A stretch of 64,000 nucleotides of DNA from Moniliella sp. 'wahieum' (Eukaryota > Basidiomycota > Moniliellomycetes > Moniliellales > Moniliellaceae), in contig RSEE01000143.1 of assembly GCA_003971905.1 (NCBI GenBank), forward strand, positions 62,001-126,000. The letters are read 5' to 3'. Within the stretch, counting starts at the first letter, position 1. Every line of letters starts with the position of its first letter. A model generated the notes under the pieces. It saw nothing but the letters and a program-made list of their open reading frames with translations. It was not told the DNA's origin and did not search any database. Made by a program: the position numbers and the translations under genes. Below, piece after piece: positions 1 through 64,000 of this stretch.

Positions 1-556
1 AACGAAAGGCGGGGGTGGCGCGAGCGCCAGCCGACGCTTGCCTCGTAGTGACGTACTGATCGATTGATAGGCTAGAGGTCACATTCACAGCCACTAGCGG
101 CTGCGCAGCGACTAACTTGTTCGTGGTGTGTGCAACGTTCAAACGTTCAACGTTCAAATATTCAACCACGCGGGCGGAATTGGTTGGCCCGGGGCGGAGG
201 GCTTGCCGAGGATAGCCAGTAGCCAGCTGCCACGGTTCATGTATTAGAGTGTGGGATTGGTTGGGCTGGTTGGGCCCGTGGATATGTATAGCCTCAACCA
301 TCGTCGGCGCCCAGCCCCTAGTACGCAGCCAGGAACGTCTATGTGCAATGGGAGCAGCGTTGTCAGCCCGCCGTGGTCACCCTGATGCCAGGTTATATGA
401 CAACTCGATGTACTCAGTATACAGGAAGCACCGAGGCACTCGGCTCTGACATCGTGCTGAACCGAGAACGGAGAACCGAGTGCAGATGTAAATTTCCGAT
501 ATGGGCATCGACATCGTCCCTCGAGATCAAGCAAGAGAGAGACAATATGTGTATGG

Positions 557-599
<43 letters not shown>

Positions 600-800
600 T
601 GGCATGCGTGCGCAGGACCCTCTAGCTTAGTAGCGTAGTAGCTTAGCGGCGGGAGAGAATACAATGGCCCAATGACACCATGACCCAATGGCAATGGCCG
701 ATCTCGAGTCACACTAGTCATCGTCATCGTCACCATTACATTGGAATCGGTGTCGGTGGTTGAACATCATTGCAGTTGCATTTGCATCGGTGTCGGTAGT
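1..800. other. Intergenic left edge, no gene seen
   Basis: I see no convincing coding sequence here. Around 131-166 there is a cluster of overlapping ACGTTCAA units, a motif that recurs in other gene-poor parts of the window. A GA dinucleotide tract lies at 560-597. Short reading frames across this stretch are low-complexity products of the GA tract or match nothing I know. Confidence 0.6.
560..597. repeat. (GA)n microsatellite
   Basis: An uninterrupted run of GA dinucleotides, about 19 units. It lies in non-coding sequence. Confidence 0.97.
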
Positions 801-1040
801 TAAATTGGGCGTGTTAGAACAGTCCACCATGGACGACTCGAGTCCCAAGTCGTCCGCGCCCACATCGTGCCCGCAATCACATCATCAGCCATACGAAGAA
901 TTTCACTGAGGGTACGATGGTGGGTGCTGCTGCTCTGCGAGGCGCGGGGGGCAGGATGACCAGGGTCGATGGCGGCTGTAGTGGAGGAGCCGGGAGAGGG
1001 AGAGGGGGAGGAACCTGCAGGGGCAGCTCGGGTGGTGGCA

Positions 1041-3578
1041 CTACCGCTCGTCTTGCTTGTCCCGCTCGTAAGACCGGACGAGGCAAGAGGAGCGACGTGA
1101 CTTGATGACGTGGTGGGGGAGAGGGAGGCAGAGGCCGAGGGAGAGATCGAGGCGAAGCAGTGGGAGAAGAGGCGGTAGGGGGGGGTTGGATAGTGATCCC
1201 ACACGGGGAGTACCAGGGGCAAAGGGGGACGATGTGCCTGACGCTGATCGGTTCTTCTTTGGTGGGAAAAGGTCGATCAACGATTGCTTACTGGTTGAAC
1301 GGGGGCCAAAGGAAGTAGTGCGATTTGCACTCCCGTTCCCATCCCCACCCCCATCCTCCACCGGCAGAGGTAGGGGTACCGGGAGAAGAAACAGTAGGGG
1401 GTGTGCTACGGGTGGGTGCGCAGCCGCAGCCGAAGGCAGAGTCGAAAGCGAGGGTGCATCAGTAGACGAAGTTTCGGACCCGGGTACGTGGGAGGGATTA
1501 GAATCGGGGGGTAAAGGGTTGGCAAGCCGAGTTGGAGTGGCTGGAGTCACAATATGAGGCGGCACCGTGGTGACAGAGACCTTTTCCTCAGTCTTCTTTT
1601 CATCCGGGACCACTGGCAATCCCTCGCCGTCGTCATGGTTTCCTCGATATCCTTCGGCAAGGTCACTTGGGGTTGCGATGGGGAAGCAAGCAACGGAACC
1701 GGTATCTTTTGCTTGGATGGCGCTATCTTGTGACCCGCGCCGAGGATGAGTGGCTGTCGGTAGAGGGGTGGCCGAAACGGGCTGGGCAGGCGGAGGGGGA
1801 GAAGAGGAGGGACGGCTGACAACCAGGGTCGGCGGGCAAGGGCGAGCCATCTGTCTCAGTAGGGGGGGCAAGGGTGGTGGACTGTTCCGCAGGCAGTGGC
1901 ACTGCAGATGCCTTCTCTTCCTCGTGACCAGATGCGGGAGGCTCAGTATCAGACAGACGGACAGGCGATGTCTCCTTGGCGGCAGAGTTGCAGTCACGGG
2001 CGGGGGCGCTGGATCGGACGATGGAGCATCCATCGATTCAACGGCATCGACAAAGTCCGACGAACCTCCTTCTGCATCTGGAGGGTCCGAAGAAGGCATA
2101 GCATGAATCGAAGGAGGTTCAGCAGTGTCCAAAGGAGGTACTGCAGTGGTCAAAGTAGATTCTGTTGCCGTACTTTCCTTTACAGGGGAAGAGTGGGCGT
2201 TGCTTTCGTCTGCGCTGGGAGCGGAAGGCTCTGAAACAAGTACTTCCTCGGTCAACTCCACTGTGGTAACATCCCCATCAGCCGGCGAGGAGACCAAAGA
2301 CGATGGGCTGCCCCCCGCCGACGGAGAGGCGATTTCGACAGGACTCTTCACCTGGCCTGCTTCCAGAGTGGTGGGCAAGAGAGGCGGGAGAGCAGAGATG
2401 CTGGAGGTGGAGGTGGAACGTTCCATGTACGAGCGTGCGCTTTCGGACAGCCGGCGCGATTGGTGAGCGGAAGGAGACAAGCCAAACCCCAAATCTCGTT
2501 TGCGGCCTGCCAGATCACGAGCAGCCGCCTCATGCCGCGCTTTGTCACCTGCACTCATCCAACGCTTCTCGTGGCCTTGTGTATTGATCAACGTATCGGG
2601 GATTTCGCCCGTGGTAAGGAAGGCCTCCGCCTCCGCATCGGTCATGGTCAGATCGTTGAGGCCGAGCGAGGCAAACAAATCGTCAGCCGTCTCGCGTCCC
2701 GCCACGTGATGGTCCGCTTGCTCTCGTACATTGGCCAACGCAGTCGGCAAATCGGCACCGTCTTTGACGATCGAAGCCACTCGACCCGTTTGAGAGGTCC
2801 GAGGCTTGATGGTTGCCTTAGCTTCAGCCGCCAAGGCGGCTGACGAATTGTGTGACGCACTGTACTTGGCCAAGGAGTGTGAGGGAACGAAGCTGGATTC
2901 GATCCGGCCGATGACATGCGTGCCAATCGCAATGGCTTGATACCAGCATTGGCACTCGGCACGTAGGTACGAGCGGCAATGCGGTCCCCAGCAACGGTGT
3001 AAACGGGCTCCTTTGGCTGAGAAGGCTTGCGCGGCGCATCCACTTCGGCCAAAAGATTGTCCACGTCGGTATCTGACAAGGTAAGCCCCGACACTCCCAT
3101 GGACAAGAGCATTGCGTCCGCGTCCTGTTCCGGCGGGCTCCCGAACCTTCGGGGGCAAGCGGAGGGGGAATAAAGTCGATGCCATTGAGCCGCTGGCCTT
3201 GACAGGGCCTTGGGGCTGCTCGTCGGTGGTCGTCTCAATATCGTCGGCGGCAGCCTCACGCGCCAAACGGTCCTTGTCGATGCGGAGAAAGAGGGGGAGC
3301 TCGCCAAACTCGACGGCCTCATGGAATTCCTCGTAGGTGCCGCGCCACTCGTTGTGCACGAGGAGACCAGGAATGGAGGGGTCGATGAGCGCCTTGCGCC
3401 GCCACCGGCTCTTGGCCGCGGGGTCAGAAGCAAGATCGTGGACGACAAAGGGGATGCGCTGGGCGGTAAGAACAGAGACGAAGCCTTGCGTGACGCGGTT
3501 GTGGTTGGAAAGAATGGAGGTGGAGAAGAGCTCGACGGCCACGGGTGTGCCGTCGGGCAGGGTGGGCACCTGGGCCAT
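1041..3578 (-). CDS. Thioredoxin-fold (SH3BGR/glutaredoxin-like) protein with long disordered tail
   Basis: The start is the ATG at 3578 (MAQVPTLPDG). About 100 residues follow with a glutaredoxin-like pattern: a beta strand ending VAVELFSTS, then IPFVVHDLASD, a cis-Pro-like IPGLLVHN, and an acidic segment EFHEAVEFGELPLFLRID. This resembles SH3BGR-type thioredoxin folds that lack the CxxC redox pair, so a binding role is likelier than catalysis. The rest (about 700 residues) is Ser/Pro/Thr-rich and probably disordered, with a more ordered part near LFASLGLNDLTMTDAEAEAF. Two compensating frame breaks, near 3150 and near 2930, switch the reading frame: the middle segment reads sensibly (GVSGLTLSDTDVDNLLAEVD) only in a neighbouring frame. 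More shifts occur in the tail, so the true stop may lie nearer 800. No specific function can be assigned. Confidence 0.6.
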   Translation of the reverse strand: MAQVPTLPDGTPVAVELFSTSILSNHNRVTQGFVSVLTAQRIPFVVHDLASDPAAKSRWRRKALIDPSIPGLLVHNEWRGTYEEFHEAVEFGELPLFLRIDKDRLAREAAADDIETTTDEQPQGPVKASGSMASTLFPLRLPPKVREPAGTGRGRNALVHGSVGAYLVRYRRGQSFGRSGCAAQAFSAKGARLHRCWGPHCRSYLRAECQCWYQAIAIGTHVIGRIESSFVPSHSLAKYSASHNSSAALAAEAKATIKPRTSQTGRVASIVKDGADLPTALANVREQADHHVAGRETADDLFASLGLNDLTMTDAEAEAFLTTGEIPDTLINTQGHEKRWMSAGDKARHEAAARDLAGRKRDLGFGLSPSAHQSRRLSESARSYMERSTSTSSISALPPLLPTTLEAGQVKSPVEIASPSAGGSPSSLVSSPADGDVTTVELTEEVLVSEPSAPSADESNAHSSPVKESTATESTLTTAVPPLDTAEPPSIHAMPSSDPPDAEGGSSDFVDAVESMDAPSSDPAPPPVTATLPPRRHRLSVCLILSLPHLVTRKRRHLQCHCLRNSPPPLPPLLRQMARPCPPTLVVSRPSSSPPPPAQPVSATPLPTATHPRRGSQDSAIQAKDTGSVACFPIATPSDLAEGYRGNHDDGEGLPVVPDEKKTEEKVSVTTVPPHIVTPATPTRLANPLPPDSNPSHVPGSETSSTDAPSLSTLPSAAAAHPPVAHPLLFLLPVPLPLPVEDGGGDGNGSANRTTSFGPRSTSKQSLIDLFPPKKNRSASGTSSPFAPGTPRVGSLSNPPLPPLLPLLRLDLSLGLCLPLPHHVIKSRRSSCLVRSYERDKQDER

Positions 3579-3597
3579 GGCGTGTGGGGGGGAAGAC

Positions 3598-3663
3598 GGT
3601 GGCGGTGGTGGTGGTGGTGGTGGTGGTGGTGGTGGTGGTGGTGGTGGTGGTGGTGGTGGCGGT
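3598..3663. repeat. (GGT)n trinucleotide tract 5' of the thioredoxin-fold gene
   Basis: About 20 GGT units, read as ACC/CCA on the minus strand. The tract starts roughly 20 bases upstream of the ATG at 3578, so it would lie in the 5' UTR or core promoter of that gene. A length-variable tract here could affect expression, but that is inference. Confidence 0.95.
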
Positions 3664-4244
3664 TAATGCGCCCTGAGGCCTGATGGGATGGACTGCCAGG
3701 TGGATGCAGGGGAGCAGAGTGGTGCGGACAGAGTGAGTGACCCGTGGCAGGCCAGCCGCCCCGCCACCGTGGCCCGACCGGCGCCCCACGTCACCCACCG
3801 CCGCCCCTCACCCGTCGCGCCACGCGCGGCGACACTTGAACGTTCAGATTCCGTCTCAGCTCCCGCCGCCGAGCGGCCCAGACGTGGATAAGCACGGGCG
3901 GCTGACATGTGACATGTGCCATCACAAGCCCCATGTCACATCCCCTTCCCATCACCACTGCACGTGACTGGGGCTAAGCAGGTAGGTGAACGTTGAAATG
4001 TTCGCGCGGCGTTTGTCAGCCAGGCGAGGCGCCCAGCAGGCTGCGGCGCCGTGCGGGCGCAAGCGCGGGGGGCGCACACTGGCGCGGGTGCGTGGGCCAT
4101 GGGCGCCTGGCCTGCGGGAGGCTGTGGCCGCAGTCTGGCCGCCTGGCCGTCTGCTGTCCCTTGGAGCGCCTGCAGACGGACGGCTGCCGACACCTCGCTG
4201 GGGCCTTCCTCCATCCGCTCCCTGCCCTGAGCTGCTCCCGCGCC
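3664..4244. promoter_or_regulatory. Divergent intergenic region between the thioredoxin-fold gene and COX5
   Basis: This 580-bp spacer separates two divergently transcribed genes and must hold both promoters. It contains a TTGAACGTTCAG near-palindrome around 3837, overlapping ACATGTGACATG and CCATGTCACAT motifs around 3905-3940, and CACGTG at 3960. No TATA box can be assigned with confidence. Confidence 0.4.
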
Positions 4245-4908
4245 ATGTTCGCCCTCCGCTCCGCCGCTGGTGTGCGCCCGGCCGCGCGCGCTGCGTCGTC
4301 TCTCCGCCTCGCCGCCCCCACCATCGCCCGCCGCGGCATGGTGTCCGCCGCCGAGCGCTGGAACGAGGACGACTGGCACAACGCCTCCACCCTGGTCAAG
4401 GCGGGCAAAATCGACCTCTCCCACAACATCCCCGACATTGAGGGCAAGTGGAAGTACCTGAGCAAGCCCGAGCAGATCGGCACCTGGGTTCTGCTCGAGG
4501 ACATTATGAAGAAGGACTGGAACGACCTCACTGCCAACGAGAAGCGCGCTGCGTACTTCATTTCCTATGGCCCCTATGGCCCCCGCAAGCCCGAGCCGCC
4601 TCACACCCAGGCCAAGGTGTTTGTGGGTGTGGTCGTGTCGTGTGCGCTGGGCATTCTTCTGACTACCGGCATCCAGGCATTGGGTGGTACGTCTTCTTTC
4701 CCCCGACTCATCGGGTGCGCGTCGTTGCTGGTGACGCATGCTGACCATGTGGTGGTTGCTAGGCGCCAAGGACCGTCCCATCACCTGGAACACCGAGTGG
4801 CAGCAGGCCATGAATGCCAAGGCACGGTACGAGAAGAACGACCCAATCACGGGTGTTTCCGCGGAGGACTACAAGGGCAAGGGCTTCGTCACGAGTTACC
4901 CCGTGTAA
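4245..4908 (+). CDS. COX5: Cytochrome c oxidase subunit V (mammalian COX IV family), nuclear-encoded
   Basis: Exons are 4245-4686 and 4763-4908, joined through a 76-bp GTACGT...TAG intron at a phase-1 codon. The product is a matrix-targeted structural subunit of respiratory complex IV. Residues 1-30 form an Arg/Ala-rich mitochondrial presequence (MFALRSAAGVRPAARAASSL). The mature part has the family pattern RWNEDDWHNAS, EQIGTWVLLEDIMKKDW and AAYFISYGPYGPRKP, then one transmembrane helix (VFVGVVVSCALGILLTTGIQ) and the intermembrane tail TWNTEWQQAMNAKA. Length (about 196 residues) and order fit yeast Cox5a/Cox5b. The upstream in-frame ATG at 3993 would add about 84 residues unlike a presequence, so I chose 4245. 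The frame is intact. Confidence 0.95.
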
Positions 4909-5223
4909 TCAGCATTTACCCTGTCAATTTGCTCTGCTCTTGTGGGGGAGTGGTAGCAGATCCTTCGTGCTCTGTTGGGCGGGCTCCAACCGGCATGCGC
5001 TTTGTTCAGCCTCCTCTACCTGGGTTCGCTTCTTTTCTATCCCCCACGATTATTGAATCACTGCATCCTGCATCCACCCAACCAACCTGAAGTGTGTCAT
5101 GGTCGCATTAGCTAGGCTAAATAGGATGAGGTAGCAGACCAAGGGTCGTAGGCACTAGTCAGTGTACTCAAAATGGAGAAAGAAGAAAAAAAGATAAGCG
5201 TCTCATGAGCGTCTCAGCACGGT
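4909..5223. other. Convergent 3' intergenic spacer
   Basis: About 315 bp between the COX5 stop and the convergent phosphoribosyltransferase stop. It should hold both polyadenylation regions. I see no gene in it. Confidence 0.6.
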
Positions 5224-6095
5224 TCAAGACGACTTGGCAGCAGCCTCTGCCTTGGCCTGGGCGGCAAGACGGTTGTGCTCAACGATATCCTCCTGCTCCC
5301 AGGGGTACACACTGGACAAGAAGTAGAGTCAGAAAAAATGTTCTCTATGCGTTGCTGCCAAGGAGGGGATACGCACATCCAAACGTTCTCCGTCTCGGCA
5401 CCCGCATAATAACGGACGCCCTCAACCATGCCATCAACGGGGGCCGGGTGGGAACCAGGCTGAATAATAGGAAGGGACCCCTTCTTGTTGTTGCGCTTGT
5501 TGTGAACAACAAAGAGGGCAAACTGGGTAGGGGGAAGAGCAGCGCGTTCTTCAGGCTCCATGGCGTCCAGAGCAGCACGCACGTCCTTGCGCAACTCGTG
5601 GTACGCATATTGCAGCGTTGTCCGGCTGTCGTCGACCTCATCCACAATCAGGATCCGCTTGCCGACCAAGCCACCGGCATCCTTGCCTTCCTCCAACTTG
5701 GGAGTCGCCGCACCACTCTTGTTGCCCGACACGGTCTTCTCGTTGAGCCATTGGGTGCGGACAACCTCACGGCCGAGCAGGCCCTCGTTGGAACCAGCCA
5801 CCTCCTCGTACAGAGACAAGCCAATGGCCTGCGTAGGGATGTTGCGCTTGTCCGGTTGGCCAGCGACGGGAAGTTTCAGGAAAGAGCGCATAATACGACC
5901 TGGGATCAGACCACCACCAGCAATCATGATGAGAATGTCGGGGAAGCCAAAGTCCTGCTTGATGCTCGACGCGGCATTGCCAATCAACTGGTGAATGTCC
6001 TCGTAGGTGGGGCGGAGCTTGTTGTCAGACGCAACGGGGATGTTGGATGCTGTTTCGCCGCCGCAGACGACGATTCCCTCAGTGGAGATAGGCAT
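5224..6095 (-). CDS. Hypoxanthine/xanthine phosphoribosyltransferase
   Basis: Exons are 6095-5377 and 5311-5224, with a 65-bp intron (donor GTGCGT, acceptor CAG) that splits an Ile codon to give VWIVYPWEQEDIVEHNRL. The roughly 268-residue product transfers phosphoribose from PRPP to hypoxanthine, guanine or xanthine in cytosolic purine salvage. The decisive motif is the PRPP loop ILIVDEVDDSRTTL. Supporting blocks are DILIMIAGGGLIPGRIMRSF near the N-terminus and the C-terminal YPWE characteristic of fungal Hpt1/Xpt1. The start at 6095 (MPISTEGIVVCGGE) is the closest ATG to the conserved part; an ATG at 6236 would add 47 unrelated residues. Sequence alone does not settle Hpt1 versus Xpt1 specificity. 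Confidence 0.92.
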
Positions 6096-7043
6096 GGTGT
6101 GGTACGCTGGACACGGTCGGGGCCCGCACGACAAAGACAGGAGAAGGTGGTGGACGCTAGGCACTAGGCCCGACCCGATTGGGCCCGACTGCGAATTTGG
6201 CCGCACCATTTTTTTCGTGGGACCATCTGGAACCACGGGGTTAGCTCATCGGTGCAACATATTCCGCCTCCTGCTTTCCGCCTCTGCAAGCCCCTTGGTC
6301 CCCCTCCACTGGCCTCCACCAGGGCGCGCGAGAACATAAATACGATCGAAGATCGGTAATTGGAATTTTGATTCTTCCTCCTTGCCTCCATCCCCATCGG
6401 CTCCACTCACGCCCCCTCCATCTCGTCTGCACTGCTATGCATGCTCCCCCCCAACACCACCGCCACCACCGCTGGCGCCTGTGGGACAGCGTCTCCTGTG
6501 TACACCTCGCCTCGCCAGTGCCTCCGAGAGCGTGGCAGACTTTATTATGTGTCTCCGTCGTCCCAGGGAGCCCACATTTGTCACGTCTGCCAGATCATTG
6601 TCTCCATTTGTTTGAAGTCTTCTCCAGCGTTCCACTGGCGGAGGCTATAGTCGGAGCGCACATTTGCCTCCCAGAGCATCCATGCCGTTTTCCAATGTAC
6701 CACCGGTCTCTCTTCCGTATCCACAGTGTATGCCGAACGCAAAACGTATAGGCACTTTTTTGTGCGGCAGAGGCAGCAGTCCGAGGTACTAGACGCCATT
6801 TCCTTCTTCGTTACCGTGATATGTTCCGTGCCGATCAAATGAGCCGACCTCGGCGTACCTTCCCGGCGGGTCGGTTGGAAACCCCGCGCTGCTCGCGCTC
6901 AGGGGAGGTTTTGCAGGAGCTTGAGTACGAAAGAGTGTTGCATTTAAAAATGGCGCCACCTGCAACCACCATCGGCCACCACCATCCAGTGTTCTGGACC
7001 CGTTGCGGGTGTCTGCATACCTAGGGAGCTCACCACCAACCGG
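6096..7043. promoter_or_regulatory. Divergent promoter region, phosphoribosyltransferase / methyltransferase
   Basis: This 950-bp spacer lies between two divergently transcribed genes. It includes a pyrimidine-rich stretch at about 6370-6480. I see no additional gene: the short open frames here match nothing recognisable. Confidence 0.4.
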
Positions 7044-8316
7044 ATGGCACACCCACCATCGCCTGTCTCTATCGCTACCGATCCGGACCCAGTGTCCCTC
7101 CATCCCTCCCTTGGCGCCCCCGGAGATCAGCTCTACTATGTGCCCGACAACCTGGCGCGGCTAGGCAAGCCCCAGCCACTCCTGCGGGAGCAAGCGCTCG
7201 CGCTTGCCCGTGGTGCCCAACCATCTGCCGCACAGGCGGCAGAGGTAGCTGAGGCGGGGGCATCCGGCTCGCAAGAGCCAGAGCGGACCTTGGTTGTCTC
7301 GGTACCCCCCTCGGTCGTGCACACCATATTTGCCCACCGCCAATGGCGAGCTGGAATGATCCTGGCTGACTTAGTGTATGCCAGCATGCATCCCCCCTCT
7401 CATCAGGTACCCTTGATTGACCTAGCGGGGAAAAACGTGCTTGAGCTAGGCGCCGGCACGGCACTGCCAAGCATCCTTGCTTCCTTGGCTCCTGAGGAGA
7501 CTCGGCCTGCTCAGGTACGTCCTCTTCTTCCCACCTGCTCCGGATTGCCCTTGGCTGACCCAGCCGCTGTTCCAGATCGTCATTACGGACTATGACGAAC
7601 CAACGCTGCTGCAGCGACTTCGAGCAAACGTACGAGCCAACACGCAAGGAACTGCTACGTCCAAGATCCACATTCAGGGTCATGTATGGGGCACCAACCC
7701 AGACGACGTGCTAGACCTTCTTCCTGCCCATCGCGGTACACCACAGCCTAAGTTTGATCTTATCTTTCTGGCCGACTGTCTATGGGATCCCTTTTCCCAT
7801 GAGGGCTTGCTCCAAAGCGTGTGTCGTACACTGTCTCGCACACCCAGTGCTCGCGTGCACGTCTTGTCGGGCTTGCATACCGGACGAGAGAACTTGGTTG
7901 CCTTTCTGCACCGCGCTCAACTGAAAGGTCTTACTGTTGTGCCTTGGCTGCAGCTTGGTACCGAGGAAAAGGATCCCGTCGTCCCCGGTGGCTCTTTCCT
8001 CCGCCTCGCCTCGCCTTTCGTGCCTGATGGGCCTGCTATGGCCACAACAGACGACCCATGGGCCTATATCCTCGAAGCACAGCTTGCAGCTGGGGCGGAG
8101 GTGGAGCTGGATGCATCGTCTCTCCCTTCGCACTGCGCCCCCGCCCCGTCGACGGTATCGTACGGACGTCGCCTTACCGGGCTCAGTCGGCCGTTTGTCG
8201 CGCGCGAGAACGACCGGAAGAAAAGAAAGAAGCGGGAGGGGTCAAGGAACGCAACAAGTGGATCCTCGCGTGGGCCATGGCTTGGAACAGGGACTCGCTT
8301 TCGTCAGCATGAATAG
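7044..8316 (+). CDS. Efm7/Nnt1-like protein N-methyltransferase (methyltransferase family 16)
   Basis: Exons are 7044-7514 and 7576-8316, with a 61-bp GTACGT...CAG intron in phase 0. The product is a Rossmann-fold S-adenosylmethionine-dependent methyltransferase. Motif I reads NVLELGAGTALPSILASL, the strand-2 acidic region IVITDYDEPTLLQRL, and post-I/motif II FDLIFLADCLWDPFSHEGLL. This pattern matches yeast Efm7 (Nnt1), which trimethylates the N-terminus and Lys2 of elongation factor eEF1A in the cytosol; target identity here is by family only. Near 8200-8230 the frame is probably off by one: the alternative frame gives KERNKWILAWAMAW, ending at 8312, which looks like the true C-terminus, whereas the printed frame turns into basic low-complexity sequence. 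The roughly 50-residue insert between PEERTL-type sequence and the core is unusual. Confidence 0.8.
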
Positions 8317-9227
8317 CCAGAGGTGGCGGTTCATTGCTTGCCGGACCACCCGACCGGTTCAAAAACTTCATTCTTCATATCTCTAACACGTACGGTGAAT
8401 GGATCGACAAGATCCTCATCCTCACTCTGTGCCGCCGTTGCAAGATCAACACCAAATACCATGCCATTGCCAGCGACCAAGGATGGTAGATAGATGTCTG
8501 CTCTCCCTTTCCTTGTCTCCTTTTTATCTTCAATCGATACCAAGTTCCCTTGGAGGATCTGCATATGCACATTAACCTTTGGTAAGCGTAGAAGCCATGA
8601 CACATATCGCACCCACCGCAACTTGCCTCCTTCGCTTAATGCCAGCATGTCACTGGTCCAAATGGTGCACATTTCTGCTTGTCTTTGGCTCTACCGTTTG
8701 GTTGCCTTTTCCCAGCCTTTTGGCTTGCTACTGCAAAACAATGTGGGACGAAACAATCGATATACGACGGCTGGGCTGTTGAGTGGCAGCAACGCGGTGA
8801 GAACCTCACCAACCTCACACGTACGGAAGAAACCAACCTGTTCCGTACACGATATGTCCAGATGAATGCATCCAAAAGGGCGACAAAGGAAGATGTAATA
8901 TGCCATTCCAACTGGATACTCTTAGGATGGCTCAGGCCAATGATCTCGTTTGCAGAGCGAACATACTATAGTCGGTGCACTGCACAAGTCGAGGCACCAC
9001 AGATGCCCACCCAAAGCGAGAGGGCGCTATATGCCGCGACCACTCCTTCTTCACGACCCATCCCATCTGGGTCCATGTGTTTGAGCCCCAGGTCTGCTGC
9101 CCGACACTCAGCGCCGCGCCGCCTATACCACGCCAGGTGGAAGGCGAAGCGCACCAGGTATTATACCATACTGCCCGGCTGGCACTCCAGCGCGCGGGCT
9201 TCGACGTCTCGCCTGGGCCATGGCAGT
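8317..9227. other. Unassigned region with two weak coding candidates
   Basis: Two stretches look more protein-like than background, but I recognise neither. On the minus strand, 8672-8331 could encode 113 residues (with RYVSWLLRLPKVNVHM and LVDPFTVRVRDMKNEVFEPV); it abuts the 3' end of the methyltransferase gene. On the plus strand, 8975-9230 reads PIWVHVFEPQVCCP ... RQVEGEAHQVLYHTARLALQ ... AGFDVS and stops where the minisatellite begins. The second may be a gene remnant cut by the rearrangement proposed for this site. Confidence 0.3.
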
Positions 9228-9430
9228 GCAAAGCACCAGATGGCAGGCCAGCTCGGCAGGACAGTGACTAACTAAGCGTGAGCGCCAGTGGCTCTCGCAG
9301 AGCGAAGCATCAGAGAGCAGACGAGTTCTGCAGTAGTACAGTGACTAGTACCAGCTCGTTAGTACATTGACTCACTATAAGCGTGAGCGCCACAGTGGCT
9401 TTATCAGTTCGAAGCACCAGAGAACAGACC
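9228..9430 (+). repeat. Degenerate minisatellite, left copy (inverted relative to 32.6-32.76 kb)
   Basis: This consists of direct, diverged units of about 75-105 bp built from AAGCACCAG...CAGAC, GCTCGGCAG, GTGACTAACTA and AAGCGTGAGCGCC. The last element occurs at 9274 and again at 9379. The sequence 9266-9296 matches the reverse complement of 32679-32709 with one mismatch in 31 bases, including a 22-base perfect block (9275-9296 against 32679-32700). A MutS-homologue fragment follows directly downstream. Confidence 0.85.
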
Positions 9431-9779
9431 ACAATCCTGGAGGCTCAGCGGATGCCAGCCCTGTTCAGGGCAAAAGAGCCCTTAACTCCCTCATCTTGTT
9501 CACTTACATGTTACACCTCCTCAACAGTCTCCTCATCTGAGATCTGCAACCATTCAAGTGTTTCGACGTTCACCGCCGTTTCCAGCGTATAATTCAAGCT
9601 GTCGCACACGACGCCCCCTTCATGTAGCTCTTGGCTCAGGTCCTGTAAGTACGATGGATGACATTTTTGGTCGTCATGCGTGCCTGTGCAGCTTACTCAT
9701 CCGCCTTGTAGTTCCTGACATCCAATACGATGCGCGCAATGCCTTACGGTGTTAGGCAACCGGTATTGGTGATGGTCGT

Positions 9780-10292
9780 CTTTTGCAACCAAGCCTCGAC
9801 GTTTATGGTCGAGATGCTTGAGACGGACCGCATTGTGCAGCAGAGCACCACGCGCTCCTTAGTCCTCCTCGACGAACTGGGACGAGGCACATCGACATTT
9901 AATGGCCAAACAATTGCCTATGCCGCACTCCCCCATCTGCTCATGCGTATCCGCTGTGCATCGGATTCTTTCTGACCCACTACTCTTAGTTCTCTCGATC
10001 GCGCCCTTGCCTCTTCCCCATTAATGCGGCCTAGAAAGCTCAACAGGTCGCACGCTCCCTTTCCTGCTTGCACTTGGGAAGCCTGGCGGATTTTGCTTAC
10101 TTAGTTGCCCTGGCACAGCACGCCCCTCACGCAGATGCAGATGCAAACTCATACTCACACCCACACGCAGAAGGTGTACTACATGCACGTCATGCACCCA
10201 CACGTCGTCCCGAAGAGAAGCACGGGTCACAATCGTTCCGCGATAACCTGCTGCTGTCCCAACTGGAGGTGCTAAGGGAAGCGGCTCGATAA
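9780..10292 (+). pseudogene. MSH6: 3' fragment of a MutS homologue (probably MSH6): ATPase Walker B region
   Basis: The reading frame from about 9785 gives the MutS-family block [17 protein letters not shown], then [18 protein letters not shown] (Walker B, DE followed by the GRGTST loop), then [10 protein letters not shown] and a frame-disturbed FLTHY. A piece at about 10075-10100 reads LGSLADFAYL, comparable to the Msh6 segment after ATHY. The P-loop, clamp and lever domains that should precede it are absent: within about 350 bp upstream the sequence becomes minisatellite. D is replaced by N in the usual STFDG. Orientation is plus, whereas the MSH6 5' part at 33 kb is on the minus strand. 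The piece is partial and degenerate, and is unlikely to make a functional product. Assignment to MSH6 over MSH3 rests on THY/SLADFAY-like spacing and is tentative. Confidence 0.7.
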
Positions 10293-10994
10293 GTGCGGTA
10301 CCCAACAAACAATTGGCTCCTTAGTAGTGTAACCCTCCCCCCGCCTCTCCGCCTCCACCAGCCTCTAACCCGCCGATACGCATTTCGTTTCCTGTTCCTG
10401 TTCTTGTTCCTGTTCCTGTTCTGTTTCTTCTATACGTTAGCTTTGCTGTTGTTTCTGCCCCTCTCTGCTGTTGCGGCCCATTCCATCACCAATCACCAGC
10501 CACTACTAGTCACCACTTACCGGAGCTATCGTTATACCAATTACCAGTCACCCGTCACCGTGACGAGGGAACCTCTGATCGGATTTGAAGGGCAAAGATA
10601 GGCGGATGCAGTCGATAAAGGTTAATAACGGGCGTGTTGGAATGGGATATCATGAGAAGAAAGTGGGAGGTCGGGGGGGGGGGGGGGGGGGTAACGTGTA
10701 ATAGCTGATGAATTTAGTCCTTTGTCTAATTGATTGGAAATAAGGACAGTCCGGGGGAGGAACGAGTGGAGCGAGGGCAAATGGTGGTAGCAAAACTAGT
10801 TGGTCGAAGCGGGTTGAACGTTGAAGCCCCAAAGAGTCATTAATTCGTCCGTTTCTCATCCGTCTTTGATCATTTCGGGCGTCGTCTAAAAACAAAGGTG
10901 TTGGAAGGGATAAAGAGTAAGGTACTTAAGTACCAACAAGTGCCGTCGTGGCAGTCAGGCCTCGACCCGCTCATTGTCACGTCACGGTGACGCC
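10293..10994. repeat. Gene-free spacer with (TTCCTG)n and a G19 run
   Basis: About 700 bp without a supported gene. A TTCCTG-type hexamer tract lies at about 10385-10425 and a run of 19 G at 10673-10691. GTCACCGTGACG-type palindromes occur at about 10555 and 10977. Confidence 0.7.
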
Positions 10995-13900
10995 TTACGG
11001 GCTGGCAGCAGCAAACTCGACCAAGACGTCAATCACGTTGGTGGGGCAGTCGACGTGCCAATGGGCCATGGTCTTCTTGGTGGCTGGACCGACGGTGACC
11101 GTGTAGAGGCTGAACGAGGGAGAGTGGGAGAGTGAAGAGGTTCGAAGAAAGCAAAATGGGACTAACAGTACCGTGGTGCGAGCCCGGTCCACGAGCGGGG
11201 TAACTGCGTGCTACCGCCGTCTCCCATACGTGCGGAGCCAAGTCCTCTCCTCTCAGTTCGTGGGTAGTCTCGTTCCCCTCGTCCCATACGTCCACCTCAT
11301 CTTGAATCATGTTCTCCATCGTCTCTTCTTCGCTGTCGTCCCTAGGATCCAGGCGGTCCAGGCCGAGGGGGTTGGGCGCATCCGTTCTGTCCTCGTAGAA
11401 GCAACAGGGCGCATCTGTCTCGTCCCCAAGCTCGCGTCGTCCTTCGGACGGCGACACAGAGGGACTGCGTGGCCGACTGGTGAGATCAAGGGAGGAAAAT
11501 GCGTGGTGTAAGCTTTCCCCGGCTCGGTTGACGGCCATCAGTGCACGAAACATATCTTCGTCCGTCTTGTCGTCCCCGGCACAGAAAACGAACTGAGCAG
11601 AGGGATGAGCGGCCAGAATGCGCTTGACAATCTCCCCCTTGTTCACCGCCAACGGACGAACCTCGAGGTTTTTCTTGCCAACCATCACCTCGATGGGTAA
11701 ACTGTGGGCATCCAGCAAGTTTTCCAGGTGCGCTTGACACTCTTTTGCTTGAAACGAGCCAAAGTCCGGATCGGCATTCCGATAGTGCCACGTGATGGAA
11801 CTTTTCTTGTCCTCAATAGCTGAGCCCAACGTACGCTGGAAGAAGACAAGGACAGTGTTAGTATCTTTTCAGGTCCAACGCGATAGACCAACATCGAACA
11901 AACAGGTAATCATGACGATGTTGATGTGTGGGGAGACATGCATACCTCAGTGTAATACTCAAAGATGGCGCGAATGTCGTCTTTCCAAGAGAGATCAAAT
12001 TCGGTGGTACTGTTGATCCATGGCTCTCCTGCCCCAGGCTCTTTGACAAAGGAACCATGCTCAGCAGAAACCCAATGGTCGTCCAGATGACCCAAATGCT
12101 GGGTGAGGAAATGCTGATCGCGGCCGGAAATGATGAAAATCACATTGCGCGGATCGCCACTGAGTTGGGCCAACGTTTCAATCAAGCGCGGCGACGGCAA
12201 CGCCTTTTCCGGCACACGCACAATCGGCGTCAACGTCCCATCGTAATCCAACAAGATCAGCCGTTGACCACGTTGCCCCAAACACTCGCTACTGGCGCTC
12301 GCCTCCCCGGCTACCACCCAATCGGACTGGATCGCTTTCAGGTTCAACTCCGGGGTCAGATGCGAGGTTTGCTCCACGTGCAACAGGTGCACCATCTGAC
12401 GGATCAAAGTCGCGGCCCAGGTATGCGACGTGTGCAGTGTAACTTCGTCATAGGCGTGCCGGTGTCGCCACTCTTTCTCCTCTGAGCTGATGGTGAGCGC
12501 ATCGTTGATGGCCTTGGCCACTCCCCACGTGTTCCATGGGTTGACCTGGAACGCTGTGCGCAACCGACTTGCCGTCCCGGTAAACTCGGACAAAACAAGA
12601 GGTGATTTATTTCCGTACTGCTCTTGACAAACCACATATTCCATCGACGTCGTGTTCATTCCGTCCCGAACCGACGTGACCAGCGCCAAGTTGGCCACAC
12701 TCAGCAGAGCAAATATTCGTCCGATCAATAATCTGATGGTAGTGGTGGACTGGGCAAAGGACAAGGTGCCAAACTCAGAGTTGATTTGCGACACGAGCTC
12801 GCTCACTTCCCGCTCTAGCGCTGGGGAATCGTGCACGGCAGGAGAGGTGACTTGAATCAGAACCACGTTGCCCCTCCACTGGGGATACTCGTCGAGCAGT
12901 TTCTTGAATGCTTGCATCTTTTGCAGCACACCACGAACCACGTCCAGCTTGTCCCGACCGACGATGATTTTTTTGCCCTGGTACATCCGTCGGAAACCTT
13001 GGATCTTGGTCTCTACTCCGGCCGACAGAGCTTCTTTGGCGATCCGCGCCGCGTCCATGCCACCGGGTTGTAACTGATCGTAACTTGGCCATTGAGAGAT
13101 TCGACTGTATTGAACGAGACGTCGAAGCCGCAGCCACGGATACAGGAAGACAAAAAGTGACGCGAGTAGGAAAACGCTTGAAAGCACGCAAAGTCAGCCG
13201 AGCATCCCTTGCAGAATCTCCGTCCGCTTGGGCAGACAACGGAATACTTCGCTCGAGGGAAATGGCGCATGATAAAACGTAAGTGCGCATCCGGAACCAA
13301 CTGACGCAGCATCTTGGGCACCAGAAGTAGGTGGTAGTCGTGAACAATGATCATGTCGCCTGGCTGTACTCCTGCGCAATCGTTCTGCAAACACTTGATT
13401 CGTGCACATACGTGTCCCACAACGTCGAATCATCCCAGGTGGAAGCGTTGATCGGATTGACATCTTCCACAGCAATAGTGCAACAGAGGCCAGAGCAACC
13501 GTTTTGCAGTACCCCTCGTAAAAGCGTGGGCTACCTCCGAGTCCATCCAGACGGGTACGTATTTGATCCCATACGCCTCCTCGCCATCGAGGCGCTCCTG
13601 TTCTTCCAACTCTTCTTTTCTCTCTTCTTTGGCGGCGGAGGTGGCAGTGCGGAAACACTTGTACAACCGAGATGCAAGGAACGACTCGAGCCCAGTCTTG
13701 GTCTTGATGGAGCCGACGGGCTCCACTCCAGAGTTCTGCGGACTGGGGGATGAGGTGCCATGACCTGGACCAGGGGGCAAGTCCGAGCAGACCGATCCCA
13801 CCCGTTCCAGATCACTGAGAACCTTCTCGATCTGAGCCTTCTCGTCGTCAGACAGCTGCTGGGCCAATCCGGTGCGCAACTCAGCTTGCGACTTGGCCGC

Positions 13901-15458
13901 AAAGTCAATGTCGCCCGGCCAGCCAATGAAGGTTTGCTTATGCGTCAGACATAGGCTGCGTACTCCGCTGTGAATAGCTTTGTGTCCACGACGAGGTGAT
14001 AATACCCACTGTTGGGAGGGGAGCACGCCATCCATTGGCTCTTTGACCGTGTCAGTGGCTTTGTAGCCGGCTGCTACTGAGGCAGAAGAGGCATCCGTAG
14101 AGCACCGCAGCCCAGAGGAAGTGGCGGGGGGGCATTGGCTTGCCTCCACTTCAGTGCACAAGTCGGTGGGAGGAACCCGTGCGTCCTGCCTATCTCCCGT
14201 CCCGCCACAAGATAAATGGGAAGAGCCGGGATCAACCTGGTCCAAGCTCTCGGGGGTATCTAGTGGCGTAAACCGGTCCTTGAGTTCATCCGCTTGTACC
14301 CCCGACTCGTCATCATCCATCATTGGAGGTTCCATCCAAGCCCGGCGGCCGGCATGGGCCTTGGCCCGTTCCTGGTTCTGACCCAACAGAGCATACATAT
14401 CTTGCCCCTCAAAACCATGAAGCGCCGTGTGCATGTCGGCCGCCCCGTCGCTCTTGTCCTTATTGAGTGCGATCAGGCCGAGCCCCGACTCAGATCTCCT
14501 TACAGGCATGTCGGTCAGACCTGCTTGAGCGCATCCATTGACCGCGCTCAGCCCCCCCGCTCGATGGGCCTCGGTATCGGAAGACAGAGTAGCTACACTC
14601 CTGCGGCCTCCGTCGCGCTGTGCCGGGACCCGGTCCGATTCCCCCGGCACCGGCATGCACAACGAAAGGGATGAAATGGCTGACGTGAATGATGCGCCCC
14701 GAGAGCGATGGATGGTCGGTCTGACTAGAGTAAGCTTGTTCCAGCTCGGCGAGCGAGGCACGGATCTGACTGATCGTCTCAAACTGCGGCCCGTCCGCAT
14801 CGTCAGCAGGGAAAAAGGGAGACACATCAACCCCCTGTGCTAGACTTTCTACACTGCTCCGGTGCCCACGGCTTGCCATGCTGGCTCGGCTGGCGCCCCA
14901 GGCAGACGGCAGAAGCGGCGGTGCAGAGGCAGCGGGAGACGCAAGTAGGCTCGAGGTTGCCTGCGAATCTTGCGGCCACGCCAGCGGCGCAACAGGCTCG
15001 TCCGTCAGGGTAGGCGAGGGCGGCGGGACCGGTGTTTGAGCATCGGGCAGAGCGGCGATGGATGGGGGGATAAGCGAACTCTGGGGCGCATGGTGGGAGC
15101 CATGTGTGTGATGCGATGGACCCTGGGGATGGAGGGGCTGGGGTTGCTGTTGGGACTGGGATTGGAATTGGAATTGGGACTGGGACTGGGACTGCCTTCG
15201 GGTGCGGTGCGAGCGGCCCTCGCCCCCAGTTCTGGTAGGGGAAGAGAGGCCAGGAGACGGGAGAGGCAATGATTGTTTGGCCATGCGGAGGATGTGGCCA
15301 GGCGCCGGCGGGAAGAGCTGGGGCTCCTCGGCGTACACTCCTGGCGCCAGCAATGATGTTCCGCTGCTGTGCTTGGCCTGGGCACTGGGCACCAGCAGGA
15401 GGGGTGGGATGGCATGGGAGGGGAGGGGGTGGTGGGGGCGGAGGGGAGGAGAAGAAGA

Positions 15459-15490
<32 letters not shown>

Positions 15491-15494
15491 CCAT
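10995..15494 (-). CDS. TPS2: Trehalose-6-phosphate phosphatase (Tps2-type), GT20-like domain plus HAD phosphatase
   Basis: This enzyme dephosphorylates trehalose-6-phosphate in the trehalose synthase complex. From the N-terminus: about 330 low-complexity residues (Pro/Ala repeat, then Gln/Ser); GRIIHVSHFIPF; a GT20 domain with TFIGWPGDIDF, YEGYCKTV/LWPLLHY, HDYHLLLVPKMLRQL, GFDVSFNTVESLNGQV, GRDKLDVVRGVLQKM and SVRDGMNTTSMEYVVCQ; then the HAD phosphatase with LLDYDGTLTPIV, FIISGRD, NKGEIVKRIL and CAGDDKTDEDMF. The EGYCK variant is typical of the non-catalytic GT20 half of Tps2-like proteins, while all four HAD motifs are intact, so phosphatase activity is expected. Introns are at 11836-11945 (phase 0) and about 11110-11171. 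At least five frame breaks lie between 13080 and 14660. The start at 15494 is the best upstream ATG; 15283 is an alternative. Confidence 0.88.
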
Positions 15495-16436
15495 CGCAAA
15501 CTGCGCTGGGCCGAATAGCCAAAGCTCGTTTAGCAGGCTGCCAGAGCGCGTCAGGAGGCCTGTCGGCGGAGCGCCCAAAGTACAACACTGCAGCCACATG
15601 CAATGGGCCAGTGTGCAAGCACCGCGCGTGCATCGCTGCCCCCGTGCCCGTCCCCCCTGCCCCTGCAGCCTGGGCGCATGGCTGCCCCTGGCTCTCACAC
15701 CTCCCACCCATCATGCATCACCCTGCCCCCCACACGTGCGCACTGCGGCTGGTATATGTGGGCACACGCGGCAGCTAGAGCCCGCACCCCCTCCAGATTC
15801 CCTCCTACTCGCACCATCCTTTGCCGCCGCAACCGCTCCAGTGGGTAAGGTCACGGTGACCGTTGGCCACATCAGACCTACCATACAGCCACGCCCGTGC
15901 CATGCCTTGTCTATTAACACCCAACACGGCATCCCATCCAGCGAGGCTGGTCCTCTCACGAGCTCTTTCTCGCTGTTGTTGTTCTTCCAAAATCCTCCCT
16001 CCGTGTGCGTATATCTGGGCTCGACGGTCCCCAGCCCAGTCTCAGCTAGTAGCCATATACCCCAAAATGAGACCACCATTCCGTTGGACTATACGCGCAG
16101 GTTTACATTCTTCAAGTTGATGTGCAATGCTGTGAATATTGAATCCAGATGGCACTCTGAAACGTCATTGTAGCTTGAAGCTTGAAGCTTGAATCTTGAT
16201 ATGGTCTCGCGGTCGAATCTGTTGCTAGTTTTATACACGCCGACGCAGCCAATAAGGGCCCATTTACCCCACATTATTCTCTCCCGAGGGTGAAACCCAA
16301 GGCGGGAGTGAAATTTTATTGGGGCACACGCCCCACCTTCCGGCAAAGCAACCAACATTGCTGCCGGCCGAGCTGGCTCGAATAGCCTTCGCAGCCCAAC
16401 CATATCTCTCGCATCCCCCGTTCCTCGTCCGCCAGC
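15495..16436. promoter_or_regulatory. Divergent spacer between TPS2 and the thioesterase gene
   Basis: About 940 bp that must hold the promoters of two divergent genes. A GTCACGGTGACC palindrome sits at about 15850, and short AGCTTGAAGCTTGAAGCTTGAA direct repeats at about 16173-16195. No stress-response element is clear enough to call, and I see no gene. Confidence 0.4.
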
Positions 16437-17393
16437 ATGCCGCCGCTCTTTCTCTCCCGTGCTTCGGCTCCCCAACAGATGCGCCTCTTCGCCTCCGCAC
16501 CACTCCGCTCGTTTGCTTCTGCGCCTACGTCTCCCCGTCCCCCCCCTTCCTCACCCCGGCGTCGAGTCGGGGCCACCAGCGTGCTTGCGGCTGGTGGCGC
16601 CCTTGCGCTGGGATATGTGCTGGGCGCCTTGTACCCTCCCGATGTAGCTAAGCTTGCATCTCCCCGTACTGCGCCTCCCCGTCCCCCGGCCGACTCGGAA
16701 GAAGGCTTAGCGATCAGCCGGCAGGTTGAAGCTGATCTTCATGCTCTGGCGCTCGTCAAAAACTTGCAAAGCCGCACTTCCCTGCCGCAGGAGCGCGACG
16801 AAGATGGGGATGTGGTAGTGGCGGATACAGCAGAGGGCGGACAGAAAGCGGCCAATGCTCATTATCGCCTAACCCGTCCGTACGCAAAGTACCCCGAGGA
16901 GAGACGGCGGCACAATTTGACAGCAGGCACCCTTCGTGGACCTGGGCTCTTGGCTGCCCCACCCATCGTTCTCACCAAAACTGAACATGGCGCCGCTATG
17001 GAAGGTGGACACGCAGGGGACTCAACCATCTTGCTGCACGTGGGCCGTTCTTTGTGTGGACATGACGGCGTTGTTCATGGTGGTCTGCTTGCCACACTGT
17101 TTGATGAGGGCATGGCCCGCTCCGCATTCCATGTCCTGCCCGCTCACATTGGCGTAACAGCCAATCTTCAAGTCAACTATCGCTCACCTACATTTGCAAA
17201 TCAGAACATTGTGCTCCAAACATACATCCAACAAGCCAAAGGACGCAAGGCGGTCGTTACTGCTACACTGTCTACCATTGACGGACGGCTTTTGGCCGAA
17301 GCGGAAGGCGTATTCGTTCAACCCAAAATGGCATCGTTCCTCAACACGAGCCTGATCCAGGAAATCCTGGAATTGGAACCTAATTCGTCATAG
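16437..17393 (+). CDS. Hotdog-fold acyl-CoA thioesterase, probably mitochondrial and membrane-anchored
   Basis: A single-exon 318-residue protein with an intact frame. Residues 1-45 are Arg/Ser/Ala-rich with no acidic residues, as in a mitochondrial presequence. A hydrophobic helix follows at about 48-66 (VLAAGGALALGYVLGAL). The C-terminal third is a PaaI/THEM4-like hotdog domain with the hallmark HDGVVHGGLLATLFDEGMAR, the VNYRSPTFANQNIVLQT strand and an AEAEGVFV terminus. Family members hydrolyse acyl-CoA thioesters; the Asp/Glu of LFDEGMA is the likely catalytic acid. A long linker holds GRSLCGHDG, which contains the GHD element seen in fungal homologues. Substrate is unknown. Confidence 0.87.
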   Translation: MPPLFLSRASAPQQMRLFASAPLRSFASAPTSPRPPPSSPRRRVGATSVLAAGGALALGYVLGALYPPDVAKLASPRTAPPRPPADSEEGLAISRQVEADLHALALVKNLQSRTSLPQERDEDGDVVVADTAEGGQKAANAHYRLTRPYAKYPEERRRHNLTAGTLRGPGLLAAPPIVLTKTEHGAAMEGGHAGDSTILLHVGRSLCGHDGVVHGGLLATLFDEGMARSAFHVLPAHIGVTANLQVNYRSPTFANQNIVLQTYIQQAKGRKAVVTATLSTIDGRLLAEAEGVFVQPKMASFLNTSLIQEILELEPNSS

Positions 17394-18334
17394 GGACCTA
17401 TTGGGGCGGGCATGTGCGCTCCCGACCTAGGTCAAGGCGCCTTTACTGTGATCACTTTTTGGTCCCCTCTTGATCACTTTTTGGTCCCCTCTTTGATCTC
17501 CAGAACAAACAGTCTACTTATACGCTACACACACTGGCTTGTTATGACTTACATATGCGTCTCCTCTGGCAGGTGTAGCATGAAGCTACTAATGCACAGC
17601 CCATGCTCTCATGGGCGCTGACGCTGTATTAGTCGGGCGCAGCAGGAAGGGTTCTGCCTAAGACTGGACGCAATGGGCACAAAGCATCGTACCGATGAGC
17701 CCATGCGACCATGGCGGGCCGCGGATGGTATCCGCAGCATGGATAAGGTGTCGACTGGCTCTCTCTCGCTAGCCTCACAGGGCTGACGCGTGTTGCGCTG
17801 AGATATCTACAACATGCGGGGCTCAGCGTCCGAAGATAACCGGAGCGCCCCGTAACAGAGAGGGAGCGTGGTGGGGAGCAGTAGGGTCAGGCGCACGGAT
17901 TACCGACTGATGAGACTGGGTGCCATTGGGAGGATCCTCGCCGATCGATCATCGATCATCGATCAGGGAGGGAGGTGGATCAGGTGGATCAGGGGGTGGA
18001 TCACACTGAGAACGATGGATGACTCGGGGATCTGTTAGGCAGGCAACCTCCGAGGTCCGGAGGCTCAGGCCGGAGGAGGGCCGTGCGAGGAACCCTAACC
18101 CTACCCGCTCCCACCGTGGGGCTGGCTGCCGAGTTGAGATCTGACCGGTGACTCATCTGCCGCGCCGGATTCCGATCAGTTAAAGACCCTGCCTCCTCTT
18201 GCGCATTGCCTCCTGTATCCCTCTCCTCTGCACCACATCCTGCACTCTCCTCCCTCCTTCAGCAGGACCCAACAAGAAGCGCCTCGGGCTGCTAGAAGAG
18301 GACTGGTGCTGATTCGGAATCCCCTGCTACCACA
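17394..18334. other. Intergenic region with a direct repeat and hairpin-rich segment
   Basis: No coding sequence is supported. A direct repeat GATCACTTTTTGGTCCCCTC occurs twice at about 17451-17493. GATCATC units tandem at about 17942-17966. A telomere-like CCCTAACCCTA of under two units lies at about 18090. The segment 17650-17865 is unusually rich in short hairpins and is listed separately. Confidence 0.6.
17640..17865. ncRNA. Candidate structured RNA (unassigned)
   Basis: Several hairpins fall in succession: GCGGAT-GGT-ATCCGC near 17720; CATCG-TAC-CGATG enclosed by GGGC/GCCC near 17675-17705; AGCC-TCAC-AGGGCT near 17774; and a longer pairing of GGGGC...GCCCC near 17818-17852 that encloses TCCG/CGGA. 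I could not match it to U1-U6, SRP, RNase P/MRP, U3 or 5S signatures. Strand and ends are not determined, and it may simply be GC-rich spacer. Confidence 0.25.
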
Positions 18335-19312
18335 ATGACGACCTCTGTGTGTGTGTTTTGCGGCTCGTCGCCGGGAAACAAGGATGTCTACGTCCAGGTG
18401 GGCCGGGCGGTCGGGTCTGCCTTGGCCCAGCGCACCATGCGCCTCGTATATGGTGGGGGACACAAGGGAATGTACGCAGAATGCTGCCGGGTGCGGGGGG
18501 TGGATCTATGATCGATGGGTGTGAATACGCAGGCGGAGGCGGAGGCGAATGCTAACCTGTTCTGACTTGACTGGGCAGTATGGGCGCAGTTGCAGCGGGA
18601 GCAACGGCCAAGTCAGGCAAGATCCTGGGCATTGTCCCGGACGCCATGCTTGCCAGCCCTCCCAAGGGACATCCGGATCCTAACCCCCTCGGTGCCCGCG
18701 CTGGTCCTACCACCCCCGCGTCCACCTCAGCCGAGGGGACCGGCAAAACCCTGCTCGATACGTCCAACTCAAGCGCTCTTGTTGAAACCATTTTGGTGGA
18801 TTCGATGCACACGCGCAAGCTCCGCATGGCCGAAGAGTCCAACGCCTTTATTGTTCTCCCGGGCGGTTTCGGCACGTTCGAAGAAGCTTTGGAGATGATC
18901 ACTTGGAATCAAATTGGCCTTCACAAGAAGGTACGTGCAGTGTTCAATTGCCTTTCACTATTGACTTTGGACACCTTGCGTGTCTTCCCTAGAACCAAGG
19001 CCTTTGGGGAAAGACATTGTGGACTAACATTGTGGATGTACTTGCTTTGCCTAGCCCGTGATCGTGGTCAATGTCGAGGGCTTCTTTGACCCCTTGGCGG
19101 CCCTGGTCAAGACTGGCATTGAACAGGGGTTCATCCCTCCTAGCAGTGCCAGCATTGTTCGCTTTGTGACTTCTGCCCCTGGCGACACGCCTGAGCAGTT
19201 GGCACAGGATGCCATCAAGGCCGTAACCAACTTGCTCGAGCAGATTCGGTATTGGGACGGAGGCTATTGGTCGTGGCAATCCAAAGACCAGACTAAGGCC
19301 AAGAAGGCGTGA
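18335..19312 (+). CDS. LOG family cytokinin-riboside 5'-monophosphate phosphoribohydrolase-like protein
   Basis: Exons are 18335-18471, 18579-18930 and 19055-19312, with introns of 107 bp (phase 2) and 124 bp (phase 0). Splicing rebuilds the motif YGGGHKGIMGAVA exactly. The product (about 248 residues) is a Rossmann-like enzyme of the former 'lysine decarboxylase' group, with the LOG signature: RKLRMAEESNAFIVLPGG followed by GFGTFEEALEMITW (PGGxGTxxE). Family members cleave ribose 5-phosphate from N6-modified AMP or related nucleotides, so a role in cytokinin release or nucleotide salvage or clean-up is plausible. The insertion after IVPDAMLASP (about 30 residues, Pro/Thr/Ala-rich) is longer than in plant LOGs. 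The frame is clean. Confidence 0.92.
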
Positions 19313-19996
19313 AGTTCCCCCCGCTGGAGGGAAGAGTGGGTTGGGGGGTAAGTCAGTATGATTGCTGGTGGCGCATGGCCACGTTGCACACCTCTTCCCA
19401 AGACCAACAGGAAACCTTGGCGAGGTTCGAAGATCCTCCCGAGATACTTGGTAAACTGTCGAACCAGAAGGCCGGCGGCATGTTACGCATCCCTCTCTTT
19501 CCCTTTTCAAAGTGAACACGCCTGGCGTTGCATACATCCCATCCCATCGTTCTCATAGTGTAGTAGTTTGCCTGTAACTGTGGGTTGTGCCATGTGTTGG
19601 GCGCAAGCACGGGCCACTTTCATATACACACAGCGCATCTTCTGCTTCTTGGCGCTAGCAGCCCTCCCCCCCCTTCTCTCTTTCTCCACCCTTGCGCTCG
19701 GGAAGTTTGTCTCCTCACCGCCGCCGCGCTCTTCGCTCCACCTGTAACCTCGTTCCTGCGTCTTGCTACCGTTGCTCCCGCTGAACTCGCCCTCGAGCAT
19801 ATAGAGATTGCCCCCAACAGTGGTCTGGGTAATGCCCACGGCGCAACTGGACTAGGGTTCAAGGATTGTTGGAAAGCAAATGAAGCACATCTGGTAACCC
19901 TACTGCGCCACTTGTGCTGCTAATAAATCTTGAAGCTTGAAGCCTTACAGTTCAAGCCGGGAAGCTGCGCATGCTGTGCCCCCGCCTTCGACGGCG
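19313..19996. promoter_or_regulatory. Spacer upstream of TRM1
   Basis: About 680 bp between tandem plus-strand genes, holding the 3' region of the LOG gene and the TRM1 promoter. There is a C-run at 19669 within a pyrimidine-rich tract at 19640-19700. Short open frames here are not convincing. Confidence 0.4.
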
Positions 19997-22049
19997 ATGC
20001 TGGCGATGGGCCATGGGAGCTGGCGGTGGTTTGCGCAGCCACCCCCCCGTTTCTGTCAGGCTGCTCGCCGCATCTGCACCACTGCGCTAACCAGCCATGC
20101 TTCGACTCCATACCCCATCACGCTACACACCCCGGCCGACATTGCGCGCGACTGGGGCGTCAGCCTAGCCTCGAACGAGCTTGCCTACTGCGAAGGAAGC
20201 AGCTTTGTCGTCTTTCCGTCTCTTCACCCCGGAGCAGGATCCAGCGCTGGTACCCCCCAGGCCACACCTTTGAGCCACCAACGTTTCTCAATCCAATCCA
20301 AGAGTTCAACCGCGATCTATCGGTCTGTGCCATCCGGGCTTGGTGGCAGGACGCTCAGGCTGAGGCGGACCTACGAGCGATCCGGCGCGACAGGAGAGAT
20401 GGTGCAAAGGACAGGCCAGGTGGGTGTGCTGATGATCCTGCAGTGCCTTCGTTTTCGGTTTTGGAAGCGTTTGCCGCGACGGGCTGCGCAGTATTCGGTA
20501 TGCGAAGGAACTCGACGGTGTTCGCTCCATCTTGGCCAACGATCTCTCTTCCTCGGCTGTGGCGGCGATGCGAAGAAATGTGGGACTCAACTTTGCTTCT
20601 TCTCCTTCGCCCATTCAGATTACCGAGGAGGACGCGATGAGCCTGCTGTATGCTCATCGAACCCAGAAAATGGGGCGGTTTGACGTGGTGGATCTGGACC
20701 CCTATGGCAGCTGCTCCATCTTTCTTGATGCGGCACTTCAAGCTGTTGCCGACGGAGGGCTGCTTTGCATCACCTCAACCGACATGGCCATCTTGGCGGG
20801 GGCCGAGTTCCCTGAAAAGACGGTGAGTCAGTATGGCGGGGTGAACGCGCCGTGCGAGCATAATGGCGAACTGGCACTCCGATTGCTCTTGCATGCCATC
20901 ACCTCTGCCGCGGCCAAATACGGCCGCTCGGTTGAGCCTTTGCTCTCGCTCACGATTGACTTTTACGCACGCGTGTTTGTGCGTGTGCATAGCTCGGTGG
21001 CGCAGTCCAAGTACGTTGCCGCCCAGACCGCAGTGGGATGGACGTGCCATTCTTGTGGTCACCACGCACATCTCCCTCTCGTTCGAGTCCGTCCTGGTCC
21101 GCCAACCAAATCTGGACAGCGCCAAGTCCGCTTCGGAGCTGGTACCCGTCCCCCCGTCGGATCGCATTGCGATCAATGCGGAGGTAATTATCTCCTCTCC
21201 GGACCGTTTTGGACGGGGCCACTGCATGATGCTAGGTTTTGTCGACACCTGGTGCGTGAGGCGGTCACACGCCAGAACCGTCTCAACACCGCTGCTCGCA
21301 TTATCGGCATGGTTACGACCGCCGGCGATGAGTTGGGTACCTCGAACCATCGCGATGACAGCAGCCAGGGGCAGGGCCAGGGACAGTCGTTATCCGTTCC
21401 TCCTGGCACTGCAGCCTCGTTTCGTCCTGGTGAGCAGGTCGACCGGTTCGGATGCTTGACCATCTCGTCTGAGCGCAGCTTGTTTTACTTTACCACCACC
21501 AGCTTGATCGCTGCTGCGTTTCACGGACCAGTGGCTCCTCTGAGCGTGTTTGTCAATGCCCTGCTGCATGCAGGCTACGACGTAAGCCGATCCCATTGTG
21601 AGACCAACGCACTCAAGACCAATGCAAGCTACGCCCAAGTGTTGGATCTGTACCGTTTCTGGCTTCGCCACAAGCAGGACCAACAACAAGCCAACGAGGG
21701 TCTTAGCTCTCCTGGCTCTCTCGTAGGCAGGATGATTGAGCCGGGAAAGGGGGCGCGGGGCCAATCTGCACGAGGCCCCGCCTCACGACTCAGTGCGGTT
21801 CCCATCCAACGACACTGGTCTCTTGATGCCCATCCTGCCACGAACCAAATCTTGGCCCCGGCCTTACCCACGGGGCCGGGCGCTCCCGTCCTCGAGCAGA
21901 GGGAGGGGGATTCCGACACAAAAATGGGCACCAAGCTGGCAGCTCCTAGCATGGTGCGGTACCAAATCAACCCCAAAAACTGGGGAGCTGCCAAGGCGGC
22001 CAAGGTGGCGCGCAGCAGCAACCTGCCAACAACGCCCAACCAACACTAG
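19997..22049 (+). CDS. TRM1: tRNA (guanine26-N2)-dimethyltransferase Trm1
   Basis: This enzyme makes N2,N2-dimethylguanosine at position 26 of tRNAs in nucleus and mitochondria. Visible in order: an Arg-rich start (MLAMGHGSWRWF), NPIQEFNRDLSV, the SAM motif VLEAFAATG-LRSIRYAKE, DVVDLDPYGSCSIFLDAAL, TDMAILAGAEFPEKTVSQYGG, a zinc-binding pair CHSCG...CDQCGG, GPFWTGPLHDARF and a basic C-terminal tail with QINPKNWGAAKAAK. Two frame breaks occur, between about 20225 and 20290 and at about 20487 (GACGGGCTGCGC lacks one base of the expected Gly-Leu-Arg codons). From 20532 to the stop the frame is open. The start at 19997 gives a plausible mitochondrial presequence; an ATG at 19937 is an alternative. 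Confidence 0.93.
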
Positions 22050-22556
22050 GCAACGGTAGCTATAAACCACACCCACACCAACATCACAGTAGTTTTCCCC
22101 GTGCTAGTCAACACGAGGGCAATGACGACCACTAAGAAGCGGAGGAGTGGCTTGGCATAGCACTGGTCCTACGATGGGATGGGGCGGTGGAGAGATGGAT
22201 GGGTGGCAAACGAGTTGAGCGGAGTGGTTGAATGGGCGCTCCAGTGTGGGGCTGGCTTATGGACGGCGGGGCAAACAGTGGGCAAACAGCGCTCGCTGCC
22301 TGCGTCACGCGTCACATGTCACACCTTCATTAACTCAGGACCTCAGCGTACCTCGCCGAGGGCAGGATTGCGCACTCCATCTCAAGCCGGGGCCGCCGCA
22401 AATAATGAATCCGGATCGGTCGGCGCAATCAAATAATTTCCATCGCAACCCTACGACCTCACTATCGGAGTAACCCTACTCCTGTCCGAGCCACCAACCT
22501 CGGGGCTGCTGGGCGTGCAGCAGCCTCCCCCCAGCCAAGCCAACCACTACCCAGCC
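22050..22556. promoter_or_regulatory. Promoter region of the uS19 gene
   Basis: About 500 bp between the TRM1 stop and the split uS19 start. It contains CACGCGTCACATGTCACACC around 22309 and a tandem-like CAACCCTACGACC. No gene is seen. Confidence 0.4.
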
Positions 22557-23207
22557 ATGTAAGTGCCTCACTCTTGGTCTCACTCTTCGAAACGGAGGCG
22601 GGGCGCGATGCGTGGGGATGGGCATGACGGGATAGGCATCTTGTCCTTGTTTGTGTTCTTTCCCCCGCCCCCCGGCTGGATGGGACGCCTGCTCGGATGC
22701 GCCCCCCTCAAGAGGGACAGGAATGGTGGTGCTGATCCAGAACCCGTGTGATGCAGGGACTCGTACGACGCTGCTGAGGCGGCTGCGCTCAAAGCCCGCC
22801 GGACGTTCAAGAAATCCTACTACCGCGGGATTGAGCTGTCCAAGTTGCTCGATCTGAGCAACGAGGAGTTTATGGGCATTGTGCACGCCCGTGCTCGTCG
22901 TCGCTTCCAGCGTGGCCTGAAGCGTAAGCCCATGGGCCTCATCAAGAAGCTGCGCAAGGCGAAGCAGGAGGCCCCTCCCAACGAGAAGCCCGCGCTCGTC
23001 AAGACCCACCTTCGTAACATGATTGTCGTGCCTGAGATGATTGGCTCGGTCATTGGCATTTACACCGGCAAGGTGTTTGCCACGGTGGAGATCAAGCCCG
23101 AGATGGTGGCCCACTACCTTGGCGAGTTTGCTATGACCTACTTGCCCTCCGCCCACGGACGGCCTGGTCTCGGTGCCCAGGCAGGCCGGTTCATTCCTCT
23201 CAAGTAA
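22557..23207 (+). CDS. RPS15: 40S ribosomal protein uS19 (S15) with an intron inside the start codon
   Basis: Exons are 22557-22558 (AT) and 22757-23207, joined across a 198-bp GTAAGT...CAG intron so that AT|G forms the initiator and the protein begins [18 protein letters not shown]. The 150-residue product is the small-subunit head protein uS19. Family blocks are [73 protein letters not shown] and the C-terminal QAGRFIPLK. There is no alternative in-frame ATG upstream of these residues in the second exon until the internal Met in EEFMG, which would remove conserved sequence. The 3' exon has no frame break. Confidence 0.94.
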
Positions 23208-24223
23208 ATCCGAGTCGGAATGCCACCTCCTCCGCGTCCGCGCCTGCATCTGCATCTGCATCTGCATCGGCACCACCCCGTTGTTGAGCTGCTCAGCTCT
23301 ATGCGTCGCCACCCATGGGGGCTCGCACCCTCCAAGTCCAAAATTTTGGTCCTGTACCAAGCATGCAATACAGCCTTTAACCAGCATCTGATCTTTCTGA
23401 GTAAGGTAGGTAATGTATGCTCTGTCTCATCTCGGTACTCTATAGAGCGCCAGCGGGACGCTTTTGTCGGAAAGAGCGTCCAGCACCTTATTTTTCGCGG
23501 TATAGTTTCCTTCTGCCAGAGTGCTACAGCAGGGCCACGGGCCAGATGACCGAGTGGCGCGGGAAAAGAGGTCCAAAGGAAACGAATGCATTGACTTAAG
23601 CTAGGGCACGTGCGATAGACATGTGCGAATCGAAATCAATAGGTAGCGCATGTGGCAGGCACGCGGCACCGAAATCCCATCGACCGTTGAAAGTCCCGAA
23701 GGACCCAGTCAATCTGCCCTCCGTGCTTGGACTGAGCTCGCAAAGAAAGGACGAGTCAGGTCAAATCGGAGGGGCGTGGAGTTCTATGGCACTGCACTAG
23801 GCGGGAAGGCACAAGTGGGGAAGAGGGACGCGTAAGAGCAAGGCCGGAATAGGGCGAGCGGAGGCGACGCGGCCGCTCGGAAGGCGCAAGCAGGGGTGGC
23901 TGGTGGACGCTTGGATGGATAGAGGGCGGATGGTGGTGGGTTTGGGGGGCCCCAAGCTGGGGCAAGCAAAGAGGTGGCCGAACAACCGACCAGTCGGAAG
24001 GGGCGGAACAGGGCGGAATGGAGCGGAATGGGGGCCGGGTGCCCATTACAAATGGGTTGGAGGCAGAGGAGACTGGCGCCATGCGGCGGCGCGGGATGCT
24101 GGCCGCGTCGAGTCGAGGCTCGTCGCCGCCGTTGTCTGCTCGCTCGCTCCACCCGACCATCCCATCTACCCACCCGCCTGTACCACCGCCATCCCCGGGG
24201 ACGAGTTGGTCACCCCCTCAATC
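23208..24223. other. Intergenic region
   Basis: About 1 kb without a supported gene. A CATCTGCATCTGCATCTGCATC tract lies at 23246-23270. GCGGAACAGGGCGGAATGGAGCGGAATGG repeats at about 24002-24030. It presumably contains the 3' end of uS19 and the NUO-21 promoter. Confidence 0.5.
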
Positions 24224-25016
24224 ATGTGTGCGTGCTGCCCCTGCGCTTCTTGCTCGTGCTGATCCGGCTGACCTCTTGTCCAGCGTCCGAATCACCCGCC
24301 CCCCCGCCGCACGCCCGAGTCGGTCATCAACCCCAAAAACGACACGCCCTTTCCGGCCAAGTTCCCCGTTATTGACAAGGACCCTCACTTCAACCGTGTC
24401 ATCAAGTTCTTCCGTGCCTCCGACTATGCCATGTGGGGGGGGCTCACTGCGCTCGTCCCGGGCCTTTTGACGTTTATGGGTATGTTTCTGATCGACCACT
24501 TGCTGCTGCGCAGTTGCCACGCTACGTCCTCGCCTTGTCCTGATCCCTCTTCCGCTTTTTTTCAGAGTACATTGACCCCACCCACGGTGGAACGGGACGA
24601 CGGTCGATCATCCGCATTGGCTGGTACGGTGGCGCTGCGATGGGTTTCTGCTGCGCGTACCAACGGAGCAGCTGTATGTATTCTTCCTCCCTGTTCCGAA
24701 AGACGTTGAGTGCTGTGGTGGAAGCTGACGGAAACTGACCCCCCTCCCTCCCCCTGACTGTGACTGAACACCAGACCGTTTCTTTGGCTGGACAGAGAAT
24801 GTGCGCGAAGTGGCCATGGCAAAGAAGGAGTGGGCAGATGCCAAGTTGCCTGGCGGGAAAAAGCCATGGGGCTACCGGGAGACAATGTTGTCGCCGTGGC
24901 TTCAAGGTGTAGCGTTCCGCAACTCGGTGTACATGGCCACATCGCTCAGTTTGTTCCCCATGTTCAACTTTACGAACCACCCCTACCACTTTGCCGATGA
25001 AGGGTTGGAGGGCTAA
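24224..25016 (+). CDS. nuo-21: NADH:ubiquinone oxidoreductase 21 kDa subunit (complex I)
   Basis: Exons are 24224-24227, 24284-24479, 24566-24673 and 24775-25016. The first exon is only ATG plus one base. This is an accessory subunit of mitochondrial complex I found in fungi. Recognisable blocks are PESVINPKNDTPFPAKFPVI, DPHFNRVIKFFRASDYAMWG, a hydrophobic segment, EYIDPTHGGTGRRSIIRIGW, FFGWTENVREVAMAKKEWAD and FNFTNHPYHFADEGLEG at the C-terminus. Introns 2 and 3 restore E and Y codons exactly. After splicing, the N-terminus reads MSSESPAP and then needs one fewer C in the C7 run at about 24299-24305 to continue into RRTPESVINPK, so a homopolymer overcall is likely. Complex I presence excludes Saccharomyces-type yeasts. 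Confidence 0.88.
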
Positions 25017-25915
25017 GTTGGGTGCGGGCCACCCCAGCACGCCACAACGGACGACAGCGAGGCCTAACGCATACCATCCCGTCTGTCCCCTCTCGATTGT
25101 GCGGTACCCAGACGTGCTCTTATTTTGCTGCGCGAAGGCCGAGCGGATCTGGCTCTCGCTGCGCCGGAAGACGTGCGCTGCTGCCCTTTGTCCTGATTTT
25201 GTCCGCCCTATCACCAAACGCCTTGACCCATGCGGATTGTTGATGCGATAGCCAGGCGACGCAGGCGATGAAGAAAGCGGGGGGAGGGCCACACGTGGGT
25301 GTGGGTGGGCAGCTCTGAATCGGATGCAGTTTGAGCACACAACCGCAGGTCTTGCTGCTGCATCGCTACAAAATAAAATACAGAAGACTGAAAGATTGAA
25401 TGGATCCACTGCAACATTGAAACTGCCCTGCCCACACCGGCACGGTGCGAGCACCCATGCAGGCCACCGGGCCACACTGGCGCCGCGCGGCTCGCTCCCA
25501 AGCCACAGCCGGCCGCAACCAGCACGCGGCGAGTGTGGGGGTCAAGTGCCGTCATCCATTGCATCATTAACACATGTCACAGGTCAGCATGTCCGTTGTC
25601 AGTTCCCAGCCCCAGCACGCACTAGCTCGCACTAGCTCCCCCACGCTCCCCCACATGCTCGCCTCCACTCGGCCCACGCATCACCCTCGCCATTACGACT
25701 GCCATCACCATCGCCATAACCATAACCACCGTCATCACCAACACCATTTTCCATCCATCCCCACCTCCCTCCTCATCTCCATCTCCATCCCCACCGCCAC
25801 CCCCTGGAAGCTGGAAACGTAACGCTGGACGGTGCCCCGTTGACCGCTTCTCCTCGCCTCGCCTGCCATCTCCGCTGGCTCTGCACTCGGCCTGCCCGCC
25901 CTCGTTTGGCCTCCG
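25017..25915. promoter_or_regulatory. Spacer upstream of the histidine kinase gene
   Basis: About 900 bp with no supported gene. The last 220 bp are strongly C-rich with CATCACCATCGCCATAACC-type repeats (25690-25760), a likely promoter or 5' UTR of the downstream gene. Confidence 0.4.
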
Positions 25916-28900
25916 ATGGCGTCCGTGTCTGTGCCGCCTGCCACACCCACACCCACTCCGGCGCTGCCCGGCCTCGACGCATCCGTCGCCAACGCATTTA
26001 TCGACCATCTCGTCCATCTCACCACCTCCCTTACCCGCTCCTCGCCCCCCCCCAACCGCCTGCCGCTCATAACCATGAGCATGACCAGGACCATGACCAG
26101 GACCATGACCAGGACCATGACTCCAATCCCCCTCCCGCCATCCTCACCCTCATCACCCCCGCCTCCCCCGAGCTGCCCCTCACATTGGATACATCCCCGC
26201 CACCCTTTGCCACATCCCTGTTGACCGGCGACGCCCGCACCGCCCGCATCGAGACAGCCATCCGCGACCTCCACCACCGTCTCATCGCCTCCGAACGAGG
26301 TCACACGTCCCATCTCCCTTCCTCCCATCGGCGCCGCCACGCTCCCCTTCCCTTCGAGCCCGCACCTCCCACAGTGCAGGGCCGCCAACGCTTCCTCCGT
26401 CCTCTCCTTCCGCCCTCTCGTCCCATGCTGCCCCTCTGCCTCGATCTACCCCACCGGCTACCATGACTGCTCCTTCTCCAGCGGACGCTGCTAGTTCTAT
26501 CTTGCCCAGCTCGGCCATGCGCTGCAAGTCGTGCGGCCGCCGGATGTCAACGGCATTTCCTTACACGGTCTCACGCGCACCCCCTCAGAGCGAAGAATTC
26601 CTCTTTCTTACCCTCTCGCCATGGGCCCAGATGGGACCCCCTGTTGTTAGCCGGTGGCGTCCGGCGACGGAAGAAGCGTACCCGTTCCAGCGCCACGCAT
26701 GATGGCGACTCGGAACGTCCCCCCGCTCGTAGTGGCAGTGGTGTCGGCGATGAGGTTGGCTCGCATGAATATGAGTGGGAATATGGGCTCCCTCGCCCCA
26801 CTTCGTCCCATTCGGCCAGCCAATCTCATTCATCTGCGATGCGACGGAAAAACTTGTCGGATGGTTGGTCTGGTCTTCGCTCCTCCACCCTCAACCCCAG
26901 TGTTACTGGCTTGCACCGCACCACTACGCCAAGTTCGATTCAGACACGGGTTGGTATCGAGGTCCCTGACGAACTCTCGGAGACAGGCTCGCGCTCCTCC
27001 TTTGTCAACTCGGATGAGGACAGTGATGCAGTTGCCGATCCCATTGAGGCGTTCGGCGTTTGAGCGCTATTCGGACGAGTCGGGACTGTCGGCGCAGGAG
27101 GAACTGCGACTGCTCAAGGCGCAAGTGCAGGATATTGCTCGTGTATGCAAGGTAGGTAACCCTCTTTCCCGTCCTCCGTCCGAAACAAGATTTGAGTTGC
27201 TGACGTTGTATTCACTAGGCCGTTGCGTTTGGGGACCTGTCCCAACACATTACCATCCCCGTTCAAGGCCATGTCATGGTCGAGCTCAAAGATATCATTA
27301 ACCAGATGGTCGACACACTCTCCGAGTTCACCAAGGACGTGATCCGGGTATCGCTTGAAGTGGGTACGGAGGGCAAGCTGGGTGGTCAAGTTCAGACCCA
27401 GGGCGTGCAAGGCCGCTGGAAAGAACTGAAAGAGGTGGTAAACAAGTTGGCCATGAATCTCACTGAGCAAGTGCGGGGTGTTGCGACTGTAACCAAGGCA
27501 GTGGCTCGAGGTGACTTGTCTGAGAAAATTCACGTTGAGGCGGACGGAGAGATCCTCGAGCTCAAAGTCACCATCAACGTTATGGTCGAGCAACTGCGCC
27601 ACTTTGCCAACGAAGTCACTCGCGTTTCACGCGAGGTGGGTGTACGCGGCCAGCTGGGAAGCCAAGCCGTGGTCCCGGGTGTCAAAGGTGTTGGAAGAGC
27701 TTGACGGTGAACGTGAACCGAATGTGTTACAACTTGACCGAACAAGTCCGGTCCATCGGCATGGTCACTACTGCCGTCGCCAATGGCGACCTGACGCGTT
27801 TCATTGACATTGAAGCCGAGGGAGATGTTGACGCTGAAGGATACAGTCAACTCTATGGTTGCCCAGCTACGCATCTTTGCATCCGAGGTGGTGCGCATGT
27901 CGATGGAAGTCGGAACGTACGGGAAACTCGGGGGCCAAGCACTCGTACCCAATGCTGAGGGAACCTGGAAAGATCTCACGCAGAGCGTCAACAAGATGGC
28001 GGACAACCTGACGTCCCAAGTGCGGGAAATCGCTCGCGTGACCAAGTGCGTGGCCGAGGGCGTTTTGACCGATACATCAACGTTGACGCCAAGGGGGAAA
28101 TCCTTGACCTTAAACTGACTGTCAACAATATGGTGCGTCAACTCAACACCCGTCGGATGAGATCATCCGCGTCTCGGTAGAGGTGGGTACGGAGGGACAA
28201 CTCGGTGGCCAGGCGCACATCATGGGCGCAAAGGGCCAATGGCAAGTCCTTTCGGATGCTGTCAACGTCATGGCATTCAATCTCACAACGCAGGTGCGGT
28301 CCATTGCCGAAGTCACCACCGCGGTCGCTAGGGGTACCTGAGCAAGACAATCTCGGTCGATGTCCGCGGGGGAGATCCGAGACCTAAAACTTACTGTCAA
28401 CGCCATGGTCAAGTTCTTGCGCACCTTTTCGACCGAGGTGATTCGGGTCGCTCGGGAGGTGGGCACAGAGGGCCGTTTGGGTGGCTATGCCACGGTTTCT
28501 GGTGTGGGGGGCACATGGAAGGACCTGACCGAGTCCGTCAACACCATGGCCGGCAACCTGACCCTGCAGGTACGCACCATTGCGCATGCTACGACGGCGG
28601 TGGCGCGTGGCGACCTTTCGCAAAAGTCACCATCTCGGTATCGGGTGAGATGTTAGTAGATTTGGTTAATACGATCAACAACATGATCGATCAACTCTCC
28701 TTTTTTGCATCAGAAGTCACTCGTTCGCACGGGAAGTGGGCACCGAGGGACGCCTGGGCGGACGTGCACAAAAGAAGGATGCCAAGGGCAAGTGGGCGGA
28801 GATTACGGACAATGTAAACCAAATGGCGTCCAACTTGACGTCGCAAGTGCGTGCGTTTGCCCAGATCACAGCCGCTGCGACCGACGGGGACTTCTCTCGC

Positions 28901-31022
28901 TTTGTCACTGTCGAGGCATCGGGGAAATGGATTCTCTCAAGACAAGATAAACCAGATGGTCTTTGGTCTGCGCGACTCGATTCAAAAGAACCGCCGCTCG
29001 AGAAGCCGCCGAATTGGCCAATCGTTCCAAGTCCGATTCCTTGCCAATATGTCCCATGAGATCCGCACCCCGATGAACGGCATCATTGGCATGACCGCCT
29101 TGACACTGGAGACTGAATTGAGTCGCAGCCAAAGGAAAATTTGTTGACCGTTCGAGTTTGGCTGGCAACTTGCTGGCCATCATTGACGACATCTCGACAT
29201 TTCGAAGATTGAGGCTGGTGAATGACGGTGGATGAGGTTCCATTCTCGTTGCGGGGCATTGTGTCACCATCCTCAAGACCTTATCGGTACGTGCGACGCA
29301 GAAGAAACTCAACCTCCTCTACGAGGTGAGCCCCGACTGCCCTGATGCGCTTATTGGGGATGCGCTTCGCCTCAAACAGATCATCACCAACTTGATTGGC
29401 AATGCGGTCAAGTTTACCGAAGCCGGCGGGCACGTTTCGCTCAAGTGCCGTTTGACAGAAGTGGTGACGAAAATGAGTTCAAGCTCGAGTTTTGTGCTTC
29501 CGACTCGGGCATTGGCATCAAGTCGGAGAAGTTGGACTTGATCTTTGACACCTTTTGCCAGGCCGATGGTTCTACCACGCGCAAGTACGGTGGCACCGGT
29601 TAGGACTCAGTATTTCCCGTCGCTTGCCAACTTGATGGGGGGCGACTTGTGGGTCGAATCGCAGTACGGCCATGGGTCTGACTTTTCTTCTTTACCATGG
29701 TGGTTAAGCTTGATCGCCAACTGCTCTCTCCCGCTGTGCTGGCCAAGAAAGTCGAGCCGTACCGCGGTCGACACGTCCTTTTCCTTGATATGCTACACGA
29801 TACCACCGGCTTGATACCATGCTGCTCGACTTGGGCTTCAAAGCGACCACATGTCATTCCGTAGAGGAGGCTGCCAAGTTGGTCCATGCTGAACCTCAGC
29901 CTCGCCGTCGCAGCGGCCCAGCAGCGGGGGCTGACCGAAATCCTCAAGTGCTTCTGGTCTTTCCAAGATTCAGACCCAACCGGACGGCGCTGGCTTTTCG
30001 CACGGCGCGTACCACCCCATTACGATCCCCAGTCCGCATATTCGTCTACTCTTGATGCCCTCCTGGGTACGACGTGTCAGACTATGGCGCGATGGACCCA
30101 TGGCAGCTGTCTGGCGCTCATCCTACCGGGCCAGCGCGGTGTTAGATTCCCCCGCTTCGCCCACACTCTACTTCTAACTCTATCACCTATCCCCACGCCT
30201 ACCCTTACCTCACCCACGAGTCCCAGCACGGTCCCCCTTCTACCACCCGATGGACCCTCGAAGCCCGTGGGTCGTCGCCGACGGACGCTTACGCGCAAAA
30301 AGACGGAGGAGTATCCCCATATCGACGCCATCCTCGTGATTCGGTCGCGGCAGTGGAAGCGGTGAGAGAGGTGGAATCCTTGCGCTACATTCGATCAACC
30401 TGATTATTCCGCAGAAGAGCAACGTAACATGACCCTGCTCTGGACCGGGGGGTAGTTTCATGTACGACGAAACCAATGACCGCGAGTGGATTTGTACAAT
30501 GCGTTGTACCTTCGCTCGAATCGTCGGCCATGGTGCGGTCGACGAAGGCGGGTCAGAGGCCCCTATGACATTTTGCTCGCCGAGGACAACGAGGTCAACC
30601 AAAATTGGCGTGCAAGATGCTAGAGAACAAAGGACATCGTATCGAGGTGGTCCAATGGTGCCCAAGCCGTTCTTTCCGTCAAGGGAGCAAACCGTACGAT
30701 GTGATCTTGATGGACGTTTCGATGCCGGTCATGGGTGGGATTGATGCTACGGTGGCCATCCGTTCGTGGGAAGCAAAGATGGACCGAGAACCAGTCCCCA
30801 TCGTCTTAACCGCCCATGCCGTTAGGCGGACAAGGGTACGTATATATCTCTACCTTCCTTGCAGCTGGCCGTCTTGCTCCCTTTTGTACCTGGTACTAAC
30901 CTACTCCCCTCCTGACCCGAACCTCTCAAAGAAAAAGTCTGGAAGCCGGCATGAACGGGTACGTGTCCAAGCCAATTCGACGCAACGAGCTCATGACCAC
31001 CCTGCGCAATTGCTCGCCATAA
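25916..31022 (+). CDS. NIK1: Group III hybrid histidine kinase (Nik1/Os-1/Hik1 type) with tandem HAMP repeats
   Basis: This is a cytosolic osmosensing kinase acting upstream of the HOG MAPK cascade and the usual target of phenylpyrrole/dicarboximide fungicides. The N-terminal 300 residues are low-complexity, with a His-Asp repeat near 26060-26120 and Ser-rich sequence. From 27219 come seven HAMP-type repeats with a roughly 92-residue period, each with (R/N/D)GDLS and REVGTEGxLGG-like cores. Next are the H-box [20 protein letters not shown] (29040), N-box [14 protein letters not shown] (29380), G boxes [14 protein letters not shown] and GGTG, a degenerate receiver (HVLFLDM), and the true receiver with [23 protein letters not shown] and [10 protein letters not shown]. 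An intron lies at 27152-27218 and another at about 30836-30931. At least 12 single-base frame breaks interrupt it; all catalytic residues survive, so error is likelier than decay. Confidence 0.9.
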
Positions 31023-31784
31023 ACCCACCGTGGCTTCCCGAACTTTACGCTCGCGCGGGACCGGGAGCGCTGGCGAGGGAAGCACAGGCCCTCGTTCCAT
31101 CTCCACCGTCTGTCTGAAGCCTTATCATCCAAGCTGTTTCGGACGCGGTAGCCATGGCTGCTGCCACCTCCATCTCTTCAAACCGTCCGCGTTGTAGCCG
31201 CCAGGCGAACAGCATGAAAACTGTATTTTTCCCTCCGGGCGGATCAGATCAGTTCCCCCTCCCCCTACCGCTCCATGCATCGCCCTCGTCTTTCCGCCTG
31301 AGTGCAATTGTTGGGGATTGTGGGGATGTTGGGGATTGTTGGAGGATTGGTGAGCACTGCAAGGGGTTGTTGGAGGTTGGTGGGATTACTTGGTTCCAGC
31401 AGATCCGCGTCGCTATCCACCCTTTTTTTTGTGTTATGCCACCGCCTTCTTCTGGCGTGGGCGTTTGATGTCGTGTGCCCTGAGTCTTGATCGCTTGATG
31501 CCTTGATTTCACTTCCCTAGCCCGTCCGGCGCGCCTGGAGTCATCGATGTTATCGCCGTCCAGATGGGCTCATCCGCGAAGCGGACGTTGCCTGTCTAAT
31601 ACTGTACCTGGCACCCACTACGTACGCACCTACATGGTGGTGTCCACATGTCCCCATGGCCCCCTGGCCCCAACCACCTCGGCCTGGACTTGCTTGCATT
31701 GCACGCTCCCCGAATGCGTGATACATCATGTGCTGATCAGGAGTGACTGGATGTTTTCCTTCTGCATCTCCTACTGTTCTATCC

Positions 31785-31935
31785 TCTTTTCTGTTTTCTC
31801 CTCTCTTCAGTTCTCCTATATTCAGTTCTCATCTTCTGTTCTCTCTTTCCCCTCCCTCCCCTCTCCTCTCCTCTCCTTTTCTCTTCTCCTCGTTGCTGTT
31901 TGTTTGTTTTGCTTCGCTTCGCTTCGGTACCACCT
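31785..31935. repeat. Polypyrimidine tract
   Basis: About 150 bp almost entirely C and T on the plus strand (CTCTCCTCTCC-type units), ending in GCTTCGCTTCGCTTCGG. Confidence 0.85.
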
Positions 31936-32238
31936 GCCACAGCCGTCTAGCCCAACGCGACACCTTCCTGTCTCACCCATCCCTACCACTACCACTGGAT
32001 GCCCCTATCATTGGGCTGGACAGGGCTGGCTTTTTTCCCTCTCCGTGTACTAGCCTACCTTGCCTTCTCTCTGCTTTGCGTTGTACAAGTGGACGATCCT
32101 GCCCGCTGGCGCTCATATCCCTGATGCACTAATGCTGGATGGCTGATGTCGAAGACTTTCGATGCCTCGGGACTGCATGCCTGTACTTGTACCCTTTGGT
32201 TGTTCGAACTACCGCAGCTGGGCGGAATTGCAGGCTAC

Positions 32239-32362
32239 GATGGGATGTCATGGGATGGGAGTCATGGGATGGGATGTCATGGGAGGATGGGATGGGATGT
32301 CATGGGATGGGATGGGATGGGATGGGATGGGATGGGATGGATGGGATGGGATGGGGTGGGAC
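32239..32362. repeat. (GGGAT)n minisatellite
   Basis: Tandem GGGAT/GGGATGTCAT units, with a perfect core of about eight copies at 32303-32345 and interspersed TGTCAT variants before it. Confidence 0.95.
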
Positions 32363-32609
32363 GCGCGACGTGAGACCCTGGTGAATGGGGAATCGCGACT
32401 GGGTAGAACCTGGTACGGGGGATCTGCTACCAATACTTCCCCTGGGACGGGAGTGAAGAAAGGACTCGGAGGTGTTGAGGCAGGGATAGAGGAACAAAAC
32501 CAAAGACAACAATAATCTGAAAAAAAGGAACAGGAGCCTACCTTTATCACGTCCGCGGTCCAAAATTAGCAAAGAGGAGTGAGCTAGTGAGAAGTGAGAA
32601 CTGAGAGTG

Positions 32610-32760
32610 CAACCGTGCTCACGCTGAGTTCGTCAACGCACTGCCGATCAGGCCTGCTCTCAGGTGGCTTCTCATTGAGAGAGCCACTGGCGCTCACGCT
32701 TGGTTAGTCAATGTACTGCCGAGCAGGTCTGTGCGCTGGTGCTTCCCACTGAGAGAGTCT
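32610..32760 (-). repeat. Degenerate minisatellite, right copy (inverted relative to 9.23-9.43 kb)
   Basis: Read on the minus strand this carries the same elements as the left copy in the same order: AAGCACCAG, CAGACC, GCTCGGCAG, TACATTGACTAAC, AAGCGTGAGCGCCAGTGG. Two partial units are present. It starts about 10 bases past a possible splice donor at the end of the MSH6 5' fragment. Confidence 0.85.
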
Positions 32761-32771
32761 CTTGGGCTCAC

Positions 32772-33817
32772 CTCGCGTCACCAAGGCGCCGTCTTTATTA
32801 AGCCCCTTACCAGCAAGCATGCCACGCGCCACAGCCGTCTCACATTGGTCCACGCGCCCCACCTTGTATCCGAGGCGCGAGGAACTTGGCTGCAAACAAG
32901 TCAAATGAGCTTTCCGGGACGCCGACCGTCTTCATTTTACGCGGTCGGTCAGCTTGAGATCAAATTCGCGATGGCCAATGACTGCGTCCTCCTCGTACAG
33001 TTCGTAAAACTTGCTCTTCTGGAAGAAGAGCACGGTGTCGTAATGGTCCTGCTTGATGCGCCAGAATTGCATTTCAAATGGAGAGAAGTCATCCCATGCC
33101 GAGGGCGGAATGTAGAGCGTACGCGGATCGTAATCAGGATCGTCCGGATGACGCCCATCTTTGTCGCGAAACCTCAACGAGGAACGAAAAGGGTTGCTCG
33201 GCCCAAATCGGTGTGGGCAAAGGACGCGCCGCGGGGGTCTACTGATCGAGTTAGTGCAACGCATTCAGGCATTATAGTGGTGGTGAGGGGGAGGAGAGGT
33301 GACGACGCACCGAACGTGGTAGGGACGGGTGAGGAGCTGGGCGTTGGCTGGTGCCAGTGCTGGGCGGGGAGTGTTGGCAGGGGCAGGAGGGCGCAAACGG
33401 AGGGCGTAGGTTCCAGCCTCTCTTCATCCGATTCGTGATCGCTAATTACGACATTTGGGCGCTTGGAGACCTGGTACGAGGCAGTGGAGGGGCGCTTGAG
33501 ACGTTTCGGCAGCTAGTAAGCAAGTAATACATGTCCGAACCATCCATCTGGGACAGAGGGCAGGGACACACTGATTGGCCATCGGAAGAGAAGGCGGTGC
33601 GGATGAGACCAGGTCGGGGGGCGAGTGGGGGAGGTGAGGCGGGGAGAGGAGCCAGAGGTTGCGGAGAGGGGTGGGCGAATGGGGGGGCGGATGGGGCTCG
33701 GCCGCGCGGTGAATGCGGGGGGCGGCCGGACGACGGCATGGGCGCGACGGAAGCAGGCGTGGTGGGGACTGTGCCAAAGAAGCCCAAGAGCGACTGCTGC
33801 TGGCTTTTGGGCGGCAT
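32772..33817 (-). pseudogene. MSH6: 5' fragment of MSH6: PIP box, mismatch-binding domain, start of connector
   Basis: The fragment starts at 33817 with MPPKSQQQSLLGFFG, a PCNA-binding QxxLxxFF box at the extreme N-terminus as in Msh6. A Pro-rich linker follows, then the MutS domain I block [39 protein letters not shown], the Phe-x-Glu mismatch wedge in [63 protein letters not shown] and ALVTR. It then meets a GTGAGC donor-like site at 32771 and runs straight into minisatellite. Frame breaks lie at about 33450, 33200, 32930 and 32890. Domains II-V (roughly 700 residues) do not follow in this orientation. The missing 3' end may be partly represented at 9.8-10.3 kb on the opposite strand. Confidence 0.85.
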
Positions 33818-35511
33818 GGGGGGAGGGCTGGGGCACAAGCAGAAGGCGCCAGCTCGCCTCTGCCCCTGCGCTATCATAGGCTCCCCAAAAAGGTAAAACG
33901 TACTTAACCCCGGCACGGGCCACCGCCTCCCACGCGACGCGAGTCGCCGGCATCACAGGGTCACCAGTCCCACTTCAACGTTCAACCGTCCAATTGAACG
34001 TTCAATGTTGAACGTTGGTTGAGCGTTCCGCGTGCAACATTTCAACTCGAAGGTAGGGCAGAGGCAGACGCCGTGGACCAACTCGTGCTGCAAGTTGCAC
34101 GTTTCAACACAGGTTCAAACGGTCGTCCGGTCACCGGTCATGTTGACCGAGAACGCCCAGGCGGCCCAGGCGGTCAGGCTGACCGGTGAGCATTCAATGG
34201 GACCATCACCGGTTCATTCCCAGAAGCCCACTGGCCGTCATCGCGTCATCGACCATCGATCATCACCGATCACGCACATCACATGCTCCATGCATCACAT
34301 AAGCATCACACATCGCTGTGCAGGGGTGACGTCACACGTGATGGTCAGCCAAGTCCGGTCGTTGCGGCCTATACCTGGGAGCAGCGAGATCATTGAACGT
34401 TGAACAAGATGGCGCGATGATCAATGATTAATGATCGATGATCAATGACATGATGACGTGTCCGACGCAGCGCAGCACGTGGCAGTGTAGCGGGAGGGGG
34501 AGGAGTGGGGCAGGCGTGAGCGCGTGAGCGTGTGTGAATACTCATCGACATGGTCATCCTGAGTATCAGTGCTGCGTGTCATGCATCATGCATCATGCAC
34601 GGCATGCATGTGGCCAGCGTGGGGGAAGTGGAAGGGTGCGAGCCAAGCCGCGGCCAAGCTGCAAGAACGGGCCTGCGGTACGGCGCAGCGCGGAGCGCGT
34701 ACCAGGATGGTGGATGGTGGATGGTGCATGGGTGCATGGGCACGGACCGAGGACTGCGCAGCAAGCAGCGGCGCAGCAGGCAGCCGCACACAAAGGAGGC
34801 TCACCGGTCACCGGTCAGGCAAGGTAGGATTTGCCGGTGGCGCGGTGCATCTCTGGTCTGTGCGCAGGCAGCCGGTGGGGGCACCCGGGCAGTGCTTAGC
34901 GTCTGGCTTCTCGCATCTCACGCTCTACCTTGCACGCCCCCGCGCAGCACCGCAGGCGCACCTGGCACGCGCCCGCGCCGTGCTGCGCTGCGGCGCTGCT
35001 GCACTCTGCGTCTGCTGCATGGGATCGATGACCTCTCCTGAGCGTGAGCGTGAGCGTGAGCCGGAGATGCAGCAGAACTTGGCGGGAGGGCCGTGCACAG
35101 CCCTCCCACGCGCGCCTGCGTCCCACCTGGGCCGAGAGCGGCGCACACTCGTGCACTCCCGTCGAGTCGGCCTGACGATCACCATTGTGTCACACACACT
35201 GCCCCCTCGCCGGCGCCTTGACATGCGACATGCTCCCCTGGGCCTTGCGCTGCCCTGCCCCTGCCTTCCCGACACCGGCTCCCCGCCCGCCCTGCCCGCC
35301 CCCGTACGCAGCCAACGCAGCACGTCCAGCGACCCCCCGCGGTGGTATTAAAGCGCTCCACCCCAGCCTTCCCATCCGGCGTTCTTCCCCCCCCCCCCAC
35401 GAGCTTTCCTAGCTTTCAACTCCCCCTTCGCCCTTCAACCTTCAACTCTCAACCTTCCGCTTTTCTCTCCTCCCCTCCGTTTCCCTTTCCACCCCTCGCA
35501 ACCACACCACA
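33818..35511. other. Gene-poor region dense in short palindromes
   Basis: About 1.7 kb with no supported gene. TTGAACGTTCAA lies at 33994-34005 with further GTTGAACGTT units nearby. ACCGGTCA and TCACCGGT motifs occur at 34130-34215 and again at about 34800. CATCGATCATCACCGATCA-type sequence lies at 34250-34270, CATCATGCATCATGCA at 34577-34600, and GAGCGT tandem units at 35039-35062. A C11 run lies near 35388-35398, before the next gene. Confidence 0.6.
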
Positions 35512-36064
35512 ATGTCCTACGGAGGATTCCCCGAACCCGGCGCGGGCGGCTACGGCCAGAACCAAGGCAACCAAGGCTACGGTGGCGAGTCGCAGTCGTA
35601 CCAGGGCGGCGCAGCGCAAGACTACGCGCGGCGGCAACGATTTCCAAGGCCAAGGCCAAGAGGGTGAGGGCGGTGACCGCGGTCTTGGCACCATGGCCTT
35701 GGGTGGCGTGGCGGGCTTTGCGGCGAACAAGGCGACGGGAGGCCAGCACGGTAACTTTGCTTCGATTGCTGGCGGTGCGATCCTCGCTGAGGTGGGCAAG
35801 AAGGTCGGCGAGCACATTCACGGCCGCTACGAGGAGCACAAGGCCAAGAAGGAGGAAGACTCGTATGCCTCGGGCGGCTTTGGCGGCGACAACAAGTACG
35901 GTGGCAACCAGGGCGGCTACGGTGGTAACCAAGGCGGCTATGGCGGCAACCAAGGCGGCTACGGCGGCAACCAGGGTGGCTACGGCCAAGGAGGCTACGG
36001 TGGCAACCAGGGCGGCTACGGCGGCAACCAAGGAGGCTACGGCGGCAACCAGGGCGGATGGTAA
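35512..36064 (+). CDS. Glycine-rich repeat protein with glycine-zipper-like core
   Basis: Starts MSYGGFPEPGAGGYGQ. Near 35628 one extra base breaks the frame (TACGCGCGGCGGCAAC); removing it continues into GGNDFQGQGQEGEGG. About 183 residues result: a Gly/Gln/Tyr-rich head; a central alanine/glycine helix pair (GGVAGFAANKA, FASIAGGAILAEVGKKVGEHIH) that resembles a glycine-zipper 2TM-type segment; a charged linker RYEEHKAKKEEDSY; and eight copies of YGGNQGG (one YGQGG variant) ending in W. Similar small proteins are abundant in fungi under stress, but no function is established that I can assign. The composition suits phase separation or prion-like assembly, which is inference. Confidence 0.8.
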
Positions 36065-36655
36065 AACAATTATGGTTGCAGCTGTCGGTGCCGACCCCAG
36101 TGTCTACACGTCTGAAGGTTGATTAGGTTGATTGTGGCCCTTTCGACGCTGTTTCAGCTTTGTTTTTCCTTCGCCCAGTTCCCGACGATCCGGATCTGGT
36201 CCGCTCTTCCTGTCTCCTCCCCGCCGTCCTCTCTTTCTCTCTTCCGCTTTCCCTCTCGCCCGATCCTGACCACCAGCGTCAGCCATGTACCCCACAAATC
36301 CCACCCCGCAAACCAGCTTACCCGGATCTCTCAGAGTGATACAACTGCGAAGAGCATCGCGCCAGGCGCTAGAGACAGAAGCTAGAGACAGAAGCTAGAG
36401 ACTCAAGCCGAGTGAGTCGGATAGCCTCTCCGAGGGTGTGAGGTGGTTTCTGCTCATTCGGCGAGGAAGATGAGGTTGGTGAGGCAAGGTATGGATCAAT
36501 ACAGTTACAATTACACTTGGAATGGCAGGGTGATGCGGTCATACCGACCCGGTCTGGACAGAACGGGGAAGGAGGACGAGAGGGGTGGTTGGCACTTGAA
36601 GTGCGAAGGAATATTGTGCTGCAAGGGGCAAGGGCGGTAACCCGCTCCCTCTCAA
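36065..36655. other. Convergent 3' spacer
   Basis: About 590 bp between two converging genes, T/C-rich at 36130-36260. A short AGAGACAGAAGCT repeat lies at 36370-36402. No gene is seen. Confidence 0.5.
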
Positions 36656-37228
36656 TCAATACGCGCTGGAGTCATAGGTATAGCCTTGGTTGGTGGGGTA
36701 GTACTGGCGTTCAGGGTCTGTGTCCTGGGCTTGGGCATGTTCCATGTCCAAGTCCATGTCTGTGCCCGTGCCCGTTCCCTCATCGACCACGGCATCGGTA
36801 TCGGCGGTGACGACGCTCCATACACTGGCCTTGAAGAGGGTGAGCACCAGGCCCATTTTGCGCTCTAGGATACGCAGTTCCGAGAGTAGAGCGCTGTGGG
36901 TGTTGGTGGCGGATAAGCAGGTAGCGCGCGAGGCAATCTGGAGTGCAGCATGGGAGGTAATGCGTGGTGAGCGGTAGGCATCGTATAGGAGAGTAATGCA
37001 CTACGATCGATGAGACGGGGGAGAGACGATCGATGAGAGAAGAAAGAAACAAAAGAAATGGGAGCGTACGCTTTGGATCGTAGTGGCCAGGCGGGCATAT
37101 TCGCCCAGGAGCGTCTGTTGTTCTTCGGTCAAGCTGCGGTGGCCAGCATACGGATTGACGGAAGCAGCAGCAGGTGTGGCGGGACCAAGCGTGCCGAGCG
37201 CTGGGGCGCGCGCAATGGAGGATGCCAT
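36656..37228 (-). CDS. DAD3: DASH complex subunit Dad3
   Basis: Exons are 37228-37070 and 36937-36656, with a 132-bp GTACGC...CAG intron in phase 0. The 146-residue product is an outer-kinetochore DASH/DAM1 ring subunit that couples microtubule ends to chromosomes. Diagnostic sequence is NPYAGHRSLTEEQQTLLGEY, ARLATTIQS and, after the intron, LLSELRILERKMGLVLTLFK followed by ASVW, which is near-universal in Dad3. The C-terminus carries an unusual acidic, Asp/Thr/Gly-rich tail (about 55 residues) that short yeast Dad3 lacks. A run of C on the coding strand (37241-37256) lies just 12 bases upstream of the start. The frame is clean. Confidence 0.92.
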
Positions 37229-37240
37229 GGCTGTACGGGT

Positions 37241-37256
37241 GGGGGGGGGGGGGGGG
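37241..37256. repeat. G16 homopolymer just upstream of the DAD3 ATG
   Basis: Sixteen consecutive G on the plus strand, ending 12 bases before the DAD3 start codon on the other strand. Confidence 0.97.
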
Positions 37257-38557
37257 CTGCTACTGGTTGCGGAACGAGGCAGAGGTGTTGGTTGGGGGCG
37301 CATGGCGCGATGGCGGCGGCGGCAGAACACGTGACTGGATCGGATTGCGTTGGCGCAGCCGTGTGGACTGCGTTTGCAATTTCAACGTGAGCTCGAGGGG
37401 CAGCGCGGAACAACAAACAAAAACAGGGGGCCGAGACTGTGAAATTGGACAATTGTAAGACCTGCTTAGGGGCAGCTGGGGCGGTGACCTGGAGCCCGGT
37501 GATCGAGTGATCGATGATCGAGATGATCACTGACCAGTGGCGTGTGGCGGTGCTGCACCCTGTTCGAGGGAGCGATTCGATGGGATGGAGAGGCGTGCCG
37601 CGTGCGCGTTGGTATTGGATAGGCCAGGCTAGCGTAAGCCATCCGCTTGCGCTGCAGCACAACCGCGCTCCCATTTGCAAGGCACACCAATACCCAACCA
37701 AGGCAGAGCCAAGCGAGTGACTTGCGTCATCGATCGCCCATGCATCGTTAATCACTGTGCCCAATCACCAGGCGATCTGGCACGGGCCAATGCAAGGGCC
37801 AGCGTTGAACGTTAAACGTTAAGCAGCCTAGCCTGCCGCTCCGCCCCCATCCCAAGCTCATCACGAATCATCATAGCTGTCGGCAGGTGGGATGCTGGGC
37901 ATGGGATGATGAGCTGGTCGCGCCTGGTGACGCGTACGATCGACGGTGGACAGGTCAGCGAGGTTAGTGGTTACGGGTTAGCAGAACCAGTACGCAGGGC
38001 TCCGAGTGCTGCCCCCGAGCGAGCGTGCAGTTGGACGGATGTCCCAAGACTGCCGCGCGCTGGGATGGGTGCCGGGACGCGTCGCAGTGGAGGAGGCAGG
38101 GGGGCTGTGTGCGCAAGCGGGGCTGCGCAATGCAACGCAACGCAACGCAACGCAAAGCGACACACAGGCGAGCGCCTGCTGGCTATCCCACCTGTCTCGC
38201 CCGCCAGTGGCCGGGCCATCATGCATCATGCACCATGAGCATCATGCATCATGCCACGAAAATCCTGCAAGGGCAGCACAGCCATCATGCATCACCGATC
38301 AACACCACTGTGTATACGCAGTGGGGCTCTGGCGCCGCACTGGCTTAGCCTCCGCGGCCGCAGTCCATGGGTGATTGATGCCTGCTTTGTGCCGGAGCAC
38401 CCCCGTCGATCACCGCATCCTCCCCCTCATCCACCCCATTTGCGTTGGACGTTGGACGTGGGAGCTTGGAGGCCGCCGCTCCCGCTTTGCTCTTCCATCC
38501 GCGAGTCCGCGGGCTGCCTGCTTCTCCCCCGCCGCCTCGCTGTCCTTCTTCGCCGCC
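37257..38557. other. Gene-poor divergent spacer
   Basis: About 1.3 kb between divergent genes. It holds GATCGATGATCGAGATGATC near 37500, GTTGAACGTTAAACGTTAA near 37803, a GCAAC pentamer array at 38126-38156, and ATGCATCATG units at 38220-38290. No gene is supported. Confidence 0.55.
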
Positions 38558-41500
38558 ATGGCTCCCCACCTCGAGGTCCGCGTGGGCCCCGACCGCTTCC
38601 ACTTGGAGCTGTGCCGGCTCAACGACACCCAGCGCCCGCACGACATTGAGACCGAACACTTTGTTGGCCGCGTGCTGGTGCGCATCTTGGATGCGCCTGG
38701 TGCGCGCGAGGGCGAACCGGGCCGCAAGTACTTTGATGGTCGCAGCCGCAAGTTTGCCATCCAGATCGAGGGCCGCTTCCGCCAGCCCTGGCGTGGGTCC
38801 GACATTATCTTTGGGTCGGATTTTGATCGCTGGATCGACTTTCCCGCGCGCCGTTTAATGCGGGCATGCGCGTGGCCCGCATGGTGGATCCTTCGACGTA
38901 CTACGAAGAGCACCCACCCAGTGGCCGGCCGTTCATCATGAGCCCTTACTGTGCCTGCATGAACACCATCTGTGCGTGGCCTGCGCCGGAACGTGCGCAT
39001 GACGCTGTTGTTGTTCTCCGCCATGCCGACACGCCCGTGCGCAGTCATACGCCCGCCAGCGGTGCAATCACCGCCGCGGGCGCCAAGGCCGCCTTGGCCG
39101 CCGGGGGATTGATCACGTTGGATGATCCCACCGACGTGGTTCCGCTCGAGACGCTGGATGAGACACCGGAGGCGCTGGCCAAACTCGAGGAAGAGAGGGC
39201 GGCGCTGAAGAAGAAGAGTATGTTTGGACGCATGCTCACTCGACTCCGAAAGAGGCGCGCAAGAGCGTCAAGTACTGGCGTTTCCTTGGGTTTAAGCAGG
39301 ACCCTCGTGTGCGCGCCTTTTTAGAAGCTCACAATGCCGCCGTGTCGGTGCAGCATGTACGTCATCGATCCCGCGACCCTGCTCGCGCTGCGACGGCCGC
39401 CATCCCCGAGCAAGAGGAGCCGCGCACTTCTTCCCCGCCCAGTCCACCGCTTCAGCACCGGATGCATCTACTCCGCTCACGCGGCCTATGAGTCCTGGCT
39501 GCCTTGCCGGCGAGCGGCAGCATGGCACGATTGCCCATGAAGCCGCGATCAATCCCAATCTGATTGGTGCTGGGTACTACCCTTCCCCACGCGGTCGACC
39601 GTACGGGGGGAGGCAGTACCCCGCCTCCGCCACCGACGTACAGTGCGGATCTGGTTCATCCCGATCTACTCCCGCGTGCGGTTACGCCGAGAGGAACGCT
39701 GGTCGCGCTGCGTCAGCGGCAAGGTGTGCCGCCGCAGCCCACTCTGGGTATCGGTGTGGCGGCGGAGGAGCAGAGTGACTCGGACTCGTCCGATGACGAT
39801 TTCCAGTCCATCCCCTCGTCTTCGGACGACGAGCAGACGCCCATGCCCATTCCGCCAGGCCGGCCGGGGCGGGGCAGGACGGCTCGTTGATCGCCTGGGG
39901 CGTGATTCCGGACGAGACCGAGTTGAGTACGGTCGTCGTACCGCGGCCGTCGGCCACAGCGGCGCCACGCCTGCCTTCCGATGAGGTCAAGGCTCCCTTG
40001 AACGAAGAGGCTACCCATTCTCTCCCTTCGCTGAAACGGTTGCTGCACCATACGGCTTCGGCGCCCCAGGTGGGCGGGCCGGAAGGCCAAGTGTCCACCG
40101 AGACGCTTGGTGAGCCGCACACGCACCATCACCATGCCCGTCTTCCCAAGCTCAACATCAAGCTGCCCCATCCTGGTCATTCTCATCACCATCACCATCA
40201 CCAGCACGACCACGACCACCAGCACCAGCACCAGCACCACAAGTCACAGTCTTCCTCGGCCAACGATCTTTCCGAGCCGGACAGTGAGGCCAAAGTGAAG
40301 AAATATCGTTCGCTTCGTCTCCCGCGCGTGGGAACGCCACTGGGTGCGCTGTCCCGTCTCAACCTTGGGGAGGAGAGTAAGCGCGCGACGGCGGACGAGG
40401 GGGCCACGCCCTCGTCGCCCATGCCGTATGACGACGATGCACCCGCCACACCTACTCACGCTCACGCTCACGCTCACCACCACAAATTTGGACTTTCCGG
40501 GCTGCGTTCTCTCAGTCGTGCGGGCAAGCGCGCCAGCACGCTGTTCCTTCCTCTGGTGGGGAAGCGGGGCACTCCGTGCGTCAAGCGATGCCGAGACCGA
40601 ATCGGTGGGCGAGGCAGGCTGGGCTGCCCGCTCGTTCCCGTCGACCGAGGCGGTGGGAGCTGCACCTTCCGCCCAAGCTGGAGGTGCCGGGACGACGTGT
40701 GGCCGAACCGACGTTGGTACGTCCCAAGCCGCACATGGGCACGCCAGTTCCACTGTCGTTTGGGGGCGATGAGTTGGACGATGAGGCGTCGGAGGTGGTG
40801 TTGCTGGATCGAGAGGAGCGTGCCAAGACGGGAGATTCGGCGATTGCCATGGGAACAGTTGGAGCGAATGCGTTGGCGCCTGCGTTGGCGCCTATGGTAC
40901 CGTCGGGGGCGGATACGACTCTGTCGCGTCCCGCGCATGCTGCAGTGGCTGAAGAATCGACGGCGGAACCCAAGCTGATCAGCAGGACCCAGCCGCCGGA
41001 TGAAGAGGAGGATACAATGTCCATCCTCGAGCCGGCGCCACAGGCGTTGGTGGAGGAGATGCAAGCGCAAACGGAAGGCGATGGATTGCGCCCGACGGAT
41101 TTCACCACGGCCGATACCTGGCCGTTGCAGCGCAGCACAGTCACAGTATCGCACGGGACGGCAAGACGCACGATCTGGATGTGTTAGAAGCTGCGGCAGC
41201 GTCGCTGGAGCGTGCGCCGAGCGGGACGACGACGAGTGGCAGCACGGGAGCGCCAGGGGGGGACGAGGCGTCCATGTCGCGTGGTACAAGCACGAGTCGG
41301 GCGACGACGGTGCCAGTGCCTGTGCCGGCACCGGTGGCGGCTGGTACGACGCCCTATGTATCGCGGTTGGAGGGGTGCTAGGTCCCTGGCGGTTTGCCCA
41401 GCCGGGCACGGATGTGATGGAAGACAATGCGTTTATCAATTTGTCCCAGTCGATGACCACGCCGCAACGCCGCAAGTATTTTGGCAATGCCAAGCATCGT

Positions 41501-41965
41501 GAGGACTTTGTTTTTGATCCGGGTACGTGACGTTCCTTACTTGAAGCTTACGCTTGGATTGTGCCCAAGCCAATTCACTCGTATTCTCCCTTCCCCCTCC
41601 CGGGGGGGGGCGGGGGGGGCGGGGGAGATGCAGGTACACGGTACTGACTAACTGCCTGATCCGTGCGTGTCGCATGATGTGCATGATACAGATGTGGTGT
41701 ACTGCACAACCTTTTTACCAACATGTTTGACATGAACACGTTTGACCTCCACATTGGTCCTGTGCGCGCTCAACATCCAGCGTTGGTTTACTGTACGTGT
41801 GCTTCTACCTCTTGCCTCTTACCTCTTGCTACTTGGTGTGGCTGGTGGGGACGGACGAAAGCTGACCGATCTGCGTAGGAAATGCCATTGCGCTACACAC
41901 TGCGGCACGCGACCAACGAAGACATTACCTTCGCTACCATTTCGTTCCAGATTGTGGATCGCTAA
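38558..41965 (+). CDS. DUF1769 family protein with large disordered insert
   Basis: Starts MAPHLEVRVGPDRFHLE. The N-terminal DUF1769 half is clear: FVGRVLVRILDAPGA, SRKFAIQIEGRFRQPW, DIIFGSDFDRWIDFPA, FNAGMRVARMVDPSTYY, SGRPFIMSPYCACMNTICAW. The C-terminal half is LGPWRFAQPGTDVMEDN, then YFGNAKHREDFVFDPD and VVYCTTFFTNMFDMNTFDLH, followed by PLRYTLRHATNEDITFATIS ending QIVDR. Introns are at 41523-41691 (phase 1) and 41793-41878. The founding S. pombe member, Duc1, is as I recall a cortical phosphoinositide-associated protein in cytokinesis; function here is by family only. Between the halves lie about 600 residues of Pro/Ser/Asp sequence including a His-rich run (HSHHHHHHQHDHDHQHQ) near 40174-40246. 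About nine single-base frame breaks occur, beginning near 38855. Confidence 0.78.
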
Positions 41966-44900
41966 TAATCGGAACCGGCCCGGTACTCGGGAACCTCCCC
42001 ACGGGCAAGGACAGTACTCAAACTCAATACTCAGTACTCAATATCAACATTCAATCTGGAACGTCACATGTCACAAAACGAGTAGTTTAGTCACATGCAT
42101 GTCACAGTAGTCCTGCATCCTGCTTCGTCGGACGCCGGCCGATAACTCAACTAGAAATAGTCAAGTGCTGTGCCACTAGGCTACTACACACTATGTTCCG
42201 TTCCATATCAACCTACTTTGCCCCGCATTTTTCCCCGCAGCCAATTTCTACCCTGTTGGAGATTGTGCAAGGTGGTAGACGACCGGGTCTGAACTGGTTG
42301 ATAACTTCCAGCGTCTAGCTTGTATAGCTTCACTAGCTTTACTCATCAACGTGATCAACTGAACTACCCCGACATAACTTTCACACCATCCATTGACCAT
42401 CTCAACACCATCACACACCATGCACCATCTTCCATCGAACGCGCGTCACCGGTGTCACCGGTCACCAATCTCTTTCTTCCACTAGAAAGCAGAAAGCAAT
42501 CTTTTCTGTGGAAGACCAAACCGAGGTTGGGTAGTTGATTGTTTACGTTGATGGTGTATATGCATTGTACACAGATGGGCGCATCCGCTGTATGAGCTAC
42601 AGAGGCTAAAGTTACCGGTTACTAGAGAAGGAAAAGGGATATGAGAAGCGAAATGCTTAATGCGCCCCGAAGGGAATGGGGCTACCGATGCCACTACTAC
42701 CTCCCTAGTGTGGCAGCATGATCTTCTCCCTTGTCTTCACTTGTGACAGCTTCTATAGCCTCAGACCTTGTATCTAGGTCCCTGAACCTCCAGGGTCGGA
42801 TCCGGGCCCCAGGCCCGTCGTCAAGTCCTCACGTTCCTCCGAAGAAATTCGACAATCTCATCAATCTCGTTGTCTGGAAATAAAACCCAGACACCAGGTC
42901 AGAGGCAGTCTTCCTTGTTGTGTGACATGTAACATGTGGCATGGGGTGGGTATAGCTTGACTATAGTTACTAGTTACTATTGTACTCTAAGGCCAGAGAG
43001 AGGATGAACAAAAAGAAGTCGGACACGCACGTGACAGAGGCACTTTCTGCCGGTAATGGTAATGCAAATGCATAATGGCTTCCCCATAGAACCGACGTTC
43101 TCTGTGACCGTCGCTGGCACTACGATTACTTTTGCATTATGCTTTACTCCACGAATCCGTTCGTTGTCCATGCGTCAGAATGTGCCTTCCTGTTTGTGCT
43201 GTCCGAGTTGTGCTCCTGTTTTAGTCTTTGTAGCATGTAGAGATCAGAACACCGGGCGTTGAACGTGTTGAACTTTGATAAGTTGATTCTCCTCTGTAGA
43301 ACTCACAGTACTCACTGTGTTCTCAGTTCTCACAGTTGGAAGGTTATGTGCTGGCCACCCCACCATCCGGTCGCGCTGGGTGCGAGCAAGTGGTAGTGCT
43401 TAGTGCGAAGGAGGGCTGTGGAGGATCGAGGACCGAGGACCGATGACGATGAGATCTGAGATCGAGAAGAAGAAAGCCGTGTGAAAATACAGCGACATGC
43501 GACATCGGCTCGATGACCGATGACCGATGACCGATGATCGAGATGATCGTTACTCGTGTGCGTGGACTGGTATTCAATACTCGTTCATCCATCACATGCA
43601 TCACACGTCACACATCACACACCACACACCACACATCATGCATCTCATGCGGCGGTGCCGCGGCCGCGAAGGGTCAAGCTTGAAGTAAAAGGCAACAATT
43701 GCAAATACCCATGGCGGGTGTGTCCAACGCGCACCCATACTCGTACTCTGTACTCAGTCTGAGTACCTGAGTACTCACCCTCAACGGCCTCAACCCTCAA
43801 CGGTCAACGTGATCGTGCTCAACAGGGCTCAGGGTCAGCGCGCCAGCCTGAGCGGTTGAGGCTCACGTTCAACTGAACGTTCAACACGGGCTTCAGCGGG
43901 CTCAGCGTATTGTGGATGAGTCGATGAGAACTACTAGAGTGGTGCTACGCCGTACCCAGTGGGCCAGACCAACGGCCAAGTCGGACCAGGCCACACACCG
44001 CCGTAGGCAGCCGTAGGCGGCCGTGGGATCTAGGAGGCCGTAGAGGGTAGTAGGCCAGACACGCGGCGGGGATGGGTGTGGCCGTAAGAAATAAGGCATG
44101 TGTGGCGCGTGGGAGGGGGGCGAGAGGGTCTGCGATCAGTGATCAGTACTCAGTGCTTGAGTATATTCAGTTGCCTCAGTCTGTTCTGCTACTCGATCAA
44201 CTCTGGCACACACACGCTTTTGTTCTCTCTCTCTGCTCGGCCGCCGCCGCAACAGGCCGCGACTGGTCTCAGTCCCAAGCGCAGTCCTGAGTCGTCGCGG
44301 GTGATCGAGTGATGTGGCACCAGAGCATCAAAAGGTCACCTCTCGGCACCACCCGCAGTACCCAGCAGTAACCTAGTAATAGCAGCGGTAACCGGTAACC
44401 CAGCCCAGGCAATCGCACCCGCGACCGAGCCGTATTGGTCGAGATTGGCCAATGCGCAGCGGGAGCAGGCTGGGCGCTGGAACCTGCCGGAGCCTTTTGG
44501 AGCGCGATTCGAGCCTGTCAGAGAGGCCGTTTGATTCGTCGTCTGAGATCTGACGTAGGTTGTGCCCCCCTGCCCCCCCGACCTCGCGCCCCGGCGGCGC
44601 ACGGGTACCACACCATAGCCTTTTTGTCCGGGGCTGCCAAGCTCTTGTCTTGCCTCTCCACCGCACGCTCCCACAGGCCAATTGGCAATCCGCACACACA
44701 CTCGAGTCCACGTGACGGAAGAGGGGGGCGGGGAGGAAAAGGAACGAGAAACGAGCGCCAGAGGTCAAACGCGAAAAGCGCGAATCCCAAAAGTCCAGAA
44801 TCCCCAGAAGCCTCAGACCCATCAAAAGCTAGAACACCAGAAACCAGAGATACCAACCCCCCCCGTCTCTCAACGTCCCCGCCGAATCCCGCGCCCGTAC

Positions 44901-45004
44901 CGCGTGCGCCTTGCCGGACCTGCTTGTCTCTGGCCGCCCTCTTTTTTGCTTTGTCGCTGGAAGCGTGCCTTCTCCTACTCTAGGCCCACCAAGCAGGGGG
45001 CACC
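41966..45004. other. 3 kb gene-poor region
   Basis: I find no gene. Repeated ACTCAGTACTCA-type words occur at 42013-42040, 43300-43330, 43740-43780 and 44135-44150. CGATGACCGATGACCGATGA lies at 43510-43540, CACACATCACACACCACACA at 43600-43630, and GTTCAACTGAACGTTCAAC at 43867. Some short frames (for example 44682-45000) are low-complexity. Confidence 0.55.
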
Positions 45005-45568
45005 ATGCCCCTGCCCTCCGCACCACCCTACGACACACCTTCCTACTGGCAAGCGCGTCTCGCTTCGGACCTCGCTTTGGGTCGGCGCTTCGAATGGCTC
45101 GGGACAGGGGTGGAGACACTCTTGCCTCCGCTACGCGCGTACCTCGCTGCCATCCTGTCTGGGGACGAGGAGGACGCCCCCCCACCCTGTTGCCTCAACA
45201 TTGGCTGTGGTTCTTCGGCGTTGCACCTGCGCGTGGCGCAGGTATGGGAAGAGCACCGTCTCTCCCCCCCACCATCTGGGTACGCACCTATTCCTCCTCC
45301 TTTTTTGCTCGTGCTTGTGCATTTTGGCTTTGGCTTTGGCTTGCTTTCTCTCCCACGTCGGAACCCGAGGCTGACCCAGCCAGAACCTGGACTACGTAGA
45401 GGCGGCGCTACGTGCGGCCGAAGGGGTAGGCCACGGTGTACTGTGCGACCTGCTGGACTGGCGCAGCGTAGGACGTACCGATCTGGTAGGCAAGGTGGAC
45501 GTGGTACTGGACAAGTGCACCTCGGACTCACTCGCCACGGGGCCCGATGTACGTTTCGAAAAGACGAA

Positions 45569-45603
<35 letters not shown>

Positions 45604-46249
45604 TCGACGGCACAACGTCACGGATGACCCAAGTCGGTGCCCGTTGTTGCCATGTGGATGGAAGTTGCGCCCAAGTACAGAGACGGAGACGGAAACGTTC
45701 CAGGACACGATGCGGGAGCTGGAAGGGTGCGATACGGATGAAAGTGTTTCGACGGGCTCGCACAGTCCCAGTCCAGCGCTCATGGCTTCGAGCGGGTGCG
45801 ACAGGAGTGGCAGGGGTGGCCCAGCGGGCTCGGTGCTGTCCAAGGGAAACCGGAGCAGGGAGGAGAGTTCCCGCGGGTCCAGTCCGGGGCACGCTTCCGA
45901 CACTACCGACGCTGAGGAAGATGCCAATGCCGGCGCTGAGGCAAATTCCGAAGATGAGAGATGCCGATGCTGATACCAATGGCGATGCCGATGCTGATGC
46001 CGATGCCGATGCCGATGGTGAGCCGGCCTTCTGTTGCGAAAAGGAGTGTACCGTTTGGATCCGGTCACGCTGCTTGCTTTCCATCTTGCTGCGCTTGTGC
46101 GCCCCGGAGGTGTCTGGCTCCTGCTGAGTTTTTCCGAAGCGCGATGTACGTTTCTTGCGCAGGTGCAAACCTTTTGGAGGCTAGAGGAGCAACGAGCGTT
46201 TTCCCTGGATGCTTCTACGGTGTACCGATTTATCCTCCGGCGCATCTAG
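45005..46249 (+). CDS. SAM-dependent methyltransferase (METTL13/EEF1AKMT-like fold), substrate unknown
   Basis: Starts MPLPSAPPYDTPSYWQARL; YWxxR...FEWLG at the N-terminus and a glycine loop CCLNIGCGSSALHL are typical of small eukaryotic protein-lysine methyltransferases. An intron (GTACGC at about 45283 to CCAG at about 45385) precedes NLDYVEAALRAAEGVGHGVL. Then comes the motif II equivalent VDVVLDKCTSDSLATG, corresponding to the 'VxDKGTLDxL' element of this group. The C-terminus is PVTLLAFHLAALVRPGGVWL, LLSFSEARCTFL and ASTVYRFILRRI. A long insert holds an Asn-Ser hexamer tract (45564-45602) and an Asp-Ala repeat (GATGCC units, 45950-46018). Several frame breaks fall in the insert. A C8 run near the donor probably shifts the exon-1 phase. 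Confidence 0.72.
45564..45602 (+). repeat. (AACAGC)n hexamer array inside the methyltransferase gene
   Basis: Six AACAGC units coding alternating Asn and Ser in the likely frame. Confidence 0.95.
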
Positions 46250-47712
46250 TATGTTTTTATCGGCTTTTATGCCATGGGCTACGATAGCACACGTCTTTTT
46301 TCGTACACCAACACCCGACCACCACCACTGCCACTGTTGCTACTGCAAGACCGCATCGAGCTCCCAAGCAACCTTTGCACATTCTCTTATTCTTTCTCTT
46401 TCGTCCCATCCTTCTCGCGGCAGCACATCGAATAGATTCAAGTTTGTACTCAACAAAAACACTGATGGCGGGGCTCTCAATCAACTAAATCGAACTTGCA
46501 CTTCATCTTCATTTACTACTAGTATAGTTGCGTGGTGTCACCTTAACATTGAGACGTGCACATGACAGTGTGCGTTGAATAGGTTGAATCTCCACAGCCT
46601 ATATTACGATTCAATCGTACTATAGTCATACAAAGTGTTTGACCTTATTTGGCTCCCTAGGCAGGCGTTCGAGTATTTCTCTTCCCTCCAGGCTTGGAAG
46701 TTGGATTCGATCAGCGCCACACAAAGTGAGAGTGCCACATGATCTGCATGACCATCCGGTGGGAACCAGCGGCAGCCAGGAGTGCGCGACTAACGCGCTG
46801 GGGTGCACACACAGAAACCTGGCACTACAAATGGACTAGGATCATCTCGCCACTACATCTAGTCACTATCTCGCCACCAGTCAAAACCACACGGAACGTG
46901 GGGGGGGAAAGGGCAATATAGGGCACCAAGGGGGATGAGGAGCACAGTGAACTAGGCTAGTGATGGCGGGCAAGGACAGGGGGACGAGTGGACCGAGTTG
47001 GGGGGGGAGCGGGGGGGGGGGGGGGGGGTAAGGAGAAAAGTGAGGGGAAAAGCGAGGAGAAAAGTAAGGGGAAAAAGTGAGGAGAAAAAGTGAGGAGAAA
47101 AGCAAGGAGAGAAGCGAGAACGATATGGCGAGGAAAGGAATCCATATAGGTGTGTGTGTTGTAAGAGTGGTAGTGGACTATACGTGGCTGAGGGGATGGG
47201 GGATGTGTAGGAGGGCCCGATTTGGGGGCCCCGGGTAAAAAACAGGTGAAACAGGCGGGGAAGCGGGGGAGTGGGGAAGAGAAGCAGGTCTGGGGAAAGA
47301 GCGGCAGACGAGAAAACAGTAGGAATTGAAAGGTGAACTGAACTGGAACGGGGAAAGAGAATGAGAAGGAGGAGACGGAGAAGAAGAAGAAGAAGAAGAA
47401 GGAAGAGAAGGGAAACGAAAACGAAAACGAAAGCGAAAGAGGAAGGGGAAAAGGAGCATTTGGCAAAGACAGACAAAGACAAGAATTGGATAGTGGCCAG
47501 GTGTCACGCAAGATTATATGATGCAAGCAACAGACCCAGGAAGGAGGAGGGAGGAACCCCCCCCCCCTCCCATCCCAACCCAACCCATTCTTCCTGAACG
47601 GGGTGAGGATCGGTGGACCTCGTAAGGTTGCCGAGGAGTAACCGAACGGGACGCCGACATGCGGCTCAGGCAGTAGCGGGGCTCAGGGTCGCACCGTTGC
47701 AGCAAGGCCGTG
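46250..47712. repeat. Gene-free region with G-runs and purine minisatellite
   Basis: No gene is seen. G-runs occur at about 47000-47029, with 18 in a row at 47012-47029. AGGGGAAAAGTGAGGAGAAAA-type units of about 12-24 bp follow at 47030-47115. GAAGAAGAAG at about 47380 is followed by GAAAACGAAAACGAAA. The tract 46900-47480 is about 80% purine on the plus strand. It lies downstream of both flanking genes. Confidence 0.7.
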
Positions 47713-50700
47713 TTAGCAGAACTTGTACGCCCACACGTTACCGCGCATGCGACGAATATCAAGCGAGAGAGACCGGGTAAATTTTGCAAGCGCGTAATCT
47801 CGACCGAGAAGCGAACTTCTTGACCATTGTCTACACTCGCTTGTCCGTACACGGGGCCGGGGGGCTTTTCTTGCCGAGCGAAGGCGAGGGCATCACACGT
47901 CCATTCGTCAAAGGCAGGCGTGAGGGCACGTTCCAAATCGGCCTGGGTGGGCGGGAAGACACTCGTGCGCAAATTGGTGCCCCATGCACCCAGTCCCCCG
48001 CGGCCACCGCGCCGAGCCGAAGACACTCCAACTTGAACTCTTCCTCGCGTCGCCAGACCAAAATCGATGCCCATACTGGCGAGCGCCGCGCGCACTCGCA
48101 TCAGCATTCCTGAGGTGGGAGGGAGGAGAGCGCACGCTGGTCCACCGCACCAACGTGTGGTACCGCAACATGGTATCGCTAAATGCTTAGGAACCGCCTT
48201 GGCGACCGGAACCGGGGCGGGACCACCTTGTGGACCGGGTGGTCGTCCGAGAAGTAAGTTCCGTGTCCCGGCTCGCTTCCGAATGAGTGCCACTGGTAGC
48301 CCGATCGAAGGTTGGACCGACGCCTGCCGCGTCTCCGGCGCACCCACCCACTTGTCGGAAGCAGGTTCACTTGCTTGCTCAGCGGGCAGCTCGGCGAGCG
48401 AGCGGCCACGGAACAGCCCATGGACCCGCCTGGCCGCATGGCTGGAATTTCGATCCCGTAGGGTCAGGCGTGTGCGGGGGCGAGCTGGAGACAGGAGTGG
48501 TGGCAGCGGCGGTGGGGGTAGGTTGAACCGACCGGGTGGTCGCCCGACGTTCTTTTTCTGCCTTGCGTGTGGGCAAGAGGAGAGCGTTTTCTCCGTCGCT
48601 GAGCGGCGGGAATTTCGGGCGGTGCCAGTCCTCCCCCACCCCAGTGGGCAGGGTCGAGGGGGCGCGGAGACAGGACCGAGAAAAGACAGAATCATACGGT
48701 GGGCCGCACCGATTCCTTTTATTGGAACGAGGCGAGCTGCTTGGTTTGGGGTTGTCCAGCTAGATGGCCGGCGCATCGGATGGTTGCTTGAGATCCAAGG
48801 AGCGGACGTTCCCGACGCGGTGCGGGGGGAGCTGGCAGGCTGGACTGTGGCCGGGCGGACACGCGGCGTGCCCTTGGGGGTTTCAGGTGCTACCACAACA
48901 GGGGTGGGGGCGGGGTGCATCCAGGTCTGCGCGCGCGGGTGTGTAGTGGGCACAGTGACATGTTCCGAAGCTGACTCACGGTGCGACGCGAAGCAGAAGC
49001 GGCCTCAGGTCCGGCAACGGGCGTCGCGGTGCCTTGGGAGTCAGATCGTGGCCGCCGGTGTGGGGCGATTGGGAATCGTCTGTCGAGACGAGGAGCGCGG
49101 AGACGAGTAGGTGAGAAGTGGACCGATTGGTCTGCCACCATCTCTGCGGGTTCGGCAGTGGCGTGTTGGACGCGGAGATGGGGCTGAAAATCGGCACGTG
49201 CGGCGGGGGGAGAGGCTGAGAGGGGGGCTCTGCTTTTCGGTATCAGCATCAGGTCCATGGCCTCTGGCTGGGCAAGAAGGGGCCGAGACTGTAGGCTTTT
49301 GTAAGGGCTCAGGCACGACCGTTTTTGGGGGGAAGGACGGCGGGAGGGAACGACGCGGATCCGAACGGGGTTGTTTACTGTACTCCACCTGGACCGTATG
49401 ACGGTTTGCGTGGGCAGCAGTCCCACTGTTCAGGTGCAAAGTCTGCTGGTGCACTGGGAGTAGGGACTTGAGGCCGAACAGTGTGCCGGTTGCTTGTGTC
49501 TGTCTCTTGGGTGTCCGTGACAGTTTCGCTGCGTGCAGGGATAGGATAGGATAGCTGGTCTGACCGATAGAGGAGGGGGGTTGCGGGAATTGGGCCTGCG
49601 CTTGAAGTTGTGTTGGAGGACCATCTGCTGGCGATAGAGTTGCCGTTTACGCGTCTGCTGTTCTGACGCAGCACGTTCAAGGTCTTCGACGCTGAACGAA
49701 AAGAGATCACGGTAGTCGGCGAGCCAAGGGTGGCTCATTACCTCATTCATGTCCGCGCGACGGCGTGGATCAGGGACGAGCATGCGACTGAGCAGATCGC
49801 AAGGCAAACGAGAGATGTACTCGGGGAAGGTGAGGGGGGTGGCAAGAATGTAGTGATAGAGTTGATTGATGTTATCCGAATCGGGGTTGGCAGGATCGTC
49901 GTCAAAGGGAAGGTAGCCGGCGAGCATCGCATAGAGAATTACGCCGCAAGACCAGATGTCAGCCGCTTCACCATTGTAAAGTCCATCTTGCACTACGAGC
50001 TCGGGAGCAGCAGCATAGCACGGAGAGCCACATGAAGTAGCCATCAAATCGTCGACCCGGTCACCAAAGTGTTGGCAAACCCAAAATCGGTGATGATGAC
50101 GTTGCGATTGCGGTCGAGGAGCAAGTTTTCGAGCTTAAGGTCGCGGTGCACGATGCGCTTTTGGTGGAGATAATGAACACCGCTGATAGCTGGGCAAACA
50201 TGCGACAGGCATCCTTCTCACGAAGGTACTTGGGGCGAGAATGTGGTCGAAGAGCTCACCCCCTTGAGGTATGTCAGCAAACGCTCGTCTCAACGGTTGT
50301 TGCCTACAGGGCGAAGGAATACATACCCGAGGCATACTCAAGCACAATGCCAATGTAACGGTCCGACTCGACGACCTCATAGAGGCGCACAATGTTGGGG
50401 TGTCGGACGGAGCGGAGCACCTGGATCTCACGATCAATCTTGGACGGCCGCTGGGAACTGTGCTCCGAGCTGAGCGAGCGGCTAGCAGCAATGCTAGGGA
50501 CACGGTCACGACGGATCAGTTTGACGGCCACTTCTTCTCCGAAACTCTTGTGAACACCGAGCTTGACTTTGCCAAATTCGCCTTCACCCAAGGTCTGGAG
50601 AAGAAGGTAGTTGCCGAACTGGACCTGCGGGCGGTTGGGGGCCGAGCCAAAGTATTGCATGGCAGCCGAACTGGTGATGGGGATGCCGCTCGTGATCAGC

Positions 50701-51165
50701 GCGGTGGCAGTACGCGGATCAATGCCTTGGGCGCCGAGGGATGCGACGGCGGCGGCAATCAGGTTGTGGGGTGATTGCGGCGGCGGCGGCGACACAGTTC
50801 CCGAGGGGGCCGAGATGAGCACGGGCTGGGCGGTGGCGCGGTGTGGGTGGGATTGGGCGGCAGCGGCAGGGCTGGTGGCAGTGGTGGTGGTAGGGGTAGG
50901 GGTGGGCCGAGTGGCGGCTCCGGGGGTGGCCCCAGGGGGGGCACCACGGGGGCGCCATGGCGGGAACGGATGCGGACGCCGACGGGGGGGCACCGGGGCA
51001 GGTGAGAGCGCAGGAGTGGTGCGTGGCGGGCGGGCGCGGGTGCGGGTGCAGGGGGGGAGCGAGTGCTGGGGCGGGGGCGGGGGCCGGCAGGAGCGCGTCG
51101 GGCGGGAAGGAGGGGGCCATGACAGGAGCCGACATGGGCAGGGAGCTGGCCATGGCGGCGGCCAT
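47713..51165 (-). CDS. Kin4-like CAMK-family Ser/Thr kinase with C-terminal KA1-like domain
   Basis: Starts [18 protein letters not shown]; about 270 Pro/Ala-rich residues precede the catalytic domain. Kinase landmarks are [20 protein letters not shown] (Gly loop), VAVKLIRRD (Lys), [16 protein letters not shown] across a 64-bp intron (50263-50326), [39 protein letters not shown] and [20 protein letters not shown]. The [16 protein letters not shown] and DDDPANPD blocks are characteristic of fungal Kin4/KfsA, which in yeast act in the spindle-position checkpoint. A roughly 600-residue disordered tail ends in a KA1-like module: [16 protein letters not shown], then [17 protein letters not shown] and stop at 47713. 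The usual YAAPEL has an extra Ala. Frame breaks occur at about 50190, 50080 (a T run in FGDRVDDLM), and several in the tail. Confidence 0.85.
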
Positions 51166-52028
51166 TGCGAGCTGAGCGCTGAGAGAGGCGGTGTGGTGGT
51201 GGTGGTGCGATGCGGGAGGACGAGTGTGTGCTGCTGCGTTCGTTTCGCAGCGCAGCGCCTCTGGCGCCAACCCCTCGCATGCTCCTGCATCAGCATCCGC
51301 GCCCCAGCCCAGCACGCCGCCGCCCTGGCACCCACCTCCCCGATGGGCATGTGTGACAGCATGCAGCTCACATTCAGCACGCGTCACACATCACACATCA
51401 CCATGCACTCTTCCGCGTCCGCCCTCGAGTGCTGCGTTACGCAGGCCAGCTCACACGTCACGCGGGCCCGCAGCACGCGGCTGTGCGTGTTGCGGGGCTG
51501 CCGCAGCAGCCGCCGTGTGAGCGCACCGCACACAATGGCCGTGGGATCTGGGACGCCGTGCGCCCGCGTGGGGCTGGGCAGCCCAGCGCCCGGCCGCAGC
51601 TGCCGCCACCCACCGCCCCCCCCCCGCGCGGGGGCAGTGTGGGTGGGCACGCATCCCACACCGCCATGGCACTCCAGAACTCGGTTCAGATTGCCTTGGC
51701 ACGCCCCTGCCCTCGCCCATGCACCCCGTGCATGCCGTCCCATGCCGTCCCATGCCTCCGGTCCCCCCGCGCTCGCCCAGCCAGGGTCCCCGTCTCTCTT
51801 CGCGGCCCTGCAGGCACCAGGGCGCACCTGCTGCTCTGGCAACGCTTACCTACCCCTGGGTGCAAGCGCCAACCGGGTAATCCTTCTCAGGCCCCGCGCG
51901 TCCTCTCGGTGACACACCACAGCATGTCCCAGTCTCATGCAAGGCATGCGTGACGCGTGACACTGCACTCCGTGATGGCATCAATGAAAGAATGACTGAC
52001 GCATGATACATGATGCATGATGCACATA

Positions 52029-52064
52029 CATCACATGTCACATGTCACATGTCACATGTCACAC
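52029..52064. repeat. (ATGTCAC)n array
   Basis: Five tandem heptamers of ATGTCAC. The same word appears singly at other intergenic sites in the window (3905-3945, 22312, 25572, 42065). Confidence 0.9.
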
Positions 52065-52954
52065 CCACTGCCCTCTTCGCTACCACTTCGTTCTGCTGCC
52101 TTCTTTACCTTGTGTGTGTTGTGTAAACAAGTGGACGCGTGTCGGCAACGTCCCACGTCCCGTGTCCCGACATGTGTCCAAAGTACCCTGTTGCCACCCT
52201 CCTTCACCGGGTCCATCGCTCCCTCCTTACGCACTTAAGCCTTAGGCCAGGCCTTATCACCACTTACACTCGCTACCTCAGGCCTCGGCCTCACCCCCTG
52301 TCCAGCAGCAAGCACCCTCGCTTGTCCGCCCGCCCGTATATCCCCCCTGCAGCTTCGCTTTCACCAGCAGATGACCTTGTGATTAATTTGTTTCTTTCGC
52401 TGCACCGCCCACACCGCAAACCACGTGTCCCGAACGCCTGCTCACGCCTTGCTTACTCTCGTTGCCGCCACCCTGCATCCTCATAATGCACTCAGTCTCT
52501 ACCTTATATGCATGCGTTCATGTTCCCAGGTTCACATCATGTTCTTCTCACATCTCACCATCTCACCATCCCACCATCTCACCTTTCAAGACGTGACAGG
52601 ACGTGACTGCCGTGATGATCGATGGTCGATGGTCGATGAGCGCGCTCAGGCTGAGCATTGAGCGAGTGGCAACGCCTCAACCTTCAACAGTTGTTGTGTG
52701 ATGCATGATGAGACGTGGAGTCCTGATGGTCTTCGAGGGTGATGCAATCGCACAGGTGGTGGTGGTGGTGGTGGCAACCAGCAATGCCTGCAGAGGAACA
52801 TCAAGCAGCGAGTCGCCGTCAGGGGCTAAGCTGCGGAACAAGGGAAAACAGGAGAGAGAAAACAACAGAATTCCTAGGCCTGAAGAGGAACTGAAGGGAC
52901 ATTGGCCAAAGCACGAGCCACCCAGTTCAACATTATGGTAACCCAATAATGCTA

Positions 52955-53066
52955 GAGTGCGACTTAGGAGCACTCGCGATCCTATGGATCAGCTGCAAAG
53001 CAGCCTTCAGACAACAGGCGTGAAGGCAACGCGGTGAGCCACAAGTCTTCAAGCAACGTCTGAAGG
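52955..53066. ncRNA. Run of consecutive hairpins, candidate structured RNA
   Basis: Five perfect short hairpins in about 110 bp: GAGTGC/GCACTC (52955-52975), GATCC-TAT-GGATC (52978), GCTGC-AAA-GCAGC (52992), CCTTCA/TGAAGG (53004-53026) and CTTCA/TGAAG (about 53047-53065). GATCT-CTT-AGATC follows at 53160. It is not a tRNA, snRNA or 5S that I recognise. Strand is undetermined. Confidence 0.3.
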
Positions 53067-53374
53067 GAAGGAGACAGGAGAGAGAGAAGGGAGATGAAGC
53101 GAGCAGGGCGTGCGCAGCCTGCGAGCGGAACTCTTCCGCCCGGCTAAGCGAGCGTCACCGATCTCTTAGATCGTGGGTTTTCGTACATGATGCAGATGGT
53201 GCAGGATGGAATGGTCTTAATGGGCTCTTCCAATCTCATTGAATATTGATCGACGATCAGGGAGTTGATCGAGTCGATGCTCCCTGTTTGACTCATGACT
53301 CATCATTGTGCCCATGTTCTTCTGAGTACTCAACTGAGTACTCAGTGCGTACACAGGGATTCGCTCCATGGGTA

Positions 53375-54260
53375 TTAGGAAGGAGCCTGCCAAGCCATTC
53401 CTCGAAACTCTTGGTGGCACCTACCCAGGTCAATGAGGTTGAAAGGGAGCAGACCCTGCTTCTGATAAAATCCCACTGCTGGTAGAACCGCATGCAGGCG
53501 AGGGGAATGCCAGGGTGTCCCGGTTGTGTTATCCCCGATGGCACGTCCTCCAGTTGGGGCGACGTTTTGGCTGCCATCTCCTTGGCCTTGCCCAGTAGCG
53601 CCGCTCCCACCCCGTGCCACGCATCTGCTTATCAACGGCAAATAGGAGCACGACTGGACAAGGAGTACGTGTGGTGAGAGAAGCGACCTTGGCCAGGCCA
53701 CACGAAACAGGAGGGGAGACGTACTAAGCACGCTGTTGGTGGGGAACTGTGTCGCGGTCCATGCGTCCGTAGCGGCAAAAACATCGCTCAGAGCCGTTTC
53801 GTTGAAGCCCTTAGGCGGCGTGCCCCGGGGCGGGAGGAGCGAATCAGCGTGAGCCAGTTGCTTGTGAGCCGCCTTGTCCTCGGCGCGGGGAACAATGCTA
53901 AACACCATCATGCCCACCACGTGAACCGAGCCATCGGGCGCGATCTGCCTGGCACACCATAAGTGGGTGGGGAAAGGGTCGCGGAGCGCGCGCTGTGCCG
54001 AATCAGTGCTCGCCACATAAAAGCGGCGGATCATGCTGGTCCACCATGCACACCGTTCCTCCACCGTGTTCTCCGACGTTGACATCATCGCCGGCGTCAT
54101 GGGCGTTAGGTCTGTTCGAATCGCGACAGTCAGATCACATACTCACGTACTTCTTGTCGTATGGGAGCAGGGGGTACCCACCCTCTGACCAGATCCGGCC
54201 CAGACCAGGGATATCCTGTTCGGTGGCTGGGCCGTATTCAGTACGAACAGTGGCGGACAT
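53375..54260 (-). CDS. GNAT-family N-acetyltransferase
   Basis: Exons are 54260-54143, 54111-53725 and 53653-53375. Splicing gives KKYVNLTPMTPAMM at the first junction (31-bp intron, GTATGT...CAG) and NSVLIVLLFAVDKQMRGTG at the second (71 bp). The product is about 260 residues. The acetyl-CoA binding region is DKQMRGTGVGAALLGKAKEM (the Q/RxxGxG/A element), followed by a GFYQKQGLLPF segment typical of GNAT motif B. The N-terminus reads RTEYGPATEQDIPGLGRIW, resembling the first beta strand and helix of the fold. A frame break at about 53470 (FYQQWDF versus VGFYQKQG) is probably an error. Substrate (protein, amine or small molecule) cannot be told from sequence. Confidence 0.72.
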
Positions 54261-54784
54261 GATGGTGGCAAGAGACACCGCACGCTCTATGTGGGTCGCA
54301 GTCTTGGCATGAGAGGGCCGCCCCGTCGTTCCGCCTGCCATTCATTGTTTGTGGCCTGGCTTAATAGTAGTACTAGAGCAGGCTACGTGAGTGTGCCGAT
54401 CCGGGCCCCCAAGTGCCCCCCTTCGAAACTGGACGCTTGGCTCGTTGAAGCTTGAGCTTGAGCCTCGGATCCAGCGATCAGATCGATCAGCCAGCGGCGG
54501 TAGACTCTCCCTCACCATTGGCTGGCGGTCTGGTGACACGTGACGCGTGACGCAAGGCCTGTTCAACTTTCAATGTTCGCCTCTCAAGTTTCAAAACGCC
54601 TGTCCAACTCATTAAACCCTCCCATTCGGCTCAAACGTCAAACCTTAATGGGCGTGCTTAATGACGGGCGGAATTCGGGAGGCGGAGACAGCGCCCAGCT
54701 GGCCGCCTTGCTTTTTTCTCCAAGCTCGAGAACAGCCATTTACTTGGGGAAGCACTCCTGCTGCCCTCTCTCGAGTGGCCAACC

Positions 54785-57072
54785 ATGCCGCTGCTTCGGA
54801 AACGAGGTGCGTCTCCCCTCCCTTTCCTACCTTGCATCTTTCGGCCGGGAGCACTGACCCCCCACTCATCCGCCAGACGGACGACGAGAACGCTTCTCCC
54901 CTCGCAAGCTGGAGCGGCGCCTCGAGCAGTTGGGCGCCACCCAACTGCCGCCGGCCCCAGTGGTGGCCACGCTGCAAGCAGCCGTGTACGAAGGCATGTC
55001 CACGAAGGAACTGGACAATGTGCTGTGCCGTGCCTTGGCCAGCCACGCGCTTGTGCACCCCGAGTACGAGCGGATCGCAGGCCAGGTGGCCCTGGCTGCG
55101 CTCTATCGCGATACGGAGGTGGCGTTCAGCCGGGTGGCTCGGCAGGCCCGCCCTGAGCTGGTACGATGGGTGGACATGTACGGGCCGGAGCTCGATGCAA
55201 TTGTGCAGCACACCAGGGATACTCGGCTGGGGTATGTGGCGGTGCAAACGCTCTGGCCGCACCTGTTGCAGGTTCAGGGACAGGTGGTGAGCGGCCCCAA
55301 CATTTTTTTCTCCGTTGTGCTTTGGCCGTTCCGCATACCAGTCTCAATGAGGTACAAGAGAGGTACGATCTCCTTTCTCTTGGCATCCTCCTCCCCCCCG
55401 GCTTGACTGTGTGGTCCAGGGACAACAACACGCTCGCAATGGAAGATGACTCGCTGGAGGGTATCTTCAACACAGTCAAGGCCGCCGCGCTCACAGTCAA
55501 TGAGGGGGCAGGCTGAGTGTCTCCAACATCCGTTCCGAGGGCACATCGATCGCTGGTACCGGGGGGCGATCCAGTGGGGTGGTGCCTATGCTGCGTGTGT
55601 AATGAGGCCGTGCGGAGCAACAATGGAACGATGCGGGTATATCTCGAGCCTTGGCATGCCGACCTGCTCTCCTTTCTCGATTTAGCTAAAGCGAACGGGA
55701 AAGAGGAGCGGCGGGCGCGATGGTTGGAATATGGACTGTGGGTGCCAGACCTGTTTATGAAACGGGTCGAACAAGACTTGCCGTGGTCCTTGATGAGTGC
55801 CGACGAGTGTCCCGGGTTGCAGACGGCGGTGGGCGCTGCGTTCGAGCAACTTTACGTCCAATACGAACAGGCCGGACGGCACGACGCACCTCCCCGCACG
55901 GGACTTGTGGAATGCCATTCTCACTGCCCAACTGGAGACGGGAGGACCGGCTCTACTCTACAAGGACGCGGCCAACAGCAAGTCCAATGAACGCAATCTG
56001 GGCACTGTTCTCGGTAGCACCTTCCATACGGACGGGACACAGGTCGCCTCTCCCTCGGCAGCGCAGGTGAGGGGGAGCATTCTCTCTCTTACTTTATTGA
56101 GGGGGCCGAGATCAACCACACAAGCTGCACCAACGAACAAAGGAGGTGGTATCATTCCTTGCTGCCATGGGCGGGCGTGCTCTCGGCATCTCCCTCTGCG
56201 GGTTGCTGGACACTTTCCATCTTCTTGGCGTGGCCTACGATTCGGTTGAGGCGCGTCGTATCAACCGTGAAGTGTTTGAGACGGCGTACATGCCGCGATG
56301 GAGCGGTCCATGGAGCTGGCCCGGCAGCATGGACCCTATAGCGGATGGGAAGGCAGTCCCATCTCCCACGGCCAGTTCCAGTTCGACCTGTGGCCGCACG
56401 CTATGCTATCGGGACGGTACGACTGGGAGCAACTGCGCACCCAGGTCATGCAGACAGGGGTGCGGCACGCTCTTCTCCTAGCTCAAGGGGGTAGCGCCGC
56501 GATAGATCCTGCCGAGTCCAATGTGCTGTGCCACACTCTCAGCAATGGGCAACAAGTGGAGTATGTGCGACCGAGTCTGGTGCGTGCGTTGATCGCTCTC
56601 GATCTGTGGAACGAGGGGATACGAGAACGGATTCTCCTCCGGCGGGAGCATTGCCTCTCTCACCGAAGTCCCAGCCTGGATCAAAGCGGTGTACAGGACG
56701 GGGTGGGAGATGAGGCAGCGTGCAGTCTTGGACCAGGCGATTGAGCGGGCTCCCTTTTTGTGCCAATCCCAAACTATGGCGCTCCGCTTGGCGCACCCGA
56801 CGCGCGGGCAAGTGACGAGCATGCACTTTTACGGCTGGAAGCACGGTTTGAAAACAGGGTGTACCCAACTGCTTACTTCCCCGCCCTGGCGCGGACGCAG
56901 CCGGGGCCACCCATTTACTACCCTGTCGACCCGCTCGCCCTCGGTTCGCTCCCGCTCCTCCTCTTGCTCCTCATCGCGTGCATCGGCTTCAACGTATAAT
57001 ACCACCGCTCTGCCCGAAACAGACGCAGCTCAGTGCTCGTTTGACGAGGGTTGCCTCATGTGTGGGGGCTAA
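54785..57072 (+). CDS. Ribonucleotide reductase large-subunit homologue lacking catalytic residues
   Basis: Family identity is clear. A 22-bp first exon (54785-54806) and 70-bp intron give MPLLRKRDGRRERFSPRKLE, the ATP-cone start. Next come STKELDNVLCRALASHALVH, EDDSLEGIFNTVKAAALTV, GTSIAGTGGRSSGVVPMLRV, RVYLEPWHADLLSFLDL, LWVPDLFMKRVEQDLPWSLM, LLYKDAANSKSNERNLGTV, LGISLCGLLDTFHLLGVAY, QVTSMHFYGWKHGLKTG and the tail CSFDEGCLMCGG. However, the SNLCTE active site reads STFHTD (56016-56033), so N, C and E are all changed. The HASPTLFNAGTP and SSC segment is absent between 55287 and 55432, as are the third redox Cys and PTAST. The protein is about 200 residues shorter than Rnr1. Several frame breaks occur (about 55520, 55605, 55890, 56300 and 56850). 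It may be an inactive, regulatory paralogue or a decaying gene. Confidence 0.85.
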
Positions 57073-58274
57073 CTGCCTCTTCCGATACCTGAGCATGGAC
57101 TCATCCACCTCACTACTTTTTGTTCTCATTCGCGTTCGCTCCTCGTGCTTGTACAGATACCATTGCATGTATCTGTGTCTCCATCGATGGAGCTAGGCGG
57201 CCGAGAGTGAAATGGGCGACATAACGTAGGTGTATTACGAGGGGGGGGGCTCAGTTTCCTGCCCCGGGCAAAGGCGGACGACTCGCATTCGTCAGGTTCT
57301 GCGAAAGTACTAGTATGCATCATGATTACATCCTGCTTTTCCCCCTCGTTTGGCTGAAAGATTTGGCTGATGGCTCGCGTAGCCCGTCTTCAGCGGTAAG
57401 TACTCCTCTCGTCAACCTGAAAGTCATGACTGTCTCGCAAGAGGAACCCCTTGTTCGTCTCTGCCTTATTGATATTTCCCCCAATGAAGACTCGCCTCTT
57501 TCCCCTGAGGCTCACCTCCACCATGGCCAGTATTACGCTCGGCGCTGCTGGGCTCGAAGGGGATTGGTGGGTCCCTCGCTCGCTCCGGATGTTATCTCCT
57601 CGCCGTGGCTGGAACACTTCTTTTGCCTATGCCCCCTTTCGGCTGCAACGAGGATGAATACGGCCCTGTCGCCAAAGAGAGCAGAATCCAGCTCTTACCT
57701 ACCTAACGACCACCTACTCGCTCCCCTGGCCTTTCGCCCTTGGACCCTGCCTGAGCGAGACCCTCCCACCCACACCCGGTGGATCCGTGGGCACCGCCCG
57801 AGCTATTTCTTGCTCCCCCAACACATCCGACGACAAGGCATGCAGTATTTTGAAAATGAGCTTGGCAAGACAAAAGGGCAAAGTGAAAGGGAAGACAAGG
57901 AAGCTTAAAGGTTAAACAGTTGTGATAAGGCCAAGGAGGCGTTAGTAGAAGAGCAATGGGCAGTGCTTGGCGCGATTGAGACAGAGGCGTGGAAGCTCAA
58001 GTTCATGAAGCAAGTTCCATGCATCCCAAATCCCGAGCGGGCACCGATCACAGCTGATGGGCTGGAAGCAGGGGGAATCAAGTAGAAAGGAATGGGAACA
58101 GCAATGCACACACTTGCTCCCACGCAACCTGCTTGAGGCACCTCTTTGGTTATCTTGGCACAGTTCCGCCAGGCTAGGGCACAGCACCGCATGTTGGTGA
58201 CCGTGGTGGCGGGGGTGGGGGGGAACAGGGAGAGGGGGAGAGCGCGCAAGGGAGGGGGTAGCCAAATAAGGCAA
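57073..58274. other. Spacer with one weak open frame
   Basis: An uninterrupted plus-strand frame of 197 codons runs 57315-57908 (starts MHHDYILLFPLVW, ends SEREDKEA). I recognise no family, and the composition is not clearly coding, so I do not call it a gene. A G-run lies at 57241-57250. Confidence 0.4.
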
Positions 58275-59801
58275 TCATCTCCTCAGCAGAAGGGCGGGGA
58301 ATACAATGGGTATGAAAGAGATCGACCACGATAGTGGGGTGAAAAGAAGACTTTTGCTGGCGCTTTCAGAGGCCAGGCGTTCATAGTGCGCCCGTTGGCG
58401 AGGAAATTTGTTCTTGCTCCAGTTGAAAACGTAGATGGAAGACTTTTCAAAGCCATTCAGGGCGTACTTGGCAAACAGGGCCTCGTGTACGCGCTCTGTG
58501 GGACGCAGGATGAAGTCCAACATGATGTTGGCCGTGGAGAGCAGTTCGGATTCAGAGTAGCCCGAGTAATGCACCATGTTGGGGTCCCAGGTCGGAGTGG
58601 TTTCAATCACCTCTCTTGCCAACCAGAACGCGGCAGCGGCAAGGAGTGAAGGCGGATGGCCGAGAAGGCGCATGTCCATGATGCTGATCTCCACCCTACA
58701 TTGTGTCAGCGGCAACGAATGGCCGGGCAAAAAAATTATTAGGAGGGCACGACAGATACTTGGCAATGTTGCGAGTCTGGAGATCATACTCGTCTGCTTT
58801 GGAAATGCGACGGAGAAAATTCAAGGGGTTGGGGTAGGACAGATCAAAGTTAAGGGTGCGGAGAATGTAGCGCTCAGCGCCCAGAATGTCTTGCTCAGAT
58901 ACAGCGGCCATGTAGGCATAGTTTTCTACCGAAGGGCAAACTACCTCCTCGTACTTGGCCGCGAGGAAGGGGCTGCGGCGGCAAGCAGCTGGAGGCGATC
59001 AAGGGATACAAAGCGGACGCTGAGCATGCGATCCATCACGTTAACCGCTAAGAAAGCGTTTCGGACATGAGACGGAATTTGTGTTGTACACGGATCAGCC
59101 AGTTGATGGTCTTACACCGGTGTGCCCATGTCATATCCTCTTGCAGGTCAATGTAGTGCGGGTTGGGCAGTGTCTGGAGCTGGACACCCATCGGTCAGTC
59201 TGCCGTCTGCGTGCACGACGTGCCACAGCAAGTCCAACAAAGGACGAAGCGCGTACCTCGATCCTGCGCATGTAGGCGAAAATGTCCTGGACATACTCAT
59301 ACGCCATCGTCGGGTCCCTTCATCTTCCAGGTCCAGATCGGTCCAGCCGGCGTCCTTGGGGGGCAAGTCAGGGCGGCTGGGCGACTGAGGGACGTATGGG
59401 GGCAGGGGGGGCGAGGACAGGGCGGGGGCAAGAGCAGGCGCAGGAACAGGAGAAGGGGCAGGGTCAGGGTCAGGGTCAGGGTAACGAGCGCGCTTCGTCG
59501 GGCGGCTGGGGGCAGTGGTGCAAGAACGCTTTTTTCCGGCGACCTGTGGCTGCGGCGGGGTCGGGGCGTCGGGGTCGGCATTAGCCGAGCCGGGGTGGAG
59601 CGGCAGCCGTTCGCGTGCGACGGCAGCCGACGCGTTTCCAACGCTGGCGGTGGGCCCATGGGGGTCGGGGAGCCGCCGGGGGGCAGGGCCAGAGGGGCGA
59701 GCAACGTCATGGCACCCCCAGCTCCCGGTGGTGGCAGCGCGCCAGCTGGGGTGGGCGCCAGGCAGGCAGAACTTATGGCCTGGCTGCCGAGCGGCGGCCA
59801 C
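58275..59801 (-). CDS. B-type (mitotic) cyclin
   Basis: A regulatory partner of Cdk1 for G2/M. The N-terminal part is low-complexity, with Pro/Arg and a PDPDPDPAPSPVPAPA tract (59440-59480), then WTDLDLEDEG and MAYEYVQDIFAYMRRIE. An 83-bp intron (59174-59256) leads to the cyclin box: TLPNPHYIDLQEDMTWAHRC, INWLIRVQHKFRLMSETLFL, VNVMDRMLSVRFVS, FLAAKYEEVVCPSVENYAYM, AAVSEQDILGAERYILRTLN and FDLSYPNPLNFLRRISKAD. A 55-bp intron (58696-58750) follows, then the second fold EISIMDMRLLGHPPSLLAAA with YSGYSESELLSTANIMLDFI. The RC...INWLI...FRL and YEEVVCPSVENYAYM blocks are diagnostic of B cyclins. The start is uncertain (59801 is the most upstream ATG in the best frame; the gene may begin nearer 60080). 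Frame breaks lie near 59300, 59110 and 58990. Confidence 0.88.
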
Positions 59802-61583
59802 ACACGCCCTGTGCTGAGTGGGCTGTCATCGCACCGTGCACTGGCCTTGTGCCTGTGCGGCCCCACCACCACCAGCCTGGCCGGAGACTGCTCCTGGGCC
59901 TGTGTCCCGCCGGCAGGCACCACAGCGCACTTGCACTGCGACGCAGCCGGCCCCGGATCCCGGGTTTTTTGGATGGCGTTTGCGCTTCTTTGGCCAGCAC
60001 CCTCCACCGAGGAAGTCTGACGAAAACACTCTCAACTTTGGGGACGGGAAGCAAAGTGGCTGTCCTAGTCCCGGCCACTCGTTACCCTGCTCCTTAGCTT
60101 TTCTTCAGCGTGCTGAAGCTCTGCTCTCTCCCACAGCTCTCACATCTCACAGCTCAGCTTGAGCGCTCACAGCTCTGACAGCTCTCAGCGCGCGCACCTG
60201 TGGCGGACCCATGCCTTTTCCCCATTACGCACCACAGACGGCCACATGATGCATCTTGGAGATTCGCCAACCCGCACACGGAAGAGGTGTTCAAGATTAG
60301 ACAGGCGTCTTTCCCCTGTACCGCTGTGCCGCTAAGAATGTTTCTTCGGATGTGATGATGTACAGCAGTAAAAGAAGTCATCGACAGCAGACATTATTTT
60401 CGCTCATGCGCTCATGTACATGGTACCAATTGAAAGTCATGAGAATGTCACACGTTCAAACGTGTTTTTGCCTCTCAAGGTCGAATGATGCATCAACATC
60501 AGTAGCCGTCTTGCTACATGGCTAATCGAAATTTCTGGTGCACAATCTTGTGGGCCTTGCCCACCTTGAATTTCGTACATAGTCCTCACATATCTATCCG
60601 GAACCTTGTTACCGGCAATTTCGATTAGCTATGTAGCGACACCAATTGAACACAACAGGAGCCTATAGGTTTTGCTATAGTCTCTCTCGCCATTTCTGGA
60701 TACAATTATCACGGTTTTACAAGAGGCCTGTTGAGGCCACACCTGGAAGGGTCAGCAGTGCGTACAACAAAACTGATGCATACACAGGTAGACTTCGAAG
60801 ATCCAAGAGGGGATCGAGGGAAAATATGATAAACGGCGCCATTTTTTTTGGGATGTATATGGAGGGACCGCCGTACTATTATAGGTCCCAACACAACTGC
60901 TGATGGATATCTGAGGTGGTGGTGCTAGTAAAATGATTCCCACGCCAAACAGGCCAGGGCTGTTGAGAGCAAGGATCGCGGGTGAAAAAGTGAATCACGT
61001 GGTGCCATGCGACAATGTGAGAGGCGTGCGAAGAAGGATAGATGATGGTACCACACTAAAATCCACACTAATATACGCTTTTGAAGCTGGAAGGCTGATG
61101 GCAACTTGATACATGATGCATGATGCATGATGCATGATGATCGATATTGAATTGCAGTTGCCAGCCGCGCGGAAAGATAGACAATCGGTGCACGGGCCAG
61201 CGGTGCGCGGGCGCAAGAGGATGTAGGGTTGAGAGTTAAAGTAGGCGTCAGATGGCTGGCCTGTGCGGCGCTCCGAAGGGTGTTTTTGTATCTTATAAGG
61301 AAACAGTGGTATATCGGCAGGCCGCGTCCCCCCACATGTGTGTTCTGCGGCCCACCAGCCGGTAGAGCCCCTCTTCAGATTGCGCCCGCCTCACTAATCA
61401 TAGCAGGGGGGATGGGCGGGGGGGTGGAGCGATACCAGCTACTGGGAGGCCCACCGAAAGAGGGCGCCCCCGTCCTTGGAAAAGCAGCAGAGGCAACAAG
61501 CTTCTGCGCAGGGACTGTATAGTACTAGTGAAGCTAATGATAGCAGATGAAAAAAGTCTGGCGCCATCTCGATTCCAGGGGCA
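59802..61583. other. Gene-poor spacer with ATGCATG array
   Basis: No gene is seen after the cyclin N-terminus. CACAGCTCTCACATCTCACAGCTCAGC-type words lie at 60130-60190. A diffuse inverted pair (TAGCCGTCTTGCTACATGGCTAATCGAAATT against AATTTCGATTAGCTATGTAGCGACAC) sits at about 60502-60530 and 60617-60642. TGATGCATGATGCATGATG repeats at 61111-61140. Confidence 0.5.
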
Positions 61584-64000
61584 GTGTTGGCCACCACGCC
61601 TCAAACCCTCATCCGTCTTCTCTCTCCCTTGGCAGAGTCTGCCGTAACGAATCTTTCCTTCCCTCCATCCGCCGTTATTGCTGGGCCCGATGGAAGCCTC
61701 CCTGCCATCCGACCCGCCTCCCGCCTGCAGCGGGGCCGAGGCGCCTCCTCCTTTGCCCGTGCCTCCCTCCATGCACCCACAATATCTCTCACCCGCAGCG
61801 CGCGCAACAGCTTCCGCCACTCCTTTCTTCCTCATCAAGAGGACCGCACCGACGAAAGCCACACCTTTGTTCCGCCTCTCATTGCCGAGGTTAGGCCCGA
61901 TCCAGGCGTGCCTCCCATTCTGCTGTCCCCTTTGCTGTGGTGAACTGCGTTGTCTTTGGCGAATTTCTGCTGGCTGGTGTAGCAGGTCCTTTCTCTTCAG
62001 TTTAATCCACGATTTAGAACCGCACATGGACGACGGAACGACAGCCACATGGGCCGGCATCTTGGCTGCCGGCTTTTTCTTCTCCCAATTTCTCACCTCC
62101 CTGCTCTGGTCTGCCGCGGCTGACAAGTACGGGCGCCGCATTGTCCTTTTTACTTCGGCTGCCGGTTCGACGATTAGTGTCGTTCTGTACGGCTTTTCGC
62201 CTAGCCTTCGTTTTGCACTGGCTATGCGTCTTGTCCAGGGCTTTTTTAATGGTGCGTGGGCGTGGCCAAAGGCTCCGTCCGGTAGGTGCTTTCCCGTTCA
62301 CAATATGCTGATGTGTGCTAACATTGTGTCTGCCACAGTGACCTGACAGTCCCTGCAAATGAGGGCCAAGCCTTCGCTGTGCTCGGCTTCTGGTGGGCAT
62401 GGGCGGTATGTTGGGTACGTCATTCTCCACTCCTTCATTTTCAACCACACTCACAAAACCATTGTGCATATACATCTAATATTCCAGACCCATATTGGGT
62501 GGAGTCCTAGAACATCCGGGAGACAAGTATCCCTTCCTCGCTATTCCTCTCTTTATCACGTACCCGTACCTTCTCCCCTGCCTAGCGGCGGGGGCTTGCA
62601 CACTGATGGGTGCGGTCCTGGCACCCTTTACAGGTCCCAATGGAGGCTCGAGACAGGAAGGGCTCCCCTCGGTCGAAGAATTTCACGAAGAAGATTCTGG
62701 CCACCCTATGACGCCTAGGACCACCAGTTTGGTCCTAAGTCAGGCCCCACCACACTTTAGAAAAGCTTCAACTACCAGTCCCCTTCCACATGGGGTCCGA
62801 ACTAGTTTGCACCAGCAAGCTTTGCTGAACACAGCCGCAACTCCATGCGGCCGGAATCACAGATATTTGATGAGGACATGGAGAGTATGTGTCTTCAGCT
62901 CAAGTTCCCCCTCCCCTCCTCCTGTCCCTCGCCGGTTGGACGCTTGTCGTTTGCCCATCGCTTTGTTCTTGCAAACGATGACTTTCCCGTACACCTGTCC
63001 GATTTTTGGATCGCATCGGCTATCAATGGAGAAGAGTCGGAACCCATTGTCTTTTTTGACGACACAACTCCATCGGCAGTGTCGTCACGAAACACATCCT
63101 TTTCTGAGGAGGAGACGGGCGCTACTGAGATACTTCAAGACTCATTTTCCCATGAGGAGGAGGAGCAGGAGGAGGATGAGGAGCAGGAGGAGGAGGAGGA
63201 GCAGGAGGAGGAGCAGGAGGAGGAGGAGCAGGAACAATAGCAGGAAGAGAGGGAGCAAGAGCAGGGCCAACAGCCTGGTGAAGAGGCGCCACTACTCCCT
63301 GCCTGGCCGCGCAACGGAACCAGAGGTGAGGCCCCACGGCTTTCGGTATTTTCCCCATTTGAGGAAAGTTCAACCACCGGTCTCCGTCCGCTTTCTTCCT
63401 GGGCCGGAGCAGGGTTAGTACGGGGCCGCGCTTGCCAAGTCTGTATCGCTACTCGGGCCTCGGCATGGAGCTTCCATGGCACAGCCGAGTCTCTTTGTCC
63501 CCAGCATACGACATCAGGCCATGGTGGGGGAGGGAGTCGGCACAAGCGCAGGGGGGCGAGATCGTTGCCCTCCCTGAGCGACAGGTCAAGTACGGAACAA
63601 TCCCTGAAGCATCTCCACTGCCTCCTCCGCAAACTGGAACGTTTAATCGACTTCCGCTGGTAATAATCGGACATTACGCTTTGCTTGGCTTGCACGCCTC
63701 CACGTTTGATCAGGTCTTCCTTTCCTTCCTCGTGGCTCCGTGGGAGAATGGCGGACTGGGCTTGACAGCAGCTCACTTTGCTGCGCTAATAGCCTTCATG
63801 GTCATCTGTCAGTTGGGATTCCAATTTTATGTGTATCCGTACTTGGTCCGCCTTATGGTCCATTGACGCACCTTGGGATGCTGCGAGTTGGCCTGTTACT
63901 TTATCTACCGATCTACACCCTTTTCCCGCTCCTACGTTCCCTTCCCCTTCCCGAATCAGGGTGATGGCAGTCATGGTACTTCTTTCGGCAGTGCGCTGGC
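61584..64000 (+). CDS. Major facilitator superfamily transporter (ZIFL/mfsB-like), 3' end outside window
   Basis: The N-terminal cytosolic part (from about 61584) leads to TM1, AVVNCVVFGEFLLAGVAGPF, which needs a one-base frame change near 61930. Then FSLIHDLEPHMDDGTTATW; TM2 AGILAAGFFFSQFLTSLLWS; the MFS loop 2-3 signature ADKYGRRIVLF; TM4 FALAMRLVQGFFNG; an intron at about 62282-62340; NEGQAFAVLGFWWAW; GGVLEHPGDKYPFLAIP; and TYPYLLPCLAAGACTLMGAV. A very long central loop (about 250 residues) follows, with an acidic EEEEQEEDEEQEEEEE run at about 63150-63238. TM7 onward resumes with VIIGHYALLGLHASTFDQVF and ALIAFMVICQLGFQFYVYPY. This loop-rich architecture occurs in fungal ZIF-like drug/metal-associated MFS proteins. 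Several frame breaks occur; substrate unknown. Confidence 0.78.
63148..63238 (+). repeat. (GAGGAGCAG)n acidic-repeat tract
   Basis: Tandem GAG/CAG codons giving a Glu/Gln run of about 28 residues in the MFS central loop. The plus-strand frame ends at a TAG at 63238, probably because of a slippage or frame error in the array. Confidence 0.9.

Follow-up and report, generated by a model that had tools for sequence, protein, structure and literature searches.

Repeat sequences have been linked to genomic rearrangements in several eukaryotes. In Candida albicans the rearrangements associated with repeats include inversions, predominantly at inverted pairs (Todd et al. 2019, PMC6591007). In humans a polymorphic inversion of 415 kb disrupts the gene ZNF257; it was ascribed to end joining, and a fusion transcript was detected (Puig et al. 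2015, PMC4591017). Inversions involving the Drosophila transposon Galileo have been ascribed to ectopic recombination (PMC2775673). A repeat-linked inversion that breaks a gene is an event of known kind. In this study we describe a fungal locus at which an inversion of some 23 kb, from roughly 9.3 to 32.7 kb, appears to have broken the mismatch-repair gene MSH6, a reading to which we assign a probability of about 0.73. The analysed stretch of 64 kb (the window) lies on contig C143 in an assembly of 69.5 Mb. Searching the literature by topic, we did not find an earlier report of this case.

The repeats described for C. albicans, also a fungal genome, measure 65-6499 bp (PMC6591007), a range that covers the arrays on C143; those are long repeats compared among clinical, environmental and evolved isolates, whereas C143 has a short tandem array and is compared with old paralogous segments within one assembly. 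As at ZNF257, one break of the proposed inversion lies inside a gene, at repeat blocks of low identity, but the human inversion is larger, is polymorphic and was ascribed to end joining (PMC4591017). With Galileo the locus has in common dispersed repeats at the breaks; Galileo is a transposon (PMC2775673), whereas the repeat on C143 is a 74-bp minisatellite array beside which a search, not a systematic one, recognised no transposon.

Two MSH6 pieces beside inverted minisatellite arrays

The original prediction, made from the window alone, held that a 5' part of MSH6 with a PIP box and the mismatch-binding domain runs leftward to a minisatellite, and this was borne out (Table 1). Pfam MutS_I matches the minus strand of the piece in an open frame (positions 2-48 of 113), its PDB matches are MSH6 chains only (two of two distinct sequences), and near its start lies QQQSLLGFF, common to the MSH6 genes of contigs C8 and C23, which we take to be the PIP box. 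DNA homology to C8 and C23 covers window positions 33823-32813, and protein homology to C8 continues to 32773, against the array.

The second piece had been described as a Walker B fragment running rightward from about 9780. Strand, domain (MutS_V positions 56-113) and Walker B agree with that description, but the fragment does not directly follow the array: about 360 bp separate the two, most of it filled by an antisense HSP70 fragment. Decayed traces of homology go on from the 3' piece to about 10330. A PDB comparison of its 87 amino acids did not tell MSH6, MSH3 and bacterial MutS apart. Among the MutS genes of the genome itself, the best DNA matches are the MSH6 genes of C8 and C23 (76% over 231 bp), those on C132 and C122 being weaker (72% and 71% over about 150 bp), and the neighbouring TPS2 is also shared with C8 and C23. 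The piece is MSH6 and not MSH3, as had been proposed.

The 5' and 3' pieces do not overlap, and a deletion inside the gene did occur as predicted, but comparison with C8 (491227-493014) puts the missing middle at about 595 codons instead of some 700 residues. Walker A belongs to this middle: the alignable part of the 3' piece begins beyond its position, and the exact Walker A pattern, present in C8 and C23, is absent from all frames of the window. Lacking Walker A and the greater part of the protein, the remnant cannot make a working MSH6. With only Walker B kept and the ATPase domain incomplete, the C143 gene is, judged by its sequence, a predicted pseudogene. The argument for a pseudogene draws on the loss of the middle and of Walker A and on the multi-base gaps within the decayed 3' piece; frameshifts in the window were set aside as proof, single-base indels in the assembly being read as sequence errors.

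The claim that the same minisatellite lies beside both pieces in opposite orientation also stands. The arms (85 nt, 82% complementary) are 23,358 nt apart and form the longest of the six inverted pairs of at least 30 nt in the window. Read in the sense of MSH6, the two arrays have the same direction, in keeping with recombination between inverted copies.

Table 1. Features of the window around the broken MSH6 locus (window coordinates)
Feature	Position	Strand	Basis or remark
Left flank anchor: COX4 (+) and phosphoribosyltransferase-like gene (-, under Pfam's cut-off)	4206..6110		pair reversed beyond NIK1 on C32 and C180
Left minisatellite array	9224..9430	+	inverted relative to right array
Decayed HSP70 fragment, C-terminal part	9535..9774	-	between left array and MSH6 3' piece; matches at three places on C21
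MSH6 3' piece: part of MutS domain V with Walker B (DELGRGTS at 9871)	9789..10019	+	Pfam MutS_V, DNA homology
TPS2-like gene (GT20 + trehalose phosphatase)	10998..15400	-	adjoins MSH6 on C8 and C23 too
4HBT thioesterase	16404..17393	+	other copies on C3 and C45
LOG-type gene (Pfam Lysine_decarbox)	18571..19089	+	
TRM1	20436..22049	+	adjoins RPS15 on C3 and C45 too
RPS15 (uS19)	22752..23207	+	
NIK1-like kinase gene (HAMP domains)	26514..31196	+	on C32 and C180, window's left flank comes next
Right minisatellite array, about 74-bp unit, 2-3 units	32600..32771	-	abuts MSH6 5' piece
MSH6 5' piece: PIP-box-like start, linker, beginning of MutS domain I	32773..33823	-	Pfam MutS_I, PDB MSH6 chains, DNA/protein homology to C8 and C23
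Right flank anchor	35487..41973		genes colinear, reversed, upstream of MSH6 on C8 and C23

Gene order on paralogous contigs

Before an inversion of this block, the order would have been left flank, NIK1, RPS15, TRM1, thioesterase, TPS2, MSH6 and right flank, with one break inside MSH6 and the second separating NIK1 from the left flank. On C8 and C23 the window sequence from 42 to 33 kb appears reversed, followed by MSH6 in one stretch and by the sequence from 9.8 to 15.4 kb in forward direction; MSH6 thus sits there between TPS2 and the window's right flank, the arrangement that the prediction gives for the uninverted state. On C32 and C180, NIK1 (window 26.5-31.2 kb) is followed by the sequence from 6.1 to 4.2 kb, reversed. 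The predicted neighbours are thus seen at both breaks, on two contigs each, in paralogous segments of the same genome, and both window junctions therefore look derived. A prediction of gene halves, strands and repeats made from one window was in this way largely borne out by other parts of the same genome.

The two uninverted halves lie on different contigs, however, C8/C23 for the MSH6 break and C32/C180 for the NIK1-left flank break. The window's next genes are absent from the 9.8 kb of C8 beyond TPS2 and from the 8.1 kb of C32 that precede RPS15, which calls for at least one more rearrangement. The proposed 23-kb inversion with breaks in MSH6 agrees with the neighbours at both ends, but a second rearrangement has to be assumed with it. 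Of the predicted content of the segment, TPS2, the thioesterase, LOG, TRM1, RPS15 and the NIK1-like gene were found, but the block is a mosaic whose parts sit on different contigs elsewhere. No TPS2 match was found beside the thioesterase copies on C3 and C45, and a genome search found no second copy of the LOG-type gene. COX4 lies about 24 kb beyond RPS15 on C3 and C45, on the side predicted for the uninverted order. The predicted order is not seen in all copies, however: relative to RPS15, COX4 on C3 and C45 is on the opposite strand from that on C32, and on C10 copies of the NIK1-like gene, RPS15 and COX4 are about 100-330 kb apart. The NIK1-like gene, whose response-regulator match falls just under Pfam's cut-off, is a family member, and C10 and C56 match it equally by identity (78%) over a shorter stretch (2.8 vs 4.7 kb). 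The left-flank methyltransferase (7.5-8.3 kb) could not be placed, as the one match obtained elsewhere is weak (36%, E 4e-4). Either junction has a wide gap in homology, from 6.1 to 9.8 kb at the left one and from 31.2 to 32.8 kb at the right one.

The likely agent would be recombination between two oppositely oriented copies of the dispersed minisatellite, the first within MSH6 and the second in the stretch from NIK1 to the left flank, with the loss of the MSH6 middle and an HSP70 fragment left at the left junction. This builds on direct observation of both MSH6 pieces and the strands they lie on, of the inverted arrays and of uninverted neighbours, on two contigs for each junction. From these we infer a single inversion, recombination at the arrays, and an interruption of MSH6 before or in the same event. 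No array was detected at any of the four uninverted paralogous sites, whose separation from C143 long predates the event: they reach best local scores of 16, 16, 16 and 18, where five letter shuffles per site give 12-20 and the window arrays 84 and 111.

Competing explanations

An unlikely path, though one that would leave identical window junctions, dispenses with the inversion altogether. Two blocks on different chromosomes, X (TPS2-MSH6-right flank) and Y (thioesterase-TRM1-RPS15-NIK1-left flank), would have swapped ends at minisatellite copies, and a later exchange would have joined TPS2 to the thioesterase side. The genes of X and Y are indeed on different contigs in the other copies found. 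However, the second of these interchromosomal exchanges would by chance have had to land no further than about 6 and 16 kb from the first pair of junctions, and, although the inversion path also takes two events, only one of them is interchromosomal, which is an argument from priors.

We consider it quite improbable that C143 was mis-joined at the repeat arrays and that the true chromosome has the same gene order as the other copies. The assembly does contain numerous likely single-base indel errors (C8 and C23 differ over 2.7 kb of conserved MSH6 by 25 indels, 20 of them of 1 bp, and by 30 substitutions), and the minisatellite family is dispersed over at least 43 places, both window arrays included, in a hand merge of match lists. 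Yet the arrays span only about 170-210 bp, which is short for long reads (their use was guessed from the indels), and neither the multi-base gaps of the decayed 3' piece nor the interposed HSP70 fragment would be made by a mis-join. Nor was a third copy of the missing MSH6 middle noticed among the MutS_I and MutS_V matches, which were not assigned singly.

That the pieces are unrelated partial duplicates, placed independently, is hardly credible. In favour of it, about 595 codons are absent between them and foreign sequence precedes the 3' piece; against it, the 5' piece keeps the right flank and the 3' piece keeps TPS2, in the order and on the strands of C8 and C23, and they share no overlapping part.

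Redundancy, age and the minisatellite family

The window copy had been taken as the MSH6 of this genome, a view not supported by C8 and C23, where all parts of a structurally complete MSH6 lie in one stretch. Because of these copies the C143 gene is redundant, an old duplicate and third paralogous copy, whose loss would be tolerable; they also rule out the loss of MSH6 as a whole, as in a mutator lineage. When a mismatch-repair gene is apparently lost, duplicates should hence be checked before a mutator phenotype is claimed. C8 and C23 are about 95% alike, and both are 71-76% alike to the window in MSH6 and TPS2. No allelic partner of C143 was seen in those genome similarity searches whose match lists include C143 itself.

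As assembled, the MSH6 genes of C8 and C23 are not single open frames, and we read their single-base indels as probable sequence errors. In TPS2 the two contigs differ by 19 indels over 3.7 kb, 11 of them of 1 bp, and in a spacer of 0.5 kb by 8, of which 3 are of 1 bp. Since it is C23 that has the deletion in 22 of the 25 MSH6 indels, against 7 of 19 in TPS2, the C23 gene could itself be decaying.

We saw no relaxation of selection on the MSH6 remnants. Their NG86 dN/dS was 0.20 (239 codons, 95% bootstrap 0.12-0.29) and 0.14 (94 codons, 0.08-0.27) against C8, and 0.20 (0.10-0.32) and 0.18 (0-0.34) against C23, next to 0.30 (C8) and 0.20 (C23) for TPS2, in blocks picked by similarity and hence biased toward conserved codons, some TPS2 blocks possibly being in a wrong frame. 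Measured against C8 or C32, dS was 1.01 and 1.27 for MSH6, 1.18 for TPS2 and 0.96 for the phosphoribosyltransferase. The Duc1-domain gene of the right flank gave a dS of 0.49 (dN/dS 0.30, 251 codons), which speaks against a single age for all genes. The COX4 value of 0.48 mixes genes and frames and was left out of the timing together with the Duc1 value. As an ohnolog comparison, limited to the window segment, these values are not uniform (about 1 vs 0.49), and the partner genes are spread over three or more contig pairs.

Rfam and tRNA scans of the window gave no matches. The sequence was assigned to a fungus from RPS15, for which the best PDB chains are 7r81 and 7olc, from the ribosomes of Neurospora and Chaetomium, and from the types of genes present.

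In the loci scanned, the minisatellite arrays span 105-536 bp; with no larger element recognised beside them in the same unsystematic search, we rejected the idea that they are part of a transposon. It is rather improbable that the minisatellite is an active recombination hot spot or mobile array that has repeatedly broken gene order and left many scars, the MSH6 inversion among them. If the family were to mark other breaks in gene order, it would offer a tractable system for recombination between short repeats in a duplicated fungal genome. Among 11 array loci compared (two of them one place), some pairs have common flanking DNA. The pair on C55 and C7, 88-94% alike, looks like alternative copies of one place.

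Divided and undivided copies of MSH6

The window takes up bases 62001-126000 of contig C143 (132,911 bases) in an assembly of 69,493,810 bases and 223 contigs. Its two MSH6 pieces, 23 kb apart, face away from each other. The 5' piece matches MutS_I and, among PDB chains, only MSH6, and the 3' piece is part of MutS domain V. The original prediction was right in the coordinates and strands of both pieces and in the inverted arrays beside them. Its further claim, that the MSH6 of this genome is split, is not supported, since there are other copies. Across the genome, MutS_I has 9 profile matches and MutS_V 21. The best counterparts of the window pieces were found at C8:490.2-493.4 kb and C23:170.4-173.5 kb (71% for the 5' piece, 76% for the 3' piece). 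There MSH6 forms one stretch with no large insertion and with Walker A and Walker B, although as assembled neither copy is a single open frame; the C8 frame tested had PDB MSH6 as its best match. About 595 codons of C8 (491227-493014) have no counterpart in the window. The window copy, judged from its sequence, cannot work now, since it lacks Walker A, the core and most of domain V.

Coordinates of features at and around the junctions
Feature	Location	Strand	Remark
MSH6 5' piece	window 33823-32773	-	MutS_I
MSH6 3' piece	window 9789-10019	+	partial MutS domain V
Left minisatellite array	window 9224-9430	+	~74-bp unit; contains arm 9224-9308
Right minisatellite array	window 32600-32771	-	~74-bp unit; contains arm 32667-32751
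Decayed HSP70 C-terminal fragment	window 9535-9774	antisense	between left array and MSH6 3' piece
NIK1-like gene, then reversed left-flank pair	C32:504.7-509.3 kb, then 513.2-515.1 kb		
NIK1-like gene, then reversed left-flank pair	C180:6.3-10.9 kb, then 16.8-18.7 kb		
Methyltransferase gene	window 7525-8316		
LOG-type gene	window 18571-19056		
Dispersed ~270-bp repeat	window 17588-17858		in inverted block
Dispersed ~230-bp repeat	window 52706-52934		
Stretch adjoining ~230-bp repeat	window 52951-53107		

Gene order at the two breaks

On C8 and C23, MSH6 has the right flank of the window (35.5-42.0 kb), colinear and reversed, on its upstream side and TPS2 (window 11-15.4 kb) on its downstream side, so that the order there is right flank, MSH6 5', MSH6 3', TPS2. 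These contigs seem to be two versions of the same region, with 95.9% and 94.8% identity in two long matches (12.2 and 7.0 kb) and 83.7% in another match of 0.6 kb. The NIK1-like gene (window 26.5-31.2 kb), which encodes a kinase with HAMP domains, is followed on C32 and C180, ~4 and ~6 kb on, by the left-flank phosphoribosyltransferase and COX4 genes, reversed. This is the junction that inverting 9.3-32.7 kb would destroy. Both junctions, each present on two contigs, fit with one inversion in C143, and we regard an inversion of ~23 kb, as originally proposed and now backed by evidence that the original proposal lacked, as the best account (probability about 0.73); the proposal is qualified by the fact that the uninverted neighbours of the two breaks sit on separate contigs.

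Confidence is further reduced by the COX4 strand on C3/C45, the layout of C10, the NIK1 family and uneven dS. TRM1 and RPS15 are adjacent both on C3, at 1181.8 and 1184.2 kb, and on C45, at 370.1 and 372.5 kb. The same contigs carry the thioesterase ~80 kb away and COX4 ~24 kb beyond RPS15, on the predicted side and on the strand opposite to that of C32. No NIK1-like match on C3/C45 was among the matches listed, and no TPS2 match was found there; TPS2 matches lie on C8, C23, C43, C51, C129 and C14, with weaker ones elsewhere. On C10, copies of the NIK1-like gene, RPS15 and COX4 are ~100-330 kb apart. C8, read up to 508.0 kb, had no matches beyond window position 15.4 kb, and C32, read from 485.0 kb, had none to window 16-22 kb ahead of RPS15. 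It follows that a further event joined TPS2 to the thioesterase in C143. From these placements we infer either a fusion followed by an inversion or, instead, two exchanges; the inversion is preferred because one local event yields both junctions together.

Gene-breaking inversion at repeats is a known kind of event. PMC6591007 describes fungal inversions that lie at inverted repeats, and PMC4591017 a gene-breaking inversion in humans; the C143 event would share the inverted repeats with the former and the broken gene with the latter.

Minisatellite arrays and mechanism

No inverted repeat in the window is longer than one of 85 nt (82% complementary), which has one arm in each array. The right array adjoins the start of MSH6, whose homology stops within a few bases of it, and the domain V part lies rightward of the left array. 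A search of the matching sites on C8, C23, C32 and C180 did not detect the arrays (best local scores 16, 16, 16 and 18, against 12-20 for five letter shuffles each and 84 and 111 for the window arrays), so that the C143 lineage probably acquired them itself. Under independent, uniform random placement, two given points would each fall within 500 bp of one of 43 arrays with a probability of ~4e-7, a figure computed after the arrays were seen, including the two of the window and taking an array count that is at least 43.

Recombination may have taken place between an array inside MSH6 and another, in inverted orientation, that separated NIK1 from the left flank. Read in the MSH6 sense both arrays run in the same direction, as expected from such recombination. 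Array and HSP70 debris now occupy the place of the MSH6 middle and would have come there before or during the inversion; the HSP70 fragment matches three HSP70 genes on C21 at 69-75% DNA identity, over stretches of 116-214 bp. A similar picture would result from end joining that captured debris at the junctions, with no array recombination. The three C21 loci (L047, L048 and L049; 265-277 kb), genes or pseudogenes ~83-89% alike, lie within ~12 kb.

Age, sequence quality and contig context

Against C8 or C32, dS was 1.01 and 1.27 for the MSH6 pieces, 1.18 for TPS2, 0.96 for the phosphoribosyltransferase and 0.49 for the right-flank Duc1-domain gene; the COX4 value, 0.48, mixes genes and frames. 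Values this uneven do not demonstrate equal age. The dN/dS of the MSH6 remnants (0.14-0.20, a rough estimate biased toward conserved blocks) suggests that selection acted on the window copy through much of the period after duplication and that the break came later.

In the 2.7 kb of MSH6 compared, C8 and C23 are separated by 30 substitutions and 25 indels, 20 of them 1 bp long; the counts are 53 substitutions and 19 indels (11 of 1 bp) for 3.7 kb of TPS2, and 20 substitutions and 8 indels for 0.5 kb of spacer. Single-base indels in genes are taken as mostly assembly errors, and single frameshifts carried no weight. The deletion is in C23 for 22 of the 25 MSH6 indels (C8:490.8-493.6 kb, C23:171.1-173.8 kb) and 7 of the 19 in TPS2; the MSH6 skew may reflect either uneven sequence quality or incipient decay of the C23 copy.

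No telomere repeat was seen by eye in the 400 bases at either end of C143, and DNA and protein searches whose lists include C143 itself gave no near-identical partner contig. C143 might be collapsed, hemizygous or accessory. Other loci occur as contig pairs (C8/C23 ~95% alike, C32/C180 90-93%, C3/C45 with parallel positions). No second genome copy of the LOG-type gene was found, and the methyltransferase has one weak match only, although the neighbours of both have several copies. The gene content of the window is fungal: the PDB ribosome chains closest to its uS19 are ones we take to be filamentous-fungal, and it includes the HAMP-domain kinase gene. The ~270-bp repeat, 88-91% identical at no fewer than 20 genome places, also occurs on C180, where it lies between NIK1 and the left flank. 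The ~230-bp repeat is 86-91% identical at 27 places or more, and a few further matches are weaker or shorter; for the adjoining stretch, C32 and C180 gave short matches at the protein level.
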